NCBI RefSeq assembly: GCF_900105115.1
Contig: NZ_FNRV01000001.1
Span: forward strand, 1,054,001 to 1,118,000
DNA length: 64,000 nucleotides
From: Pseudomonas mohnii
GTDB taxonomy: Bacteria; Pseudomonadota; Gammaproteobacteria; Pseudomonadales; Pseudomonadaceae
Direction: 5' to 3'
Below the pieces are notes generated by a model. The model worked only from the letters and a program-made list of their open reading frames with translations. It did no database searches and was not told where the DNA came from. Both the position numbers and the translations under genes were made by a program. Below, in pieces: positions 1 through 64,000 of this stretch (positions are counted from its first letter, which is position 1; each line of letters opens with the position of its first letter).

Positions 1-336
1 GCACCGGAGGACCTGCCTTACGCGAAAAACCGGTATCTCAAGGAAGTCGAGCGTCACTACCGCGTGCTCGACCAGCGTCTGGCCGATCACCCGTACCTGG
101 CCGGCGACACCTACAGCATCGCCGACATGGCCCTCTGGGGCTGGGCCAATTACGCGCCGTACATCCTTGGCGAAAACGGCCTCGAGGCCTACCCGAACGT
201 CAAGCGCCTGTTTGATGAAATCAGCGCCCGCCCCGCGGCCCAGCGCGCTCACGGCCTGAAAGGGCAACTGGTGCTGAAAGCCGAATTCGACGAAGAAACC
301 CGCCGTAACCTGTTCCCGCAGAACCAGGCTCAATAA
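1..336 (+). CDS. Glutathione S-transferase family protein (5' truncated by window edge)
   Basis: The reading frame is open from the first base and ends at 336, so only the C-terminal 111 residues are visible. They form the all-helical C-terminal domain of a soluble glutathione S-transferase: the segment DTYSIADMALWGW matches the conserved SIAD helix that caps the fold, and the ending resembles the YghU/YfcG-type (nu class) enzymes of proteobacteria, which use glutathione for disulfide or peroxide reduction. The thioredoxin-like N-terminal domain with the glutathione site lies outside the window, so class and substrate cannot be set. The next gene starts 28 bp downstream and may be co-transcribed. 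Confidence 0.85.
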   Translation, partial: APEDLPYAKNRYLKEVERHYRVLDQRLADHPYLAGDTYSIADMALWGWANYAPYILGENGLEAYPNVKRLFDEISARPAAQRAHGLKGQLVLKAEFDEETRRNLFPQNQAQ

Positions 337-363
337 CCGTTTCCGACGATCGAAGGTGATGAA

Positions 364-690
364 ATGAGTGATCAAGTCGCGTTTATCGTTTACCTGCCCG
401 CCAAACCGGAACGTTTCGACGAAACCCGAGAACGGCTGCTGGACGTCGTGTACCAGATGTCGGCCGAACCGGACTTCGTCAACACCTGGGTGCACCAACT
501 CCAGGACGACCCGAACACCCTGGTGCTCTACGAAACCTGGAACTGCAGCAAGGAAGACTTCATCACTCGCCACCTGAGCAAGCCCTACCGTCAGGCGTAT
601 GAAAAACGGCTGCCGGAGTTGCTGGCCCGGGAGCGTCGGATCGAGTTTCTGGAGGTGATCAAAAGCTATCCGGTGCGTCGGGAGGCTTGA
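364..690 (+). CDS. Putative quinol monooxygenase (ABM domain protein)
   Basis: A 108-residue protein covering one antibiotic-biosynthesis-monooxygenase (ABM) ferredoxin-like fold. The pattern of an N-terminal strand (VAFIVYLPAKPE), a central VLYETWNCSKEDF segment and the helix HLSKPYRQAYEKRLPELL is typical of YgiN-like small monooxygenases, which act as homodimers without a bound cofactor on quinol-like substrates. The YETW motif is strongly conserved in this family. It follows the GST gene by 28 bp on the same strand, which suggests a small stress or detoxification operon. The physiological substrate cannot be read from the sequence. Confidence 0.8.
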   Translation: MSDQVAFIVYLPAKPERFDETRERLLDVVYQMSAEPDFVNTWVHQLQDDPNTLVLYETWNCSKEDFITRHLSKPYRQAYEKRLPELLARERRIEFLEVIKSYPVRREA

Positions 691-702
691 CCAAGCCAGA
701 CT

Positions 703-730
703 TTGTGGCGAGGGGGGCTTGCCCCACCAT
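703..730. repeat. REP-like half element
   Basis: The stretch GTGGCGAGGGGGGCTTGCCC beginning near 708 is a typical Pseudomonas REP half-site just after the preceding stop codon. No clear second half is seen. The rest of the 691-944 gap shows no other feature I can support. Confidence 0.45.
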
Positions 731-944
731 GTACTGTCTTCATCCCCCTGCAACGGATGATTCGTAGAACGAACGAGGAAATTTCCGACGGCATTTCAGG
801 GTTGGCCGTCGGAAGCCTGGATACTACGATCTGCCTTGGCGGGAGTCGTCAACCGGCACCTTGGCAAGCTGTACTTCATCCAGACAGCAACGACAACTCG
901 CCACATACCCATTAGACTGACAAGCATTGATTCCGGAGGCCACC

Positions 945-1136
945 ATGAGCGCCGAACTTTCCCCCATCGTTTCAGAATTCGAAACCGAAGAGCAGGCCGC
1001 CCGCTACGACCGTTGGTTCCGTGCGAAGGTCCAGGCTTCATTGGATGATCCACGCCCAAGTATCCCGCACGATCAAGTGATGGCTGAAATGCGAGCCCTT
1101 ATCGAATCGAAGCGCAACAAGCGCAATGCTGATTGA
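945..1136 (+). CDS. Antitoxin, PaaA2/stability-determinant-like
   Basis: A 63-residue acidic-then-basic protein. ATG at 945 is chosen over an upstream in-frame codon at 927 because GGAGG lies at 935-939 with correct spacing. The core RYDRWFRAKVQASLDDPRPS followed by IPHDQVMAEMRAL matches the family of small ParE-partner antitoxins such as PaaA2 (conserved DPRPSIPHD). Its coding region overlaps the toxin start by 11 bp, which is normal for translationally coupled toxin-antitoxin pairs. By family it should bind and neutralise the downstream ParE-like protein. No separate DNA-binding domain is obvious. Confidence 0.8.
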   Translation: MSAELSPIVSEFETEEQAARYDRWFRAKVQASLDDPRPSIPHDQVMAEMRALIESKRNKRNAD

Positions 1137-1395
1137 GTGGCGGCCTGAAGCGCGGGCCGAACTCTGGCAAATCCTTAATTACATTGGCGATCGTAACGTG
1201 GCAGCAGCGATCGACCTGTCCCAAGCCATTGAAGCTGCTACTTCAGCCCTTCCTGAACACCCCTATCTCTATCGATTTGGTCGAGTGCCTGGTACCCGGG
1301 AAATTGTTGTGCACCCCAACTACCTGGTGGTTTATCAAGTCACGGATCGAATCGAAATCGTGAGCGTTTTACACGCCAGGCAGCAATACCCCTGA
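1126..1395 (+). CDS. ParE/RelE-family toxin
   Basis: An 89-residue protein with the ParE/RelE fold: N-terminal strand IEWRPEARAELWQILNYI, central helix, then the PGTREIVVHPNYLVVYQV and IEIVSVLHARQQYP strands. The REIVVHPNYLVVY segment and the closing LHARQQ(YP) are hallmarks of ParE-type gyrase-poisoning toxins rather than mRNA-cleaving RelE. It overlaps the antitoxin gene by 11 bp and has no good ribosome site of its own, so translation is probably coupled. Target assignment to gyrase is inference from the family. Confidence 0.82.
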   Translation: MLIEWRPEARAELWQILNYIGDRNVAAAIDLSQAIEAATSALPEHPYLYRFGRVPGTREIVVHPNYLVVYQVTDRIEIVSVLHARQQYP

Positions 1396-1490
1396 GCATC
1401 AGTCACCGTCCGTTAGTCCGCACTGGAACCCACCATAACCTCCATGGGATGATCGCCGCCCCATCGCGCGTCCATCCCTGGAGATTTCGA

Positions 1491-2063
1491 ATGTCACTGT
1501 TGAGTAAAAAAGCCGTTGTTCTGTTGCTGGCAGCGGCGACCAGTCTTGGGGCCTTGAATGCGTACGCCGCCAAGGCAACGGCCAAGGACACCGCACCGGC
1601 GCAAAAAGTCTCCCTGCTCGGCGGCAAGTTCACCTTCACCCTGCCCAAAGGCTTCGTCGCCAGCCCGCTGCCGACCAGCCCCACCGGTGCGAGCGGCACC
1701 ATGTACAGCAACGAGACCACCAAGACCGTGGTGATCGCCGCTGAAAACAGCCTGCCGGAAGGGGTCAAGGTCAAGGACAACGACGGCGAGTTTCTCGACG
1801 GCACCGCAGCCGACTTCGATGCCGCGCAACGCAAGGCCCTGCCGGATTACAACAAACTCAGCGAAAAAAGCCTGACCCTGAAAAGCACCGGACTGGGCCT
1901 GCGCCAGGTCGACAGCACCGCCACCCAGGGAGGTGGCCAGACCCTCAATACGACGTTGATGGCGGCGTCCGGCAGTCACATGACCGTGGTCCGGGTGATT
2001 TCCCGTCCCGGCGACATGGCTGCCCACGAAACCCTGATCAAGCAGATCGTCAGCGGCAAATGA
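1491..2063 (+). CDS. Exported protein of unknown function
   Basis: A 190-residue protein. ATG at 1491 is preferred to an upstream start at 1449 because it is preceded by CTGGAG at 1479-1484 and yields a clean signal peptide: SLLSKK, a hydrophobic run VVLLLAAATSLGAL and a likely cut after AYA (residue about 26). The mature part has segments such as GGKFTFTLPKGFVASPLP and ends VRVISRPGDMAAHETLIKQIVSGK. I do not recognise a named family; it resembles small periplasmic proteins kept in Pseudomonas. It ends only 3 bp from the end of the convergent esterase gene. Confidence 0.75.
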   Translation: MSLLSKKAVVLLLAAATSLGALNAYAAKATAKDTAPAQKVSLLGGKFTFTLPKGFVASPLPTSPTGASGTMYSNETTKTVVIAAENSLPEGVKVKDNDGEFLDGTAADFDAAQRKALPDYNKLSEKSLTLKSTGLGLRQVDSTATQGGGQTLNTTLMAASGSHMTVVRVISRPGDMAAHETLIKQIVSGK

Positions 2064-2066
2064 ACA

Positions 2067-2783
2067 TCAAGGATTGAGGCGCTGCAGCCAGGCACTCAAA
2101 TCCTTCAGCTCGTCGGCGCTGATGTTGTGGCCAACCCCTTCGTAGGCGTGAAACTCGGGTTCGAGTGACGCGCTCTTGAGCAGGCTGTTGGCCTCGGTGC
2201 CGTCACTGAACGGCAGGCGTTTATCCGCCGTGCCATGCCCGATGAAAATCGCCAGCGACTGGCGTTTTTCATCCGGTTGCAGCTCCGATTTGAGCACCGG
2301 CAGAATCCGTCCGCTCAATGCCGCGATCCCGCCCACCGCTTCGGGGTGGCGCAGGGCGACCTCGTACGACATGATCGCGCCCTGGCTGAATCCCACCAGA
2401 ACCACCTTGTCCGGCTCGGTGTGATATTTCTTCGCCGCCTGGGCGACGAAATCCAGCAGCAATTGGGCGCTGGTCTTCAGATCATCTGTCTCGCCGTTGT
2501 AGGCACCTTCACCCTTCTTGCGAAACCACTGGTAACTGCCCTCTTCCATCACCATCGGCGCACGGACCGACAGGTAGGTGTATTGCGCGGGCAAGTCATC
2601 CTTGATGCTGAACAGATCCTGCTCGTTACTGCCGTAACCGTGAAGGAAGATCACCAGGGATTGATCGCGAGAATCGACGTTGGCCTGCTCCAGGTACTTG
2701 AGCGGCAGATCGGTTTGCAACGGGGCTTGAGCGTGGACAGCGGCGGACGCCAGCAGCGTGAGCAGAGCAAGAAATTTCAACAT
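2067..2783 (-). CDS. Exported alpha/beta hydrolase (carboxylesterase/phospholipase family)
   Basis: A 238-residue serine hydrolase of the YpfH/phospholipase-carboxylesterase type. The start at 2783 gives a signal peptide (KFLALLTLLASAAVHA); the longer frame to 2897 runs back through a REP element and is rejected. The oxyanion strand FLHGYGSNEQD (from residue 47), the nucleophile elbow GFSQGA with Ser133, Asp187 in GHGTADKRLP and His219 in GVGHN make a complete catalytic triad. Expected to act in the periplasm on small esters or lysophospholipids; the natural substrate is unknown. Confidence 0.85.
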   Translation of the reverse strand: MLKFLALLTLLASAAVHAQAPLQTDLPLKYLEQANVDSRDQSLVIFLHGYGSNEQDLFSIKDDLPAQYTYLSVRAPMVMEEGSYQWFRKKGEGAYNGETDDLKTSAQLLLDFVAQAAKKYHTEPDKVVLVGFSQGAIMSYEVALRHPEAVGGIAALSGRILPVLKSELQPDEKRQSLAIFIGHGTADKRLPFSDGTEANSLLKSASLEPEFHAYEGVGHNISADELKDLSAWLQRLNP

Positions 2784-2854
2784 GGACCTTCCTTCACAGT
2801 GCGCAGGATTCGGGACAGAGCCTAACACCTCTTCCCGGCTACGCACTCCCCTGT

Positions 2855-2912
2855 GAAGGCGTTGGCTTGCCAGCGATGGCGATCTCAGCAACCCCATCGC
2901 TGGCCAGCCAGC
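2855..2912. repeat. REP inverted pair
   Basis: TTGGCTTGCCAGCGATGG near 2862-2879 pairs with CCATCGCTGGCCAGCCA near 2894-2910, with one mismatch region. This is the common Pseudomonas bipartite REP hairpin, here between two minus-strand genes. Confidence 0.7.
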
Positions 2913-2930
2913 GTCTGCAGGTGAATCGGC

Positions 2931-4043
2931 TCAGTCGTTGATCAGCTTGCCGACCCGAATCGGATCTCGTCCGGCGACCTTCGCCTGCCAGGTGCCCGGC
3001 TGCGTGTAACGGCCACGGTCGATGGCGAACAACACGCCGCTGGTGCCGGCACAAACCGTGGTGACCTTGTCGTTCAACGGGTCGACCACTTCAAACAGCG
3101 CGTCGCCCTTCTCCACCCACTCACCGGCATCGCGCAGGAAACTGACCACGCCGTGATGCGGTGCGAACAGGTATTCGGTGCCTTCGAACGGCATGCCTTC
3201 ACAGCATCGCGCCGGGGCGGCTGGCCAGGTGCCCTTGATGAAGCCCTGTTCGGCGAGGAAGCCGAGAATGGCTTCGCAATTGGCCTGGGCCTGATCAACG
3301 CGGGTGTCGCCCATGCTGCCCAGCTCCAGGGTGGTCGCCAGGTTAGCCGCTGGGATGGCGGCCTCGGGGAACGCCCTGGCCAGACGCAACCATGGCGAGG
3401 AACAAGACTCGTCGAACGAGCTACCGCCAGAATCTTCGCACAGCAACGCGACACCGGCCTTCAGGCGCGCAGCCAGGGATCGCCACTGCGGCCAGTGTTG
3501 CGGCAGGGCGTAAAGGTGAATCGCCGCTTCGAAGTCGCAATGCAGGTCGAGGGTGATATCCGCGTCGCAAGCGTGGCGCAGCAACAGGCGATGCATGGCT
3601 TCCAGCTGCGAAGCCGGGCTCGGCAGACCGTCGAGTACCTGGCCCATGGTTTGGCGAATCAGCGCAATATTGGCCTCGGCATCGCTGCCCAGGCGATCAC
3701 CGATCAACTGCGCCACCGGTGCGCTGAGTTCGACGAACGAGCGGTTGAAGTTCTTGCCGCTGCCCAGTTCGAAGCGGCCCATGTGGCTGCCTTGCAGATG
3801 CTGATCCAGCCCGATGGGGTTGGCCACCGGTACCAGTTCGATCACACCCTGCAACTGGCCCTGGTTTTCCAGCTCGGCCAGGCGCTTTTTCAGTTCCCAG
3901 GCGGTACGCATGCCGGGCAACTCGTCGGCGTGCAGGCTGGCCTGGATGTAGACCTTGCGAGTACCCGCGCCATAACGGAATACGCTGAGGGTGCGTTCGG
4001 TTCCCAGATGGCTCCAGGGCAGAGAGTGATTGATGCGTTGCAT
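2931..4043 (-). CDS. Succinylglutamate desuccinylase/aspartoacylase-family deacylase (M14)
   Basis: A 370-residue zinc carboxypeptidase-like protein. The start at 4043 (MQRINHSLPWSHLG) is chosen because the longer frame passes through a REP hairpin. The N-terminal YIQASLHADELPG segment holds the zinc pair His38 and Glu41 (HxxE), DITLDLHCDFEAAIHLY supplies the third zinc histidine, and the C-terminal half carries the beta domain (HHGVVSFLRDAGEWVEKGDALFEV) seen in AstE/AspA-like M14 proteins. Family members remove acyl groups from N-acyl amino acids. Its substrate is not evident, but an amino-acid binding protein gene lies just upstream on the same strand, which fits a role in amino-acid use. 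Confidence 0.85.
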   Translation of the reverse strand: MQRINHSLPWSHLGTERTLSVFRYGAGTRKVYIQASLHADELPGMRTAWELKKRLAELENQGQLQGVIELVPVANPIGLDQHLQGSHMGRFELGSGKNFNRSFVELSAPVAQLIGDRLGSDAEANIALIRQTMGQVLDGLPSPASQLEAMHRLLLRHACDADITLDLHCDFEAAIHLYALPQHWPQWRSLAARLKAGVALLCEDSGGSSFDESCSSPWLRLARAFPEAAIPAANLATTLELGSMGDTRVDQAQANCEAILGFLAEQGFIKGTWPAAPARCCEGMPFEGTEYLFAPHHGVVSFLRDAGEWVEKGDALFEVVDPLNDKVTTVCAGTSGVLFAIDRGRYTQPGTWQAKVAGRDPIRVGKLIND

Positions 4044-4070
4044 GGGGCGCTCCGATGTCAGCGGCACCAG

Positions 4071-4112
4071 GATCCCTTGTGGGAGCGAGCAAGCTCGCTC
4101 CCACAAGGGATC
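4071..4112. repeat. REP palindrome
   Basis: A perfect inverted repeat with 20-bp arms (GATCCCTTGTGGGAGCGAGC and its complement) around a 2-nt centre, lying between the deacylase start and the end of the upstream transporter gene. The core GTGGGAGCGAGC is the standard Pseudomonas REP sequence. Confidence 0.9.
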
Positions 4113-4131
4113 ACGGCCTGATTGCAAATCA

Positions 4132-4162
4132 TAAAAAAATGGCAACCGCGTCAACGGTTGCC
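4132..4162 (-). terminator. Rho-independent terminator of the binding-protein gene
   Basis: Read on the minus strand, GGCAACCG (from 4162) pairs with CGGTTGCC (to 4141) around a 6-nt loop, followed by a run of seven U at 4139-4133. It sits 19 bp after the stop codon of the 4181-4960 gene. Confidence 0.9.
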
Positions 4163-4180
4163 ACCTTTTGCACGGTTCGA

Positions 4181-4960
4181 TTACTCGCCGTAAACGTCAA
4201 ACTTGAAGTACTTGTCCTGCACTTGCTTGTACTTGCCGTTGGCGCGGATTTCGGTGATAGCGGTGTTGAACTTGTCCGCCAGTTCCTTATCGCCTTTGCG
4301 CACGGCAATGCCAGCGCCGCCACCGAAGTATTTCGGATCGTTGTACTCAGGGCCTACGAATGCGAAACCTTTACCCGCGTCGGTTTTCAGGAAACCGTCG
4401 TCCAGGTTGACCGAGTCGGCCAGCAGCGCGTCAACGCGTCCCGAGACCATGTCCAGATTGGCTTCCTGCTGGGAGCCGTAACGCACCAGGACAATGCCGG
4501 CCGGTTGCAGCACTTCAGTGGCGAAGCGGTCATGGGTACTGGCGCGCAGCACACCGACTTTCTTGCCTTTGAGTTCGGTCAGCGGGTCCTTCACATCGGA
4601 GCCTTCCTTCATCACGAAGCGCGCCGGGGTGTGGTAGTACTTGATGGTGAAATCGACGTTCTTCTTGCGGTCGTCGGTGATGGTCATGGACGACAGGATG
4701 GCGTCGATTTTCTTGACCTTCAGTGCCGGGATCAGGCCGTCGAACTCTTGCTCGACCCAAGTGCACTTCACTTTCATCTGCTCGCACAGGGCGTCGCCGA
4801 TGTCCACGTCAAAACCGGTCAGTTTGCCGTCAGGGGTTTTCATCGAGAACGGTGGGTAACCGGCTTCGATACCGATACGGATCGGCTTGGCGTCTTCGGC
4901 CACTGCGGTCAGGGACAGCATCGACAGTGCCAGGGCACCGAACATCACTAGCTTCTTCAT
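4181..4960 (-). CDS. Amino-acid ABC transporter periplasmic binding protein (ArgT/HisJ type)
   Basis: A 259-residue solute-binding protein of the polar amino-acid family. It has a signal peptide ([21 protein letters not shown], cut before EDAKPI), the signature [31 protein letters not shown], and the ligand-site strands [20 protein letters not shown] and [12 protein letters not shown]. These match the lysine/arginine/ornithine/histidine binders. AGGAG lies 9 bp before ATG at 4960. No permease or ATPase genes are adjacent, so it probably serves a transporter encoded elsewhere. A strong terminator ends the transcript. Confidence 0.92.
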
Positions 4961-5280
4961 TTATAACTCCTGTGTGCGGAGGCTTTTATTGGCAGCTTTC
5001 GGTCGGTAGCTTGTGGCTGGTAAAGACCGAAGTGGTCGGCAGTCTAGAGTGGCTTCAGGAGGGCAAATTGTGTTTAAGCGACAAATACTTACATAAAAGT
5101 GGCCGCAGGAATAAAGGCCCATGTGGTGTGCGCCATCGCGGTGCAAAGGCTGTCAGACAATCCGCCAAATCGAAAAAAAACTTACAAGAATTCAGCTATT
5201 TTCCGACCCAAGAATCGCGCTGGCGACCGGGCACTTTTTGCGGCACATTGACCGACTAACTGCCCCTGAAGAGATGCGTG
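4961..5280. other. Intergenic region, divergent promoters expected
   Basis: A 320-bp gap between divergently transcribed genes. It must hold both promoters and is more AT-rich around 5060-5200, but I could not identify boxes with confidence and see no gene, repeat or riboswitch. Confidence 0.5.
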
Positions 5281-5925
5281 ATGCCGTCCTTGAATCTGAT
5301 CCAGCACCATCCTGCTGAAGGTCCCGGCGCTATTGCCCTGTGGGCCGAATCCCGTGGTTTGACCCTGAACGTATTTCGCGCCGACCTCGGCCAGTTGCCG
5401 CCCGTGAGTGCAGCCCCCGTGATTCTGTTGGGTGGGCCTCATGAGGCCAACGCCGGGCCAGAATGGCTGGAAACCGAACGCCAGTGGCTGGCGGCCAGCC
5501 TGGATCAAGGCGCAGCGGTGTTTGCGATTTGTCTGGGGGCGCAGTTACTGGCACTGAGTCTGGGCGGGAATGTGCGGCGGATGGACAGAATGGAAACCGG
5601 ATGGACGCCCGTGACTTTTGTCGATGGCCAGTCGCTGCAGGTGCTGGAGTGGCACGAAGACGCCATCGACCTGCCACCCAATGCGCAACTGCTGGCCAGC
5701 AGCATGCAGTGCGAACAGCAGATGTACCGCGCTGGGCCGACTCGGATGGGCCTGCAGTTTCATCCGGAGTGGAACGCCGAATCGGTGGCTGTTCTGAATG
5801 AGCATTTTGCGGATGAATCGCCATTGCCGCGGGGTCAGCAGGACAGCGCCGCCCATGCAACCGTGTTCGAGTGGTTGCAGGCGACGCTGGATGGGTGGTG
5901 GGACGCGTCGTCAGGCACACGCTGA
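5281..5925 (+). CDS. Class I glutamine amidotransferase-like protein
   Basis: A 214-residue protein with a complete GATase1 triad: nucleophile Cys84 in FAICLGAQLLA, and His161/Glu163 in GLQFHPEW. ATG at 5281 is used (GAAGAG upstream); a GTG three bases earlier is equally possible. Stand-alone members of this group (GuaA-like N-half, YfeJ-like) hydrolyse glutamine or gamma-glutamyl compounds, for example in polyamine catabolism. No synthetase partner is adjacent, so the substrate is open. It reads away from the transporter gene across a shared 320-bp upstream region. Confidence 0.85.
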   Translation: MPSLNLIQHHPAEGPGAIALWAESRGLTLNVFRADLGQLPPVSAAPVILLGGPHEANAGPEWLETERQWLAASLDQGAAVFAICLGAQLLALSLGGNVRRMDRMETGWTPVTFVDGQSLQVLEWHEDAIDLPPNAQLLASSMQCEQQMYRAGPTRMGLQFHPEWNAESVAVLNEHFADESPLPRGQQDSAAHATVFEWLQATLDGWWDASSGTR

Positions 5926-5971
5926 ACCTGTGAACCTGGGTACGCGATCGTCAAGAGCATTGAGTCGACTG

Positions 5972-6018
5972 ATGTGGGGCCGTTTCGCGGCCTAGCGGGA
6001 ACAAGCTCCCTCGCCACC
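5972..6018. repeat. REP-like half element
   Basis: The sequence GCGGGAACAAGCTCCCTCGC around 5994-6014 is a degenerate Pseudomonas REP half-site in the gap between convergent genes. Confidence 0.45.
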
Positions 6019-6023
6019 GTTGT

Positions 6024-6458
6024 TCAGCATTCACATCCAATGGGCGCTGTGGCTGGAGGTTGCACCGCGACGCTTAATTTAAATCCTTCATCCAGCCATC
6101 CTGTCACGCCACCGATCATCTCTTTGACCGGATAACCCAGCGCCGCCAGTTTCACCGCTGCCTTGTTCGCGCCATTGCAGTGAGGGCCGGCGCAATAGAC
6201 CACGAACAGGGTGTTTTTCGGGTAAGCCGCCAGGCCTTCAGCGCTGAGCAATCGCCGCGGAACATTGATCGCCCCCGGTACATGCCCACGTTCGAATGCC
6301 AGCGGGCCGCGCACGTCCAACAGAATGAAATCAACTTCGCCAGCGGCCTGACTGCCATGGACGTCGGAGCAGTCGGTTTCGAACGTCAGGCGATTGCTGA
6401 AGTGCATCAGGGCAATGGCCGAGGGGGCGGCGGGAATTTCGCGAACCAGGCTGGTCAT
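6024..6458 (-). CDS. Rhodanese-like sulfurtransferase
   Basis: A single-domain rhodanese of 144 residues. The start at 6458 has GGAG just upstream; the longer frame would run into the promoter of the divergent regulator. The conserved FILLDVRGPLAFERGHVPGAINVP segment and the active-site loop with Cys89 (VVYCAGPHCNGA) are intact, followed by KEMIGGVTGWLDEGF. Such proteins move sulfane sulfur, typically to cyanide or protein thiols. It is transcribed divergently from the FtrA-type regulator 100 bp away, and in many proteobacteria this regulator sits beside a rhodanese gene, so the regulator likely controls it. Confidence 0.88.
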   Translation of the reverse strand: MTSLVREIPAAPSAIALMHFSNRLTFETDCSDVHGSQAAGEVDFILLDVRGPLAFERGHVPGAINVPRRLLSAEGLAAYPKNTLFVVYCAGPHCNGANKAAVKLAALGYPVKEMIGGVTGWLDEGFKLSVAVQPPATAPIGCEC

Positions 6459-6559
6459 GGGCAGTACTCCTAAGTGTCGTTGGGTGTGAACACACTTTAT
6501 CCGCCTGCCCATTGCGGCTAAAGTGGCGCACAAGACACTCACCGGGAATTTTCCGCCAA

Positions 6560-7534
6560 ATGCAGCCAACCCCAGGATCGGTCGCCATTCTGGCCTACGA
6601 CGGCCTCTGTACGTTCGAGTTCGGCATCGCCGTCGAGATCTTCGGCCTGGCGCGGCCGGAGTTCGATTTCCCTTGGTACGAGCACTGCGTCGCCGCTGTC
6701 GATCAGGGACCGATGCGCGCCATGGGTGGCATCCAGGTGCTGGCCGATGGCGGCCTGGAACTGCTCGAACAGGCCCGGACCATCATCATTCCCGGCTGGC
6801 GCGACCGCCAGGCAGCGGTGCCCGAGACACTGCTCGCCGCCCTGCGCCAGGCCCATGCCAGGGGCGCACGGTTGCTGTCGATCTGTTCCGGGGTATTCGT
6901 GCTGGCCGCCACCGGTTTGCTCGATGGTCACCGTGCGACCACGCACTGGCGTTACACCACGGAGCTGGCGCAACGCTTTCCGAACATTCGGGTGGACCCC
7001 GATGTGTTGTATGTCGATTCAGGCCCGTTGATTACCTCGGCGGGCAGCGCTGCCGGCATCGACGCGTGCCTGCATCTGGTGGCTCGGGATTTCGGCACAC
7101 AAGTGGCCAATTCGGTGGCACGGCGGCTGGTGATGTCGCCGCAACGCACCGGTGGCCAGGCGCAATTCATTCCGACGCCGGTCAGTCCCGCGCCGCGCAG
7201 TGATCTTTCCCGCGTCATGCAGTGGGCACGGGAGCGTTTGCATGAGCCGCTGGAAGTACGTGACCTGGCCAGCGAAGCGGCCATGAGCGAGCGGACCTTC
7301 CTGCGCCGCTTCAGCGAAGCCAGCGGCCAGTCACCCAAGGCCTGGCTGCAGCATGAACGCCTGGGCCGCGCCCGGGAACTGCTGGAAAGCACCGATCAAA
7401 ACACCGAGCAGATTGCCCAGCGCTGTGGTTATCGTTCGGTGGAGAGCTTTCGGGTGGCGTTTCGCAGCGTGGTCGGCGTACCGCCGTCGGTGTATCGGGA
7501 GCGGTTTGGGCGTGGGGTCAAGGCCCTTTCCTGA
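6560..7534 (+). CDS. ftrA: GlxA/FtrA-type AraC-family transcriptional regulator
   Basis: A 324-residue regulator with an N-terminal DJ-1/PfpI-like domain (VAILAYDGLCTFEFGIAVEIFGL; elbow LLSICSGVFVLAATG with the nucleophile-position Cys) and a C-terminal AraC double helix-turn-helix (VRDLASEAAMSERTFLRRF and TEQIAQRCGYRSVESFRVAF, then VGVPPSVYRERF). This domain order and length match FtrA. ATG at 6560 is preferred over an upstream TTG. The ligand is unknown; divergent placement to the rhodanese gene suggests local control. Confidence 0.85.
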   Translation: MQPTPGSVAILAYDGLCTFEFGIAVEIFGLARPEFDFPWYEHCVAAVDQGPMRAMGGIQVLADGGLELLEQARTIIIPGWRDRQAAVPETLLAALRQAHARGARLLSICSGVFVLAATGLLDGHRATTHWRYTTELAQRFPNIRVDPDVLYVDSGPLITSAGSAAGIDACLHLVARDFGTQVANSVARRLVMSPQRTGGQAQFIPTPVSPAPRSDLSRVMQWARERLHEPLEVRDLASEAAMSERTFLRRFSEASGQSPKAWLQHERLGRARELLESTDQNTEQIAQRCGYRSVESFRVAFRSVVGVPPSVYRERFGRGVKALS

Positions 7535-7588
7535 GGTAGCTTAGTGGGCTCCATCGTCAGAACGCCGCCCGAACAGCCAAGAAAGGCC

Positions 7589-8344
7589 TCAAGGCTTACG
7601 CAACAGATAGGTGTCCATGATCCAGCCATGGGCCAGGCGGGCCGCCTTGCGCACCCGCTCGATCTCATCCGCCACATCCTTGAGCTTGCCGCTGATCAGG
7701 ATTTCATCCGGCGTCCCCAGGTAGGCCCCCCAGTAAATGTCGGTCTCCCGATCCGCTACCTGATGATAGGCATCCTGGGCATCGAGCATCACCACCAGGC
7801 TGTCGGTATCGCTCACCTGACCGGCGGCGAGGCGCCGGCCGGTGGTGATTTCAATCGAACCGCCAATTTGATTGAGCGCTACCTTGTGCTGCGCCGCCAA
7901 CGCCTGAACGCTGGTGATGCCCGGGATGACCTCGAATTCGAAGGCACAGGCGCCTGACGCCAGAATCGCCTGCAAGATGCGAAGGGTGCTGTCATACAAC
8001 GCCGGGTCACCCCAAACCTGGAAACCACCGCACTGGTCGTCGGACATTTCCTCATTGATCAGCCTCTCGAAGGTTCGCTGCCTGGCCAGGTTCAGGTCAT
8101 CGACACTGGCCTTGTAGTCCACATCACCGCGCTCGCGCTCAGGGCTGCGGGCTTCGACGAAGCGATAATGGCGATCGGTGATGTAGCGTTCGCAGATGTC
8201 ACGGCGCAGGTCGATCAGCGTGTCCTTGCTCTGGCCCTTGTCCATCAGGAAAAACACGTCGACCTTGTTCAGCGCCTTCACTGCCTGAATCGTGATGTAG
8301 TCAGGGTTGCCGGCGCCGATGCCGATGACCAGTATTTTTTTCAT
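7589..8344 (-). CDS. cobF: Precorrin-6A synthase (deacetylating), CobF
   Basis: A 251-residue SAM-dependent methyltransferase of the aerobic cobalamin route: CobF methylates C-1 of the corrin ring and releases acetate to form precorrin-6A. The tetrapyrrole-methylase start LVIGIGAGNPDYITIQAV and the segments FQVWGDPALYDSTLRIL and EVIPGITSVQALAAQH are diagnostic. Two starts are possible, 8350 and 8344; 8344 gives better spacing to GAGGAAAG. It overlaps the end of the histidine phosphatase gene. No other cob genes are in the window, so the rest of the pathway must be elsewhere. Confidence 0.92.
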   Translation of the reverse strand: MKKILVIGIGAGNPDYITIQAVKALNKVDVFFLMDKGQSKDTLIDLRRDICERYITDRHYRFVEARSPERERGDVDYKASVDDLNLARQRTFERLINEEMSDDQCGGFQVWGDPALYDSTLRILQAILASGACAFEFEVIPGITSVQALAAQHKVALNQIGGSIEITTGRRLAAGQVSDTDSLVVMLDAQDAYHQVADRETDIYWGAYLGTPDEILISGKLKDVADEIERVRKAARLAHGWIMDTYLLRKP

Positions 8345-8916
8345 CCGCATCTTTCCTCGGGCTCAGCGCCCGCCAAGCGCAATCGCCAGCAACCCTGGAA
8401 CCGGAGTTCGACGCTCGACAGCGGCTCGACATCAATCAGATTGAATGCCGAACCGTGCAGCACGTATGTCAGCGCGGCGCGGATGACAAACGGATGCGTC
8501 ACCGCCACCACATGCCCCGGTGTCGCCTGCAATGTCGTCAGCCAGGCGACCACCCGTTCAGTCACCTGGATCACCGACTCGCCACCGTGGGGCGCCGAAG
8601 TCGGGTCGGCGAGCCAGGACTGCAGCCATCGCGCTTCGGATTTTTGCAGGTCATTGATGCGCTGACCGCTCCAGCGCCCGACATCGCAATCGCGCAATGC
8701 CTCGACTACCTCAGCGTGGCTGCCGAACAGTTCGGCGGTCTGCCGGGTACGCAGTTCCGGGCCGCACAACAGCCGTGGAGCATTTTTGAATTGAGCACGA
8801 CGGGAACCCCGTGCCGATTGCCAATCCATCTCCAGAGGTTCATCCGTAGGAAACCTCGCCAATTTTTGTGCGACGGTTCGAGCGTGGCATATCAGGGTCA
8901 AACGGGTCGCCTGCAC
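8341..8916 (-). CDS. Histidine phosphatase superfamily protein
   Basis: A 191-residue phosphoglycerate-mutase-like protein starting at a GTG. The N-terminal motif is LTLICHART instead of the usual RHG(E/Q)(T/S), while the second histidine is present in VVAVTHPFVIRAAL and an acidic residue in APHGGESVIQV. The central CDVGRWSGQRINDL segment resembles CobC/alpha-ribazole phosphatases. Its stop region overlaps the cobF start, so the two genes are translationally coupled and a cobalamin-related dephosphorylation is plausible. The altered RHG motif (C in place of R) may reduce or change activity. Confidence 0.75.
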   Translation of the reverse strand: MQATRLTLICHARTVAQKLARFPTDEPLEMDWQSARGSRRAQFKNAPRLLCGPELRTRQTAELFGSHAEVVEALRDCDVGRWSGQRINDLQKSEARWLQSWLADPTSAPHGGESVIQVTERVVAWLTTLQATPGHVVAVTHPFVIRAALTYVLHGSAFNLIDVEPLSSVELRFQGCWRLRLAGAEPEERCG

Positions 8917-9454
8917 GAAGGATTACTCTGTCGAGAGAAAGTAAGGTACGGCGACTTGCCGGTGGTCGCGCAATTGTGCCGCAAGAAAGGTTGTCGAAGG
9001 GGCATTTCGTCTGACAACAAAAGCCGTCTCCGATCTCTTTATAGGCAATGCCCTACACGGTTGACCGTCATCCCCGTCGCCATCGGCGTACAGGCATTTC
9101 GCTCAATTTTCGGCGTTGAAAAACCGCAGCAAAATTAACTAGACAGGCCGTGCGCCTTAATTAAATACTGATTTCAACGGATTATCGCCCCCATCCTGCA
9201 GGAGCCCGGATGCCCTCATTTAACGACCCGATCATTGACACCCGTCTGGACAGTTCACCGTCCACAGCCACGCGCCACCTGATCAGTCCCGGCCTCTGCA
9301 ACGAGGCAGGCCTGATACCGCGCGTGGTCAATCCGCAATAGCCCCTGAAAAAGAGCGGCGTCAGACAAGACAACCGCCGATCAATCCGTGGAAACCGACA
9401 GTGATCGTCAGGTTCGGTGCCAGCCACCGAACGCTTTGATACAGGAGTGCATCC
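8917..9454. other. Long intergenic region with one possible small ORF
   Basis: A 538-bp gap between the divergent phosphatase and AruF-like genes. The middle (9030-9180) is comparatively AT-rich and may hold promoters. I looked for a cobalamin riboswitch before the cob genes and found no B12-box-like element. The only coding candidate is the small frame at 9210-9341. Confidence 0.5.
9210..9341 (+). CDS. Possible small protein (43 aa)
   Basis: ATG at 9210 follows CAGGAG at 9199-9204 and opens a 43-codon frame (MPSFNDPIIDTRLDSSPSTA...) ending TAG at 9339-9341, about 110 bp before the AruF-like gene on the same strand. It has no recognisable domain or signal peptide. The ribosome site and position make a leader peptide or small protein possible, but a chance frame is as likely. 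Confidence 0.3.
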   Translation: MPSFNDPIIDTRLDSSPSTATRHLISPGLCNEAGLIPRVVNPQ

Positions 9455-10471
9455 ATGCTGGTGTTGCGTCCAGTGGTGTTAACCGACCTGCCCCAATTGC
9501 AGCGGCTGGCCCGCGAAAGCCTGGTGGGCGTCACGTCGCTGCCAGACGACCGCGAATGCTTGCACGATAAAATTCTCGACTCATGCACCTCGTTCGAGCA
9601 AACCGTCCAGAGCCCGGGCCCGGAAAGTTACTTCTTCGTGCTGGAAGATTCGACGACGCGGCGACTGGCGGGCTGCTCGGAAATTCTCGCCACGGCGGGT
9701 TTCAGCGAGCCGTTCTACAGCCTGCGCAACCGTCACTTCAACAGTGCCTCGCGGGAGCTGAACATCGAGCATGGCGTGCCGGCTCTGTCGCTGTGCCACG
9801 ACCTCGGCGGCCATACCTTGCTGCGCGGTTTTCATATCGATCCAACGCTGGTGCGCACGGCGTACTCCGAACTGTTGTCACGGGCGCGACTGCTGTTCAT
9901 CGCCGCCCACGCGCCGCGCTTTGCCGACGGGGTCATCAGCGAAATCGTTGGTTTCAGCAGCGATGACGGGCATTCGCCATTCTGGGATGCGCTGGGCAAG
10001 CACTTCATCGACCTGCCCTATGTCGAGGCCGAGCGGCTCTGCGGGCTTGAGAGTCGGGCGTTTCTTGCCGAACTGATGCCGCAATACCCGATCTACGTGC
10101 CAATGCTGCCCCAGGCCGCGCAAGACTGCATCGGCCGGGTTCACCCCGATGGCCAGGAGGCCTTCGATATCCTCGAGCGCGAGGGTTTCCAAACTAATAG
10201 TTATGTCGATCTCTTTGACGGCGGCCCAACGCTGTATTCACGCACCGGTGGCATTCGTTCCATCGCGCAAAGCGCGACCGCCACGGTGAAACCCGGCTCA
10301 TCCATCGACGCCCGTGGCCGCTATCTGCTTTGCAATGACTCGCTGGAGAATTACCGCGCCATCGTCGCCGACCTGGACTACCGCGCCGGGCAGCCCCTGA
10401 CCCTGGACACCGAGATGTGCGCGGCCCTGAAGGTGAGCGAAGGCAGCCCGATCCGGCTGATTGCCTTGTGA
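9455..10471 (+). CDS. Arginine N-succinyltransferase alpha-subunit-like protein (AruF type)
   Basis: A 338-residue AstA-family acyltransferase very close in pattern to P. aeruginosa AruF: LRPVVLTDLPQLQRLARES, GVTSLPDD, ESYFFVLEDS, FSEPFYSLRN, and the conserved core SPFWDALGKHFIDLPYVEAE, SRAFLAELMPQYPIYVP and FDGGPTLYSRT. AruF and AruG together transfer succinyl from succinyl-CoA to arginine or ornithine in the succinyltransferase pathway. Here the pair is not next to aruC, aruD, aruB or aruE but to an oxaloacetate decarboxylase, so it may be a second set with a different substrate. ACAGGAG precedes the ATG. Confidence 0.85.
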   Translation: MLVLRPVVLTDLPQLQRLARESLVGVTSLPDDRECLHDKILDSCTSFEQTVQSPGPESYFFVLEDSTTRRLAGCSEILATAGFSEPFYSLRNRHFNSASRELNIEHGVPALSLCHDLGGHTLLRGFHIDPTLVRTAYSELLSRARLLFIAAHAPRFADGVISEIVGFSSDDGHSPFWDALGKHFIDLPYVEAERLCGLESRAFLAELMPQYPIYVPMLPQAAQDCIGRVHPDGQEAFDILEREGFQTNSYVDLFDGGPTLYSRTGGIRSIAQSATATVKPGSSIDARGRYLLCNDSLENYRAIVADLDYRAGQPLTLDTEMCAALKVSEGSPIRLIAL

Positions 10472-10532
10472 TCCGCTTCCCTCACGGCGCACAACGACCG
10501 TCCCCGTGCAGGCTCGCGCAAGGAGTTGCAGC

Positions 10533-11567
10533 ATGATAGTTCGTCCGGTCCAGGTGACCGATCTGCCCGCCTTGCTCGCACTGGTCCGGCAGGCTGGTTG
10601 CGGATTGACGTCGCTGCCGGCCAACGAAGAGCGCCTGTTTCACCGATTGCGCTGGGCGCAAAGAACCTTCGCCGAACAAGTCGAGCGCGCCGACGCCGAC
10701 TACCTGTTCGTCCTCGAAGACGACGACCAGCAAGTGGTGGGCGTCAGCGCCCTGACCGGGGCCGTGGGCCTGCGCGAACCCTGGTACAGCTACCGGGTCG
10801 GGCAGACGATCAGCTCATCACCGGACCTTGGCATCGAGCGGCACATCCCGACCTTGTTCATGAACAATGAAATGACCGGTCAATCGGATCTGCGCTCGCT
10901 GTTCTTGCGGCCCGATCGACGTCAGAGCCATGACGGCCGGTTGCTGTCCCTGGGGCGTTTGTTGGTCGTGGCCGAGTTTGCGCACCTGTTCGGGGACAAG
11001 ATAATCGCCGAACTGCGCGGCAGCGCCGACGAAAATGGCTGCTCTCCCTTCTGGGACAGCGTCGGTCGCCACTTCTTCAAAATGGACTTCAAGCACGCCG
11101 ATCACTTGTCGTGGCTGGGCAACAAAGCGTTCATCGCGGAACTGATGCCGCGCCAACCGCTGTACGCCTGCCTGCTGACCGAACAGGCCCAGGCGGTGAT
11201 CGGCAAGCCTCACGCAAAGGCCGAGCCGGCCCTGAAGATCCTCACCGCCGAAGGTTTTGCCCACAAGGGTTACATCGACATCTTCGACGCCGGCCCGGTG
11301 ATCGAGTCCCCCGTTTCGAGCATCCGCAGCGTGCGCGACAGCCAGCTACTGGAGCTGACCATCGCCCCCCCGGACGATCAGGCTCCCATGTGGCTGATCC
11401 ACAACCGTCGCCTGGAAAACTGCCGCATCACCGCCACCCCGGCGCGCCAAGTGGGCGACCGCCTGATCGTCGACCGTCTCACCGTCAAACGCCTGCAACT
11501 GCAACCCGGCGACTCGGTCCGCGCCGTACCGCTGCGCCCACAACAGCCGCAGGCGGTGGCAGCGTAA
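10533..11567 (+). CDS. Arginine N-succinyltransferase beta-subunit-like protein (AruG type)
   Basis: A 344-residue paralogue of the preceding gene, matching AruG: IVRPVQVTDLPALLALVRQ, GLTSLPANEERL, DADYLFVLEDDD, GLREPWYSYRVG, SPFWDSVGRHFFKMDFKHAD, NKAFIAELMPRQPLY and GYIDIFDAGPVIES. The start at 10533 (AAGGAG at 10520) replaces an earlier in-frame codon inside the upstream gene. With the AruF-like subunit it should form a heteromeric succinyltransferase. The tail runs to 11567, slightly longer than AruG, and ends Ala/Gln-rich. Confidence 0.85.
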   Translation: MIVRPVQVTDLPALLALVRQAGCGLTSLPANEERLFHRLRWAQRTFAEQVERADADYLFVLEDDDQQVVGVSALTGAVGLREPWYSYRVGQTISSSPDLGIERHIPTLFMNNEMTGQSDLRSLFLRPDRRQSHDGRLLSLGRLLVVAEFAHLFGDKIIAELRGSADENGCSPFWDSVGRHFFKMDFKHADHLSWLGNKAFIAELMPRQPLYACLLTEQAQAVIGKPHAKAEPALKILTAEGFAHKGYIDIFDAGPVIESPVSSIRSVRDSQLLELTIAPPDDQAPMWLIHNRRLENCRITATPARQVGDRLIVDRLTVKRLQLQPGDSVRAVPLRPQQPQAVAA

Positions 11568-11703
11568 TCGCTCCCGAGTCGCCCACTGTTGGGCGTCATC
11601 TGCAAATTCGTCATCATTCTCGACCGCCCCCCGTGATAGCCTTTTACGTCTTCGGCGTTGACACTTTTGCTCAAGCCCTTCCATTCCCATTGGTGGAACT
11701 CAT

Positions 11704-12573
11704 ATGTCCAGGCTTTCTCATCAAGATTTGCGCCGCAGTTTTCGTCAATTACTCGCATCCAACACCTGCTACCACACGGCGTCGGTCTTCGACCCGATGT
11801 CGGCGCGCATTGCGGCGGACCTGGGGTTTGAAGTGGGTATTCTCGGCGGGTCGGTCGCGTCGCTGCAGGTACTGGGTGCCCCAGACTTCGCCTTGATCAC
11901 CCTCACCGAGTTCGCCGAGCAGGCCACCCGCATCGGCCGCGTCGCCCAACTGCCGGTGATCGCCGACGCCGACCACGGTTACGGCAACGCCCTCAATGTC
12001 ATGCGCACCATCGTCGAGCTCGAACGTGCCGGCGTGGCCGCCCTGACCATCGAAGACACCTTGCTGCCGGCGCAATTCGGCCGCAAATCCACGGACCTGA
12101 TCACCGTTGCCGAAGGCGTCGGCAAGATCCGCGCGGCCCTGGAAGCCCGGTGTGACTCGGAATTGGCAATCATCGCCCGCACCCACGCAGGGATTCTTCC
12201 GGTGCAGGAAATCATCAGCCGCACCAAGCAATACCAGGCCGCCGGGGCGGATGGCATCTGCATGGTTGGCGTGAAGGATTTCGACCATCTGGAACAAATC
12301 GCCGAGCACCTGAGTGTGCCGCTGATGCTCGTGACCTACGGAAATCCGTTGTTGCGTGATGACAAACGCCTGGCCGAACTGGGCGTGCGCATCGTCATCG
12401 ACGGCCACGGCGCCTACTTCGCCGCGATCAAGGCCACCTACGACAGCCTGCGCGAGCAACGACAGATCTTCACCCAGGCCGCCGACCTGAGCGCGACGGA
12501 ACTGACACATACCTATACGCAGCCAGCGGAATACATCCGTTGGGCCGAAGAGTTCATGCACGTTAAAGAGTGA
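11704..12573 (+). CDS. Oxaloacetate decarboxylase (PEP mutase/isocitrate lyase superfamily)
   Basis: A 289-residue barrel protein of the isocitrate lyase/PEP mutase superfamily. [48 protein letters not shown] and IIARTHAG are the magnesium and substrate strands. The sequence resembles PA4872 of P. aeruginosa, which was shown to decarboxylate oxaloacetate to pyruvate; the histidine in ADADHGYGN is a feature of that subgroup. It lies 136 bp after the AruG-like gene and may form one unit with it, linking succinyl-CoA and C4 acids, though this is inference. It is followed by a 226-bp tandem repeat array. Confidence 0.88.
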
Positions 12574-12608
12574 TGGTGCGCAAACGTAACAGCGTGAAAC
12601 CCCATCCC

Positions 12609-13194
12609 CTGCTCGCGATGGACGTCAACGATGACGCGGGCTGTCTGAATGCCCGCGTTGCCCGGACGTTCATCGCGAGCAGGCTCGCTCCTACATTGGA
12701 TAGGGTGCACCTGCGGGTGATTGGTCGGCTATCAGGCCGCCGAAGTGCGATATCCAAGTGCGGCAGGCCGGGGTGTGGCAAGGACCAGACCGACAAGGTC
12801 CACTTCATTCGCCAGATCCCCTGTAGGAGCGAGCCTGCTCGCGATGGACGTCTACGATGACACGGGCTGTCTGAATGCCCGCGTTGCCTGGACGTTCATC
12901 GCGAGCAGGCTCGCTCCTACAGTGGACCCGGTACACCTGCAGGTGACTGGTCGGCTGTCAGGCCGCCGAAGTGCGATATCCAAGTGCGGCAGGCCGGGGT
13001 GTGGCAAGGACCAGACCGACAAGGTCCACTTCATTCGCCAGAGCCCCTGTAGGAGCGAGCCTGCTCGCGATGGACGTCAACGATGACACGGGCTGTCTGA
13101 ATGCCCGCGTTGCCTGGACGTTCATCGCGAGCAGGCTCGCTCCTACAGTGAACCCGGTACACCTGCAGGTGACTGGTCGGCTGTCAGGCCGCCT
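12609..13194. repeat. Tandem array of a 226-bp repeat (2.6 copies) built from REP elements
   Basis: The unit starting CTGCTCGCGATGGACGTC recurs at 12609, 12835 and 13061, an exact 226-bp period, with only scattered substitutions; the third copy stops near 13194. Each unit contains a REP inverted pair (GTAGGAGCGAGCCTGCTCGC and its complement GCGAGCAGGCTCGCTCCTAC) and a spacer with ACCTGCAGGTGACTGGTCGG. Small ORFs in this stretch are products of the repeat and are not genes. Confidence 0.93.
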
Positions 13195-13203
13195 CAATAA
13201 ACA

Positions 13204-14277
13204 TCAAACCGAATCGAGCAGCTCATACTGAGAGCGACCATCACCGCAGCAAATGACCCGGTTACGCCCCGTCGTCTTGGCCTCATACAACGCCCGATCG
13301 GCATCACTGAGCCACAAGGTCGCATCACTGTGACCGGGATTGAACGCAGCCAAACCGATGCTCAAGCTGACTTTCAGCGCCGGGTTTTGCTCGTAGCCCA
13401 ACGTGGCAAAGCGATCACGCAGCGCCTCCATGACCGCCGCCGCGTTGTTCAAGGGCAAATCCGGAAGAATCACGCAAAACTCATCACCGCCATAACGCCC
13501 GGCGACGTCGGTGGCCCGCAGGTTCTGCTTGAGCATCTTGCTCAGCTGCCGCAACACGATGTCGCCAGCAACATGACCGTAAGTGTCATTGATGTTTTTG
13601 AAATGATCGATGTCGATCAGCGCAATCGCCCCGCCCTGGTGCTGGCGCTGGCAGCGCTGAAACTCGACTTCCAGTTGATCCTTCCAGGCGCCGTGGTTGA
13701 GCAGACCGGTCAGGCTGTCGGTTCGGCTCAGGGCCAGTAATTCACTTTTTTGCCGGCCGAGGGTATGGGCCTGGCGAAAGCAGAGCCAGCCCAGCGCCAG
13801 CGGATAAAAACACATCAAGGGCAAGCAGGCGTAAAGTTGTAACTGACTGGTTTCTGGAATGAACAGCGGTTTGAAAATCAGCCATCCGATGCCGATACCA
13901 AGGATCTGCGTGACGCTGCCCGCCAACAGAAAACGCAAGCCGCCGATCGCCACATTGTTCATGGCCATCATGGAAATGGTGGTCGCGCTGGGCAACGGAT
14001 TGAACTGCATGGCCGCCACCCAGAAGCCGCCCAGAAAGGCGTCAACCAGCAGGTTACGGTGTTCGGCATGATAGGGAGCCTTGGCTCGACGCGCCCATTG
14101 ATAGGCCAGGTGCGGCCAGATCAGGCCGTTGAACAACATCAATGCCCAGACCCAGGGAGCCGGGTTCAGGGGGTACATCGCCACACTCACGCACAACAGC
14201 CCCAGCACCAGGCCGAGCATGCGCGACGTGTAGAGCCTCCTGGCCAGTGAAAGTCCTTTCACTCCCGTCTTTCCCAT
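13204..14277 (-). CDS. MASE2-domain diguanylate cyclase
   Basis: A 357-residue membrane-bound cyclase. Residues 1-170 form a MASE2 sensor with several membrane segments (about 20-37, 43-60, 79-92, 104-138, 147-166). The C-terminal GGDEF domain has SRTDSLTGLLNHGAW, ALIDIDHFKNINDTYGHVAGD and an intact GGDEF active loop at 263-267. An RxxD inhibitory site (RATD, 254-257) lies five residues before it, so product inhibition is expected. It should make cyclic di-GMP, which promotes biofilm matrix production. GGAGAGG precedes the ATG at 14277. Confidence 0.93.
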   Translation of the reverse strand: MGKTGVKGLSLARRLYTSRMLGLVLGLLCVSVAMYPLNPAPWVWALMLFNGLIWPHLAYQWARRAKAPYHAEHRNLLVDAFLGGFWVAAMQFNPLPSATTISMMAMNNVAIGGLRFLLAGSVTQILGIGIGWLIFKPLFIPETSQLQLYACLPLMCFYPLALGWLCFRQAHTLGRQKSELLALSRTDSLTGLLNHGAWKDQLEVEFQRCQRQHQGGAIALIDIDHFKNINDTYGHVAGDIVLRQLSKMLKQNLRATDVAGRYGGDEFCVILPDLPLNNAAAVMEALRDRFATLGYEQNPALKVSLSIGLAAFNPGHSDATLWLSDADRALYEAKTTGRNRVICCGDGRSQYELLDSV

Positions 14278-14467
14278 TGGGACCTCTCCACAGAGCGGTA
14301 CCTGATGATTCCAGGGTTGCGCGTATTTCTCGGAGTCTAACAGGGTAACGTCAAATAGCCATCACCGGTAGGCGGGATGAATACCGTGGCATAGCCGTCG
14401 AACGTACGCTCAATGTTTGGCTATACATGAAGACAGGCTTGACGCGAAAACGAGAAAGAGGAGGCCC

Positions 14468-15922
14468 ATGCAGACCTTTCAGGTGTTGATCATAGGTAGC
14501 GGCTTTGGTGGTCAGTGTGCGGCGGTCAACTTGCTCAAGGCTGGCATCACCGACTTCCGCCTGCTCGAGCGGCGTGACTTCTTCGGTGGCACCTGGTGCC
14601 AGAACACCTATCCAGGCGCGGCGGTCGACGTGCCCTCGCCCCTTTACTCGCTGTCCTTCGCGCCCTACCGCTGGACGCAGATGTTCGCCGAACAGGCCGA
14701 ACTGCATCGCTACACCCGCTATATCGTGGAGCACTTCGGACTGCGCGACCGGGTGGAACTGCAGGCCAATGTCGAACGCGTCGAATGGGACGACGAAAGC
14801 AAACGCTGGGCGGTCCACACAGCCGGCAAGGGCACCTTCTACGCGCAGTTCCTGATCAATGCCACCGGGCCGCTGAGCCAGCCGGTGGTCCCGCACTTCG
14901 AGGGCCAGGAACGCTTTGAGGGCAAGACTTTTCACACCAACAACTGGGATCACACCTACGACTACCGACAAAAACGCGTGGCCATCGTCGGCAGTGGCGC
15001 CAGTGCGGCCCAGGTGATTCCGGCGATTGCCCCGGATGTCGCGCACCTGCACGTATTCCAGCGTACACCCCATTGGGTGTTGCCTCGGGCTGACCGCACG
15101 TTTGGCCGTTTCCAGCGCTGGTTGCTCGGGCTCAAACCAGCCTACACGTTGCTGCGCTGGCTAATTTACTGGCAATTCGAAACCCGGGTGATTGCCTTCA
15201 AATACTCGAAACCGGCGATACGCATGGTCCAGCACCAGGCCTTGCGCTTCATCAAACGCCAGGTACCGGACGCCGAACTTCGGCGAAAACTCACGCCGGA
15301 CTACACCATCGGCTGCAAACGGGTGATTCTGTCGAGCACCCTGTACCCGGCACTGGGTCGCAGCAATGTGACGCTGCACAGCCGTGAACAAGGCATTGCC
15401 GCCCTCGATGAAACCGGCATCATCATGCAGGACGGGCAACACATCGATGTGGACCTGATCGTCTGGTCCACCGGCTACGACGCCACCGACGGGGTGATCT
15501 CCTACCCGGTCACCGGCAAGCATGGCACTCGCCTGAAAGATGTCTGGGCCCAGTTCCCCCGTGCCTACCTCGGCACCAGCCTGCCGGACTTTCCCAACCT
15601 GTTTATCGTCACCGGTCCGAACACCGGCATCGGCCACACGTCGGCGCTGTTTATCATCGAATCGCAGATGAATTACATCCTCGACTGCATCCGCACCCTT
15701 GAATCACGAGGTTTACGCAGCATCGAAGTTCGCCCCGAGGCAGAACGTACCTACACTGAAATGATCCATAGAGAAATGGAACGCACCGTGTGGAAGTCAG
15801 GAGGCTGCCACAGTTGGTATCAAAGCAAGAGCGGTCATGTGATTGCCATGTTTCCGGGGTTCAGTTTCAGCTTCAATCGCTTGACCCGAGCCCTGAAACC
15901 CGCCGATCACATCTTGTCCTGA
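14468..15922 (+). CDS. Flavin-dependent Baeyer-Villiger-type monooxygenase
   Basis: A 484-residue FAD/NADPH oxygenase. The FAD Rossmann motif GSGFGG is at 10-15, the FFGGTWCQNTYPGAAVD loop follows, the type I Baeyer-Villiger fingerprint FxGxxxHxxxWD is seen as F150-G152-H156-W160-D161, and the NADPH motif GSGASA is at 175-180. The fingerprint separates it from ordinary flavin N/S-monooxygenases. Start at 14468 has GAGGAG upstream. With the downstream hydrolase 22 bp away it could turn a ketone into an ester and then cleave it; the ketone is unknown. Confidence 0.9.
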   Translation: MQTFQVLIIGSGFGGQCAAVNLLKAGITDFRLLERRDFFGGTWCQNTYPGAAVDVPSPLYSLSFAPYRWTQMFAEQAELHRYTRYIVEHFGLRDRVELQANVERVEWDDESKRWAVHTAGKGTFYAQFLINATGPLSQPVVPHFEGQERFEGKTFHTNNWDHTYDYRQKRVAIVGSGASAAQVIPAIAPDVAHLHVFQRTPHWVLPRADRTFGRFQRWLLGLKPAYTLLRWLIYWQFETRVIAFKYSKPAIRMVQHQALRFIKRQVPDAELRRKLTPDYTIGCKRVILSSTLYPALGRSNVTLHSREQGIAALDETGIIMQDGQHIDVDLIVWSTGYDATDGVISYPVTGKHGTRLKDVWAQFPRAYLGTSLPDFPNLFIVTGPNTGIGHTSALFIIESQMNYILDCIRTLESRGLRSIEVRPEAERTYTEMIHREMERTVWKSGGCHSWYQSKSGHVIAMFPGFSFSFNRLTRALKPADHILS

Positions 15923-15944
15923 ACCGTTAGAAGGAAGACTTCTG

Positions 15945-16901
15945 ATGCTTTTACTGGTTGTCGCTATCGCGGTCTTTGCCGCCTGGAGCTGGTTGAGTTA
16001 CCCGGCCGTCGGCTACTGGCTTTATGACTTGAGCGTGGCCACCGAGGCCAAGCTGTACAAGTTGCACAAGATCGTCGTGCCCATTTCAGAAATGACCGTC
16101 TCGACCTGGCAAGGCGGCCCTTATGAGGCGTCCAGCAACGTCTTGATGCTGCACGGCTTCAGTGCCGACAAAAATCTCTGGCTGCGTTTTGCCCGGCACT
16201 TTGTCGGCAGCTACCGGGTGATCATCCCCGACATCGCCGGCCATGGCGAAACCGGCTTCAAGGAAGGCGGCGGCTATGACATCCCGCTGCAGGCCAAGCG
16301 CATGATCCAGCTGCTCGATGTCTGTGGGGTCGACAAGGTCCATGTGATCGGCAACTCGATGGGCGGCTACATCGCGGCATGGTTGGCGGCCACCTATCCG
16401 GACCGCATTGCCTCGGTCGCCCTGTTCGACCCGGCGGGTGTCACCGCGCCCGAACCCAGTGACCTGGAACGGCACTTGGCCAAGGGCCACAACCCGTTCC
16501 TGATCAACTCCCGGGAAGAATTCAAATACTTCTACGGCATGACCATGGCCGCCCCTCCCTGGGTTCCGCGCGTGGTGCTGGACGCCATGGCCCATCGCTA
16601 TGAACAGGCACGCGACGAACTGGAGGAAATCTTCCGCGACTTTCGCGCCAGCCCACCGATGGAGCCGAAGCTTCCAGGCATACAGGCGCCGGCGCTGTTG
16701 CTGTGGGGGCGCAAGGATCGCTTGATCGACGTCAGCAGCGTGGCCATCTGGAGCAAAGGCCTGGCCAACCTGCGCGTGGAAGTCTGGGAGGGCATCGGGC
16801 ACATGCCCATGGTCGAAGCGCCGGCCGGTTCGGCGCGCCTGTATCGGGAGTTTTTGGCATCCCTGCGCTCGGAAAGCCCTCAGGATCAACGCCTGCATTG
16901 A
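15945..16901 (+). CDS. Membrane-anchored alpha/beta hydrolase
   Basis: A 318-residue hydrolase with an N-terminal hydrophobic anchor (LLLVVAIAVFAAWSWLSYPAV). The fold motifs are VLMLHGFSADKNLW (oxyanion), the nucleophile elbow GNSMGG with Ser138, the acid in LLLWGRKDRLIDV and the histidine in EGIGHMPMVEAP. It lies 22 bp downstream of the monooxygenase with an AGAAGGAAG ribosome site, so an operon is very likely. By analogy to P. fluorescens Baeyer-Villiger clusters that carry an esterase, it may hydrolyse the ester product. The family also includes lipases acting on membrane lipids. Confidence 0.85.
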   Translation: MLLLVVAIAVFAAWSWLSYPAVGYWLYDLSVATEAKLYKLHKIVVPISEMTVSTWQGGPYEASSNVLMLHGFSADKNLWLRFARHFVGSYRVIIPDIAGHGETGFKEGGGYDIPLQAKRMIQLLDVCGVDKVHVIGNSMGGYIAAWLAATYPDRIASVALFDPAGVTAPEPSDLERHLAKGHNPFLINSREEFKYFYGMTMAAPPWVPRVVLDAMAHRYEQARDELEEIFRDFRASPPMEPKLPGIQAPALLLWGRKDRLIDVSSVAIWSKGLANLRVEVWEGIGHMPMVEAPAGSARLYREFLASLRSESPQDQRLH

Positions 16902-17005
16902 GGATGCAGTCCTTTGCAGAATGAAGTTCGTCAGAAACTTCGTTTGTCGGCGACGCGGAAGGCTGCGATCTTTTGCTCAACGTCACCGCGCCAGGAATTG
17001 TGTTC

Positions 17006-18388
17006 ATGAATCATCCGAACTTCGTCAGCCCCGACCTGATCCGCCAACGCTTCTCCAAAGCGATGTCCGACATGTACCGCGAAGAGGTGCCCCTGTACGG
17101 CGCGCTGATGGAACTGGTGGAGCAGACCAACCGTCATGTGCTGGACAGCGATCCGCAAGTGGCCCGGCAGTTGAACAGCACTGGCGAAATCGAGCGCCTG
17201 GACCTGGAGCGCCATGGCGCGATCCGTGTCGGCACGGCGGCAGAACTGGCCACCCTCGCCCGTCTGTTCGCGGTCATGGGCATGCAACCGGTGGGTTATT
17301 ACGACCTGACGCCGGCCGGGGTGCCTGTGCACTCCACCGCGTTTCGCGCCGTGCATGAAGAGGCGCTGCAAGTCAGCCCGTTCCGGGTATTCACCTCGCT
17401 GTTGCGCCTGGAACTGATCGAAGATCCGGAGCTGCGGGCATTCGCCCAATCGACGCTCGACAAGCGCTCGATCTTCACCCCCACCGCGCTGACCCTGATC
17501 GAATGCGCCGAAACCCAGGGCGGCCTCACCGAAGCGCAAGCCCGGGATTTCGTCGAGCACGCGCTGGAAACCTTCCGCTGGCATCACAGCGCTACCGTCA
17601 CCGCCGAGCAGTATCGCCAGCTCAGCGCCCAGCATCGCCTGATTGCCGATGTGGTGGCCTTCAAGGGGCCGCACATCAATCACCTGACGCCGCGCACCCT
17701 GGACATTGATATCGTCCAGGCGCAAATGCCGGCGCGCGGCATCACCCCAAAAGCCGTGATCGAAGGCCCGCCCCGCCGCCAATGCCCGATCCTGTTGCGC
17801 CAGACCAGTTTCAAGGCACTCGACGAGCCGATCGCGTTCACCGATCAGGCCGAGGCCCGGGGCAGCCACAGCGCCCGCTTCGGTGAAATCGAACAACGCG
17901 GCGCGGCCCTCACCCCTAAAGGACGGGCGCTGTACGACCGCTTGCTCAATGCGGCGCGCGATGAGCTCAAGGATTTCCCCAACGAAGCCAACGCCGCACG
18001 CTATAACGCGCTGATGGTGCAACATTTCAGCGAGTTTCCCGACACCTATGAAGGCATGCGCCAACAAGGCCTGGCGTACTTTCGCTATTTCGTGACGGAA
18101 CAAGGCCTGGCCGCAAAGGCGCTGAACACCTTGACGCTGGAAGACCTGGTCAGCGGTGGCTATCTGCGGGTTGAACCCTTGGTGTACGAAGATTTTCTGC
18201 CGGTCAGTGCGGCGGGGATATTCCAGTCAAACCTGGGGGATGCGGCACAAACCCACTACGGAGTGCATTCCAACCAGCAAGCGTTCGAGCAGGCCCTGGG
18301 CCGTCCGACGATTGATGAACTGGGGTTGTATGCCGAGACACAGCGACGTTCGATCGAGCAGTGTTTCGACGTGTTGAGCACTCTCTAA
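17006..18388 (+). CDS. hglS: 2-oxoadipate dioxygenase/decarboxylase (HglS, DUF1338)
   Basis: A 460-residue protein of the former DUF1338 family. HglS of P. putida converts 2-oxoadipate to D-2-hydroxyglutarate in D-lysine catabolism using Fe(II). The conserved metal/substrate segment GVPVHSTAFRAVHEE (His109, Arg114), the second histidine in GPHINHLTPRTLDID and the glutamate in RFGEIEQRG are all present. Start at 17006 is taken because GGAATTG precedes it and the protein begins as in homologues. Whether it acts on 2-oxoadipate or a related 2-oxoacid cannot be proven from motifs alone. Confidence 0.88.
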   Translation: MNHPNFVSPDLIRQRFSKAMSDMYREEVPLYGALMELVEQTNRHVLDSDPQVARQLNSTGEIERLDLERHGAIRVGTAAELATLARLFAVMGMQPVGYYDLTPAGVPVHSTAFRAVHEEALQVSPFRVFTSLLRLELIEDPELRAFAQSTLDKRSIFTPTALTLIECAETQGGLTEAQARDFVEHALETFRWHHSATVTAEQYRQLSAQHRLIADVVAFKGPHINHLTPRTLDIDIVQAQMPARGITPKAVIEGPPRRQCPILLRQTSFKALDEPIAFTDQAEARGSHSARFGEIEQRGAALTPKGRALYDRLLNAARDELKDFPNEANAARYNALMVQHFSEFPDTYEGMRQQGLAYFRYFVTEQGLAAKALNTLTLEDLVSGGYLRVEPLVYEDFLPVSAAGIFQSNLGDAAQTHYGVHSNQQAFEQALGRPTIDELGLYAETQRRSIEQCFDVLSTL

Positions 18389-18403
18389 CACGCGGAACTG
18401 TGG

Positions 18404-18462
18404 GAGCCTGGCTTGCCAGCGATAGCGATTTCGCCCGCGCCATCACTGGCAAGCCGTGCTCC
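18404..18462. repeat. REP inverted pair
   Basis: GAGCCTGGCTTGCCAGCGAT pairs with the downstream ATCACTGGCAAGCCGTGCTC with few mismatches, in the short space between two convergent genes, where it may also act as a terminator. Confidence 0.75.
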
Positions 18463-18476
18463 GACAAAAGCAGTAT

Positions 18477-19154
18477 CTACTTCAGTTTTGCCAACAAGGC
18501 TTCTGCAGCCGCTTGCGACGACGCCGGATTCTGACCGGTCAGCAACAGACCATCGGTCAGCACATAGCTCGCCCAGTCAGGTCCCTTGGAATAAATTCCG
18601 CCCTTGGCCTTGAGTTCGTCCTCCACCAGGAACGGCACGACGTGGGTCAATTGCACCGCTTCTTCTTCGCTGTTGGTAAATCCCGTCACCTTCTTGCCCT
18701 TGACCAGTGGCTGACCATCGGCGCCCTTGGCATGACGCAACACGCCCGGCGCATGGCACACCGCCGCGACCGGTTTGCCTGCCTTGTAAAACGCTTCGAT
18801 CAGGGCGATCGAATGTTTGTCTTCAGCCAGGTCCCACAACGGCCCATGGCCGCCGGGGTAGAAGATTGCGTCGTAACCGTCGGCCTTCACCGAGCTGAGT
18901 ACGACCGTCGACGCCAACGCCGACTGTGCTGCGGAGTCCTTGCGAAAGCGCTCGGTGGCTTCGGTTTGCGCGTCCGGCTCATCGCTTTTCGGGTCCAGCG
19001 GTGGCTGGCCTCCCTTGGGCGAGGCCAGGGTCAACTGAACCCCGGCGTCCTTGAAAGCGAAATACGGGGCGGCGAATTCTTCCAGCCAGAACCCGGTTTT
19101 CTTGCCGGTGTTACCCAATTGATCGTGGGACGTTAAAACCATCAGGATTTTCAT
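18477..19154 (-). CDS. DJ-1/PfpI-family protein (Hsp31-like glyoxalase/chaperone)
   Basis: A 225-residue type 1 glutamine amidotransferase-like protein. The start at 19154 is chosen (GAGTGAAG upstream), which gives the usual N-terminus KILMVLTSHDQLGNTGKKTGFWLEE with Glu25 of the triad. The nucleophile is Cys133 in VAAVCHAPGVL, and IFYPGGHGPLWDLAEDKHS carries the conserved acidic and histidine residues. Hsp31-like members act as glyoxalase III or protein deglycase/chaperone in the cytosol. The length and insert pattern fit the 225-230-residue class common in Pseudomonas. Confidence 0.87.
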   Translation of the reverse strand: MKILMVLTSHDQLGNTGKKTGFWLEEFAAPYFAFKDAGVQLTLASPKGGQPPLDPKSDEPDAQTEATERFRKDSAAQSALASTVVLSSVKADGYDAIFYPGGHGPLWDLAEDKHSIALIEAFYKAGKPVAAVCHAPGVLRHAKGADGQPLVKGKKVTGFTNSEEEAVQLTHVVPFLVEDELKAKGGIYSKGPDWASYVLTDGLLLTGQNPASSQAAAEALLAKLK

Positions 19155-19831
19155 GTCGTCTTCACTCCGTCTCGGGACTGCAGTGGGGGCTTTAACCGTG
19201 ATGCGCACAATGCTGCACATCGATCCTGCCGTATGACCTTCGTAAGGTGCTGATCGTTCGGTTTGCCGGGTGCCCAGCATACTGCGTGATAAGCGAAATC
19301 GCCTGTCGATAGCCACATTGAACTCAAACAAGTCGCGCTCTGATCGCTACACAGGCGTCAGCACCCGCGCTTCAAACAGCTTGAAGCGTTGCCTTTCAGC
19401 GACCGCAACGTGGCCTGGTGAAATATCCGGAACTTCAGCGTTCGATGAGTGGCGTTCATGGCCAATCGGGAAAGTCGGCACAAGCGCAATCAATACCGCG
19501 CTGCGCGGGCGATCGATTTATTTCTTGGGGGGGCATAAAGAAAACAGACAGGACTGACGGCTGATCAAAGTGTTCGCCCAGTGCATTGGCCTCGGCAATC
19601 CTTGCACTGGTAAAGAGCCCCTGCGCTGGGCGAACGAGAAGCATTTTAATTGAAGTCGTCGGGAAAGTCCGCGTTTACAACATGAAATTTGCAGTTACAT
19701 CTATTGCTGAAATATCAACGGACAATTTATTCAAACAAAGAAACTCAAACTCACCCGCTCATTTCTGAATAGCAGATTGTTCTTGCACAACGCTTATACA
19801 AGAACAATCACCCTGCAAACCCAATATCCAT
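19155..19831. other. 677-bp intergenic region with potential RNA structure
   Basis: No convincing gene. GC content falls clearly after 19640. A 10-bp inverted repeat (GTTCGCCCAG 19572-19581, complement at 19626-19635) encloses a second one (CCAGTGCA 19578-19585 with TGCACTGG 19603-19610); the two share bases and exclude each other. Near the end, GATTGTTCTTG 19775-19785 pairs perfectly with 19799-19809, possibly terminating the minus-strand gene that ends at 19832, although no U-run follows. Confidence 0.4.
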
Positions 19832-20425
19832 TTATTTCAAAGTTGTTACTTTTAATACATCGGTATAAGTCACCACCACACTCTGGCCTTTTTTCAGGTC
19901 CTTGAGTTTGGCCTGAACTTCAGGTCGTTGGACGTCGATCGTTTTCGACTGGCCGGCAGGGTTTTTAAACGTCACACGATGGTGCTTGAGATCGATATCC
20001 GTGATCTGCAACTCCACCTTCACCTGACGGTAGGCTTCTCCACCGGGCTTGGTCGAGCCTGGTGCATTGCGGACTTCGCCTGTGTATTCGGCAGTGCCAG
20101 GCAGGCCTTTGTCGACGCTGGTGTCGAGGGAGACCGCGACCGAGTGCAGAACATCGACCTTGACCTGATCACCGGGTTTCAGCTTGTCCAGGTTCTTGGC
20201 CTTGTCCGTGAGTTGCAACGACACCTGATTGCCTTCAGGGCCTTCCAGCACCACCTGACGGTTAGGGACATCGACCGACACGACTTTGGTGGTGACATGA
20301 TCGGAAATCACGGACTCCGCCAGCGGGATGTCCGCAGCGAAAGCGCTGAGGCTGGCAGTGGACAGCACAGCAGCCAGGCTGATCGCCTGGGTCAATGTGG
20401 AGAGCTTGCGTGTGTGACGTTTCAT
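19832..20425 (-). CDS. Exported protein of unknown function (OB/SH3-like segments)
   Basis: A 197-residue periplasmic protein. The start at 20425 gives a long signal peptide (KRHTRKLSTLTQAISLAAVLSTASLSAFA, cut before ADIPLA). The mature part contains repeated beta-rich segments of the form KVVSVDVPNRQVVLEGPEGN and ITDIDLKHHRVTFKNPAG, each followed by a KLKPGDQVKVDVL / LKKGQSVVVTYTDVL stretch. This internal duplication suggests two small beta-barrel modules. I do not recognise a named function. It is flanked by long non-coding sequence and probably forms its own unit. Confidence 0.8.
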   Translation of the reverse strand: MKRHTRKLSTLTQAISLAAVLSTASLSAFAADIPLAESVISDHVTTKVVSVDVPNRQVVLEGPEGNQVSLQLTDKAKNLDKLKPGDQVKVDVLHSVAVSLDTSVDKGLPGTAEYTGEVRNAPGSTKPGGEAYRQVKVELQITDIDLKHHRVTFKNPAGQSKTIDVQRPEVQAKLKDLKKGQSVVVTYTDVLKVTTLK

Positions 20426-20588
20426 AGCGGTACTTTCCCTGTGAAGAATGGCAGCGAAAGGCGCTCCACCTTGATCAAGCGCCAACCGTGCCGATGAGCA
20501 TAGACGCTGATCAGGGAGTGCTCGCGGTTTCTTGCACTGTGGATTCGCCGGATGGTCGCGCCTCGTCGGGGGCGTTCGGTGTTCCGGC

Positions 20589-21662
20589 TCAATACCCGGT
20601 CATTTCCAGATAGCCCTGTCCGCCATGACTGCCACTCAAGCGTACCGGCCCTTCCCAGTACGGAATGCGCAAATTCATCCAGGCGTTGGGGTTGAGGGCA
20701 CTGATGACGATGTCCAAGTGCTTGCCGGGAATCTGAATCGACCAAGTGACCGGCATCGAACGCCCGGCCACCCTGGCGCTGTCCTTCACCGTGAGGCGGA
20801 TGTCGCCGGCCTTCAACAACTGCGTCTGCCCCTGGGCGTCGATCCACGTACCGGTCAGGTAAGGAGCGCCGTCCTTTTGCCGCATGCGATAGAGCATCAC
20901 CTGTTCGCCGCTGTCCAGGTGCAGGGAAAACCAGTCCCACCCGGTCTGGTTGGCGGTCAGGGGCTGGCTGCTCCATTCACGGTCGAGCCACGCGTGACCG
21001 CTGACTTGATAGCGCTGGCCATCGATTTCCAGGCTGCCGCTGGCCTGGAAAAACGGCTGGCTGTAGTAATACGACGCCTGACCCTGTTCGGATTTCTGGC
21101 TGAACCCCTTATCCCCTTGCAGCACCCATGGCTTTGTCGATGTCAGCCGCAGTTGATAGCCGAACCCCTTGTCGCGGGCGCTGAGTTGCAACTCTGTCAG
21201 TGGATCGGCACCCGTTGCCTGACTGCTCAAATGCCAGTCGTCGATCCACGCATTGAACGGCGTCAGGCTCACTCCGGCCAGGCCAACGCCACCACGGGCG
21301 TAGCGTTCGGCGGCGTGATGCACCGAGGCCGAAGTCACGGCCGCGTGGCCGAGCCACAGCGTCTGATTGCCCCAACCTGCCTGCTCGGACGTGGCTGTCA
21401 GGGCACTGCGAAACAGCGTCCATTGCACGCCGAATTCACGGCCCTGCTCGTCCTTGAGGTTGGCGGTGACGTACCACCACTCAATGCGAAAGCCATCGTG
21501 GGGGCCATGATCCGCCGGAAAACCAAACACGCGACCCGGCACCACCGGGGTGAATGCGGCCGCTTGATTGCCGAGGCCGGCAAAGCCTTTGTCTACCGGC
21601 GCCGACTGATCGCAACCGCCAAGCAAGGCGGCGATCAGCCATACGCCCAGCCTAATCCTCAT
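20589..21662 (-). CDS. AttH/CrtC-like lipocalin-fold lipoprotein
   Basis: A 357-residue lipoprotein: lipobox LLGGC places the lipidated Cys at residue 17. The body shows the CrtC/AttH signature: HDGFRIEWWYVTANL, FGVQWTLFRSA, LWLGHAAVT, GHAWLDREWSSQPL and GWDWFSLHLDSGEQVMLYRMR. These paired beta-barrel proteins occur next to AttEFG-type ABC exporters. ATG at 21662 is used rather than TTG at 21668; it overlaps the end of the permease gene by 11 bp, so translation is coupled. The barrel likely binds a hydrophobic molecule handled by the transporter. Confidence 0.85.
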   Translation of the reverse strand: MRIRLGVWLIAALLGGCDQSAPVDKGFAGLGNQAAAFTPVVPGRVFGFPADHGPHDGFRIEWWYVTANLKDEQGREFGVQWTLFRSALTATSEQAGWGNQTLWLGHAAVTSASVHHAAERYARGGVGLAGVSLTPFNAWIDDWHLSSQATGADPLTELQLSARDKGFGYQLRLTSTKPWVLQGDKGFSQKSEQGQASYYYSQPFFQASGSLEIDGQRYQVSGHAWLDREWSSQPLTANQTGWDWFSLHLDSGEQVMLYRMRQKDGAPYLTGTWIDAQGQTQLLKAGDIRLTVKDSARVAGRSMPVTWSIQIPGKHLDIVISALNPNAWMNLRIPYWEGPVRLSGSHGGQGYLEMTGY

Positions 21663-24123
21663 GGGCAAAAGTCCTCAGCAGGTCAGCCGGTTGCGTGCGG
21701 TACAGCGAATACAGCGGCCATGCCGAGGCCAACAACGTTGCCAGCAACGCCAGCCCCATCAGCTGCAGCAATTGCAGCGGAAACACCCGCAACGGCAGGC
21801 GCCAACCGAAAGCCTGGACGTTGATCACCGCGTCCAGGCACCAGGCCAGGGCAATGCCCAGCGGCAACGCCAGCACCAGCGTCAGCAGCGCCAGCAACCA
21901 GGTTTGCCCGAGGTTGAGCAGCATCAGTTGCCGGCGCGTCACGCCCAGCGCCCACAGTGGCGCCAGTTGTCCGAGGCGGCTTTGGCTTTGTGTCAACAAG
22001 CTGATGAACAGCGCCACACCTGCTACGCACAGCGTCAGGCTATTGAGCGCGGCGGTGGCGGCAAAGGTGCGTTCGAACACTTGCGAGGACCAGCCCTTGA
22101 GCCGGGACTGATCGACGATGCGGCTGTCATCCAGCGCGAAACGTGCTTGCAGGGCGATCACGAACGGCGCAATCGACGCCGGTTCGATGCGCAGGTTGAA
22201 ACGGCTAGGCGTCAATTGCGGCCAGCCGCGCAGCAGGTGGTTGACGTTAACCAGCACGTGGCCCTTCGGATTGCCGTAGTCGGCGTAGATCCCGACGATG
22301 CGCGGTGACCACGGCCCCGTGGGCGTGGGAATCGTCAGGTGATCGCCCAGTCGCACTTTCAAACGCCGGGCCAGTTGCTCGCTGAGCATCAACGCGTCGT
22401 CCTTGGCCAGACGATCCCAGGGGTTGTCGCCCAAGGCTTCCAGCAGTGGCCAATGCTCGCGGTAAGTCGGGTGATCGATCACGCCGAAGACATCCACCGG
22501 CCAGCCTTGCAACTGGATCGCCACTTGCCAGTTCGGCAGCACCGCCGTGAGCTGCGGCTGTTGTTTGAGCCAAGTGTGCAGTTCACGGGACTGGGCCGGG
22601 TTTTGCGGATTGAGGTACAACTCGGCGGTGAGCCGTTGCTCGAGCCAGTTGCTGAAGGTCTGGCGAAAACCGGCGGTCATGCTGCCGGCCCCGATGTTCG
22701 CCGCCAGCGCCAGGAGCAAGGCCATCAGTGCCAGACTCAGGGCGGGCAATTGCTGACGGCAATCGGCCAGAAACCATTGGCCGAGCACGGATCGACTGCC
22801 TCGGAGCAAGCCATTGAGCAACGTATTGAGCAGCACCGGCAAGGCCAGCGCGGCCCCCAGCAGCAGCGTCGCCATCAGCACGAAACCGCTGGCCAGGCTG
22901 TCACCGCGCAGCAACGCCAACCATGCGACAACCAAGGCCATCGCCGCCACCCAGCCCTGGCGCCGCAGCCAGCGCGCATGGGCCTGATGCCAGGCCTGCG
23001 GATTGGCCAGCGCCAGCAACGGCAAACGCGCCGCCCGCCACAAACTGTTGGCACCGGCCAGCAAGGCACCGAGCAGGCTGAGGCCGATCCCGCTAAGCCA
23101 CCACAGCGGACTCAGGCTCAACTGCCCCGCCACTTCGGCGCCATACAACCCGCGCAGGCTGGCGGCGACATCCGGGAGCAATACGCTGGCCAGTAAATAG
23201 CCGCTAACCACGCCGGCCATTCCGCCCATCAGCGCCAGCACACCCAGCTCGACGGCCAGACAAGTGATCAGCATCCGCGCACTCACCCCGCAGGCACGCA
23301 GGGTTCTGAGCAAACCTCGACGCTGCTCCAGCGCCAGTCCGATGGCGGCGTGAACGATGAACAGGCCGACCACGAACGACAAGAAACCGAGGGCATCGAG
23401 GTTCAGGTGAAAGCTTTCGGTCAGGCGCGCCAGATTGTTTTCTTCGCCAGCGGTCTTGAGCTGAAGTTGCCCCTTGAACGCCTCCGGTAGCGTCGCGGTG
23501 AAGCCCTTGGGCAGCAGCAGACGCGACAACTGATCCGGCAATCCGAGAATCTGTTGGGCGAACCCGATGTCCACCAGCAACACCCCGGGGGCCATGTCGC
23601 CTTGCGCGTGCAAGGGCGGCAGTATCTGACCATTTGCCGCGAGCGGGCGCGCCCCTTCGCTCAGCCCCAGCGCCTTTAGCGTCTGCGGCGAAATCCAGGT
23701 GCTGCCCGGCGCCGTGAAAAAGCCGACAACCTGTTCGATGGCCAGGGCCTGCCCGGCCACCGCCGCACCGGCCGGCAATGACACCGGCTCGATGCCCATC
23801 AGTTGCAAACGCTGCTCCTCATGGCCCTGAAGTATCAGCCGGCCCTGCAACACCGGCGACACCGGCCAGCCCGCGCGACGCAAGTCGACGAACAACTGCT
23901 GGGAAAACGTCCCGCCCCCCGGCGCACTGAGACTGGCCTGGGGTTCACCACCGATCAACTGACTGGCGCGGGCATAGCTGTCCCGCGCCTGGCTGTTCAA
24001 CGCTTGCACGCCGGTCAGCAGACTGGTGGCCAGCCACAACCCGGTCAACACACTGAAAAACTGTACCGGATGCAGCCGCCAATGGCTGAGCAACGCGCGC
24101 AAGGTCTGGCCGAAGATACGCAT
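21652..24123 (-). CDS. FtsX-type ABC transporter permease (AttF/AttG-like)
   Basis: An 823-residue permease with two FtsX/MacB halves: an N-terminal membrane anchor (LHPVQFFSVLTGLWLATSLLTG), a large periplasmic domain, a central bundle of membrane segments (FLSFVVGLFIVHAAIGLAL; a long hydrophobic stretch around residues 380-480) and a second set at the C-terminus (LALPLGIALAWCLDAVI; LLQLMGLALLATLLASAW). It is a fusion of what are two genes in some att clusters. It sits between the ATPase (1 bp gap) and the lipocalin lipoprotein (overlap), so the three form one transport system, probably for lipids or lipoprotein cargo. Confidence 0.88.
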   Translation of the reverse strand: MRIFGQTLRALLSHWRLHPVQFFSVLTGLWLATSLLTGVQALNSQARDSYARASQLIGGEPQASLSAPGGGTFSQQLFVDLRRAGWPVSPVLQGRLILQGHEEQRLQLMGIEPVSLPAGAAVAGQALAIEQVVGFFTAPGSTWISPQTLKALGLSEGARPLAANGQILPPLHAQGDMAPGVLLVDIGFAQQILGLPDQLSRLLLPKGFTATLPEAFKGQLQLKTAGEENNLARLTESFHLNLDALGFLSFVVGLFIVHAAIGLALEQRRGLLRTLRACGVSARMLITCLAVELGVLALMGGMAGVVSGYLLASVLLPDVAASLRGLYGAEVAGQLSLSPLWWLSGIGLSLLGALLAGANSLWRAARLPLLALANPQAWHQAHARWLRRQGWVAAMALVVAWLALLRGDSLASGFVLMATLLLGAALALPVLLNTLLNGLLRGSRSVLGQWFLADCRQQLPALSLALMALLLALAANIGAGSMTAGFRQTFSNWLEQRLTAELYLNPQNPAQSRELHTWLKQQPQLTAVLPNWQVAIQLQGWPVDVFGVIDHPTYREHWPLLEALGDNPWDRLAKDDALMLSEQLARRLKVRLGDHLTIPTPTGPWSPRIVGIYADYGNPKGHVLVNVNHLLRGWPQLTPSRFNLRIEPASIAPFVIALQARFALDDSRIVDQSRLKGWSSQVFERTFAATAALNSLTLCVAGVALFISLLTQSQSRLGQLAPLWALGVTRRQLMLLNLGQTWLLALLTLVLALPLGIALAWCLDAVINVQAFGWRLPLRVFPLQLLQLMGLALLATLLASAWPLYSLYRTQPADLLRTFAHED

Positions 24124-24124
24124 C

Positions 24125-24793
24125 TCAGCGCGCGCCTGCGCCGGCCAGACGCCCGCCGTGCAGCACCACTTTATCGGCCAGCCGCGCCGCGACGTGGGGG
24201 CTGTGGGTGACCATCAGCAGGGTCGTCGGGCTGTCATCGAGCAGTTCCAGCAACAGCTTGAGCACGTCATCGCTGGTGGCTTCATCGAGGCTGCCGGTGG
24301 GCTCGTCGGCCAACAGCAACGGTGGCCGCGACGCCAGGGCACGCCCCAACGCCACCCGTTGCTGCTGCCCTCCGGACAACTGCTCCGGATATCGCCGCAG
24401 CAACTCGCTCAACCCCAGGCGCTGCACCAGATGCGCCTGCCAACGCGGATCATGCCGCCCCGCCAGTCGCGCCTGAAACGCCAGATTGTCCTCCACCCGC
24501 AGGCTGCCGATCAGGTTGAACTGCTGGAACACCAAACCGATCTCGGTACGCCGCCAGTGCGCCAGTTGGCTTTCGTTCATCTGTTCCAGGCGATGGTCGC
24601 CACTGCGGATACTGCCGCGATCCACCTTGTCCAGACCGGCGATCAAGTGCAGCAAGGTGCTCTTGCCACTGCCCGACTCGCCCATCAGTGCCAGGCTGCT
24701 ACCGGGTTTCAGGGTCAGATCGACCCCTTGCAACACCGGCAATAGCCCTTGGGGAGTGGCGTAGCTTTTGAAGACACCGCGGACTTCAAGCAT
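24125..24793 (-). CDS. ABC transporter ATP-binding protein (LolD/MacB type)
   Basis: A 222-residue ATPase. Walker A is GESGSGKST (38-46), the signature LSGGQQQRVALGRAL and Walker B LLLADEPTGSLD are intact, with the Q-loop in GLVFQQFNLIGSLRVEDN; these mark the LolD/MacB/AttE group that drives FtsX permeases. The start at 24793 gives the standard MLEVRGVFKSY beginning. The stop is 1 bp before the permease start. The promoter must lie in the 311-bp gap upstream. Confidence 0.92.
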   Translation of the reverse strand: MLEVRGVFKSYATPQGLLPVLQGVDLTLKPGSSLALMGESGSGKSTLLHLIAGLDKVDRGSIRSGDHRLEQMNESQLAHWRRTEIGLVFQQFNLIGSLRVEDNLAFQARLAGRHDPRWQAHLVQRLGLSELLRRYPEQLSGGQQQRVALGRALASRPPLLLADEPTGSLDEATSDDVLKLLLELLDDSPTTLLMVTHSPHVAARLADKVVLHGGRLAGAGAR

Positions 24794-25104
24794 GGAAGAA
24801 CCTGTTGGATGAGCGTGGGCCAAGAATAGCGGGACTGAATGTTTTTTGTCCGTCGACGATGGCGGCCGCGCCCGGTCTGCGGCGAATTAAAAGGCTGACG
24901 ACCGTTTATCGATTTGCGCGGCGCCTTTTGCAGCCCTTCCTGTGTGAAGCAAATCCAGCAGGGGCAAGCGCTTGATCGCAATTGGCCGCGAAACCGGAAA
25001 ATACCCATCTGACCGTTGGCGGTGATGGATGTTGGAGGCTGGTCTATACCCCTTGGATTGATTTCCGAGTGTTGGAATCCACCGACCTTCCATGGAGGAC
25101 GAAC
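24794..25104. other. Intergenic region without recognised features
   Basis: A 311-bp gap between the divergent ABC cluster and the deacetylase gene. It must contain both promoters, but I see no gene, repeat or clear regulatory motif. Confidence 0.5.
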
Positions 25105-25896
25105 ATGCCGCACCGAGTCATAGTCAACGCTGACGATTTCGGCCTCAGTGCCTGCGACAACGCGGTGATCCTGGGTGCCTTTCAGGCTGGAGTCATCAGT
25201 TCCACCACCGCCATGGCCAATATGCCGGCCTTTGAAGCGGCGTGTTCAATGGCCCGGCATCCGTTGCTGGAAGGACGCGTCGGCCTGCACTTCAACCTCA
25301 CCGCTGGCCGCCCGTTGAGCCGGCGCATTCTGACGCGCCGGACCTTCTGCGACAGCGCCGGCCTGTTCGACCTCAACCTGTCCCGCGCCCGCCTCTGGCT
25401 CGGCCATCAGGATCGCCGCGCCGTACACGAAGAACTCGAGGCGCAATGGCAACGCTGCCTGGACAACGGTGTCAGGCCCAGCCATCTGGACTCCCACCAA
25501 AACGTGCACACCATCTGGCCGATCGGCGAAATCGTCGCGCGTTTCGCCGCCCACCAGGGGGTTCCCGTGCGCCTGGCGCGTAATCTGGGGCCCACGCAGA
25601 GCCTGCCCAAACGCATGTTCAAGCAACTGCTCAATCACCGCTTGAACAGCCTGGCCGGCGCCACCGCCGACTACGTGGGCACTCCCCAGGATTTGCGCAA
25701 CGCCACCCCACCGGACGACGGCCTGCTGGAAATCGTCGCCCACCCCAGTCAACTGGGTGCCGACTTTGGCGATGCTTGTCTGGATCAGGGCGAGTCGCTG
25801 AGCGAACTGCTGGAACAGCGACTGCCGGGAGTGCCGAGGGTGGCCTATGGCGTGGCTGGCTTTACTCTGGACAACCCTGCGGAGTCGGTAGAGTAA
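25105..25896 (+). CDS. ChbG/HpnK (YdjC)-family carbohydrate deacetylase
   Basis: A 263-residue protein of the YdjC-like deacetylase family. The metal site is visible as NADDFGLS (Asp10, Asp11), SHLDSHQNVHTIWP (two histidines) and the closing EIVAHPSQLG. Family members remove acetyl groups from N-acetylated sugars such as chitobiose, or act on hopanoid glucosamine (HpnK). ATG at 25105 follows GGAGG at 25094-25098; the longer frame is rejected. No sugar transport or hopanoid genes are adjacent, so the substrate is open. Confidence 0.87.
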   Translation: MPHRVIVNADDFGLSACDNAVILGAFQAGVISSTTAMANMPAFEAACSMARHPLLEGRVGLHFNLTAGRPLSRRILTRRTFCDSAGLFDLNLSRARLWLGHQDRRAVHEELEAQWQRCLDNGVRPSHLDSHQNVHTIWPIGEIVARFAAHQGVPVRLARNLGPTQSLPKRMFKQLLNHRLNSLAGATADYVGTPQDLRNATPPDDGLLEIVAHPSQLGADFGDACLDQGESLSELLEQRLPGVPRVAYGVAGFTLDNPAESVE

Positions 25897-25994
25897 ACCT
25901 TCGCAACTTTTGCAACAGGATGTCGGAGCCACATCGCCCTACACACCCTTGGGAAAAAACACGAGTACGCAAGGAAATGTCTGACTGCCCAATC

Positions 25995-26010
25995 GTATCC
26001 ACTTGGATAC
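25995..26010. promoter_or_regulatory. Palindromic operator of the toxin-antitoxin pair
   Basis: GTATCCACTTGGATAC is a perfect palindrome with 7-bp arms around CT, ending 9 bp before the toxin start codon. Its place fits autorepression by the HigA-like antitoxin or the complex. Confidence 0.65.
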
Positions 26011-26019
26011 AGTTGAGTA

Positions 26020-26313
26020 ATGAATTATCTTGTTCAGCAAACCAGCATTTTCGTGCAATGGCACGCTTCAGTTCGCGATGTGCGAGCCAGGATTGCCATA
26101 GCTCGCCGCATTGAGCGCGCTTCTGCGGGTAACCTTGGCGATGTCAAGCCAGTGGGTGACGGCGTTTCCGAAATGCGCGTGGACACTGGCGCGGGCTATC
26201 GAGTTTATTTCACGATGCGAAACGGTGTCGTCATCGTCCTACTGGCCGGTGGCGATAAATCCTCACAAAGCACTGATATCAAACGTGCAAAAAAATTGGC
26301 AAAGGAGGTTTAA
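26020..26313 (+). CDS. RelE/HigB-type toxin (addiction module killer protein family)
   Basis: A 97-residue basic protein of the phage Gp49-like/HigB family: VQQTSIFVQWHASVRDVRARIAIARRIERAS, GNLGDVKPVGDGVSEMRVDTGAGYRVYF and VIVLLAGGDKSSQSTDIKRAKKLAKEV. The segments GVSEMR..GYRVYF and LLAGGDKSSQ are diagnostic for this toxin group, which blocks translation by cutting mRNA. Toxin-first order with the antitoxin 2 bp downstream is typical of HigBA-like modules. A palindrome at 25995-26010 lies just upstream. Confidence 0.9.
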   Translation: MNYLVQQTSIFVQWHASVRDVRARIAIARRIERASAGNLGDVKPVGDGVSEMRVDTGAGYRVYFTMRNGVVIVLLAGGDKSSQSTDIKRAKKLAKEV

Positions 26314-26315
26314 CC

Positions 26316-26615
26316 TTGAGCCAGACTTTGACGACTTTCGACATGGCAACACTGCTCGACAGTGACGAAGCTATCAGTGAGTACCTCTCCCAAGTACTGA
26401 TCGAGGGTGATAATGAGGAGTTCCTTCGAGCTGTTGGCTACGTGATAAAAGCCCGTGGGATGACCCAGATAGCCAAGGATTCAGGCATGGGTCGCGAAAG
26501 CCTGTACAAGGCCTTCGCCCCAGGAGCGAAACCGCGATTCGACACGGTATTGAAAGTCATTCATGCCCTCGGCATTGATCTTTGCGCACAACCAGGCCAT
26601 GTCATCAATCACTGA
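26316..26615 (+). CDS. HigA-type antitoxin (addiction module antidote protein), TTG start
   Basis: A 99-residue antitoxin with a helix-turn-helix of the XRE-related antidote class: FDMATLLDSDEAISEYL at the N-terminus and VIKARGMTQIAKDSGMGRESLYKAF in the DNA-binding part, ending VLKVIHALGIDLCAQ. The TTG at 26316 is chosen because AAAGGAGG at 26301-26308 is ideally placed, whereas the next ATG (26343) would cut the conserved N-terminus. It follows the toxin by 2 bp. Confidence 0.88.
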   Translation: MSQTLTTFDMATLLDSDEAISEYLSQVLIEGDNEEFLRAVGYVIKARGMTQIAKDSGMGRESLYKAFAPGAKPRFDTVLKVIHALGIDLCAQPGHVINH

Positions 26616-26647
26616 AATGCCTGATTGGATACCCTTCGCCTGGCCAC

Positions 26648-27451
26648 TTACTTCACCGCCATCAAGGTAAAACACAACGGCAACTGCGCCGCTTGTTGCT
26701 GGTAGCGATCATAGAGTTCCTCGCGGTTGGAATGCGGGTACTCCTTGAAGTGGCTGATCTGCAATCCGGCCGCGATGGCGCCGGTGAAGATGGCACCCAG
26801 GGTGTGGACGAACCAGTAGGACGCAGCCGACGGTTGCTCGACTTTGCCTTCGTAGACGATCGGTTGGTTCTGGACAAAGGGCTCGGCACGAAAGTACGAG
26901 CTGTCCAGGCCGAAAGGGTCGGCGGACTCGGGATCGAACATTTCCAGGAACGGGTGGGTTTCGTACACCACCAGCGCGCCGCCCGGCTTCAGGGTCTGTG
27001 CCACGTGGCGGAAGAACTCGCCGATGTCCGGCATCCAGTTCAATACGCCGATGGTGATCAGCGCCAGGTCGAAGCGACCCTGCAACTGAAGCGGCAAGTG
27101 GTGAATGTCCGCCTCGATGAATTCGGGATCACGGGGTGAGCGCGACGCCAGTTCCCGCGCCTGATCGAGAAACGCCGCCGACTGATCGACACCCACCACA
27201 TGCCTGGCACCCAGGGCATACAGCGACAGGCTTTCGCGACCGTTGTTGCAACCCAGTTGCACCACCGCCTTGCCGTCGACCCCGATCTGCGTCAGCAACC
27301 CGGTCAGGGTGTCATCCAGGCAAGAGAAATCGGCATGAGTCACCGCGCTCAGCAGCGCCTGCCATTCGGCGCTGTCCTTGTGGTGTCGGGCGGAGTCATT
27401 CCAGGCATCGCGGTTGCTGGCGATGGCTTTATCTTTTGTCGGCATTTCCAT
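26648..27451 (-). CDS. Class I SAM-dependent methyltransferase
   Basis: A 267-residue methyltransferase. SAM motif I is VVQLGCNNGRESLSLYALGARHVVGVDQS, followed by the post-I DIHHLPLQLQGRFDLALITIG and the LKPGGALVVYETHPF strand. The C-terminal third (SYWFVHTLGAIFTGAIAAGLQISHFKEYPHS) is typical of the UbiE/YcgJ-like small-molecule group. ATG at 27451 with GGAG six bases upstream is preferred to the one at 27445. Substrate unknown; it is separate from its neighbours. Confidence 0.87.
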   Translation of the reverse strand: MEMPTKDKAIASNRDAWNDSARHHKDSAEWQALLSAVTHADFSCLDDTLTGLLTQIGVDGKAVVQLGCNNGRESLSLYALGARHVVGVDQSAAFLDQARELASRSPRDPEFIEADIHHLPLQLQGRFDLALITIGVLNWMPDIGEFFRHVAQTLKPGGALVVYETHPFLEMFDPESADPFGLDSSYFRAEPFVQNQPIVYEGKVEQPSAASYWFVHTLGAIFTGAIAAGLQISHFKEYPHSNREELYDRYQQQAAQLPLCFTLMAVK

Positions 27452-27629
27452 TGCACACTCCAGAATCGGGTCTTGATTGACCGCGCCGATTCTAGTTCAT
27501 GCCTGGCATTCGCCCCATCCGGGCTTTGTTGTGATCTTGTAAACCAAGCCGCACCGACGCCTGGCCACGGGAGCGCTATAGTTAAAGGCCTTGGGGAAAT
27601 GCGCGAAAGCCGATTTCGCAGGTGCTGCC

Positions 27630-28013
27630 ATGAACAAGACCGAACAGACGCTGTTACTTGCCCTCTGCCTGACTGCCGCCACGACGGTGCTCGCGGATGA
27701 CAGCCTGATGCAAACCGACCAGGCCAATACCGAATTCCATTATTACGGGGCAGACCAGCCCTTCGCCCACCCCTCGCCACCGTCCATAAACACCGTGCCG
27801 CCAGGGTCATACATCCCGACAGCGCCCGGTGACTTCATCCCGGTTTCCAGCGAGCATGTGTTTTCCGACTCACGCCTGCCGACGGTGGCGGATACTACCG
27901 TTCGCGTGTTCATACGCTCCTACGATCCGGAACGCGGTGTCTACGTGAACCAGGAAGTCCTCGACCCCTCGTGCATGATGGCCTGTCGCAGCGCACCGGA
28001 CCCGGCCCTGTAA
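27630..28013 (+). CDS. Small exported protein of unknown function
   Basis: A 127-residue protein with a signal peptide (NKTEQTLLLALCLTAATTVLA, cut before DDSLMQ) and a Pro/Ser/Thr-rich mature part containing AHPSPPSINTVPPGSYIPTAP. Two cysteines near the C-terminus (SCMMAC) could bind metal or form a disulfide; this is only an observation. I do not recognise the family. It converges on the MnxR-like gene, with a heptad repeat array in between. Confidence 0.7.
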   Translation: MNKTEQTLLLALCLTAATTVLADDSLMQTDQANTEFHYYGADQPFAHPSPPSINTVPPGSYIPTAPGDFIPVSSEHVFSDSRLPTVADTTVRVFIRSYDPERGVYVNQEVLDPSCMMACRSAPDPAL

Positions 28014-28017
28014 TGGG

Positions 28018-28122
28018 CAGCTTCAAGCTTCAAGCTTCAAGCCTCAAGCCTCAAGCCTCAAGCCTCAAGCCTCAAGCCTCAAGCTTGGAGCTTGGAGCTT
28101 GGAGCTTGAAGCTTGAAGCTGC
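28018..28122. repeat. Heptanucleotide tandem array with self-complementary ends
   Basis: Fourteen head-to-tail 7-mers from 28021 to 28118: three CTTCAAG, six CCTCAAG, three CTTGGAG and two CTTGAAG. The first and last blocks are reverse complements, so GCAGCTTCAAGCTTCAAGC can pair with the right end to form a long hairpin. It lies between convergent genes and may stop transcription from both sides. Copy number is likely to vary between strains. Confidence 0.92.
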
Positions 28123-28145
28123 CCCCTTGAAGCTGCCCCCCCCTA

Positions 28146-29576
28146 CTACCACTGCCGCTTGTCCGGGCGAGCGAGGCCGAGTTTTTCGATCCGGTAACGC
28201 AGCATGTCGCGGCTCAGGCCCAACAGGCGCGCGGACTTGGTGACGTTCCAGTCGGTCTTGTCGAGCATTTTGCGCACCATGTCACGCTCCACTTCCGGCA
28301 GGTTCATCGACTCGGTGCCGTTATAGGACGGACGTGGCTCGCTGGGGGGCGGCTCGTGCTGAAACATCGGCGGCTCGTCCATCAGGCTCAGGCAGACATT
28401 CAGCTGATGGGCGGCGATGGTGTCGCTCTGGGCCAGCAACACGGTTTGCTCGAGCATGTTGCGCAACTCGCGCACGTTGCCGGGCCAGCTGTAATTGAGC
28501 ATCAATTCTTCGGCCTGATCACTGAAATGCAGGTGTGGCTTGCCATAGCGTTTGCCATGAGTCGCCAGAAAGTGGCGGGCCAACAACAGAATGTCTTCCC
28601 CCCTGGCATACAGGCGCGGCACCTTGATCGAGATGATACGCAGACGGAAAAACAGGTCGCGGCGGAACTTGCCCTGCTGGACCATTTGTTCAAGGTTGCA
28701 GTTGGTGGCGCTGATCACCCGCAGATCGACTTTACGCTCCTTGACCGAACCGACCCGGCGAATCGTCCGGTCCTCCAGCAGCTTCAGCAGCTTGGCCTGC
28801 AGCAGCAGGTCCATCTCACCGATCTCATCGAGAAACAGCGTGCCGCCATCGGCCGCTTCGACCAGACCGAGGCGACGATCCTTGGCGTCGGTGAACGCAC
28901 CCTTCTCGTGACCGAACAACTCCGACTCCACCAGGTTGGACGGAATCGAGGCGCAGTTGAATTCGATGAACGGACCTTTGGCCCGCGGACCGTCGAAATG
29001 CAGGGCCCGGGCCACCAGCTCCTTGCCGGTGCCGGTTTCGCCTTCCACCAGTACCGGTGGCAGATCGGAGTTGGTCATGCGGCGTTCGGCGTCGAGCAAC
29101 TGGCTGATGGTGCCCTTGAGGTAAGCCATCGGTGCCGATTCACCGATCAGTGCCTGCACCCCTGATTTCTGCGCTTCGCGTTCCTGGTAGAACGACAGCG
29201 TGCGCTCCATCCGATCGGTGGCCAGGGCCTTGTCCAGCAGCAGCTTGAGCTCTGGCAAGGCCACCGGTTTGGTCACGTAATGGAATGCGCCTTCTTTCAT
29301 CGCCACCACGGCGTCTTCGACATTACCGTAGCCCGTCATCATGATCACTTTCAGATCCGGCGCGCTGATGCGCAATCTCTGGATCAGGTCGTGACCGCTC
29401 ATGCCCGGCAAGGAGTTGTCGGTCAGCACGACGTCGGGAACGAAGGTTCCCAGTTGCTCCAGCGCGTCTTCCGCCGAGTGGCAGACAGTCACCTCGAAGT
29501 CCTTGCGCTCCAGGTAGGTCTGAATATTCTCGGCGAGGAGTTCATCATCCTCGACCAGCAATATGCTGTGCTCCAT
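28146..29576 (-). CDS. NtrC-family sigma-54 response regulator (MnxR-like)
   Basis: A 476-residue activator with a receiver (residues 3-115, phospho-acceptor Asp53 in [10 protein letters not shown]), a sigma-54 AAA+ domain (Walker A GETGTGKE 179-186, Walker [14 protein letters not shown] from 244) and a C-terminal Fis-type helix-turn-helix ([20 protein letters not shown]). The sigma-54 contact loop is GAFTDA (226-231), a variant of GAFTGA. It overlaps the kinase gene by 32 bp and ends the multicopper oxidase operon. In P. putida GB-1 the NtrC-type regulator MnxR with two kinases is needed for Mn(II) oxidation; this gene fits that role by context. Confidence 0.9.
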
Positions 29577-31038
29577 ATTCCCCTCCCGTTGCCACTTTAA
29601 AATTGAGACGGACGCGGGTTCCTTCCTGCTCCTGGCTGGTCAGTTCGACCGAGCCTTCAAAGCGTTCCATGATTCTTTTGACCAGGGCAAGGCCAACGCC
29701 CAATCCCCCTTGTTTGGTCGTGAAGAACGGCTTGAAGACCAATTGTTGTTGTTGCCGGGTCATGCCCTTGCCGGTGTCATTGATCATCAGACTCACCTGC
29801 CCGGGCGACGTCGATTCGACATCGATGCTCAACACGCCGCCCTTGGGCATGGCTTCCAGCGCATTGGCGAACAGGCTATTGAGAATTTGCGTCAGCAGCA
29901 CCTGTTGGCTGACGACCGGTGGAACACTCTTGGGCGTGAAGCGCACTTCGACATTCGAGCGTTTGATCAAGGGGTCGAAGGCGCTCAGGGCGTCGTCGAC
30001 GGCCAACACCAGATCGACGTTTTCATCGTCGTCATTCACCGGGCGCAACGACACCAGCAACTCGCGGACCCAGCGTGACATGCGATCGACCTGGCTGATG
30101 ATGTCGCCGATGTTTTTCTGCGCGGTCTGGCTGGCGATTTCCTGGGCCAGTTCCGCGCTGGAGCGGATGTTCGCCAGCGGGTTACGCAAACTGTGGGCGA
30201 CCGCCGAGGACATTTCCCCCAGGGCGACAAACGTCTCGTTGGCGATCAGTTGTTTCTGCTGACTCTGCAGCAGCATGGCCGCCCGCCGCACGATCCAGAA
30301 CAGCCCCAGGTAAATGGCCGCGCCACCGAGCAGGGTCGCCAGCCAGATCGCCTTGAATCCACGCTGGATGCGCGCCACCAGATCGACCGGCTCCTTGTAG
30401 ATTTCCACCATGGCAATCACTTTGCTTTTGTCGGCGTTGAACATCGGGATGTAGTTCTCGACGAACAAATACTCGGGTTCGCGCAGCAGTTTTTGCTCGG
30501 GACGCTCCTCATCGATTTCGTGGTAGCTGGTGGACACCGTTTCCTTCATTTCGAAGGACTCGTCCAGCTCCTCGTCGCCTTCGACGCGCATGCCGATCAT
30601 TTCCGGGTTGGTCGACCAGACCACGGTGCGATCCAGTGCATACACCACCGCCAACAGACAATCCGGCAGGTGCTCGACATGGTCGAGAAACTCTATGCGG
30701 GCAGCGGCCCGAGAACCGGGATTGACGTCGGGGTAGGCGTTGTCCAGCCGCGGGTCGAGCATTTCGCCCATGGTCCTGGTCGTGGTGATCCCGGCATGGC
30801 GAATTTCTGCGTCACCAATGGCCTGAATGAATTGGGCGGTGAGCATCGAATCGCGCTCGATGCTCTCTTCGACCACGAAGCGCGTGGACACATAACCCAG
30901 CCCCAGGGCCACCGCAGCAATGATGAAAAAGCTGGCCAGGGAAAACCAGCGCACCAGATTGAAGGCCGGACGCCAGCCCTTGCCGGGTGCGGCCGGTGTA
31001 TCAGGCGCAGGTGTTTTTTGTTGTTCTAGTATCTGCAT
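29545..31038 (-). CDS. Membrane sensor histidine kinase (MnxS-like, copy 1)
   Basis: A 497-residue kinase: first membrane helix near 32-50, a periplasmic sensor of about 190 residues, second helix (AIWLATLLGGAAIYLGLFWIV), then a transmitter with the phospho-acceptor histidine in SSAVAHSLRNPLANIR and an ATPase domain (NSLFANALEAMP, DTGKGM, GGLGVGLALVKRIMERF). It is closely related along its whole length to the kinase at 35263-36711. Overlap with the response regulator gene makes them cognate partners. The periplasmic part has no recognised ligand fold. Confidence 0.9.
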   Translation of the reverse strand: MQILEQQKTPAPDTPAAPGKGWRPAFNLVRWFSLASFFIIAAVALGLGYVSTRFVVEESIERDSMLTAQFIQAIGDAEIRHAGITTTRTMGEMLDPRLDNAYPDVNPGSRAAARIEFLDHVEHLPDCLLAVVYALDRTVVWSTNPEMIGMRVEGDEELDESFEMKETVSTSYHEIDEERPEQKLLREPEYLFVENYIPMFNADKSKVIAMVEIYKEPVDLVARIQRGFKAIWLATLLGGAAIYLGLFWIVRRAAMLLQSQQKQLIANETFVALGEMSSAVAHSLRNPLANIRSSAELAQEIASQTAQKNIGDIISQVDRMSRWVRELLVSLRPVNDDDENVDLVLAVDDALSAFDPLIKRSNVEVRFTPKSVPPVVSQQVLLTQILNSLFANALEAMPKGGVLSIDVESTSPGQVSLMINDTGKGMTRQQQQLVFKPFFTTKQGGLGVGLALVKRIMERFEGSVELTSQEQEGTRVRLNFKVATGGEYGAQHIAGRG

Positions 31039-31139
31039 GGAACTGTCCTGGATACTTGAAACCAGTCTTCTTAGCCATGTTCCGAATCAGTGTAGGTGGC
31101 ATTGATCGAGATAGGCTGCCCAATGAAAGTATTTCGCCA

Positions 31140-32255
31140 CTATTGCGCCAGGGTCTTATCGGGTGCCTTGCCGGGCGGCGCGATGGCGTGACGATGTTCC
31201 GGCTCTTCTGCGCGGGTAGCCAACGACGTCGCGACCGGATGCTGACGGTCGGTTTCTTCCTGGAGGAAGTCGATGATGGACTGCGCCGAATGCTCGTCCA
31301 TCCGCAGGTTGGGCATCGGTATCTTGTCGAAGCGTTCGAACAGCTCCAGGGCGATGGGGTCTTTTTCCGCGAGCATGCGGTCCGGCTCGCGAATCCAGCG
31401 GTTGAGCCAGGCCGGATCACGTTGTCGGGTCACGCCGACCAGATCGGGGCCAATGCTGCGCATGCCGATGCCCTGCCCGTCCAGCGGGCCAAGGCTGTGA
31501 CACGACGCGCAGCGGGTGCGAAACAGTTCTTCGCCATTGCTCGGCGGCCGGATGGGCGGGGCGTCGGCGTAGCTCTGCTCAATGCTCGGTTGCTTCCAGT
31601 TCTGCAAGGTGTTGGCCAGTTGATCGGCCAGAATCCACGGGTTTTCGAACGGCGACGCTTTCATCCAGCGCCCGGTTTGCTGGTTGCCGACAATCAGGCT
31701 CAGGTTGTGATCCTTGCTGCGCCCGTTATCGACACCTTCGATGAACAAGCCCAGTTTTTGCCGCAACTCGGTGACATCGGCGAATTCCCCGGTGAGGAAC
31801 TGCCACCCCGGCCCGACCTGGAAGCGTCGCGCATAAGCCTTGAGCACGGCGGGTGTATCGCTCAGGGGATCAATGCTGATGGAATAGAAAAAAACGTCCT
31901 TGCCGACCCGGTCGCCGAGCAATTTCTGCACCTGGCGCAAACGCGCGGTTTCCAGCGGACACGAGTCGCTGCAGGAGGTGAAGATGAAGTTGATCACCAC
32001 CACTTTGCCCTTGATCAGGTCATCGAAAAAACGCACCTGCCGACCGTCCTGATTGGTCAGCAGGGTGTTGGGGAAATAGTCGCCACCCCAGGGAGTGGCG
32101 GAGTCGGCGACCGCCGTGTCAGCGGCTGTCGGCAGGGGGGCGGGTGTCGACGGCGACTGGCCGGCGACCAGCAACTGGCTGGCCAGCACGCAGGTCGCCA
32201 ATACCAGCACCAGGTGCATGCCCCAGTCTCGTGAGCGTGGTGTTTGCCACTTCAT
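31140..32255 (-). CDS. SCO1/SenC-cytochrome c fusion protein
   Basis: A 371-residue exported or membrane-anchored protein joining two domains. Residues 55-220 are a SCO/SenC thioredoxin-like copper domain with the Cu ligands Cys95 and Cys99 (FTSCSDSCP) and His183. Residues 235-345 are a class I cytochrome c with heme motif CASCH (249-253). GGGAGG precedes ATG at 32255; ATG at 32276, which overlaps the oxidase stop codon, is an alternative. It directly follows the multicopper oxidase gene, so copper delivery to that oxidase or electron transfer from it is likely. Confidence 0.9.
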   Translation of the reverse strand: MKWQTPRSRDWGMHLVLVLATCVLASQLLVAGQSPSTPAPLPTAADTAVADSATPWGGDYFPNTLLTNQDGRQVRFFDDLIKGKVVVINFIFTSCSDSCPLETARLRQVQKLLGDRVGKDVFFYSISIDPLSDTPAVLKAYARRFQVGPGWQFLTGEFADVTELRQKLGLFIEGVDNGRSKDHNLSLIVGNQQTGRWMKASPFENPWILADQLANTLQNWKQPSIEQSYADAPPIRPPSNGEELFRTRCASCHSLGPLDGQGIGMRSIGPDLVGVTRQRDPAWLNRWIREPDRMLAEKDPIALELFERFDKIPMPNLRMDEHSAQSIIDFLQEETDRQHPVATSLATRAEEPEHRHAIAPPGKAPDKTLAQ

Positions 32256-32272
32256 GTCGACACCCTCCCGGT

Positions 32273-35080
<2,808 letters not shown>

Positions 35081-35115
35081 CAGCCGCCTCGTATGCGTGA
35101 AGGGGGTGATGGGGG

Positions 35116-35136
35116 TTTTGCAATTAACTCGCCAAA
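35116..35136 (-). promoter_or_regulatory. Sigma-54 promoter-like element before the multicopper oxidase operon
   Basis: Read on the minus strand TTGGCGAGTTAATTGCAA has GG and GC separated by exactly 10 bp (GG at 35133-35132, GC at 35121-35120), close to the consensus TTGGCACGNNNNTTGCAA. The predicted transcription start, about 35108, is 28 bp before the ATG at 35080. Confidence 0.7.
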
Positions 35137-35230
35137 TTTGTAACAGCGTTATACAAAAGGATTAATACTCAATGAAACAATGGCTTACCAACATCATTTC
35201 GCCATGACTTGAAAAACGACTGGGGAATGA

Positions 35231-35249
35231 CACCCGCTAGCGGGGAAAG
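35231..35249. promoter_or_regulatory. Palindrome, candidate activator site (oxidase operon)
   Basis: ACCCGCTAGCGGGGAAAG contains the perfect palindrome CCCGCTAGCGGG (35233-35244) followed by GAAAG. It lies about 100 bp upstream of the sigma-54 element and shares the GGGGAAAG right half with sites at 36826 and 55122. A further GGGGAA occurs at 35222. Confidence 0.5.
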
Positions 35250-35262
35250 TTCGCCCCCATTT

Positions 35263-36711
35263 TCAGGGAATCAACTTGAACGACAGACGGACACGCGTAC
35301 CCTCGCCTTCGCGACTGTCCAGCGCCACAGCCCCGCCAAAACGCTCCATGATGCGCTTGACCAACACCAGCCCGACGCCAAGCCCGCCGCGCTTGGTGGT
35401 GAAGAACGGTCGGAAGGCCATGGCGCGCTGTTCTTCATTCATGCCTTTACCGGTATCGCTGATCACCACACAAACGCTACGGGAGTCGATCGGCTCCAGG
35501 GTGATGGTCAGCGTACCGCCCTCGTCCATGGCTTCCAGGGCATTGGCCAGCAAACTGTTGAGGATCTGCGTCAGCTGTATCGGTTGGCTCAACACCATCG
35601 GCGTGTCCTTGGGCTCGAACACGACATTGACCCGGGCCTTGGCGATCTGCTGTTCATAAGCGCCGAGCGTGTCATGCAGCGTGGCCACCAGGTTCACCGG
35701 CTCGGCCTCGTCACTCAGCGGTCGCAAGGATTGCAGCAACTCGCGCACCCACTTCGACATCCGGTCGACCTGACCGATGATGTCATTGATGTTCTTGTGC
35801 GCAGGCCCACTGTCGAACTCAAGGGCCAACTCGGCGCTTGAGCGAATGGTCGCCAGCGGGTTGCGCAAACTGTGGGCGACCGCCGACGACATCTCGCCCA
35901 GAGCGACAAAGGTTTCGTTGGTGATCAACTGCTTTTGCTGCTGCGCCAGCAGAATCGCCGCGCGCCGCACAATCCAGTACAACCCCAGGTAAATAATGCC
36001 GCCGCCCAGGGCCGTGGCCAGCCAGATCAGCACCAGGCCGCGCATCATGCGATTGATCAGGTCCTGGGGCTCTTTATAGATCTCGACCATCGCGGTGACC
36101 TTGTCGCCATCGGCATCGAACAGCGGAATGTAGTTCTCGATGAAGATGTATTCCGGTGGCGTCACGAACTTCTGTTCCATGCGGGTATTGTCCACATCGT
36201 GATAGCTGGCCGATACCGGAATCATTGAGTCGAAGGCCCGATCCAGGTCTTCATCGGCATGAATGGTGGTGCCCATCAACGCCGGGTTGGTCGACCAGAT
36301 CACCATGCGGTCGGGGGCATAGACGTTGGCCAGGATCACGTCGGGCAAGTGCGAAATGTGGTCGAGGAATTCACCGCGGGCATTGGCCCGGGCCATCGGG
36401 TCGACGTCGGGAAAGTCGCGGTCTTTGCGTGGGTCGAGCAATTCGCCCATGGTCCGCACGTTGGGGATCGACACATGGCGCACCTCGGCCGAGGCAATCG
36501 CGGTCAGGAACTGCGAGGTCAATAACGCATCGCGCTGCACGCTTTCGGTAATCACGAACCTGGTCGATACCGACCCCAACGCCACTGCCACCGTGCCGAT
36601 CACCACCAGGCTGATGAACGAAAACCAGCGCAGCAGATTGAACGGCTGCTTGCGCCTGCTCAAGCGGATGTCGCCCTTCTCGGACGCCAGTGTTTTTGCC
36701 TGCGTGGTCAT
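35263..36711 (-). CDS. Membrane sensor histidine kinase (MnxS-like, copy 2)
   Basis: A 482-residue paralogue of the kinase at 29545-31038: first helix LRWFSFISLVVIGTVAVALGSV, periplasmic sensor with the shared VRTMGELLDPRKDRDFPDVDP and PPEYIFIENYIPLFDADGDKV segments, second helix, H-box SSAVAHSLRNPLATIR, and ATPase motifs NSLLANALEAMDEGG, DTGKGM and GGLGVGLVLVKRIMERFGG. Start at 36711 (GGAAAAACG upstream). It has no response regulator of its own nearby, so it likely shares the MnxR-like regulator, as MnxS1 and MnxS2 do in P. putida GB-1. Confidence 0.88.
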   Translation of the reverse strand: MTTQAKTLASEKGDIRLSRRKQPFNLLRWFSFISLVVIGTVAVALGSVSTRFVITESVQRDALLTSQFLTAIASAEVRHVSIPNVRTMGELLDPRKDRDFPDVDPMARANARGEFLDHISHLPDVILANVYAPDRMVIWSTNPALMGTTIHADEDLDRAFDSMIPVSASYHDVDNTRMEQKFVTPPEYIFIENYIPLFDADGDKVTAMVEIYKEPQDLINRMMRGLVLIWLATALGGGIIYLGLYWIVRRAAILLAQQQKQLITNETFVALGEMSSAVAHSLRNPLATIRSSAELALEFDSGPAHKNINDIIGQVDRMSKWVRELLQSLRPLSDEAEPVNLVATLHDTLGAYEQQIAKARVNVVFEPKDTPMVLSQPIQLTQILNSLLANALEAMDEGGTLTITLEPIDSRSVCVVISDTGKGMNEEQRAMAFRPFFTTKRGGLGVGLVLVKRIMERFGGAVALDSREGEGTRVRLSFKLIP

Positions 36712-36825
36712 GGACGTTTTTCCGACAAAACCCCTACAGGATTTATAGCCCACTAATGGCAGTTTGCCCGACATTGGGCTTGATTCCCCCCCGCCCTTCC
36801 CCACCCATGCCGCTATCCCCACCTA

Positions 36826-36844
36826 CCCCCAATGCTGGGGAAAG
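36826..36844. promoter_or_regulatory. Palindrome, candidate activator site (sister-protein/curli operon)
   Basis: CCCCAATGCTGGGGAAAG has 5-bp arms (CCCCA 36827-36831, TGGGG 36836-36840) and lies about 90 bp upstream of the sigma-54 element at 36929 and 115 bp upstream of the divergent kinase gene, so it could serve both directions. Confidence 0.5.
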
Positions 36845-36928
36845 AGGCCCGTTCCCGAGATCGGGTCAGCGCCCTCGCTTGCACCGCGCAAGCCTTTGGC
36901 TCGGGCTTCTGAGGGGCATTTCCAGCGG

Positions 36929-36946
36929 TTGGTATGGAAGTTGCCG
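36929..36946 (+). promoter_or_regulatory. Sigma-54 promoter-like element before the sister-protein/curli operon
   Basis: TTGGTATGGAAGTTGCCG has GG (36931-36932) and GC (36943-36944) spaced by exactly 10 bp, near the consensus TTGGCACGNNNNTTGCW. The predicted transcription start is about 36956, 48 bp before the ATG at 37004. Confidence 0.65.
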
Positions 36947-37003
36947 AAGCCCTGTCAACTGACCCATCCCCAAGGGGCAGGTACTCTGATAGAGGGAATA
37001 CAC

Positions 37004-38350
37004 ATGCACCCTTTACTGTCCAAAACCGCGACCGCCCTGGTTGTGACCGCCCTGGCCCAGGGCATCGCCCAGGCAGCGCTGTTTGCCGTAGACCCCGGGC
37101 CCTACTTACCGGCCATCGGCTCCTTCGCCTCCTGGTACCAGGACACCCATGGCCGGACGCTCGATTTGTGCCTGTCCAAGGCTGTCAGTTCGCGAGTACC
37201 GAGTGCGCCCGGAGCTCCCACCTACATGTGCAGTCTGCTGCCGGCTCCCGGGATCTTCGACGATGCGCAACCGGTGGTCTTCCCGAGCAACTTCCCCGAT
37301 GAAGCGTTCTGGTTCACCGGTGACGGCTCAATCGTCGATGCCGCTCGCGGCGTCAACCTGACGTACGTCAGTGCCGTCGAAGCTGCCTTCAGTGGTGGCG
37401 ACCCGGTCGAAGGGGACCAGATCAGCTTTGCCCGCATCCGCATTCGCGTCGACGTGCCCACCGCGGGCACCTACGTCATCACCCACCCCTATGGCGTCGA
37501 AGTCTTCAACGTCGACACCCCCGGCCGCCGGGCGATCAACATGACCCGGGACATCGGGATCGGCGCGCCGAAGACCTACGACGGCGCGCTCAAAGGTGAC
37601 GTCGGGCCGTTCCTGCGCAGCGTCAATGGTCCCTACACCGAAACCAACCCGGTCACCGGTTCCGCCGAGCAATTCGTCGGCGACCCGAACCTGGTGGAAG
37701 CCTTCACCGGCAGCCCGTTCAATACCAACTACATCCGCATTGAAGGCCCCAACGGGCTGGATCTGCGCACGACAGTGATGGCCATCTCCGGCAAGTTGTC
37801 GACGGTGGTCCGGCCGACCCCGATGATCGCCCAGCGCAGCACCTACTCGCGCACGGCCGGCGCCAGCGCGCCCGTGGCCCAGCAGGACGTTTTCGTGCTG
37901 GCCCCGCCGCCGCCCGCCAAGGTGACCCTGGACAGCAACAACCCGGTGCTCAACCTGACCGAGGCCGACACCACCGGCAGTTGGTACGCCCAGTCCGCAA
38001 CCAACCCGACGTTGCCCAGCACCCTGCAGGTGACCGCCGACAATCACCTGGCCATCCCCAGCAGTACACCGACCACATTGCCCATCCCCCTGACTGACCT
38101 GGTGGTGATTTCACGCGCCGAGTACAGCCTGAGCACCGGGCAAATCACCGTGGTCGCCTCCACCAGCGATGAAACATCGCCGCCCGTACTCACCGCCACA
38201 TCCGCAGGCGGTGCAACCATCGGGGCCTTGAGTGGCGACGGTGCAGTGAAAACCCTGTCCACCGGGATCTCACCGATTCCGCCGGCCAAGGTTCAGGTGA
38301 CGTCATCCAATGGCGGCAGCGATACCGAAGAAGTGGTCATCGTGCAATGA
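37004..38350 (+). CDS. Exported sister protein A of unknown function
   Basis: A 448-residue secreted protein. The start at 37004 (AGAGGGAA upstream) gives a signal peptide HPLLSKTATALVVTALAQGIAQA. The first 300 residues form a conserved region shared with the next gene: AVDPGPYLPAIGSFASWYQD, PTYMCSLLPAPGIFDD, FPDEAFWF, GDQISFARIRIRVDVP, THPYGVEVFNV and GPFLRSVNGPYTETNP. It resembles no named domain I know. The C-terminal 150 residues are beta-rich and Thr/Ser/Pro-rich. It is first in a likely operon with csgB and csgA behind a sigma-54-like promoter, so it may be an outer matrix protein. Confidence 0.82.
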   Translation: MHPLLSKTATALVVTALAQGIAQAALFAVDPGPYLPAIGSFASWYQDTHGRTLDLCLSKAVSSRVPSAPGAPTYMCSLLPAPGIFDDAQPVVFPSNFPDEAFWFTGDGSIVDAARGVNLTYVSAVEAAFSGGDPVEGDQISFARIRIRVDVPTAGTYVITHPYGVEVFNVDTPGRRAINMTRDIGIGAPKTYDGALKGDVGPFLRSVNGPYTETNPVTGSAEQFVGDPNLVEAFTGSPFNTNYIRIEGPNGLDLRTTVMAISGKLSTVVRPTPMIAQRSTYSRTAGASAPVAQQDVFVLAPPPPAKVTLDSNNPVLNLTEADTTGSWYAQSATNPTLPSTLQVTADNHLAIPSSTPTTLPIPLTDLVVISRAEYSLSTGQITVVASTSDETSPPVLTATSAGGATIGALSGDGAVKTLSTGISPIPPAKVQVTSSNGGSDTEEVVIVQ

Positions 38351-38385
38351 ACGCTCACATGGCCAGATCCTCATCAGGAGGCATC

Positions 38386-40632
38386 ATGAACAAATTGCCA
38401 CGCCTGGCGCTCAATGCCCTGGGACTGACTCTATCGCTGTCCGGCAGCGCTTTCGCGCAACTCGCCGCCGTTGACCCCGGCCCTTATACCTTTGCCACGG
38501 GGAAATTCCCGATCTGGTATCAGGACAACAACCTGCTGTCGATGGAACTGTGCCAGTCCCGGGCCGTGAGCTCGCGGGTGGCGGCCGCCACACCACCGGC
38601 CTACATGTGCACCCTGCTGCCGACACCCGGTATTTTCGACGACACCCTGCCGATGGTGTTCCCGGACAACTGGCCAGACGAAGCGTTCTGGTTCATCGCC
38701 GACGCCACCATTCCCAACAACGCCGCAGGCTATGGGATGGATGCGTATGTGGCGGGCATAGAAGCGGCATTCGCCGGGGGCAGCCCGCTCGATGGCGATC
38801 AAATCAGCTTTGCGCGGATCCGCATGCGGATTAACGTGCCTGTGGCCGGCACCTACACCATCACCCATCCCTATGGTGTCGAAACGGTCAATGTCACCAC
38901 GCCCGGTCGGCGCGCCATCAACATTACCCGGGACATCGGCGTCGGGGCACCGGGGGTTTTCAACGGGGCATTGAACGGCGCGATCGGACCCTTCCTGCGC
39001 AGCGTCAACGGCCCTTACACCGAAGTGAACCCGGACACCGGGACCGTCGAGACCTTCGTCGGCGACCCTAACCTCACCGAACAAGTCACCGGCAGCCCCA
39101 ACAACACCAACTTCGTGCGCATCCAGGGCCCCGCCGGGACCATCGAGACCAACCTCTTCACCGTGTCCGGCAAGGTCCTCGATAACCGGGCGCAAACAGC
39201 GGTGGAACTCAACCGCGCCACTTACCGCCGAACCTCGTCGGGCACCGGCACCAGCACCCGGGTCGAAGTCTTCGGCAAGGCCGACAACAGCTCCACGCTG
39301 TGCTTTCGCGAAACCGTCGCCCTGGTACCTGGCCCACCGCCAACCCCCTGCCTGACCAACCTGACCGGCGACGGTACGGGTCTGTTCTTCGGCCATCGTC
39401 TGTTCAACGGCCCCGTGCCTGCGGTGGTGGTGCTGACCGCCACCGATCCAACCGGCACCACTCGCCCGACCGCCGTATCGAGCAAACTCAATGACCTGGT
39501 GAAAATCCAGACCGCTCGCTACAACTGGAGCAATCACAGCCTGCTGATCGAGGCGACATCCTCTGACGAAGTGGCGGTGCCGGACATGGTCGCTCAAGGC
39601 TATGGCCGCCTGTCGAAGTCCGGCACCCTGCAACGCCTGACGGTGGCGGATCTGCCGCAACCACCCGCCAGGGTCACCGTCAAATCCGCCGCCGGCGGCA
39701 GCGACACCGAACCTGTTGTGGTGGTCGGCACCGCACCGGACAGTGGCGAGAACCAGGCGCCGATCGCCGTGGCCGACAGCGCGAGCACCAGCTTCGGCGT
39801 GCCGATCACCCTCAACCTGCTGGCCAACGACAACGACCCGGATGGCAACGTACCACTGAGCATCACTGCGCTCACTCAACCGGCCGCCGGCCAGGGCACG
39901 GTGGCGCAGAGCGGATCGACGGCCGTCACCTACACCCCGCCAGCCGTGGTCAATGCACCACTGACCACGACCTTCACCTACAAGGCGCAAGACGTCAAAG
40001 GCCTGGCCTCGGCCAATCCTGCGACAGTGACCATTACCGTGGCGCCCAACCAGCCTCCGGTAGCCGTCGCCGACAGCGTCGCAACCCTGGGTGTGGCGAT
40101 CCCGATCAGCGTGCTGGCCAACGACACCGATCCGGAAGGCAACGTGCCACTCGCCGTCGCCAGTTTCACCCAACCACCGACAGGTCGCGGCACCGTCACC
40201 AGTAATGGCACGGTCCTGACCTACACCCCACCGGCCACAGTCACCACGGCCTTCACCACGACCTTCAGTTACTTCGCCCGGGACAGCTTCGGTGCTGTGT
40301 CGACGACACCGGCCACGGTCACGGTGCAAGTCTCGCCACGGCCTGCCGCGGAAACCTTCACGGTGACCACGGCCACGGTGTCCGCCCGTTCCAATAACCG
40401 CTTCACCTGGGACTTCGCGGGTACCTCATCGGTGACCACCGGCAACACCATCACCATTCAGGTCAGCACCCCGACCGGGCTGCAAACCCTGGGCACTACC
40501 ACTGTGCCGGTGACCGGTCGCTGGAGGCTGACGGTGAACAACACCACCACGGTGATTCCGTCGGCGAACCCGACAGCCACCATCACCTCGTCCCAAGGCA
40601 CCGTGCGCACCGTGTCGGTGATCTCGAACTGA
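38386..40632 (+). CDS. Exported sister protein B with tandem Ig/cadherin-like repeats
   Basis: A 748-residue secreted protein. ATG at 38386 follows CAGGAGG; signal peptide NKLPRLALNALGLTLSLSGSAFA. Residues 25-310 match sister protein A closely. Residues about 465-645 hold two tandem-95-type cadherin/Ig-like repeats (APIAVADSASTSFGVPITLN and PPVAVADSVATLGVAIPISV, each followed by LLANDNDPDGNVPL or VLANDTDPEGNVPL and YTPPA), whose acidic loops suggest calcium binding. A final beta domain ends RTVSVISN. The layout is that of a large adhesive surface or matrix protein. It follows sister A by 35 bp and precedes csgB by 59 bp. Confidence 0.83.
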   Translation: MNKLPRLALNALGLTLSLSGSAFAQLAAVDPGPYTFATGKFPIWYQDNNLLSMELCQSRAVSSRVAAATPPAYMCTLLPTPGIFDDTLPMVFPDNWPDEAFWFIADATIPNNAAGYGMDAYVAGIEAAFAGGSPLDGDQISFARIRMRINVPVAGTYTITHPYGVETVNVTTPGRRAINITRDIGVGAPGVFNGALNGAIGPFLRSVNGPYTEVNPDTGTVETFVGDPNLTEQVTGSPNNTNFVRIQGPAGTIETNLFTVSGKVLDNRAQTAVELNRATYRRTSSGTGTSTRVEVFGKADNSSTLCFRETVALVPGPPPTPCLTNLTGDGTGLFFGHRLFNGPVPAVVVLTATDPTGTTRPTAVSSKLNDLVKIQTARYNWSNHSLLIEATSSDEVAVPDMVAQGYGRLSKSGTLQRLTVADLPQPPARVTVKSAAGGSDTEPVVVVGTAPDSGENQAPIAVADSASTSFGVPITLNLLANDNDPDGNVPLSITALTQPAAGQGTVAQSGSTAVTYTPPAVVNAPLTTTFTYKAQDVKGLASANPATVTITVAPNQPPVAVADSVATLGVAIPISVLANDTDPEGNVPLAVASFTQPPTGRGTVTSNGTVLTYTPPATVTTAFTTTFSYFARDSFGAVSTTPATVTVQVSPRPAAETFTVTTATVSARSNNRFTWDFAGTSSVTTGNTITIQVSTPTGLQTLGTTTVPVTGRWRLTVNNTTTVIPSANPTATITSSQGTVRTVSVISN

Positions 40633-40639
40633 GCCCTCG

Positions 40640-40665
40640 CCCCATCGACTCCCGAGTCGATGGGG
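40640..40665. terminator. Strong hairpin between sister protein B and csgB (attenuator?)
   Basis: CCCCATCGACT (40640-40650) and its exact complement (40655-40665) enclose a 4-nt loop. No U-run follows, so it is more likely a processing or mRNA-stability element separating the two parts of the operon than a full terminator. Confidence 0.5.
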
Positions 40666-40691
40666 CTGGCCTCCTCCCACAGGACAACGCC

Positions 40692-41153
40692 ATGAATGCG
40701 TCGACCGCCACCCTGCTCTGCCTGCTTCTGCTTTGCAGCAGCGCAGGCGTGCGCGCCGACGACTTGATGGAGAACGAGGACCTCGCCCCTGCCGCCGATC
40801 TCGGCGAGCTGCCACCGCTAATTGGCCAGCACGCACTGATCGACCAGAACGGCCAGGCCAACATCGCGCTGTTGCAGCAGAACGGTCAGTCGCTGCTCGG
40901 CCAGATCGTGCAGTCGGGCAGCAATCAGGAAGCCTGGATCCTGCAACAAGGCAGCGACCTGATGGCCTTGATCACCCAGCAAGGTTCTGGCAACGCCGCT
41001 TCGATCATCCAGAGCGGCAGCCACAACCGCGCGCAGATCGCCCAGAACGGCAACAACAACGACGCCAGCATCGAACAGGCCGGCTCGGGACAGCAAAGCG
41101 CCGTCACCCAGGCCGGCAACGGCATGAGCGTATCGGTCAAACAATATCGCTAA
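40692..41153 (+). CDS. csgB: Curli minor subunit, nucleator CsgB
   Basis: A 153-residue exported curlin. Signal peptide NASTATLLCLLLLCSSAGVRA, then a linker and five curlin-type repeats of about 22 residues with the Q-x-G-x-x-N-x-A pattern (IDQNGQANIALLQQNGQ, IVQSGSNQEAWILQQGS, ITQQGSGNAASIIQSGS, IAQNGNNNDASIEQAGS, VTQAGNGMSVSVKQYR). CsgB anchors and seeds CsgA polymerisation on the cell surface. It precedes csgA by 27 bp. Confidence 0.93.
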   Translation: MNASTATLLCLLLLCSSAGVRADDLMENEDLAPAADLGELPPLIGQHALIDQNGQANIALLQQNGQSLLGQIVQSGSNQEAWILQQGSDLMALITQQGSGNAASIIQSGSHNRAQIAQNGNNNDASIEQAGSGQQSAVTQAGNGMSVSVKQYR

Positions 41154-41180
41154 AGCACTGCACCACTTGGAGGTTTCACC

Positions 41181-42629
41181 ATGTTCAAACTGACGCCCCT
41201 CACCGCCGCCATCCTGGTCATTGTCAGTGCCCAGGCCTTGGCCGACGACAGCCTGTCCACGCAAACCCAGTACGGTACCGCCAACATCGCCGATGTGAAG
41301 CAGACCGCGGCTCCGCTCAGCACCGCCACCCAGCAGCAAACGGGCCAGGGCAACGATGCCGCCGCCGTGCAAGACACGGCCACCGGGACCATCAGCCAAA
41401 CCCAAATCGGCGACTACAACGCCGGCTACGCCGAGCAATTGTTCGAGGACAACAGCACCATCACCCAGAACCAGGCCGGCAGCTCCAACATCAGCCATGC
41501 CAGCCAGTCAATCGGTATCGGCGGCAGCGAAGCCCTGCAGCAACAGGAGGGCACCGGCAACTTCTCGTTCATCTACCAGGACAGCCAGGAAGGCACGACC
41601 GCCAAGACCTACCAGTACGGCGATGGCAACGAAGCCAACATCGAACAGATTCAACTGGGCACGGGCAACAACGCCGTGATCATCCAGTACGGCACCACCA
41701 ACTACGCGACGGCCGAACAGATCGGCCACATGGGTGGCCAGATCGACATCAACCAGGCCGGCAGCACCAACTATGCCTATGGCGACCAGCGCAACGGCAC
41801 CGGCGGCGACCTGAGCATCAACCAGTCCGGCGACGCCAACGGCACCGAAATCTGGCAAGACACCCAGATCGGCGCCAAGGCCACCGTCTCCCAATACGGG
41901 CAGACCAACGAAACCGTGATCGACCAGAGCTTCGGCGAAAACAACGTGGCCCAGGTGGTGCAAGTCGGCGACCTCAACGCGATCTACGCCGACCAGTTCG
42001 AGTCCATGGGCTCGACCCTGGCGCTCTATCAAACCGGCTCGAGCAACGTGCACTTCACCTACCAGAGCGGCGATAACCATACCCTCAACGCCACGTCGGT
42101 GGGTACCGGCAACAAGGTCTACGCCAGCAACTGGAAAGGCCCGGAAAAAGGTGGTCAGTTCGGTAGCAACCAGCGCGCGACCGTCAATCAGAACGGCACC
42201 AACAACGTCGCCAACTTCACCCAGAAAGGCGCCGGCCACATCATGACCACCTACCAGACCGGCTCCGGCAACAAAACCACCGTGACCCAGGCCGATTCCT
42301 ACAACGAGCTGTACTTCGACCAGAACGGCAGCGACAACATCCTCATCGCCGACCAGCGCGGCACCACCAACCTGGCCCAGGGCAGCAGCAACGGCAGCGG
42401 CAACAGCACCGAGTTCAACCAGGAAGGCACCGGCAACCAGGCGTTCACCACGCAGCTGTATGGCGACGACAACGTCATCACCATCAAACAGGCTGACACC
42501 ATGAACGTGGCCTACGTCACCCAGGGCGGCACCGCCAACATTGCCAGCGTCAATCAGAGCGGCGTGGCGCAGACCGCCAACGTGCAGCAGTTCGGTACGG
42601 CCAACTCGGCGACTGTTTTGCAGAAGTAA
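41181..42629 (+). CDS. csgA: Curli major subunit CsgA (very long form)
   Basis: A 482-residue exported amyloid subunit, three times the size of enterobacterial CsgA. Signal peptide MFKLTPLTAAILVIVSAQALA. The whole mature part is made of about 20 curlin-like repeats of 20-24 residues with Gln and Asn at fixed positions (for example VNQNGTNNVANFTQKG and VNQSGVAQTANVQQFG). Long curlins are known in Pseudomonas. A strong terminator follows at 42642. The secretion genes csgGFE lie on the other side of an IS insertion on the opposite strand. Confidence 0.92.
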   Translation: MFKLTPLTAAILVIVSAQALADDSLSTQTQYGTANIADVKQTAAPLSTATQQQTGQGNDAAAVQDTATGTISQTQIGDYNAGYAEQLFEDNSTITQNQAGSSNISHASQSIGIGGSEALQQQEGTGNFSFIYQDSQEGTTAKTYQYGDGNEANIEQIQLGTGNNAVIIQYGTTNYATAEQIGHMGGQIDINQAGSTNYAYGDQRNGTGGDLSINQSGDANGTEIWQDTQIGAKATVSQYGQTNETVIDQSFGENNVAQVVQVGDLNAIYADQFESMGSTLALYQTGSSNVHFTYQSGDNHTLNATSVGTGNKVYASNWKGPEKGGQFGSNQRATVNQNGTNNVANFTQKGAGHIMTTYQTGSGNKTTVTQADSYNELYFDQNGSDNILIADQRGTTNLAQGSSNGSGNSTEFNQEGTGNQAFTTQLYGDDNVITIKQADTMNVAYVTQGGTANIASVNQSGVAQTANVQQFGTANSATVLQK

Positions 42630-42641
42630 TTGTGTGGTGTG

Positions 42642-42677
42642 AAAAACCGCGGCCCTTTGTGGGGGCGCGGTTTTTTT
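42642..42677 (+). terminator. Rho-independent terminator after csgA
   Basis: AAAAACCGCG (42642-42651) pairs with CGCGGTTTTT (42666-42675); the T-run extends to 42677. It lies 12 bp after the csgA stop codon. Confidence 0.93.
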
Positions 42678-42689
42678 ATGCCGCGCAAA

Positions 42690-42840
42690 ACATCTATGGC
42701 GAGCGAGCTCGCTCGCCACTGTGGATCGGTGCACCTGCGGGTGATGGGCCGGCTGTCAGGCCGATCTCGTCCACGATGACGCGGGCTGCCTGAATGCCCG
42801 CGTTGACCGGACGTTCATCGCGAGCAGGCTCGCTCCTACA
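42690..42840. repeat. REP elements, relative of the 226-bp repeat
   Basis: GGCGAGCGAGCTCGCTCGCC near 42699-42718 is a perfect REP palindrome. It is followed by a block (CACGATGACGCGGGCTGCC, GAATGCCCGCGTTGACCGG, ACGTTCATCGCGAGCAGGC) clearly homologous to the 226-bp unit at 12.6-13.2 kb. Confidence 0.85.
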
Positions 42841-43192
42841 GTGGATTGGGTACACCTGCGGGTGATTGGTCGACTATAAGGCCGCCATCGCTGGCAGGCC
42901 AGCTCCCACAGAGGATTGGGTACACCTGCGGGTGATTGGTCGGCTATAAGGCCGCCATCGCTGGCAGGCCAGCTCCCACAGAGGATCGCGTGCACCTGCG
43001 GATGATTGGTTGGCTGTCAGGCCGCCTTCGCTGGCAAGCCAGCTCCCACAGTGGATCGGGCTACACCTGCGGATGATTGATCGGCCTATAAGGCCGCCAT
43101 CGCTGGCAAGCCAGCTCTCACAGAGGATTGGGTACACCTGCGGATGATTGGTCGGCTATAAGGCCGCCATCGCTGGCAGGCCAGCTCCCACA
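42841..43192. repeat. Tandem array of a 70-bp REP-containing repeat (5 units)
   Basis: Five head-to-tail units at 42841, 42911, 42981, 43051 (72 bp) and 43123. The consensus runs from GTGGATTGGGTACACCTGCG through GGTGATTGGTCGGCTATAAG to CGCTGGCAGGCCAGCTCCCACA. The core is shared with the 226-bp array. No spacers separate the units, so it is not CRISPR. Confidence 0.93.
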
Positions 43193-43479
43193 GAAAAGCA
43201 AGGCGCGCCACCCTGCTCTTCACCACTCATCAGGCCGAGCGTTAGCTCGCCTGCAGCTTTTGATCTTGATCCACCCGCCCCTTCGGAAGGCTGAGTGGAG
43301 GTGTTCATCCGGGGAGTGGCGCGCAGCGCCGTTCGACGCAGTCGAACACGCTGCATGTAGGTTGAAGCGAAGCCAACCGGAGGGCAGTGTCCCCGGATGG
43401 ATACCGTAGCGAAGGAACGCCGAGCCCAAGCGAGGGGCCGGACGCCGGGGCGAGACCTTTTGGTTCCTTTTGTGGCGTT
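43193..43479. repeat. Conserved Pseudomonas intergenic element, left part (split by IS)
   Basis: Non-coding sequence of the kind found at many Pseudomonas loci, ending GACCTTTTGGTTCCTTTTGT then GGCGTT. Its continuation GACAAAAGGGACTCGCCGTA is found at 45135, on the other side of the IS. Part of it forms hairpins, for example CGTTCGACGCAGTCGAACACG. Confidence 0.6.
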
Positions 43480-43520
43480 CGGTACGTGTCAAGGTAACTG
43501 TCGCCTTAGTCCTACAGTTG

Positions 43521-44531
43521 TTAGCCCGTTGCGTCCTTAATTTCAGGGCGCTCTGGGTTTAAATACACCGCATCTGCCAGCTTCCAGTTGCGTGTTCGAG
43601 TGCTCCAGCGGCTCGGATTAACCTCCCTGGCATCCTCATAAAGCACTGTCCTAGCTTGTAATAGAGCCGTTGCTTTGCCTTCGTGCCGCTCGTTTGGCGT
43701 CACGTATTTCAGGGCACTGTGGCGGTGATCTTCGTTGTACCACTCGATAAATTTCTGCACCCAAAGCCTTGCCTCAGTAACCGTATCAAATGGTTGATCC
43801 GGCCAGAGGGGGCAGTACTTTGCGGTACGGAAAAGTGCTTCGGCGTAAGCGTTGTCATTGCTCACCCTTGGTCGACTAAAGGATGGCTCGACGCCCAGGG
43901 CAATCATGCTTTCGCGTAACAAGGAACCTCTCATGACGTGGCCGTTATCCGAGTGCAGGACCAACGGACGACCCGCTGTATGTTCACGCAAGCATCCCTT
44001 TCTAAGCAGCTCACACGCGTGTTCGGCACATTCCACCTCATGCACTTCATTGGCTACCAGCTTGCGGCTGTAGACATCCTTGACCATGTACCAATAGAAA
44101 AAACGACCTCTGACAGTGCTGGGCAGCCAAGTGATATCCCAGCACCAAACCTGATTGGGAGCGTCTGCGCGATGCGTTGTCAGCACCCTGCGTTTCGGGG
44201 CTTTGGCTCGGCCGCGACGCACGTTTTGATTAGCGGCTTTTAACACACGGTAAAACGTCGACTCCGAAGCCAGGTAGATACCTTCATCAGCCAGTTTTGG
44301 AACGATTTGGTGCGGGGTGAGGCTGGCGTAGCCAGCCTGATTGGCAGCATCAAGCACCGCTTGGCGCTCTGTATCACTGAGCTTGTTGGCCGGAGCTGCC
44401 CGTTGAGCTAACAGTCGTCCATCACAGTCCGCGTGTCGCCAGCGTTGAACTGTTCGCAGGCTCAGCCCCAGTTCATTACAGGCTTGATATCGGCGAGCAC
44501 CATTGAGCACCGCGTCCGCAATCAACTTCAT
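43521..44531 (-). CDS. IS3-family transposase OrfB (DDE integrase part)
   Basis: A 336-residue rve-type integrase domain protein. An N-terminal HTH_21-like part (YASLTPHQIVPKLADEGIYLASESTFYRVL) precedes the catalytic domain with the DDE residues in WCWDITWLPS, LVLHSDNGHVM and SNDNAYAEALFRTAK. It is normally made as an OrfAB fusion by -1 frameshifting on the A7 run at 44594-44600; the OrfB frame is open back to that point. Intact, so the element may still be active. Confidence 0.92.
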   Translation of the reverse strand: MKLIADAVLNGARRYQACNELGLSLRTVQRWRHADCDGRLLAQRAAPANKLSDTERQAVLDAANQAGYASLTPHQIVPKLADEGIYLASESTFYRVLKAANQNVRRGRAKAPKRRVLTTHRADAPNQVWCWDITWLPSTVRGRFFYWYMVKDVYSRKLVANEVHEVECAEHACELLRKGCLREHTAGRPLVLHSDNGHVMRGSLLRESMIALGVEPSFSRPRVSNDNAYAEALFRTAKYCPLWPDQPFDTVTEARLWVQKFIEWYNEDHRHSALKYVTPNERHEGKATALLQARTVLYEDAREVNPSRWSTRTRNWKLADAVYLNPERPEIKDATG

Positions 44532-44557
44532 GGCTTGCGTACGATCAGAGGCGTTGA

Positions 44558-45058
44558 TCAGTCTTCCTTGTCCTTGCCCCAGATCGCATTGGCTTTTTTT
44601 CTGAGTTCCAGCAAAGCCACCGCCTCCGCACGTCCGGCGTCAGACTGTATCAATTGACGCTCAAGTATTTTGATACGCCGTTGCTCGGCCGTCTTAGAGG
44701 TTCGGGAGTTGAGATCAACGACCGGATTGGCGTTTTGGCATGCCAGTCGCCACTGCTGGATTTGCTCAGGGTAAATGCCTTTAATTCGGCAATACTGAGA
44801 GATCTCCACCTCGCTCAACGGCCCGGTTTCCATGACAGCATTGAATTTATCGGCGCTAGACCATTGGTCGCTGGTCTTGCCGTTTCCCGGCACGATCAAG
44901 CCTTTATCTCTAGCCATTTGTCTCCAATTTCGCAGTGACTGTGGTGTGAGATTGAGCGCAACGGCAAGTTCTGCCACTGATCGATTGAGGGGCGGCATCA
45001 TTTGCAAAACGACCCAGTCTTTGAAGTCGTTGTCGTAGCGTTTACCTAACTTGGACAT
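44558..45058 (-). CDS. IS3-family transposase OrfA (helix-turn-helix part)
   Basis: A 166-residue DNA-binding subunit with an HTH (VAELAVALNLTPQSLRNWRQMARDKG) and a second helical part (VEISQYCRIKGIYPEQIQQWRLACQ) followed by a coiled coil (RTSKTAEQRRIKILERQLIQ). Near its end lies the slippery run read as A-AAA-AAA-G, after which a -1 shift continues into OrfB. Confidence 0.9.
   Translation of the reverse strand: MSKLGKRYDNDFKDWVVLQMMPPLNRSVAELAVALNLTPQSLRNWRQMARDKGLIVPGNGKTSDQWSSADKFNAVMETGPLSEVEISQYCRIKGIYPEQIQQWRLACQNANPVVDLNSRTSKTAEQRRIKILERQLIQSDAGRAEAVALLELRKKANAIWGKDKED
44593..44600 (-). other. Programmed -1 frameshift site in the IS
   Basis: On the minus strand an AAAAAAAG run is in the zero frame as ..A AAA AAA G. 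A -1 slip changes to a frame open for 21 codons up to and through the OrfB start at 44531. This is the usual way IS3 elements make the OrfAB transposase. Confidence 0.75.
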
Positions 45059-45127
45059 TGTTATGCACCTTCGCCCTCTTGAATGAACGAGTCAATCAAC
45101 AAGGGCGACAGGTAGCCTGACACGGAG

Positions 45128-45290
45128 GGCGTTTGACAAAAGGGACTCGCCGTAAGGGCGAAACCCTAAGCCGCCGTTACCGCAGCAACGGATATGTACG
45201 CGGTCAACAACACACAGGTCGGCTGTCAGGCCGCCTTCGCTGCGATGCGGCGCCCCGACAAGCCAGCACCTACAGGGGAACAAGAAACAT
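45128..45290. repeat. Right part of the split intergenic element plus REP remnant
   Basis: Starts GGCGTTTGACAAAAGGGACT and continues the element broken by the IS. It is followed by CAGGTCGGCTGTCAGGCCGCC, the core of the 70-bp repeat, showing that REP arrays lay on both sides before the IS inserted. Confidence 0.6.
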
Positions 45291-45314
45291 GAGCGGCCCA
45301 AAGACCACCCACCC

Positions 45315-46178
45315 TCACTCCCCCTGCCCCTCAGGATCCACCTTGTTCTGAGTCAAGTAACGATCCAGCGTCGCATTATTGTCCGGCGAATTATCCCCGG
45401 CCACCTGCCACAAACGCCGCTCGATGCCCTGGGCCAACAAATGCCCCACCGCCGCCTCGATCGCCGACAACACACACAACTGCGCCGGTTCGTTGGTGGT
45501 GTAACCGACTTCAGCCTCAAGCAATTTCTTGAATTCGATGAACTTGAACACCCCGGCACTACGGCCCACGGAGTAGATGGTCTTGCTGGTCATCACGTTG
45601 GCCAGCACCTGACCGCTGCGCACGTCCACCGCCCGCAGGTTGACCGTGACCTGATCCACGCGATACTCCCGGGAAATGTCGATGCCCAGGTAGCGCGCCC
45701 CTTCCCCGCCACTCTTCACGTTGGTGTCATAGGCGATGATGCCGCCCTCGAGCATCATGTTCGCCGCTTGCAGCGGTGGCAGTTCACCCTGGATGTTCAC
45801 CGGGGTATTGGGTTTCTTTTGCGAGGCCCGGATGATCTTGCGCTCGGTCAGCAGGTTCTGCAGCCCTTCACGCTCCAGCACCACGAACCAGCCGCTGGCC
45901 TGCAGGGCGTCCATCAGCATGCTCGCCGCGCCCTGGGTCACGCTGGTGGAGAAGGAACTGGCGGGCGTCGGTTTGTACTGCCCGGTCTGATCGCGGAAAC
46001 CATAGACGACCGCCATCAAGCGCCCCTTGGGCCGTGGCATGTTCAACAAGTCGTAGTAGGTCGAGGCCCTGGGGGTCAGGGTCGGGGTTTCGGTGTCCTG
46101 CTCGGCGCCGATCGGCTCGCGCAGACCGCAGCCTTGAAGCGCCGCCAACAGCATCCCCAGCACAATTATTTTTTTCAT
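45315..46178 (-). CDS. csgG: Curli outer-membrane secretion pore lipoprotein CsgG
   Basis: A 287-residue lipoprotein with lipobox LAALQGC. Conserved CsgG features are RASTYYDLLNMPRPKGRLMAVVYGFRDQTGQYKP, the constriction/secretion segment after GAASMLMDALQASGWFVVLEREGLQNLLTERKII, and ISREYRVDQVTVNLRAVDVRSGQVLANVMTSKTIYSV. It forms the nonameric pore for CsgA and CsgB export. Start 46178 with GGGGAG upstream. It is the last gene of the long minus-strand operon that begins with the receiver protein. Confidence 0.95.
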   Translation of the reverse strand: MKKIIVLGMLLAALQGCGLREPIGAEQDTETPTLTPRASTYYDLLNMPRPKGRLMAVVYGFRDQTGQYKPTPASSFSTSVTQGAASMLMDALQASGWFVVLEREGLQNLLTERKIIRASQKKPNTPVNIQGELPPLQAANMMLEGGIIAYDTNVKSGGEGARYLGIDISREYRVDQVTVNLRAVDVRSGQVLANVMTSKTIYSVGRSAGVFKFIEFKKLLEAEVGYTTNEPAQLCVLSAIEAAVGHLLAQGIERRLWQVAGDNSPDNNATLDRYLTQNKVDPEGQGE

Positions 46179-46209
46179 GTCCGTTACTCCCCGTCGTCCC
46201 AAATCCCCA

Positions 46210-46629
46210 TCAAGGGGCCAGGCCATTGACCTTGATTTCCGACAGTTCGCCCGTCGCGCGGTCCGTCACTTCAATCGTCAGCTGCCCTGAGTCGTCGACG
46301 ACATTGACGATGAAGGCATCGGTGGACAGGCTTCCCGTATTGCCGGCAGAGATGTTGTCCAGCAGTTGCCCCAGCAACCTCGATTGCAATTGACTGCTGA
46401 ACCGCTCCAGGGCCGATGTCCCGGCCACGGTGGTGCGATCCTTCAAGTCCGGGTCGTCGTAGTCGTTTTGCGCCTGGGCGTTGTTGAGCAGCCAGGTGCC
46501 ATTCAACGGGTTGCCGCCAAACGACGGGTTGATCGGCGTGTAGACCAGTTCGGTGGCCTGGACCAGCCCACAACTTCCCAGCCCGAGCAACCAGAGCCCC
46601 AGGTGCCGCGAGACCGTTTTCGTTTTCAT
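46210..46629 (-). CDS. csgF: Curli assembly factor CsgF
   Basis: A 139-residue exported protein. After the signal peptide (cut after VQA) the mature N-terminus TELVYTPINPSFGGNPLNGTWLLNNAQAQN is the diagnostic CsgF segment that binds inside the CsgG pore. CsgF couples secretion to CsgB-seeded growth at the surface. The start overlaps the csgE stop (ATGA), and csgG starts 31 bp after its end. Confidence 0.95.
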   Translation of the reverse strand: MKTKTVSRHLGLWLLGLGSCGLVQATELVYTPINPSFGGNPLNGTWLLNNAQAQNDYDDPDLKDRTTVAGTSALERFSSQLQSRLLGQLLDNISAGNTGSLSTDAFIVNVVDDSGQLTIEVTDRATGELSEIKVNGLAP

Positions 46630-47015
46630 AGTTCGTCCCTCTCAAGGTCCGTGGTGTCCTGCAACAAGGCTTCCAGCTTGCGCTGGACAACCTGCCCGCG
46701 TACCCAGTCGGCGGCGTCATAGGCCTCGTCCTTGAGCTCCACGGTGTTCGGCGGCAGGAAGCGCCGATAAACCAGACGCTGTTGATATTCCACGGTCACC
46801 AGGCTGCCCCAGCGAGCCGATGGCCGTTCGCGTACCACCAGGTTGAAATCCATCGGGCTGGTGGCGCGCAGGCGTTCACTGAACGCGTAGTAAAACTCGT
46901 GGCCGATGTGCGAGATCGTGTCGTCGATGATGAAGCCGAGCATTTCGTCCTCTTCGCCGGCCGAGGCGACACAGCTGCTCAGCACCAGGATCAAGGCCAG
47001 GCAGAAACGCTTCAT
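46626..47015 (-). CDS. csgE: Curli secretion adaptor CsgE
   Basis: A 129-residue periplasmic factor: signal peptide KRFCLALILVLSSCVASA, then LGFIIDDTISHIGHEFYYAFSERLR and FNLVVRERPSARWGSLVTVEYQQRLVYRRFLPP, the CsgE signature. CsgE caps CsgG from the periplasm and brings CsgA to it. Its ATG overlaps the stop of the upstream pseudopilin gene (47012-47015, ATGA), which ties the curli export genes to the secretion operon. Confidence 0.95.
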   Translation of the reverse strand: MKRFCLALILVLSSCVASAGEEDEMLGFIIDDTISHIGHEFYYAFSERLRATSPMDFNLVVRERPSARWGSLVTVEYQQRLVYRRFLPPNTVELKDEAYDAADWVRGQVVQRKLEALLQDTTDLERDEL

Positions 47016-47551
47016 GGCTGCAACGCCTGAGGGGTTTTGCTCTGGCCCTTGGCCGGGCCGGACGCACCATCGAGAAAGGCCTTCTCGGCCACGAACTGCC
47101 AGTCCTTGTAGCTGGCCATGCCGTTGAAGTCCGACCACTGGCTGGGAAAGTCCGCCTGTTTGAGCGGTTTGTCCGTGGAAGAACTGGCGATACCGGTGAT
47201 ACGGCCGTCGAAGCCGCGCATCAGGAACCAGTCGCCACCGCCAATCGGGTCCGGATAAAGCTGGCGCAGATGATGTTTGGCGTTGGGAAACCGCTCGTCC
47301 TGCAGCAGGTCGGCGAGTTCTTTCGGGTACTGGGCCAGGCCTGGCGAACTGCGGTAGTAGCTGCGCAGTGCCTGGGCGTACTGGGTGCCGACCCACAGCA
47401 ACTGGCGTTCGCGATCGCGGCGCGAGGCGGTGGCCCACAACTCGCCGGCACTGGCCAGGCCCATGCCCATCACCATGATCAGCAGCAGCGCACCCAGGTA
47501 GGTGAAACCGCCCTGCGCAGCAGGCTTACCACTCGGAATAGAGGCTGCCAT
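47012..47551 (-). CDS. Minor pseudopilin-like protein lacking Glu5
   Basis: A 179-residue protein with a type IV prepilin-like leader: AAQGG then FTYLGALLLIMVMGMGLASAGELW. Cleavage after Gly would leave Phe1, but position 5 is Gly, not the Glu that most pilins use to join the fibre; GspK-type tip pseudopilins lack it too. The C-terminal part has QLYPDPIGGGDWFLMRGFDGRITGIASSS as in GspG-related proteins. It overlaps csgE by 4 bp and the preceding pseudopilin gene by 26 bp. Confidence 0.85.
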   Translation of the reverse strand: MAASIPSGKPAAQGGFTYLGALLLIMVMGMGLASAGELWATASRRDRERQLLWVGTQYAQALRSYYRSSPGLAQYPKELADLLQDERFPNAKHHLRQLYPDPIGGGDWFLMRGFDGRITGIASSSTDKPLKQADFPSQWSDFNGMASYKDWQFVAEKAFLDGASGPAKGQSKTPQALQP

Positions 47552-47900
47552 CACGCGCCCTCCCGGTGGCTCCGCTCTTGATATCAGCCACCCCGCCCTG
47601 TACGCCATCCGGCGGCGCCACCAGGACCCAGGCGTCCTTGCGTTCGGCGATCGGGTCCATTGGCTGGTTGCGCAAGTAGCGCTGCTCGACCATTTGCTCG
47701 ATGGAATCGGGATAACGCCCGGTGTCGCCATAGTAGTGATCGAGGGCTTCACGCATGGCCGACAGGCTTTGGCGCAAGGTGGTCTCTTTCGAGGCTTCGA
47801 GGCTGTTGAAATAACGCGGCAAGGCGATGGTCATCAGGGTCGCGATGATTGCCATGACCACCATCAATTCCAATAGGGTAAAACCCTTTTCCCGGCGCAT
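47526..47900 (-). CDS. GspG-type pseudopilin
   Basis: A 124-residue pseudopilin. MRREKG is the leader and FTLLELMVVMAIIATLMTIALP the mature helix with Glu5. The C-terminal domain has DHYYGDTGRYPDSIEQMVEQRYLRNQPMDPI, which matches the major pseudopilin GspG. ATG at 47900 has GGGAG upstream. It lies 4 bp after the next gene in the operon. Confidence 0.88.
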   Translation of the reverse strand: MRREKGFTLLELMVVMAIIATLMTIALPRYFNSLEASKETTLRQSLSAMREALDHYYGDTGRYPDSIEQMVEQRYLRNQPMDPIAERKDAWVLVAPPDGVQGGVADIKSGATGRARDGSLYSEW

Positions 47901-47904
47901 AGAT

Positions 47905-48378
47905 TCACCACTCCCGGTAGGCGATGCCGTTGAGACCCTTGCCCCGGGCCCTGGAGTAAACGTCAAAGACGTCCGCGCCCTCCCGTGGGTTTTGAGCCGT
48001 GCTGTCATAGGCGCGCAACCCCCAGCCACCGTCGTCGTCACGCTTGGCCGGTGCCAATGGATCGTGGGGCACGCGCCGCAGGAAATAGAACTTGGCACCC
48101 TTGGCGCTGCGCACATCCCGCACACCCTCCACCAGCACTTTCAAGTTCGGCGGGTAGCCGCTGCTGTCGAGGGATTTTTCGATGTAACCGGCGTCGAAAG
48201 CCCGTTTGTAGGCGTCGATGGCATCGCGGATCTGGTACAGCGCGGTGCGCAGTTCCTGCTCCTTGCCCCGGCGCACCACGGTCTCGGTCAGTGGCGCAGC
48301 CAGGCCGGCCAGGAGGCCGACCAGAGCGAGCGTCACCACGACTTCGATCAGGGTAAAACCGCGTTGCGAGGCGTTCAT
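47905..48378 (-). CDS. GspG-like pseudopilin (second copy)
   Basis: A 157-residue pseudopilin. The leader NASQRG precedes FTLIEVVVTLALVGLLAGLAAP with Glu5 present. The body QELRTALYQIRDAIDAYKRAFDAGYI and GGWGLRAYDSTAQNPREGADVFDVYSRARGKGLNGIAYREW is GspG-like with a longer central insert. ATG at 48378 is used instead of TTG at 48384. The secretin gene upstream ends at 48381, so translation is coupled. Confidence 0.87.
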   Translation of the reverse strand: MNASQRGFTLIEVVVTLALVGLLAGLAAPLTETVVRRGKEQELRTALYQIRDAIDAYKRAFDAGYIEKSLDSSGYPPNLKVLVEGVRDVRSAKGAKFYFLRRVPHDPLAPAKRDDDGGWGLRAYDSTAQNPREGADVFDVYSRARGKGLNGIAYREW

Positions 48379-48380
48379 GA

Positions 48381-50216
48381 TCAAGGCTTCCCGACGCTGA
48401 CTTCGACGTTGGTGGAAGCCACCGGCCGATCGAGGCGCTGAGGCTGGACCGACGATTCCAGCTCACGATTCGGCGCCTGGATGTGCATGCTGGTTTCGGT
48501 ACCGGTGGTGAATTCCATGTCCGACGGGCTCTGGTACGGCAGGTTGCGCACCACCCGTGGGGTGATCGACAGCACCAGTTCGGATTTGCCGACGGTGTCC
48601 TTGTTACTGCCGAACAGGCGACCCAGACCGGGGATATCGCCAAGCCCCGGGATTTTGTTGCCGGTGGCGCCATGGTCGTTGCGCATCAGGCCGGCGAGGA
48701 TCTGGGTTTCACCATCATGCAGGCGCAGGGTGGTCTGGGCGTTGCGGGTATCGACCTGCACCGGAATCGTGCCCTGGCGGGTCGGCTCCAGCGGCGTGGC
48801 GTTACTGACTTCCAGGGCGATTTTGATCGCCACTTCGTTGTTCAGGTGCACGGTAGGCTGCACTTCCAGTTTCAGACCGACATCCAGGTACGTCACGCTT
48901 TCGGTGATCACCGGGCCCTGGGTCGACGGCACCGAAGTGGCGCTGATGATCGGTACGCGCTGACCGATGTGGATGCGCGCCTGTTCACGGTTGCTGACGC
49001 GGATCACCGGGCTCGCCAGGGTATTGATGTCGTTGTCCTGGGCGTTGATCTTGGCCTGCGGCGACGGCGAGATGCTGATCCGGCTGGAATCGATGCCCTT
49101 GAGCTGATCGAGCAGCGTGACCGCCGAACCGTCGCTATTGACCACGCCGAAGGTGTTCGGCCATTGCAGGCCGAGGTCGAGAATGCGCTGGGTGGCGACT
49201 TCCATGACTTCCACTTCCAGCACCACTTCAGGGTTGGACTGGTCTTGGGATTGCAGGAGTTTTTCCGCCATGCGGATGGCATCGCCGGTGTCGCGCATGG
49301 TCAGGGTGTTGAGCCGTTCATCGACGAACACGTCGCGGGTCTTGAGCATGGTCTTGACCATGTTCAAGGCCGTGTTGGCATCGATGCTGGTCAGGTAAAA
49401 GGTGCGCATCACCAGTTCCTGATAATCCTTGAGCTTCTGCGGCGAATCCGGGTAGATCAACAGGGTGTTTTCGTTCACCACTTTCTGATGCAACTGGTTC
49501 TGTTGCAGCAGCAGTTCCACCGCGTCTTCGATGCGCACGTCACGCACGAAGATGGTGGCTTTCATGTCCGGGCGCAGGTCTTTGTCGAAAATGAAATTCA
49601 GACCGGCGACCTGGGACAGCACTTCGAAGATGGTCTTGAGGTTGGCGTCGCGAAACTCCAGGGTGACGGGCTTGTCCAGGCGCGTGCGCAGTTGCGGATA
49701 GGGAATCACATTGCGGCTCTGCACCAGACGCACATTGCTTTGCAGTTCCAGGGCGCCCTCATTGTTCGGGTCCAGTTCAAGGATCTGTTTGACCTGACGG
49801 TCGGCGGCGTAGATGTCGCCGCGACGCAGATCCCCACGGGCCAGCTCGAGTTTTTCGTCGAGACTGCGCAGGTGATCGAGCTGGCGTAAGGCGTCCTGGG
49901 CCCGGCGGTTGTTCGGCTCGATGGACAACACCCGGCCGTAGGTCAGACGGGCCGAGGCGAAGTCGCGCTGGGTGCGGCTCATGTCGGCCTGGCTCAACAG
50001 CGCCGTCACCGCACGGGCCCGCCCGCTGGTCAGCGCCAGGTGCAATTCGGTATCGCGGGGATTTTCGCGCAGGCCTTCCTGGATCCGTGCCAGGCCGGCT
50101 TCATACTGACCCGACGCCATCAGGTCGGCTCCCTCGTCCCTGGCCAGTTGCGCCGAACTGCATGCGGCCAGCCCCGCACAGAAACCCATGCTCATCAGCA
50201 ATCGGAATGTGTTCAT
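48381..50216 (-). CDS. Secretin, GspD/PulD-like outer-membrane channel
   Basis: A 611-residue lipoprotein secretin (lipobox GLAAC). Residues 20-170 are TPR-like repeats (GQYEAGLARIQEGLRENPRDTELHLAL). An STN/N-domain region follows (LKTIFEVLSQVAGLNFIFDKDLRPD; VRDVRIEDAVELLLQQNQLHQK). The C-terminal secretin core has VGLKLEVQPTVHLNNEVAIKIALEVSN and the IPGLGDIPGLGRLFGSNKD signature followed by ELVLSITPRVVR. The TPR-STN-secretin order is closer to MshL/PilQ-type secretins of pilus-like systems than to classical GspD. It is translationally linked to the GspC-like gene (ATGA). Confidence 0.92.
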   Translation of the reverse strand: MNTFRLLMSMGFCAGLAACSSAQLARDEGADLMASGQYEAGLARIQEGLRENPRDTELHLALTSGRARAVTALLSQADMSRTQRDFASARLTYGRVLSIEPNNRRAQDALRQLDHLRSLDEKLELARGDLRRGDIYAADRQVKQILELDPNNEGALELQSNVRLVQSRNVIPYPQLRTRLDKPVTLEFRDANLKTIFEVLSQVAGLNFIFDKDLRPDMKATIFVRDVRIEDAVELLLQQNQLHQKVVNENTLLIYPDSPQKLKDYQELVMRTFYLTSIDANTALNMVKTMLKTRDVFVDERLNTLTMRDTGDAIRMAEKLLQSQDQSNPEVVLEVEVMEVATQRILDLGLQWPNTFGVVNSDGSAVTLLDQLKGIDSSRISISPSPQAKINAQDNDINTLASPVIRVSNREQARIHIGQRVPIISATSVPSTQGPVITESVTYLDVGLKLEVQPTVHLNNEVAIKIALEVSNATPLEPTRQGTIPVQVDTRNAQTTLRLHDGETQILAGLMRNDHGATGNKIPGLGDIPGLGRLFGSNKDTVGKSELVLSITPRVVRNLPYQSPSDMEFTTGTETSMHIQAPNRELESSVQPQRLDRPVASTNVEVSVGKP

Positions 50217-50731
50217 TGCGCGCTCCCCACAGACAGAGTCTGGGACAAATGCAGAGGCAGATAGACCAGGCTCAGTTCCATGTCGGAAATCCCCTCGATC
50301 TTCCATGTTGCGTCGATCACATCCCCTTTGCGCACGACGTAGATTTTCTCGCCGCTCTGCAAGAACACCTGCAGATCGGTACGGTCATCCATGCGGCCAA
50401 TGAACTGGAAAGGCATCGGCGGTGCAGTGGGGACCTGCACCACCGGAGCGACGTTGACGGCTTGTTCGGTGACGCTGGCCAGGGTCGGTGCAACCTTCCA
50501 GCTGCGGGGGGCGAACAGGTCGCCGGCCGGGCTCAGGTCCTTGATCGCCGCCGGCGCGCCCGAGGCTGACGCGGCCGTCAGCTCGCCACGGGTTTTGCCT
50601 TTGGCGGGCGTGGCCACTGCCGCGACATCGGCCTCGCCGTCGCCGGCCGGTTTCAAGTAGTCGGGCAACCAGGCCAGCGCCGCCGCCACACCGAAGAACG
50701 CTACCCAGCCCATTGCGCGTTTGCTGTTCAT
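50213..50731 (-). CDS. GspC/PilP-like inner-membrane protein
   Basis: A 172-residue bitopic protein: a membrane anchor near the N-terminus (AMGWVAFFGVAAALAWLPDYL), an Ala/Pro-rich linker and a C-terminal beta domain (PPMPFQFIGRMDDRTDLQVFLQSGEKIYVVRKGDVIDATWKIEGI), the pattern of the homology region of GspC and PilP that contacts the secretin. It overlaps the secretin start by 4 bp. Start 50731 gives better ribosome-site spacing than 50734. Confidence 0.8.
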   Translation of the reverse strand: MNSKRAMGWVAFFGVAAALAWLPDYLKPAGDGEADVAAVATPAKGKTRGELTAASASGAPAAIKDLSPAGDLFAPRSWKVAPTLASVTEQAVNVAPVVQVPTAPPMPFQFIGRMDDRTDLQVFLQSGEKIYVVRKGDVIDATWKIEGISDMELSLVYLPLHLSQTLSVGSAQ

Positions 50732-51279
50732 CATGACCTCGACAGGTAAAGGGTCATGCGGATCCGCCCGGTCAGGTCGGTGTCGGCGATCTTCTTGCGC
50801 TGCAACTCCACGTCCTCCAGCACCACCGCCGGCAACTGGCCGAGCAAGGCGTGCAGGAAGCGCCGCAGTTGCGGGTAGCTGCCCCGCACCGGCAGCAGGA
50901 TCTGGTAGCGCGCCAGGTGGGTTTTCGGATCGATGCCCAGGGAATACTCACCACGAGCCAGGGTGATGCGTTCCTGGGCGGCCAGCGCATAGATCTTGTC
51001 GATGGCCACGGTGGCCTGCGGCTGGGTCGGCAGCTTGCTGCGGAAATCATCCAGTTGCCGTTGCGGCACCACCGGCGCGGCCACGGTGCCTTCTTCGACT
51101 TTGGCCAGGTATTCGCGGGCTTCGCGGGTCTGCTGGCTGAGCTGTTGCACGGACTGCCAGTCGGGCAGCAAACCGGCCAGGCCATAGGTGAGCGCCAGCA
51201 CCAGCAAAGCCAGCCCCGCCAGACCGGGCACGCCCAGGCTTTGCAGGTACTCGTGGACGATCAATCTAGGGATTTGCAT
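50731..51279 (-). CDS. GspM/PilO-like inner-membrane protein
   Basis: A 182-residue protein with one membrane helix (GLAGLALLVLALTYGLAGLL), a coiled coil (VQQLSQQTREAREYLAKVEEG) and a ferredoxin-like C-terminal domain (YQILLPVRGSYPQLRRFLHALLGQLPAVVLEDVELQRK) typical of PilO/GspM. It would pair with the PilN-like protein. It overlaps the PilN-like gene by 14 bp. Confidence 0.83.
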   Translation of the reverse strand: MQIPRLIVHEYLQSLGVPGLAGLALLVLALTYGLAGLLPDWQSVQQLSQQTREAREYLAKVEEGTVAAPVVPQRQLDDFRSKLPTQPQATVAIDKIYALAAQERITLARGEYSLGIDPKTHLARYQILLPVRGSYPQLRRFLHALLGQLPAVVLEDVELQRKKIADTDLTGRIRMTLYLSRS

Positions 51280-51811
51280 CGCCAATCTCCCAGGTAGCCG
51301 ACAAGTTGAATTGCACCGGGTGCTCCGGCACGTTGGCGACGATTTCGTGGCTGAGCAGCGACACATCGGACAGCTCGTCGCTGGCTTCGAGGCGGCGGTG
51401 GAAGTCGAGCATGGCGTCCAGATCCCGCGCCTCGGCGCTGATCCGCAGCTGGCCTTTGCGGGCATCCGGGGTCAGGGTCAGCAAGGCAATGTTGTCGCGG
51501 GGCATGGCTTCGAGCGTGGCGAACAACTGCTCCCAGGGGCGGCGCAATTGCTGGGACACCTTGCGCATTTCGGCCAGGTTCTGTGCCTGTTCGCGGGTTT
51601 CCGCCGGGGTCAGGCTGGCCTTGCTGCCCGTGTCGCCGGTGAGCACGCGCTGGGCGGTTTGCAGGTGACCTTGCTGTTGTTCGGCCTCCGCGCTGAGGTG
51701 TTGCTGGATCACGACGCAGGTCAGCACCAGCACCACACCGCCGGCCAGCAGGCTCCAGCCCAGGGGGCTGGCGCGGCGACGCGGTTGAAAGTCGAGCATC
51801 AGGGCGCGCAT
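51266..51811 (-). CDS. PilN-like inner-membrane protein
   Basis: A 181-residue protein. The N-terminal cytoplasmic peptide LDFQPRRRASPLGW is followed by a membrane helix (SLLAGGVVLVLTCVVIQQ), a coiled coil and a beta-alpha domain (MPRDNIALLTLTPDARKGQLRISAEARDLDAMLDFHRRLEAS) as in PilN. The N-terminal peptide is the part that PilM binds. It starts 1 bp from the stop of the PilM-like gene. Confidence 0.83.
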   Translation of the reverse strand: MRALMLDFQPRRRASPLGWSLLAGGVVLVLTCVVIQQHLSAEAEQQQGHLQTAQRVLTGDTGSKASLTPAETREQAQNLAEMRKVSQQLRRPWEQLFATLEAMPRDNIALLTLTPDARKGQLRISAEARDLDAMLDFHRRLEASDELSDVSLLSHEIVANVPEHPVQFNLSATWEIGDANP

Positions 51812-51812
51812 G

Positions 51813-52616
51813 TCAGGCCACCGCCCGAGACATGACGTACAGGCAATCGTGTACGGCTGTCCGGTCCTCTTCGAGGGTGCGCAGGTGCACACCGGGAACG
51901 TCGGGGTGTGAGTCGATACGGGCCGGCGCATGCAGGTACACGTTCAGCGGCCGTTCACTGGTGGAGGCCTGCAACTGGCTTTCGCGGCCGATCAGAGCGG
52001 TCAACGCAGCATCGCTGTCACTGCTGCCCACCGAACGCACCGCCGCCCAGCGCCCTTCGCGCGCCAGCAGCAACACACTGCGCACTGGTTCGGCGACCAC
52101 GAACAGGAAGTCTGCGGCGTCGAAGCTCTTGTCGAAATGATTGAACGCGGCCATCAGGTACGGCTGCACCGAACGCAATTTCAGGCCGCGACCGCTGACC
52201 AGCGTGCGCAGGCGTTCGAGCAAGTCCTGCGGCAGCGCACTGGCGACGCGGTCGTAGCCGGCCGGTTCGGCCGAGAGCACCAGGCTCCAGGGTTGGCTCG
52301 GTACGCCGTAAAGGTCTTCGAAGCACAGTTGGGCAAACCCGCGCAGTTCTTCGGGGCTGCTGATCTGATCGCTCCAGGGCACCAGGCAGAAACGGCTGAA
52401 GTGCCCGGAGATCACCACGGTCAACTCCGCACCGGCGCGGGCATGCTCGCCCAGCAGCCGGTCGAGGGTTTCCAGGGCCACGGCCCAGGCATGGAAACCT
52501 TCATCGATGAAGCCGACGCTGCCCAGCCACAGGGTTTCGCTGCCCTGACGCCGACCCAGGCCGACACCACTGGCGCCGAGGACGGCGACATAACGCTCAC
52601 GAGATAAAAGTGACAC
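51813..52616 (-). CDS. PilM/GspL-like cytoplasmic assembly protein, GTG start
   Basis: A 267-residue actin-like-fold protein without membrane segments. A GTG start at 52616 is chosen because GAGGAG lies seven bases upstream, inside the end of the ATPase gene. The sequence ERYVAVLGASGVGLGRRQG, LTVVISGHFSRFCLVPW, DRVASALPQDLLERLRTLVSGRGLKLRSVQPYLMAAF resembles PilM/GspL N-domains in secondary pattern rather than in strict motifs. It would connect the ATPase to PilN and PilO. Confidence 0.75.
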   Translation of the reverse strand: MSLLSRERYVAVLGASGVGLGRRQGSETLWLGSVGFIDEGFHAWAVALETLDRLLGEHARAGAELTVVISGHFSRFCLVPWSDQISSPEELRGFAQLCFEDLYGVPSQPWSLVLSAEPAGYDRVASALPQDLLERLRTLVSGRGLKLRSVQPYLMAAFNHFDKSFDAADFLFVVAEPVRSVLLLAREGRWAAVRSVGSSDSDAALTALIGRESQLQASTSERPLNVYLHAPARIDSHPDVPGVHLRTLEEDRTAVHDCLYVMSRAVA

Positions 52617-54303
52617 GATTGATCTCCTCGAGAGTGGTCCGGCCGTGTTGCACCAGTTCCAGCGCCGACTCGCGCAGCAGGCGCAAGCCACGTTTGCAGG
52701 CGTGGGCCTTGATTTTCGAAATGGGTTGGCGCTCGACGATCATTTGCCGCAGTTCGTCATCCAGGTGCAGCAATTCGGCAATCGCGCTGCGGCCGCGGTA
52801 GCCGGTGCCACGGCAATGGCCGCAGCCCTTGCCATGCACGAAGTGGTAGTGAGCGACCTGCTGCGGATCGAGCCCCGAGGTTTGCAGTTCCTCTTCAGTC
52901 GGGGTGTACGTCGTGCTGCAGCTGCTGCAGACCAGACGAATCAGTCGCTGGGCCAGTACTGCGTTGAGGGCGCTGACCAGGCTGTAGGGGTCGATTTCCA
53001 TCTGGGTGAAGCGACCGATCACGTCGAACACGTTGTTGGCGTGAATGGTGGTGAACACCAGGTGCCCGGTGAGTGCCGATTGCACGGCGATCTGCGCGGT
53101 ATCAGGGTCGCGGATTTCCCCGACCATGATCTTGTCCGGATCGTGGCGCAGGATCGAGCGCAGGCCACGGGCGAAGGTCAGGCCTTTTTTCTCGTTGACC
53201 GGGATTTGCAGCACGCCCGGCAGTTGATATTCCACCGGGTCTTCAATGGTGATGATCTTGTCCACGCCGTGGTTGATCTCGGTGATCATCGCGTACAGCG
53301 TGGTGGTCTTGCCGCTACCGGTGGGGCCGGTGACCAGCACCATGCCGTAGGGTTCGGCCGCCAGCCGGCGCAGTTGGCGCAGGGTTTCGTCTTCAAAGCC
53401 CAGGGCTTGCAACTGCACACCGCAGACCTTGTCCGCCAGGTCCTGTTTGTCGAGCACCCGCAGCACCGCATCCTCGCCGAAAATGCTCGGCATGATCGAC
53501 ACCCGGAAGTCGATCTGCCGGCCGCTGATGCCGATCTTGAAGCGACCGTCCTGGGGTACGCGTTTTTCACCGATGTCCAGTTCAGCCATGACCTTGACCC
53601 GGGAAATCACCTGTTCGGCGAACTCGTTGCCCTGGATCTTGCTGATGTTGTTCAGCACGCCATCGATCCGGTACTTGATCACCAGGCCGCTGCCGGTGGT
53701 GCCCAGGTGGATGTCGCTGGCGTGCATTTTCAGCGCGTCGTACAGGGTCGAGTTGACCAGTTTGACGACGACACTCGAATCTTCGCTGATGCTGGTCAGG
53801 GACAGGCTTTGCAGGTTATCGATTTCGCTGCCGGCGTCGCTCTGGGCGTTGAGTGACTCCACGGCGTGGAAGCTCTCTTCGTGGCGTGCCAGGTAGGCTT
53901 TCAGGTCGTCGGCGTGCACCAGGTACAGCGGCGCGCCGTGCAGGCAATCATCGATCCAGGCCAGACGGGCGGTGTCGAAGGGATCGGCAAACACACCGAT
54001 GACCGCATCGTCGTGACGCAGCAGGGTGAATTCACGCTTGAGGCATTGGGCCAGGGTGACCCGGTCGAATACCGGGGTGGCTTGAAACAGGCTGTCGGTA
54101 TCGAGCACCGGGTAATGCAGGGTCGCGCCGAGGCACTGGATGAAGGGCATGGGGGGCAGTTCGCAAAGCTCCCCGAGGGCATCCAGCATCCGTTCACCGG
54201 AACTGGCGGCCAGCGCTCGTGCCTGGGCTAATTGCTCACTGGAAAAACGGCTGGGTAGACACTCCGACGGCGACGGCTCGACAACAAGGGATAGACGGTC
54301 CAT
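52597..54303 (-). CDS. GspE/PilB-family assembly ATPase
   Basis: A 568-residue hexameric ATPase. An N-terminal MshEN-like domain precedes the motor with Walker A GPTGSGKTTTLYA, the Asp box, Walker B IMVGEIRDPDTAQIA, the His box TGHLVFTTIHANN and a zinc-binding tetracysteine motif (CSSC and CGHC). All catalytic parts are intact. No GspF/PilC platform protein, usually the next gene, is found in this operon. It overlaps the PilM-like gene by 20 bp. Confidence 0.93.
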   Translation of the reverse strand: MDRLSLVVEPSPSECLPSRFSSEQLAQARALAASSGERMLDALGELCELPPMPFIQCLGATLHYPVLDTDSLFQATPVFDRVTLAQCLKREFTLLRHDDAVIGVFADPFDTARLAWIDDCLHGAPLYLVHADDLKAYLARHEESFHAVESLNAQSDAGSEIDNLQSLSLTSISEDSSVVVKLVNSTLYDALKMHASDIHLGTTGSGLVIKYRIDGVLNNISKIQGNEFAEQVISRVKVMAELDIGEKRVPQDGRFKIGISGRQIDFRVSIMPSIFGEDAVLRVLDKQDLADKVCGVQLQALGFEDETLRQLRRLAAEPYGMVLVTGPTGSGKTTTLYAMITEINHGVDKIITIEDPVEYQLPGVLQIPVNEKKGLTFARGLRSILRHDPDKIMVGEIRDPDTAQIAVQSALTGHLVFTTIHANNVFDVIGRFTQMEIDPYSLVSALNAVLAQRLIRLVCSSCSTTYTPTEEELQTSGLDPQQVAHYHFVHGKGCGHCRGTGYRGRSAIAELLHLDDELRQMIVERQPISKIKAHACKRGLRLLRESALELVQHGRTTLEEINRVTFIS

Positions 54304-54387
54304 GGCTTGCTCTCCAACGCCCGGGGCTTTGAGCCCTGTCGACGCGGCGAGCTGGTTCGGCGGGGGCCGGAACGTCTTGTCGCGCCA

Positions 54388-54921
54388 CTACTCCCCGGTG
54401 AGCAATTGTTCGTCGTCTGGCGCCATGGAGGCCGATGAACTTCGTCGGCGATCGGCAAGCACCCAGCTACCGTCGTACAACTGCAGCGGGAAACTTTCGG
54501 TCCTGCTCTGGCGTCGTTCGACGAATCCTTCGGAATCCTTCACACCTGCTTTGGGTTCGCGCTTCATCCCCAGAAGATCACAGACTGCACGGGCCAATTC
54601 CGCCAAAGGAAAGGGTTTGAACAGGATGTGGCTGACGCCCAGTTGCCGGGCCCGCTCGCAAACTTCTGCGGTGGGGTGGCCTGTGATCAGCACAAAATGA
54701 CACTTCCTGTTCTGGCGGACGGCATCGAGCACCTCAAAACCTTCCATATCGGGCAAGCGGTAATCGAACACCATCACATCGGGTGAAAAGCGTTCGGCTT
54801 CGCCAATCGCCGCTTCACCGTTGTGTGCTATCCGGACTTCCAGCGCTTGTGCCTGCAGGTAGCCCTGGAGGTTTTCCGCAAGCAGCTGTTCGTCTTCAAC
54901 AACCAGTACTTTGTTTAACAA
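54388..54921 (-). CDS. Stand-alone receiver-domain response regulator, TTG start
   Basis: A 177-residue protein. TTG at 54921 is chosen: AAGGAG is six bases upstream and the receiver fold begins at once (LNKVLVVEDEQLLAENLQGYL). Asp53 in VFDYRLPD is the phospho-site, LITGHP and ILFKPFPLAELARAV supply the conserved Thr and Lys. After residue 120 there is only a polar tail (GFVERRQSRTESFPLQLYDGSWVLADRRRSS), no DNA-binding domain. The N-terminal LLAEN..YL pattern matches the receiver of the MnxR-like regulator, so both may be targets of the same kinases. It heads the secretion/csgEFG operon. Confidence 0.85.
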   Translation of the reverse strand: MLNKVLVVEDEQLLAENLQGYLQAQALEVRIAHNGEAAIGEAERFSPDVMVFDYRLPDMEGFEVLDAVRQNRKCHFVLITGHPTAEVCERARQLGVSHILFKPFPLAELARAVCDLLGMKREPKAGVKDSEGFVERRQSRTESFPLQLYDGSWVLADRRRSSSASMAPDDEQLLTGE

Positions 54922-54989
54922 GGTGGACTCCTTGAAACCGCAGGGCCGATTACCGAACCTGGTGGAGTGCGCGCCTTCAACAGGTCTAA

Positions 54990-55006
54990 CGCACACTTCA
55001 TGCCAG
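54990..55006 (-). promoter_or_regulatory. Sigma-54 promoter-like element before the receiver/secretion/csgEFG operon
   Basis: On the minus strand CTGGCATGAAGTGTGCG has GG (55004-55003) and GC (54992-54991) exactly 10 bp apart. The -24 part is close to consensus, the -12 part (GTGCG) is weaker. The predicted start near 54979 is 58 bp before the TTG codon. Confidence 0.55.
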
Positions 55007-55075
55007 GCCGGGCGCCGGTCGTTTTATCGCTTCATGTCCTTGAATTTAAAAACAATGCCTTTTCGTCCACTTACC

Positions 55076-55098
55076 GTTCCCCCCAAAAACGGGGGAAC
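55076..55098. promoter_or_regulatory. Palindrome, candidate activator site 1 (secretion operon)
   Basis: GTTCCCCC (55076-55083) and its complement GGGGGAAC (55091-55098) around a 7-nt centre, 70-95 bp upstream of the sigma-54 element. It could alternatively be a hairpin in the transcript of the parvulin gene. Confidence 0.5.
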
Positions 55099-55121
55099 CC
55101 GAACGGATTTGCATTGAATCG

Positions 55122-55141
55122 TTTCCCCACTTTTGGGGAAA
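55122..55141. promoter_or_regulatory. Palindrome, candidate activator site 2 (secretion operon)
   Basis: TTTCCCCA (55122-55129) and TGGGGAAA (55134-55141) are perfect complements around CTTT, 115-140 bp upstream of the sigma-54 element and 3 bp beyond the parvulin stop codon. It matches the GGGGAAA half of the sites at 35233 and 36827. A terminator role is possible, but no U-run follows. Confidence 0.5.
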
Positions 55142-55144
55142 AGC

Positions 55145-56098
55145 TCAATCATCGTCAACCCGTTCGATCCGATGACTGGATCGCAGCTGCGCCAGTGCCT
55201 GTAGACGAGCCTGAACCTGTTTCTGCCGGGCAAGGTACGCCCGGACCATGTCAAGTCCTTGCTCCTCTGTGACATCGGCGGCCTCCACTCGGTTCTCCAG
55301 ATAGATCAAATGCCAACCCACTGCCGTGCGCACCGGGTCGCTGACGGCTCCCGGCGCCAGGGCAAAGGCTGTCGCTTCGAACTCCGGCAGCATTCGCCCC
55401 CGGGGAAAGTAGCCCAGTTCGCCGCCCTCGCTGGCCGAGGCGTCTTCAGACCCCTCCCTGGCGACACTGGCAAAATCGGCACCTTGCGTGATTCGGGTAC
55501 GCATACCTTCCAAGCGTAGTCTTGCGGCTTCAACAGTGGAAGCATCCGCTCCCTGAGGCACCTTGATCAGGATATGCCTGACCTGTACTTCCTCGGGCCG
55601 GTTCATCTCGGCGCGGTGCTCCTCGAAAAATGCCCGTACCTGTTGTTCATCCGGCTCGCCGACTTGGGTCAGGTCGGCGAACACTTGCTGAGCCGCCAGT
55701 TCACGGCGGGTGTATTCGGCATAGCTGGCCTCATCGAAACCGGCGTCTTCCAGGCGCCGGGCGAACACCTCGGCACCACCGAAGGCCTGGCGGGTCTTCT
55801 CGACCTGGCTTTGCACCGTGGCATCGCTGATCACCACCCCGCGCTTGAGCGCCTCCTGCCAGAGCAGTTCCTTGTCAATCAAGGCATCCAGCGCCGCCTT
55901 GCGCAGCTGCTTGTAAGCCTTGGGATTGCGAATATTGCCCACCGAGCGCCCCTGATCCTCCAGGTACTCGGCGAAATAACGCTCCAGGCGCAGTTGGGAA
56001 ATTTCCTCGCCATTGACCCGCGCCACGGCCGGACCGTTGCTGCAGTATGCCGCTGGCACCCACAGCGCCCACAGAACCAGCAAAGTGTTGAGTTTCAT
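55145..56098 (-). CDS. Exported parvulin-type peptidyl-prolyl isomerase (SurA/PrsA-like)
   Basis: A 317-residue periplasmic foldase. Signal peptide KLNTLLVLWALWVPAAYC; the following Ser-Asn could follow a lipidated Cys, but the box is weak. The N-terminal SurA_N-like helices (RKAALDALIDKELLWQEALKRGVVISD) are followed by a parvulin domain (VQVRHILIKVPQGAD; FASVAREGSEDASASEGGELGYFPRGRMLPEFEATAF; AVGWHLIYLENR). It lies 13 bp after the cytochrome-binding protein gene and likely folds secreted products of this locus. Confidence 0.9.
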   Translation of the reverse strand: MKLNTLLVLWALWVPAAYCSNGPAVARVNGEEISQLRLERYFAEYLEDQGRSVGNIRNPKAYKQLRKAALDALIDKELLWQEALKRGVVISDATVQSQVEKTRQAFGGAEVFARRLEDAGFDEASYAEYTRRELAAQQVFADLTQVGEPDEQQVRAFFEEHRAEMNRPEEVQVRHILIKVPQGADASTVEAARLRLEGMRTRITQGADFASVAREGSEDASASEGGELGYFPRGRMLPEFEATAFALAPGAVSDPVRTAVGWHLIYLENRVEAADVTEEQGLDMVRAYLARQKQVQARLQALAQLRSSHRIERVDDD

Positions 56099-56111
56099 CT
56101 AGGGCCTCCGG

Positions 56112-57662
56112 TCAAGGCATCGCGGCAATCGGTTTGTAAGGGGCAACCAGGAAAAAACGCTGGTCAGGCAAGTCCACGGTGACGATGTGCGCGCCACTGA
56201 GGCCCTGGCGCCGACCCGGCCCGAAACTGATCAGCGGGGTCAGCCCGGTATCGAAGTCATGCAGGCCTTCCAGGGCCTCGATCAGTTTTTCGCGGCTGGC
56301 GTCACGCCCGGCCTGCTTCATGCCTTCGCTCAAGAGCATCATCGAGCTGAACGCACCGACTTGCAGAACCGCATGCTCGCCGCCCAGTTTCTGTCGCTCG
56401 CGCACCTGGGTCAGGGCCAGGCGCCCGGCCCGCGTCCAGTCGCTGGGCACGAACGGATAGGCCAGGAATACCCGACGGGAAAAGCCGCTGGGTACTTGCA
56501 GCAAATCACCCGCCACCTGATTCGAAGCGGCGAACAGGTAAGGCACCTGGCCCGCCGTCTGCAAGCGCTCGGCGAGCAGACTGAAACCGCCGCTGCTGCC
56601 CATGTAAAACACCGAACGCGAACCCAACGGCAACTCATCCTGCGTCGCCCCATAGGCTTGCAGGCGCACTTTCTCCCAGGCGTTGTCTTGCAGGTACTGG
56701 GCGAGTTTCTCTGCGGCCAGCCGTTGACCAGGCTCGTCCGGGTAGGCGATCAGCGTCGGCCCCTGCAGCACCCGCAAGGTGGCGGTGGCGTAATTGGCCA
56801 GTGCAATCATTTGTTCGCGCAGCCCCGGCAGCGGCTCGAAGATCTCTCGACTGGCCTGGGTCGTGCCTTGCAACGACAGCGGCCCGATCAGGGGCACACC
56901 GGCCTGCTCCAGGCGTGCTGCCATGTCCGCTTCCAGCGCTGGCGCCAGCGGTGCGATCAGCGCGAACACCTGCTCCTTGTCGATCAACTGGTCCAGCGCG
57001 CGCACGGCGCTGGCGCGGTCGGGGCCGGGATCGAGGATGGTCAGGCGCAACTGCCGACCATGAATCCCGCCCGCCTCATTGATGCGCGCCACGCAACCGT
57101 TGAGCACCGCCGCCACCGTGGCGCCCTCCTCGCTCAGCGCGCCCGTGCCCGGTAACAAGGTGCCCAGGTGCAGACTGTCAGCGTCGAGGCCCGGATCACG
57201 GTCATCGGCCAGGCGCTTGAGGTACGCCGTGAGGTTGTGCTGATCCTTCATCGACAACACGAACCTGGGCATCGCCGGGTCGAGTCGATTGTTGCCGGGA
57301 TCGCGCCCCTCCTGAATCGCCCTGGCCAGCGTGCCCTCGGTGTAGGCCGGGTAACTGCGCCCGTTGATTTGCTGCTGGCCATAGGTGCTGGAGAGCCGCG
57401 TCCAGGTCAGGTCCGGCGGCCGCACGCCGCCTTCGGGACGGCCGATGCCATCGCGGCCATGGCAATTGACACACGGCAGGCTGGTGGCCGGCAGCAACAT
57501 GCCAGCCGCTCCGACCCGGGCCATGATCGGCTCGCCACGGGCCGACACGCCCTCCCGGTACAGCCGTTTACCGGCGCTTTCGCTGGGGGTCAGCGTCATC
57601 GCCTGGGCGCTCAGGCTGATGCCAGACACCATGAGCAGGCCGAGGAAGAGGGCTTTTTTCAT
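56112..57662 (-). CDS. Cytochrome c-periplasmic binding protein fusion
   Basis: A 516-residue exported protein. After the signal peptide (KKALFLGLLMVSGISLSAQA) residues 25-155 are a c-type cytochrome with heme motif CVNCH and a later methionine in LDPAMPRFVLSM. Residues 160-516 are a type I periplasmic binding protein of the branched-chain amino-acid family (LHLGTLLPGTGALSEEGATVAAVLNGCVARINEAGGIHGRQLRLTILD, and FYMGSSGGFSLLAERLQTAGQVPYLF). The fusion suggests a redox sensor or electron shuttle tied to ligand binding. It is 9 bp from the SCO gene. Confidence 0.88.
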   Translation of the reverse strand: MKKALFLGLLMVSGISLSAQAMTLTPSESAGKRLYREGVSARGEPIMARVGAAGMLLPATSLPCVNCHGRDGIGRPEGGVRPPDLTWTRLSSTYGQQQINGRSYPAYTEGTLARAIQEGRDPGNNRLDPAMPRFVLSMKDQHNLTAYLKRLADDRDPGLDADSLHLGTLLPGTGALSEEGATVAAVLNGCVARINEAGGIHGRQLRLTILDPGPDRASAVRALDQLIDKEQVFALIAPLAPALEADMAARLEQAGVPLIGPLSLQGTTQASREIFEPLPGLREQMIALANYATATLRVLQGPTLIAYPDEPGQRLAAEKLAQYLQDNAWEKVRLQAYGATQDELPLGSRSVFYMGSSGGFSLLAERLQTAGQVPYLFAASNQVAGDLLQVPSGFSRRVFLAYPFVPSDWTRAGRLALTQVRERQKLGGEHAVLQVGAFSSMMLLSEGMKQAGRDASREKLIEALEGLHDFDTGLTPLISFGPGRRQGLSGAHIVTVDLPDQRFFLVAPYKPIAAMP

Positions 57663-57671
57663 GGCCCGGAC

Positions 57672-58298
57672 TCAGCGACCGACCACAGGCATTGTCAGCA
57701 ACTGCAACCGCTGGGCAATGGCGGCGGCGGGTGCATCGGGCCGGATTTTGCTCCAGCGCTTATTGGCCACGTCGCCGACGATCAACTGCGTGGAGTGCTG
57801 CTCGGGGGTCGGCACGATCTGGCCGATGCGCCCCAGGACAAGGTCCATCTGCGCCTTGTCGCCGGTAAGGAAAAGCCAGTGGGGGCCATCGACGCCCTGC
57901 TTCAAGGTGTAAGCCTTGAGTACCGCCGGGGTGTCCCGCAGCGGATCACTGGTAAGGGAAATAAAGGTGATGCCGTCCGCCTTGTCGCCCAGCACTTCGC
58001 GTACTTCCTTGAGCTTCTGGGTGATCAGCGGGCAGGCGTCAGTGCAGCTGGTGAAAATCACGTTGAGCAGCACCACCCGGTTCTGCAGCGCGTCGCTGTA
58101 GAAGCGCAGGGTGTTGCCGTTCTGGTCCTGCAACGGGGTGTCGGTGAACCAGGTTTTTGCGTCGCGGGTGCCGCCCGCCGGGTGTGCCGTGGTTGCAGCA
58201 GACGCCGGTGCCGGTTCTTGATGGCCTTCGTGGGCGAAGGCCAGCGCACTGAACAGGCAAAGGCAGGCACTCAGGGCAATGCGCTCGAGGGTTCTCAT
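57672..58298 (-). CDS. SCO1/SenC-family copper chaperone 1
   Basis: A 208-residue exported SCO protein with signal peptide RTLERIALSACLCLFSALAFA, a His-rich start (HEGHQEP), the copper pair in FTSCTDACPLITQKL and the third ligand histidine in PEQHSTQLIVGD. SCO proteins load copper into oxidases or reduce their cysteines. Its start overlaps the second SCO gene by 4 bp (ATGA). Confidence 0.93.
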   Translation of the reverse strand: MRTLERIALSACLCLFSALAFAHEGHQEPAPASAATTAHPAGGTRDAKTWFTDTPLQDQNGNTLRFYSDALQNRVVLLNVIFTSCTDACPLITQKLKEVREVLGDKADGITFISLTSDPLRDTPAVLKAYTLKQGVDGPHWLFLTGDKAQMDLVLGRIGQIVPTPEQHSTQLIVGDVANKRWSKIRPDAPAAAIAQRLQLLTMPVVGR

Positions 58299-58951
58299 GG
58301 CTGATTCTCCATGGCAACGGCCGTGTGCTTGGCGTGGGCATTGCGCTGGCCGCTGAGTTTCTCGACTTCACGACTCAGCACCGCCGGGTCGGTGAAACCG
58401 TAATAACGCGTCCAGTGACGGCTGTTGCCATCGCCGACCAGAATCAGCGGCGCATGGTTCTTGAAGTCGCCGCTGAAGGTGCCAAGGCCCTTGAGGGTTT
58501 CGTTGACCGACTGCGTGGTGCCAGTCAGCCAGCTCCAGCCCGGGCCGTTCTGGAAGGTCCGGGCATAGTCGTTCAGGCGCTTGGCGTCATCGCGCTGCGG
58601 GTCGATGCTGATCGACACCAGTTGCACCTCGGTACCGACCCGTGCGCCGAGCTGTTTCTGCACCTTGCCCATGATCGAAGACACCACCGGGCAGACCGTG
58701 GTGCAGCTGGTGTAGATGAAGCTCATGACCACGATCTTGTTGCTGACCAGGTCTTTTTCCAGGCGGACGGTTTTGCCGTTCTGGTCCACCAGCGCCACGT
58801 CGGCGAATTTGACTTGGGTGCTCTCGGGGGTGGCGCTCTTGGCCTGCATGTCGTGACCGGCATGTTCATCCGCCGAGTGGGCCAGCGCCTGGCCGATGCC
58901 GACAGCCAACAGGCAGAAGGTCAGCAGGCCACGGTGTGCAAATCGGTTCAT
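58295..58951 (-). CDS. SCO1/SenC-family copper chaperone 2
   Basis: A 218-residue exported SCO protein. Signal peptide NRFAHRGLLTFCLLAVGIGQALA is followed by the metal-binding-like stretch HSADEHAGHDM, the copper motif YTSCTTVCPVVSSIMGKV and the histidine in FKNHAPLILVGDG. It is less than 40 percent like its neighbour by eye, so the pair is not a recent duplication. The gene is 13 bp downstream of the propeller gene, in the oxidase operon. Confidence 0.93.
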   Translation of the reverse strand: MNRFAHRGLLTFCLLAVGIGQALAHSADEHAGHDMQAKSATPESTQVKFADVALVDQNGKTVRLEKDLVSNKIVVMSFIYTSCTTVCPVVSSIMGKVQKQLGARVGTEVQLVSISIDPQRDDAKRLNDYARTFQNGPGWSWLTGTTQSVNETLKGLGTFSGDFKNHAPLILVGDGNSRHWTRYYGFTDPAVLSREVEKLSGQRNAHAKHTAVAMENQP

Positions 58952-58964
58952 GTCGATGTCCTCT

Positions 58965-60917
58965 TCAATGAGTTTCGCCGGGGGTCACCCGAACACTGGC
59001 AAAGGTCTGGTCGCCGAAATTCGCCCCCAGTGACGCCGCCCGCACGTGCAGGTACCAGGCGCCTTGTCGATTGAGGTTGACCGGGGCTTCATACACCCCG
59101 TTGCCGACTTCCAGGGCCGCGACCTCCCGAGGCCGTGAAGTCGGGGCCAGGAAGTAACGCACCTGAACATCCTTCAGCCCACTGCGCTCGGTTTTCTGCT
59201 TGCCCTGGACGATGCGAAAACGCACGACATAGGGGTTGCCCAACGTGGCGGTGGAAGTGTCGAGCATGAACTCCACGCTCGGCACGCCAGCATGAGGCTC
59301 GAGGTCCTTGTCGGCCTCGACCACGGTGGTGAAGCAATGAATGATATTCGGCTGATTGAGCAGGAACGCCACGTCGAAGCGCCCGGCCGGCGGCAGCTTG
59401 ATCCGCGCGCTGTACAACCCCGGCTCGACTTCGCGCAGGCTGCGGTCGATCACCAGCGCCGCCCGCGCCACTTGCCCTCGATTGGGGTAACCGGACATCG
59501 GGGCGTTCATGCCTTCGGCGTAGAAGTAGGTGGTGTTGTCCACCGGGTTGACCACGAACACCGCGTTGTCGTCCCGCGACACCGCCAGGCTCGCGGCCAA
59601 TGGCAGGTCACCGGCCAGGCGCGGCGCCTGGGGCCCGGCTTCGAAGCCCTGGCTGATGGGCGTACGGCCTTCGCCGAGTGACGCCAGGTTGATCATCGTC
59701 ACCTTGGGCGAGGCCAGTCCGCGGATATAGGCGTAGGCCTTGGTGAACACCACCTGATAGGGCTCGGCGGACACGTCCAGTTCATGGATCAACGAGTCGG
59801 TGGCGGCGTCGATGACCGCCGCCTGGTTCTCCAGGGTATTGAGCACGATGCCGAAACGCCCGTCGGCGCTGAACCCCATCGGGCCGAGGCCCTGCTTGAC
59901 CTTGATCACCCGCCGCACCGACTGGCTCGCCGCGTCCACCACCGTAACCGTGCCGTCCTTGCCGTCGGCCACATAGGCCGCGCCGGACAGTGGCGAGTAC
60001 ACCACCGACAACGGGTGCGAGCCGGTCTTGAGTTGTTTGACGATGGTCAGGCTGGCGATATCGATGATGCTCAGGGTGCCGTCGTCGCGATTGGTGACGA
60101 AGGCGAAACGGCTGTCCTTGCTGAAGGCAATTTCGTGATGGCCGCCCCCGGTCGCCAGGTGCTTGAGGGTTTTCAGGCTGTGGGTGTCGATCACCGTGAC
60201 CCCGGACCGCTGCGCTGTCTGTGCGTTGTTGCCGACCCACAGCAGGCGTTCGTCCGGTTGCAGCGCGACACGTACCGGGTTTGTGCCGGCCGCCACCGAA
60301 TCCACCAATTTGAATTGCTCGCTGTCGATCACCGCGACTTCACCCGCCGTCGGCATCGACACGAACACCCGCTTGTTGTCCCTGGGGGTGACCCAGTCCA
60401 TCGGCGGTTGCTTGATGTCGATCCGCGCCAGGGTGCTGGTAATGCCACCCACCGACACCGACGGATCGACCACCGAGACGCTGGCATCGCGGTTCATCAC
60501 CATGAGGAAGTAGCTGTTGAGATCGAGCAGGGGCCGCGCGCCGATGCTCGACTTGAGGAACACCCCGACCCGCGCCTTGCAACTCTGTTCGCGGCCCTGG
60601 GCCTGGTCGGCGGCAAGGGTTTGCGGGTCCAGCCAGGCGCCCGGCGCAACGCCCGCCAAGGGTTGGCCGGAAGCCTTGTCGGTAATGCGGAACTGCACGT
60701 CGGCGAACTGCCCTTCGCGCAATACGCCGTCCGCGGCCAGCGGCTTGACGTCGAGCGCCACCGACACGCCGTCACGCTCCAGCGACTGTCCGCTGCGGGG
60801 ATCGGGCAACGCAACGTCGCTGAGCAAGGCCGGAGGTGACAGGCGCCATACTCCGAGGCAGATCAGCGCCACGCCGACAATCAACGCGCCGCTGGCGATT
60901 TTGATGGTCCTGTTCAT
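58965..60917 (-). CDS. YncE/cytochrome d1-like beta-propeller protein, membrane anchored
   Basis: A 650-residue protein. An N-terminal anchor (IASGALIVGVALICLGVWRL) is followed by a beta domain and a seven-bladed propeller of the YVTN type: RVFVSMPTAGEVAVIDSEQFKLVDSV, RFAFVTNRDDGTLSIIDIASLTIVKQL and AYVADGKDGTVTVVDAASQSVRRVIKV, the repeats found in YncE and nitrite reductase d1. No heme c motif is present. A C-terminal Ig-like domain (GRFDVAFLLNQPNIIHCF; VNLNRQGAWYLHVRAASL) closes the protein. It follows the large oxidase by 152 bp containing a REP. Confidence 0.85.
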   Translation of the reverse strand: MNRTIKIASGALIVGVALICLGVWRLSPPALLSDVALPDPRSGQSLERDGVSVALDVKPLAADGVLREGQFADVQFRITDKASGQPLAGVAPGAWLDPQTLAADQAQGREQSCKARVGVFLKSSIGARPLLDLNSYFLMVMNRDASVSVVDPSVSVGGITSTLARIDIKQPPMDWVTPRDNKRVFVSMPTAGEVAVIDSEQFKLVDSVAAGTNPVRVALQPDERLLWVGNNAQTAQRSGVTVIDTHSLKTLKHLATGGGHHEIAFSKDSRFAFVTNRDDGTLSIIDIASLTIVKQLKTGSHPLSVVYSPLSGAAYVADGKDGTVTVVDAASQSVRRVIKVKQGLGPMGFSADGRFGIVLNTLENQAAVIDAATDSLIHELDVSAEPYQVVFTKAYAYIRGLASPKVTMINLASLGEGRTPISQGFEAGPQAPRLAGDLPLAASLAVSRDDNAVFVVNPVDNTTYFYAEGMNAPMSGYPNRGQVARAALVIDRSLREVEPGLYSARIKLPPAGRFDVAFLLNQPNIIHCFTTVVEADKDLEPHAGVPSVEFMLDTSTATLGNPYVVRFRIVQGKQKTERSGLKDVQVRYFLAPTSRPREVAALEVGNGVYEAPVNLNRQGAWYLHVRAASLGANFGDQTFASVRVTPGETH

Positions 60918-60958
60918 ACCCACACTCCCCTTCAGATCTGTGTCTGCCTCATCGCCCC

Positions 60959-61049
60959 CTGTGGGAGCGAGCCTGCTCGCGAAGAGGCCAGCACATCCAA
61001 CATTCATGTGTCTGACACTCCGCCATCGCGAGCAGGCTCGCTCCCACAG
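60959..61049. repeat. REP inverted pair
   Basis: Arms of 24 bp, with GTGGGAGCGAGCCTGCTCGC (60961-60980) on the left and its complement at 61028-61047, separated by a spacer of about 40 bp. It lies between the large oxidase gene and the propeller gene and may reduce downstream expression. Confidence 0.93.
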
Positions 61050-61069
61050 GTGTTGCGTTGTTGCCCGGC

Positions 61070-64000
61070 CTACGGCGCCGGTGCCGGCTCCGGTTCGTTG
61101 GTCACCCGCAGCAATCCCCACAACCCGGCGGTGTTGCCATAGGCGCCGTAATCGCGGAACAGGTAATCACCCGGTATCGCGTTGCTGCCCCCGGCACTCG
61201 GGTGCATGAAGCTGAAGTGCGCCGCCGGCAGGATGCTTTCGTGGGCGCCGACGTACATCGACATCGGGTTGTAGCCAAACCGCACCGAACCCACGCCAGG
61301 CGTGCCCATCGGGTAGCCACCGGTGTCGCTCTTCTCGGGCTGGAACGGGTTGACCGACCAGACGTGACCATCGAGCTGGAAGGTGGTGCCGCGACTGCCG
61401 CCGGTCGGCATCAGGATGTGCGTGCGGAACGGTTGCCCCGGTTTGACGTACAGCACCGGCGTCTGCGGATCGCCGCCCACCAACGCGTTGCTGAAAGCCA
61501 TGTGCGCGTTCTGCACATCGCCATAGCCATGACCGTCGGCGTGGCCGAACGGCGCATCCGGGGCGAGACCGAAGCGGTACCACATCGGCTCTGTCTTGAA
61601 GTTGATGGCCATGCTGGAGTTGTCCTGCGGGTCGGTCGGCACGCCCGCCTCCGAGGCAATGCCTTCCACCGGACGACCATTGGCCCAGCGCATGTTCAAG
61701 GCCTTCTGCCAGACCATGGCAAAGTCGCGATAGGGGGTTTGCCCCGGCGCGGTGACGGTCGCATTGACCTTGCGTGTGTCTTCCGTCCAAGTGGCGCCCA
61801 CCGGCAGGATGCTCATCGCTGCGCCCAGGCCTTTTTGCGGCTGCTTGATCACGTCTGCCGGCGTGATGTTCAGCCCGCCGAACTCCACCGCCGTGGCGTT
61901 GATGTTGTCGACACTGCGGCCCAGTTGGGTGATCGGCTTGCCTTCACGCTCCAGGTGCCCGGCGTAGTACTGATAGGTACGGGTCGGGTACGGTCCGGTG
62001 TTGCCCACCCGTGGCGGCACGGTCTGGATCGGGTTGGTGCCGACGTTGGTGCCGTCGGATTTGGTGATGTCGTAAGCCAGCAATTGCGCATGCAGGCCCA
62101 CGGTGCTCGATGGCCGCAGCAGGTTATTGCTGAAGGTGGTCGAGCCCTCGCCGGCGTTGCGGTCACGCTTGACCATGCCCATCACGGTGGCCATCTGGGG
62201 CAGGTCCGGCATCACGCTGGGCAGACGGTTTTCCAGGGTGATGTTGATGCAGTCACCGGCCGCCGCACGCAGTACAAGCGGTTCCACCGGCACGCCGGGT
62301 TTGAGTTTGCCGGTGACCGGATCGAGGTCGGCCTTGCGCACATAGAGGATCGCGGTCGGGTCATGCAACGGCCCGCTTTGCCCGCCGATGGTGAAGGTCA
62401 GACCGTCTTCAGGGTCGGTCACGGTGACTTGTGGAATGCTCACCGCCCGCGAGTTGAAGACCAGGGTGCCACCGGCCGGATTCAACGGCCCGCCGACGTG
62501 TTGCCCAAGCCCCGCCGAGTCACCGATGGCCAGCCCCAAGGGGTTGCCGAGGATGTCGTTGGCCAGGGCCGCGACCACTTCATAGTTGCGTTGCGGGGTC
62601 GGCCGGGTGCCGATGCCGTTGGGGTTGGCGCCGATCCGTGGACAGGTGCCATCGAAGGCCACGGTGTTGCGCATGCCGGCCGGTTTCGGGTTGTTTGGCA
62701 GCGCGAACAGGTCGTTGCGCTGGGCCGTGTAGTTGCGCATCACACCCCAGATGCCGCTCCAGTAACCTTCCAGCGAAGCGTCCATGGAGTACAGGTAGTC
62801 ACCGGTGGTGGCCGCCGAACTGGAGAGCATCGAGACCGGCGCAATGAAGCCCATCTGCTCGGAGATCCCGATCATCTGCGACGCGCGCCAGCCGGAGTTG
62901 GAGCTGTTGCCGAAACCGGAACCGCTTTGCAGCCACTTCACGCCGTGCAGGGTGACGTTGTGTTCCTCTTCGTGACCGCCGGCATGCACCCGCAGCCGCA
63001 CGTTGTCGCCGGTGTAGGTGCGCAGCATCGGGGTGAACGGATCGCCCGGTTCCGCGCCGCCCTTGTTGATGTGCGGCGGGAACAGGGTGGTGCCGCCGGT
63101 GGGACCGGTGGCCGCGCTGATCAGGTTCGGCGCCAGGTTCATCGCCGGGATCGCACGGTCGGTACGGCTTTGCATGGCGTACGCCAGATCGCCGCCCAGG
63201 CCATCGGCCTGCATGCCGCGCTTGCCGTCAGGGCCGACCTTGTTCGGGTCGTACACCCGCAGGGCCAGCGGTTCGTTGCGGTAATTGACCACGAACATGC
63301 CGGGGTCATCGACCGATATCGCTTGCGGGCAAGGCCGGCTCGGGCAGCCCGGCATCAGACCGCCACGGGCTTCGACCACTTGCTCAAGCAGGGTCTCGGC
63401 TTCCTTGCGCACCGGCGGATTGATCGCGTAGCGGAAGCTGTCGGCGGTGGCCGGGAAGCGTTGCGCGTCAGGAATGCCATTGGGACCTGCGCCCACGTAC
63501 ACCCCCGCTTCATAGGCGTGCTGGAAGTCGCTGTATTCGAGGAAGAACTCACGGAAGCTGTCGTTCTTGCCGTCACCGTCCAGGTCGCCGGTGGAGATCA
63601 CCGCTTGCCACGACGTCGGCCCGCCGTCCTGCCGCGCGCCGCTGTACAACGGCTCGCCGGTTTCGGCGTGGAACCAGGTGGAACCGGCCGGTTCGGCCAG
63701 CACGGTGGCGTACAGGCCAATCTGTTGGTGCGTCGATGGGCCGAGGTGGTCATGGGTGAAGATGGTGCCCAGGCCACGGTCGACACCCTTGGTGTTCACC
63801 ACCGGATCGACGAACCAGCGTTGCATCGCGGTGCGCGCGCCGACCCAGTCGGCCCGGCCGTATTGGCCGAAGAACGGATGTGCCTTGGCTTTCGGGCACG
63901 CGGCCGTGCCGTCGCGCGGGTCGGTGCCTTCGCACTGGTTGAACTGGCGAATGGCGTGGATGCGTTCTTGCACGGCACCCGGTGAAAGGACGCCGTCCTC
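61070..64000 (-). CDS. Giant multicopper oxidase, MnxG-like (N-terminal part beyond window)
   Basis: The frame is open to the window edge, giving the C-terminal 976 residues of a larger oxidase. Copper-type motifs are IFTHDHLGPSTHQ near the visible start, GGHEEEHNVTLHGVKWLQ and, close to the end, HILMPTGGSRGTTFQLDGHVW and AAHFSFMHPSAGGSNAIPGDYLFRDYG. The size, the THDHLGPS block and the neighbours (two SCO proteins, propeller, isomerase) fit MnxG, the large Mn(II) oxidase of P. putida GB-1. The calcium-type loop STGDLDGDGKNDSFREF is also seen. Copper-site assignment is incomplete without the missing part. Confidence 0.8.
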   Translation of the reverse strand, partial: EDGVLSPGAVQERIHAIRQFNQCEGTDPRDGTAACPKAKAHPFFGQYGRADWVGARTAMQRWFVDPVVNTKGVDRGLGTIFTHDHLGPSTHQQIGLYATVLAEPAGSTWFHAETGEPLYSGARQDGGPTSWQAVISTGDLDGDGKNDSFREFFLEYSDFQHAYEAGVYVGAGPNGIPDAQRFPATADSFRYAINPPVRKEAETLLEQVVEARGGLMPGCPSRPCPQAISVDDPGMFVVNYRNEPLALRVYDPNKVGPDGKRGMQADGLGGDLAYAMQSRTDRAIPAMNLAPNLISAATGPTGGTTLFPPHINKGGAEPGDPFTPMLRTYTGDNVRLRVHAGGHEEEHNVTLHGVKWLQSGSGFGNSSNSGWRASQMIGISEQMGFIAPVSMLSSSAATTGDYLYSMDASLEGYWSGIWGVMRNYTAQRNDLFALPNNPKPAGMRNTVAFDGTCPRIGANPNGIGTRPTPQRNYEVVAALANDILGNPLGLAIGDSAGLGQHVGGPLNPAGGTLVFNSRAVSIPQVTVTDPEDGLTFTIGGQSGPLHDPTAILYVRKADLDPVTGKLKPGVPVEPLVLRAAAGDCINITLENRLPSVMPDLPQMATVMGMVKRDRNAGEGSTTFSNNLLRPSSTVGLHAQLLAYDITKSDGTNVGTNPIQTVPPRVGNTGPYPTRTYQYYAGHLEREGKPITQLGRSVDNINATAVEFGGLNITPADVIKQPQKGLGAAMSILPVGATWTEDTRKVNATVTAPGQTPYRDFAMVWQKALNMRWANGRPVEGIASEAGVPTDPQDNSSMAINFKTEPMWYRFGLAPDAPFGHADGHGYGDVQNAHMAFSNALVGGDPQTPVLYVKPGQPFRTHILMPTGGSRGTTFQLDGHVWSVNPFQPEKSDTGGYPMGTPGVGSVRFGYNPMSMYVGAHESILPAAHFSFMHPSAGGSNAIPGDYLFRDYGAYGNTAGLWGLLRVTNEPEPAPAP

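What the first reader, a model, noticed from the sequence alone, without database searches (positions are those of the whole stretch)
28146..64000. Candidate metal-oxidation island joining multicopper oxidases, SCO factors, two-kinase control, curli and a secretion machine
In 36 kb there are two very large exported multicopper oxidases, three SCO domains, two heme c fusions, two paralogous kinases with one NtrC-type regulator, curli csgBA and csgEFG, two large exported sister proteins and a pilus/T2SS-like machine. The kinase/regulator/oxidase set matches the Mn(II) oxidation genes MnxS1, MnxS2, MnxR, MnxG and McoA described in P. putida GB-1 (established knowledge); the tight link to curli and a dedicated secretion operon is what I find unusual. 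It suggests that the oxidase and the amyloid matrix act together, for example as a mineral-collecting layer.
Basis: partly seen in the sequence, partly recalled or inferred. Interest (0 to 1): 0.85.

Follow-up and report, generated by a model that had tools for sequence, protein, structure and literature searches.

The report
Manganese-oxidation island with curli and secretion
A soil Pseudomonas carries, side by side and apparently under one switch, the enzymes that turn dissolved manganese into mineral, a protein-export machine and sticky amyloid fibres; the parts are known, but the shared control signal and two companion surface proteins look unreported.

Summary
It is the known Pseudomonas Mn(II)-oxidation system: the large oxidase scores 3934 bits on NCBI's MnxG model (cut-off 3100), with McoA, MnxS1/S2/R, SCO and cytochrome genes and an Xcm-type T2SS. 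An Xcm cluster in P. putida is in print (passage); I recall that its 2003 description already placed csgEFG-like genes beside it, so the curli/secretion link is not new. Added here: (1) MnxG and island-type CsgG have the same distribution in 129 Pseudomonas genomes (42 both, 87 neither), though linked genes are not independent. (2) The two sister proteins head the csgBA operon, also in three moved copies read; one shares C-terminal modules with 25 longer McoA frames. (3) Sigma-54-like promoters precede four operons; three also have CCCC-N6-GGGG, whose strict form CCCCAN4TGGGG occurs just three times in the 6.59-Mb genome, once at each. I propose one MnxR regulon building oxidase, exporter and amyloid matrix. 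That the oxidase sits on curli is untested; an Aromatoleum relative has MnxG and the T2SS but no CsgG.

The parts
28146..29576 (-). mnxR: NtrC-type response regulator (receiver, sigma-54 ATPase with GAFTDA, Fis-type HTH)
   Evidence: Pfam; motif; 67-95% matches in relatives
29545..31038 (-). mnxS2-like sensor histidine kinase
   Evidence: Pfam; 62.6% identical to the other kinase. The names S1/S2 follow the order given for DSV-1 in PMC11409713 (passages)
31140..32276 (-). SCO protein fused to a c-type heme domain (CxxxC at 102, CxxCH at 256)
   Evidence: Pfam (heme domain only marginal); motifs
32273..35080 (-). mcoA: exported multicopper oxidase, 935 aa; short form without the C-terminal tail
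   Evidence: Cu-oxidase_2; copper motifs; nearest solved structures bilirubin oxidases 7.3e-22; relatives
35119..35134 (-). sigma-54-like promoter of mcoA (TGGCGAGTTAATTGCA); an imperfect palindrome half (7 of 8) at 35232-35245
35263..36822 (-). mnxS1-like sensor histidine kinase (start probably near 36711)
   Evidence: Pfam
36827..36840 (+). palindrome CCCCAATGCTGGGG, putative MnxR upstream activating site of the sister-csgBA operon (the divergent mnxS1 shares the interval)
   Evidence: one of 3 CCCCAN4TGGGG sites in the genome; exact CCCCN6GGGG in 24 of 25 related loci
36930..36945 (+). sigma-54-like promoter TGGTATGGAAGTTGCC of the sister-csgBA operon
   Evidence: 21 of 25 related loci score 13.5 or more; shuffled 0.0
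36998..38350 (+). sister protein 1 (sis1), exported, about 450 aa, no Pfam or NCBIfam domain over the cut-offs
38386..40632 (+). sister protein 2 (sis2): N-terminal part like sis1, then two Big_9 domains and a C-terminal beta-rich module
   Evidence: Pfam; alignment
40692..41153 (+). csgB curlin nucleator (three Pfam curlin repeats)
   Evidence: Pfam 5e-18
41181..42629 (+). csgA curlin (19 Q-x-G-x2-N-x5-Q matches)
   Evidence: Pfam; motif count
43521..45058 (-). IS element (integrase-core and HTH_Tnp_1 genes) inserted between csgA and csgG; a passenger
   Evidence: Pfam
45315..46226 (-). csgG curli export channel
   Evidence: Pfam 2.8e-81
46210..46629 (-). csgF
   Evidence: Pfam 1.2e-30
46626..47015 (-). 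csgE; overlaps its neighbours csgF and xcmX by 4 bases each
   Evidence: Pfam; overlaps
47012..47752 (-). xcmX-like pseudopilin-related protein (start probably near 47551)
   Evidence: reading by eye of FTYLGALLLI segment; no Pfam hit; 51-62% in relatives
47526..47900 (-). pseudopilin (GspG-like)
   Evidence: N_methyl 3.4e-10, T2SSG marginal
47905..48384 (-). pseudopilin
   Evidence: N_methyl 3.1e-08
48381..50306 (-). secretin GspD-like with TPR-containing N-terminus (start probably near 50216)
   Evidence: Pfam; NCBIfam below all equivalog cut-offs
50213..54303 (-). inner-membrane and motor part: PilP/GspC-like 50213-50734, GspM 50731-51465, PilN 51266-51931, PilM-like 51813-52691, GspE ATPase 52597-54303
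   Evidence: Pfam (GspE 7e-125; GspM and PilN weak; PilP-like and PilM-like named by place and length)
54388..54996 (-). rec: receiver-only response regulator heading the T2SS-csgEFG operon (start probably near 54921)
   Evidence: Pfam; 34.6% identity over 107 residues to the MnxR receiver
54990..55005 (-). sigma-54-like promoter TGGCATGAAGTGTGCG of the rec-T2SS-csgEFG operon
55081..55138 (-). two CCCC-N6-GGGG palindromes (55081-55094, 55125-55138), putative MnxR sites of the T2SS-csgEFG operon
   Evidence: (84 of 84 loci)
55145..56098 (-). SurA/PpiC-type prolyl isomerase
   Evidence: Pfam
56112..57662 (-). heme c (CVNCH at 64) fused to periplasmic-binding protein domain
   Evidence: Pfam; motif
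57672..58951 (-). two SCO1/SenC proteins (57672-58298, 58295-58951), CxxxC in both
   Evidence: Pfam
58965..61121 (-). beta-propeller protein of the mnxG operon
   Evidence: Pfam; NCBIfam YVTN repeat
61070..64000 (-). mnxG, C-terminal 976 codons; the whole gene ends at 66895 in window coordinates (L004:1070-6895), with sigma-54-like promoter at 66945-66960 and palindrome at 67060-67073
   Evidence: NCBIfam NF041487 3934 bits

Best explanation
The island is the Mn(II)-oxidation locus of a P. moorei-like Pseudomonas. Known or shown here: MnxG and McoA are exported multicopper oxidases of the P. putida GB-1 type; MnxS1/S2 and MnxR are their published regulators; the Xcm-type T2SS is a published export route. 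Inferred here: MnxR, activated by the two kinases when Mn(II) is present, binds CCCC-N6-GGGG sites 85-115 bases upstream of sigma-54 promoters and switches on at least mnxG, rec-T2SS-csgEFG and sis1-sis2-csgBA (and, through weaker sites, mcoA) together. SCO proteins load copper; the T2SS carries oxidases and probably the sister proteins over the outer membrane; CsgGEF lays down CsgA/B fibres. The sister proteins, encoded in the curlin operon and sharing tail modules with long-form McoA, are surface adaptors that hold oxidase and growing Mn oxide at the amyloid matrix. The last step is the least supported.
For: MnxG model 3934 bits against cut-off 3100; copper motifs intact. Co-occurrence in 129 genomes: MnxG with island-type CsgG 42/0/0/87, with sister 42/0/1/86, with McoA 40/2/2/85. 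csgE overlaps xcmX and csgF by 4 bases each. Order sis1-sis2-csgB-csgA in 7 of 8 loci read, among them three where the operon lies over 100 kb from mnxG (G057, G110, G102). 25 McoA frames in 20 genomes carry sister-2-like C-terminal modules (21 of them the tail around residues 564-759; three read in full). Sigma-54-like sites: mnxG 93% of 91 loci at 13.5 or more, sis1 84% of 25, mcoA 38% of 16 (mean 13.2), rec 20% of 84 (mean 13.3, nearly all at one place with the same hexamers); shuffles average 9.5-9.7. CCCCN6GGGG exact: rec 84 of 84, sis1 24 of 25, mnxG 60 of 91, mcoA 2 of 16 (15 of 16 with one mismatch); shuffles 1-4%. CCCCAN4TGGGG occurs three times in the own genome, all at these promoters, and in 10 genomes 30 of 66 sites lie at sis1, rec, mnxG, mnxS2 or ltp/gspG. 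An rpoN insertion in Pseudomonas MS-1 abolished Mn oxidation and GB-1 rpoN restored it (PMC11409713, passages); sigma-54 sites of mnxG and mcoA were predicted in GB-1 (PMC11930936, passages).
Against: No expression, binding or mutant data here. I found the palindrome by looking at the alignments, so the loci are not an independent test, and the genomes are related. The backwards pattern also occurs three times in the own genome, so the count is at chance level and only the places are informative. mcoA has only near matches; the mnxG loci without an exact palindrome number 31 of 91. At the moved mnxS2 and ltp/gspG sites a sigma-54 match was found for only some. ltp (mean 12.9) and gspG (12.4) also score above shuffles although the gspG site lacks the -24 GG. 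Aromatoleum has MnxG and the T2SS without CsgG; six other class genomes with MnxG relatives lack CsgG too. G021 lost mnxG and has no CsgG yet keeps sisters, MnxR/S and three McoA, so sisters may serve McoA rather than curli.
Confidence: 0.6

Rival explanations
1. Two modules sharing a locus and a regulator without working together: Mn oxidation with its T2SS is one unit, curli is a stationary-phase or biofilm trait switched on by the same signal, and the sisters belong to curli.
For: Aromatoleum has the first unit without CsgG; three other Pseudomonas have a different curli system (CsgG 49-52% identical) without MnxG.
Against: Sister-2 modules occur at the end of 25 McoA frames; G021 keeps sisters with McoA but no curlin hit beside them; csgEFG sits inside the T2SS operon.
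Confidence: 0.25
2. The palindrome belongs to another regulator (for example a metal or global regulator), and MnxR acts elsewhere.
For: Nothing here ties the site to the MnxR protein; NtrC-type regulators of other specificity occur in any Pseudomonas.
Against: Sites sit 85-115 bases before sigma-54 elements, as enhancers of NtrC-type regulators do; MnxR is the only such regulator in the island and lies beside the sister operon; the site is kept in G021, which has MnxR but no MnxG.
Confidence: 0.1
3. Mere gene clustering by shared descent: one ancestral acquisition carried along, so co-occurrence and order say nothing about function.
For: All co-occurrence counts concern linked genes in related genomes; MnxG and CsgG lie within 60 kb in 39 of 42 genomes.
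Against: In five genomes the sister operon lies more than 100 kb from mnxG and is still there, and palindromes are found at the separated operons.
Confidence: 0.05

Closest known systems
Mn(II)-oxidation genes of Pseudomonas putida GB-1 (mnxG, mcoA, mnxS1/S2/R)
   Same: same oxidases, SCO, beta-propeller, cytochrome/periplasmic-binding fusion and SurA genes in the mnxG operon; same kinases and regulator (operon contents from passages of PMC11409713 and PMC8218464)
   Different: in GB-1 mnxG, mcoA and mnxS1/S2/R lie in three places (gene numbers), here in one island; GB-1 McoA is covered only 80% by the DSV-1 protein, which fits the extra tail, and the tail is absent here
Pseudomonas sp. DSV-1 and MS-1 Mn-oxidation loci
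   Same: gene numbers in PMC11409713 leave exactly 17 genes between the SurA gene and mnxS1; I count 17 here without the IS (rec, 9 T2SS genes, csgEFG, csgAB, two sisters): probably the same island in proven Mn oxidisers
   Different: the paper does not name those 17 genes (no occurrence of secretion or curli); identity of each is my inference
Xcm Gsp-related secretion pathway of P. putida GB-1 (de Vrind et al. 2003)
   Same: T2SS-like machine required for secreting the Mn-oxidising factor; I recall from the abstract, not seen here, xcmT1/xcmS as a pair and xcmX, T2, T3 beside csg-like genes
   Different: here xcmT1/xcmS-like gspG/gspF flank mnxG; in P. putida-type genomes they flank mnxS1/S2/R
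Curli (csg) systems
   Same: CsgA/B repeats, CsgG, CsgE, CsgF above Pfam cut-offs
   Different: csgEFG is fused into the T2SS operon, csgBA is preceded by the two sister genes, NtrC-type control in place of the CsgD known from enterics (recalled)

Membership tests
MnxG manganese-oxidising multicopper oxidase | score over NCBIfam NF041487 cut-off along the full model | tested here: met
   3934 bits against 3100, model positions 1-1894 of 1894
MnxG manganese-oxidising multicopper oxidase | intact copper-binding motifs | tested here: met
   HIFHLH 478, HCHFYPHFAQGM 532, HIH 945, HDH 1048
MnxG manganese-oxidising multicopper oxidase | oxidation of Mn(II) | not testable with these tools
   needs an assay
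McoA | orthology to GB-1 McoA with multicopper motifs | tested here: inconclusive
   motifs met; no GB-1 sequence or McoA model was searched; 72-77% to long-form relatives
MnxS1/MnxS2/MnxR pathway | two paralogous kinases beside one sigma-54 response regulator | tested here: met
   same order in relatives
MnxS1/MnxS2/MnxR pathway | required for Mn oxidation in this strain | not testable with these tools
   needs a deletion
Xcm-type T2SS | GspE, GspD, GspF, GspG and xcmX-like genes beside csg genes | tested here: met
   compared with the recalled description only
Xcm-type T2SS | exports MnxG/McoA | not testable with these tools
   signal peptides seen by eye only
Curli | CsgA, CsgB, CsgG, CsgE, CsgF over Pfam cut-offs | tested here: met
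Curli | amyloid fibres on the cell | not testable with these tools
   needs Congo red or microscopy

The most novel reading that the evidence does not exclude
Mn(II) oxidation in Pseudomonas is one MnxR-sigma-54 regulon that builds an extracellular mineral factory: oxidases, a private secretion machine, curli fibres and adaptor proteins (the sisters, or the tail of long-form McoA) that dock the oxidase on the amyloid so that Mn oxide grows on a scaffold outside the cell.
Probability: 0.35. Interest if true: 0.8.

Novelty: new member of a known kind. Interest (0 to 1): 0.58.

Why it matters
Why bacteria oxidise Mn(II), and where on the cell the oxide forms, is an old open question. If one regulator switches on oxidase, exporter and amyloid together, Mn oxide is a built structure and not a side reaction, and simple deletions (csgA, sis1/sis2, the palindromes) test it in a laboratory strain. 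The palindrome also gives a way to find further members of the regulon.

Tried and rejected
Considered and rejected: that the big oxidases are ordinary copper-resistance CopA/CueO proteins (MnxG model met; McoA is far below the CueO cut-off, 66.6 against 525 bits). That the curli link is peculiar to this genome (it recurs). That the sister proteins are known domains (only Big_9/cadherin-like in sister 2; no PDB match to their profile at E 1 or better).

Led nowhere: structure prediction (switched off), so no fold for the sisters. The spread of the sisters outside Pseudomonas stays open: in 368 other class genomes only parts from profile position 401 onward matched, but just two candidates per genome were scored; the protein searches list only the best 120 of 1606 and 1793 hits. 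Paper search for xcmX/xcmT1/csmE was swamped by an unrelated abbreviation. The genus-wide palindrome count (median 5 in 42 MnxG genomes, 3 in 87 others; means 6.07 and 3.26; backwards pattern means 2.45 and 2.37) is weak, since two genomes (G057 with 17, G072 with 24) raise the mean; in G057 by a repeated sequence. In one search my script printed four mnxG sites under the label rec; the total of 30 of 66 is not affected (rec 11, sis1 9, mnxG 4, mnxS2 3, ltp/gspG 3). In one search the hits under mnxS1, mnxS2 and sis2 largely come from paralogues and from the shared sis1/mnxS1 interval, and are not counted as separate support. Reading frames first scanned for csgF were wrong; one search used the right one.

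The literature claim of newness rests in an open-access library only; subscription papers, among them de Vrind 2003 and Geszvain and Tebo 2010, were not read.


Full report
What is there. The window is G000:C1:1054001-1118000 of a 6.59-Mb genome in two contigs. The MnxG of Pseudomonas moorei is the closest named one, 98% in the best segment. Reading frames, domains and motifs give, from left to right: mnxR, a kinase, a SCO-heme fusion, mcoA and a second kinase on the minus strand; sis1, sis2, csgB and csgA on the plus strand; an IS element; csgG, csgF, csgE, xcmX-like, two pseudopilins, secretin, five inner-membrane and motor genes and a receiver-only regulator on the minus strand; then SurA/PpiC, heme-PBP, SCO, SCO, beta-propeller and mnxG; and beyond the window a transglycosylase, gspG and gspF.

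Identity. MnxG meets the NCBI equivalog model over its whole length; its nearest solved relative is a chain called MnxG, 9bxa, E 4.3e-71. McoA has no model of its own; its copper motifs are complete and its nearest solved relatives are bilirubin oxidases. The published contents of the mnxG operon (propeller, SCO, SCO, cytochrome/substrate-binding protein, SurA; passages of PMC8218464 and PMC11409713) match gene for gene. In DSV-1, a proven Mn oxidiser, the gene numbers printed in PMC11409713 leave 17 genes between SurA and mnxS1, the number I count here without the IS. The paper does not mention them, so this is my inference.

What is known of the link. A P. putida review says that P. putida strains have csgEFG and csgAB and that a general secretory pathway was found by transposon mutants in Mn oxidation (PMC3056050, passages and section 11). 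An Xcm cluster of GB-1 and KT2440 is named in PMC4509608 (passage). I recall from the abstract of de Vrind et al. 2003, which is not held, that xcmX lies beside csg-like genes. So the association of T2SS and csgEFG with Mn oxidation is in print; I found no paper in the library that holds mnxG and curli together other than that review, or curli, manganese oxidation and multicopper oxidase other than it.

Distribution. In 129 Pseudomonas genomes (own included), MnxG is found in 42, McoA in 42, sister 2 in 43 and CsgG in 45. Three of the 45 CsgG are a distant type (49-52%) in genomes without MnxG; with these set apart, MnxG and CsgG coincide in all 129 (the split by identity was made after seeing the data). 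MnxG without McoA: G060, G062; McoA without MnxG: G021, G022 (G022 only a fragment). MnxG and CsgG lie within 60 kb in 39 of 42 (median gap 14.9 kb), 178 kb apart in one and on different contigs in two; MnxG and sister 2 lie within 60 kb in 29, more than 100 kb apart in five, on different contigs in eight. Linked genes in related genomes are not independent trials, so I give no weight to the Fisher values.

Order. In the divergent Pseudomonas read the T2SS runs directly into csgEFG, with 4-base overlaps xcmX/csgE and csgE/csgF here. sis1-sis2-csgB-csgA is one block in 7 of 8 loci, among them three moved away from mnxG; the eighth, G021, shows no curlin hit after sis2. In Aromatoleum (L085, L199) mnxG, its operon, rec and the T2SS up to xcmX are contiguous, with no csg gene in the 36 kb read and no CsgG in the genome at E 1e-10. 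In three other class genomes with MnxG relatives (G429, G161, G282) a more distant gspE/F/G/D set lies near mnxG, again without CsgG. In three more (G156, G451, G428) I saw no T2SS hit in the stretches read, one of which was only 6 kb. The T2SS-MnxG tie thus seems older than the curli tie.

Sister proteins and McoA tails. sis1 and sis2 are about 50% alike over sis1's length. sis2 ends in two Big_9 domains and a further module. In one search, 21 matches to residues of about 564-759 and matches to neighbouring parts in four more frames lie in the same open frames as McoA matches: 25 McoA frames in 20 genomes. Three were read in full. The short McoA of the island type, as here, shows none; two longer frames (G027, G021:C82) show none at the cut-off either. 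Shared modules are consistent with a common job for sisters and oxidase tails, such as export or attachment; they do not prove it. Big_9 itself is a common domain, so the tail module carries the argument.

Promoters. Scoring all 330-base upstream pieces with one sigma-54 table: mnxG mean 15.7 in 91 loci, sis1 13.7 in 25, rec 13.3 in 84, mcoA 13.2 in 16; shuffled means 9.5-9.7. Most other genes have means of 8.3-11.3 with shuffles of 9.1-10.4; exceptions are ltp 12.9 (72 loci), gspG 12.4 (75) and scoC 12.3 (only 2). Alignments showed a palindrome, and one search counted it: exact CCCC-N6-GGGG in rec 84 of 84, sis1 24 of 25, mnxG 60 of 91, mcoA 2 of 16 (15 of 16 with one mismatch, against 31% of shuffles); other true operon-internal genes 0 to 4 loci each. 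Its end lies mostly 85-120 bases before the -24 element, a second one of rec at 70-80. In 28000-70500 exact matches occur four times, all at rec (two), sis1 and mnxG; in 1-28000 none. The stricter CCCCAN4TGGGG occurs three times in the whole genome, at sis1, rec and mnxG. The pattern read backwards also occurs three times, so the count is what chance gives; the three places are not. In ten genomes (own and nine chosen by me) 30 of 66 sites lie at sis1 (9), rec (11), mnxG (4), mnxS2 (3) or ltp/gspG (3), including operons separated from mnxG. Of the other 36 sites I read four neighbourhoods besides one in G015: the four (L176, L179, L180, L182) had no sigma-54 match and no island gene; the G015 site (L178) has a sigma-54-like match before two genes of unknown kind.

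Published support for the control step: sigma-54 and IHF sites predicted for mnxG and mcoA in GB-1 (PMC11930936, passages), and an rpoN insertion in MS-1 without Mn oxidation, restored by GB-1 rpoN (PMC11409713, passages). To my knowledge from these passages neither extends the prediction to curli or the T2SS.

Natural experiments. G021 has lost mnxG and the propeller between ltp and sco1 (203 bases apart, L198), shows part of sco2 and no ppiC hit, ends in gspD at a contig end, and keeps MnxR/S, sisters and three McoA. G049 keeps mnxG and csgEFG while sis1, sis2, csgA and the island mcoA look decayed together. G087 has a second mnxG (75%) 1.2 kb from a different curli cluster without the palindrome.

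Verdict. An ordinary, well-conserved Mn-oxidation island of a known kind, with a new and testable proposal: curli, sisters and T2SS belong to one MnxR regulon. Confidence 0.6 for that wiring, 0.35 for the scaffold reading.

Noticed in passing
window 43521-45058: An IS element with integrase-core and HTH_Tnp_1 genes sits between the convergent csgA and csgG without breaking them.
   Followed up: partly
L196 (G087:C4:268000-287900): A second mnxG (75% identical) lies 1.2 kb from a different, complete-looking curli cluster (csgE, F, A, B, G at 27-50%); no palindrome found between them.
   Followed up: partly
L197 (G049:C1:4390000-4409900): sis1, sis2, csgA and the island copy of mcoA look decayed together while mnxG, mnxR/S and csgEFG are intact.
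   Followed up: partly
L198 and L129 (G021): mnxG and the propeller gene are missing between ltp and sco1; regulators, T2SS, sisters and three McoA genes remain.
   Followed up: partly
L004:9659-10357: A glycine-rich, histidine-repeat protein follows gspF; many draft contigs end about 2.85 kb upstream of mnxG, near this gene, probably because it is repetitive.
   Followed up: no
window 54388-54996: A receiver-only regulator, 35% like the MnxR receiver, heads the T2SS-csgEFG operon; in L077 it lies beside mnxR. It may compete for phosphate from MnxS or steer secretion.
   Followed up: no
L178 (G015:C1:3104500-3114500): A palindrome with a sigma-54-like site 180 bases on lies before two exported proteins of unknown kind; a possible further regulon member.
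   Followed up: no
G000:C2:28092-29882 (L001, L003): The 116.6-kb second contig carries a 655-codon frame with two Cu-oxidase_3 matches, probably a copper-resistance oxidase.
   Followed up: no
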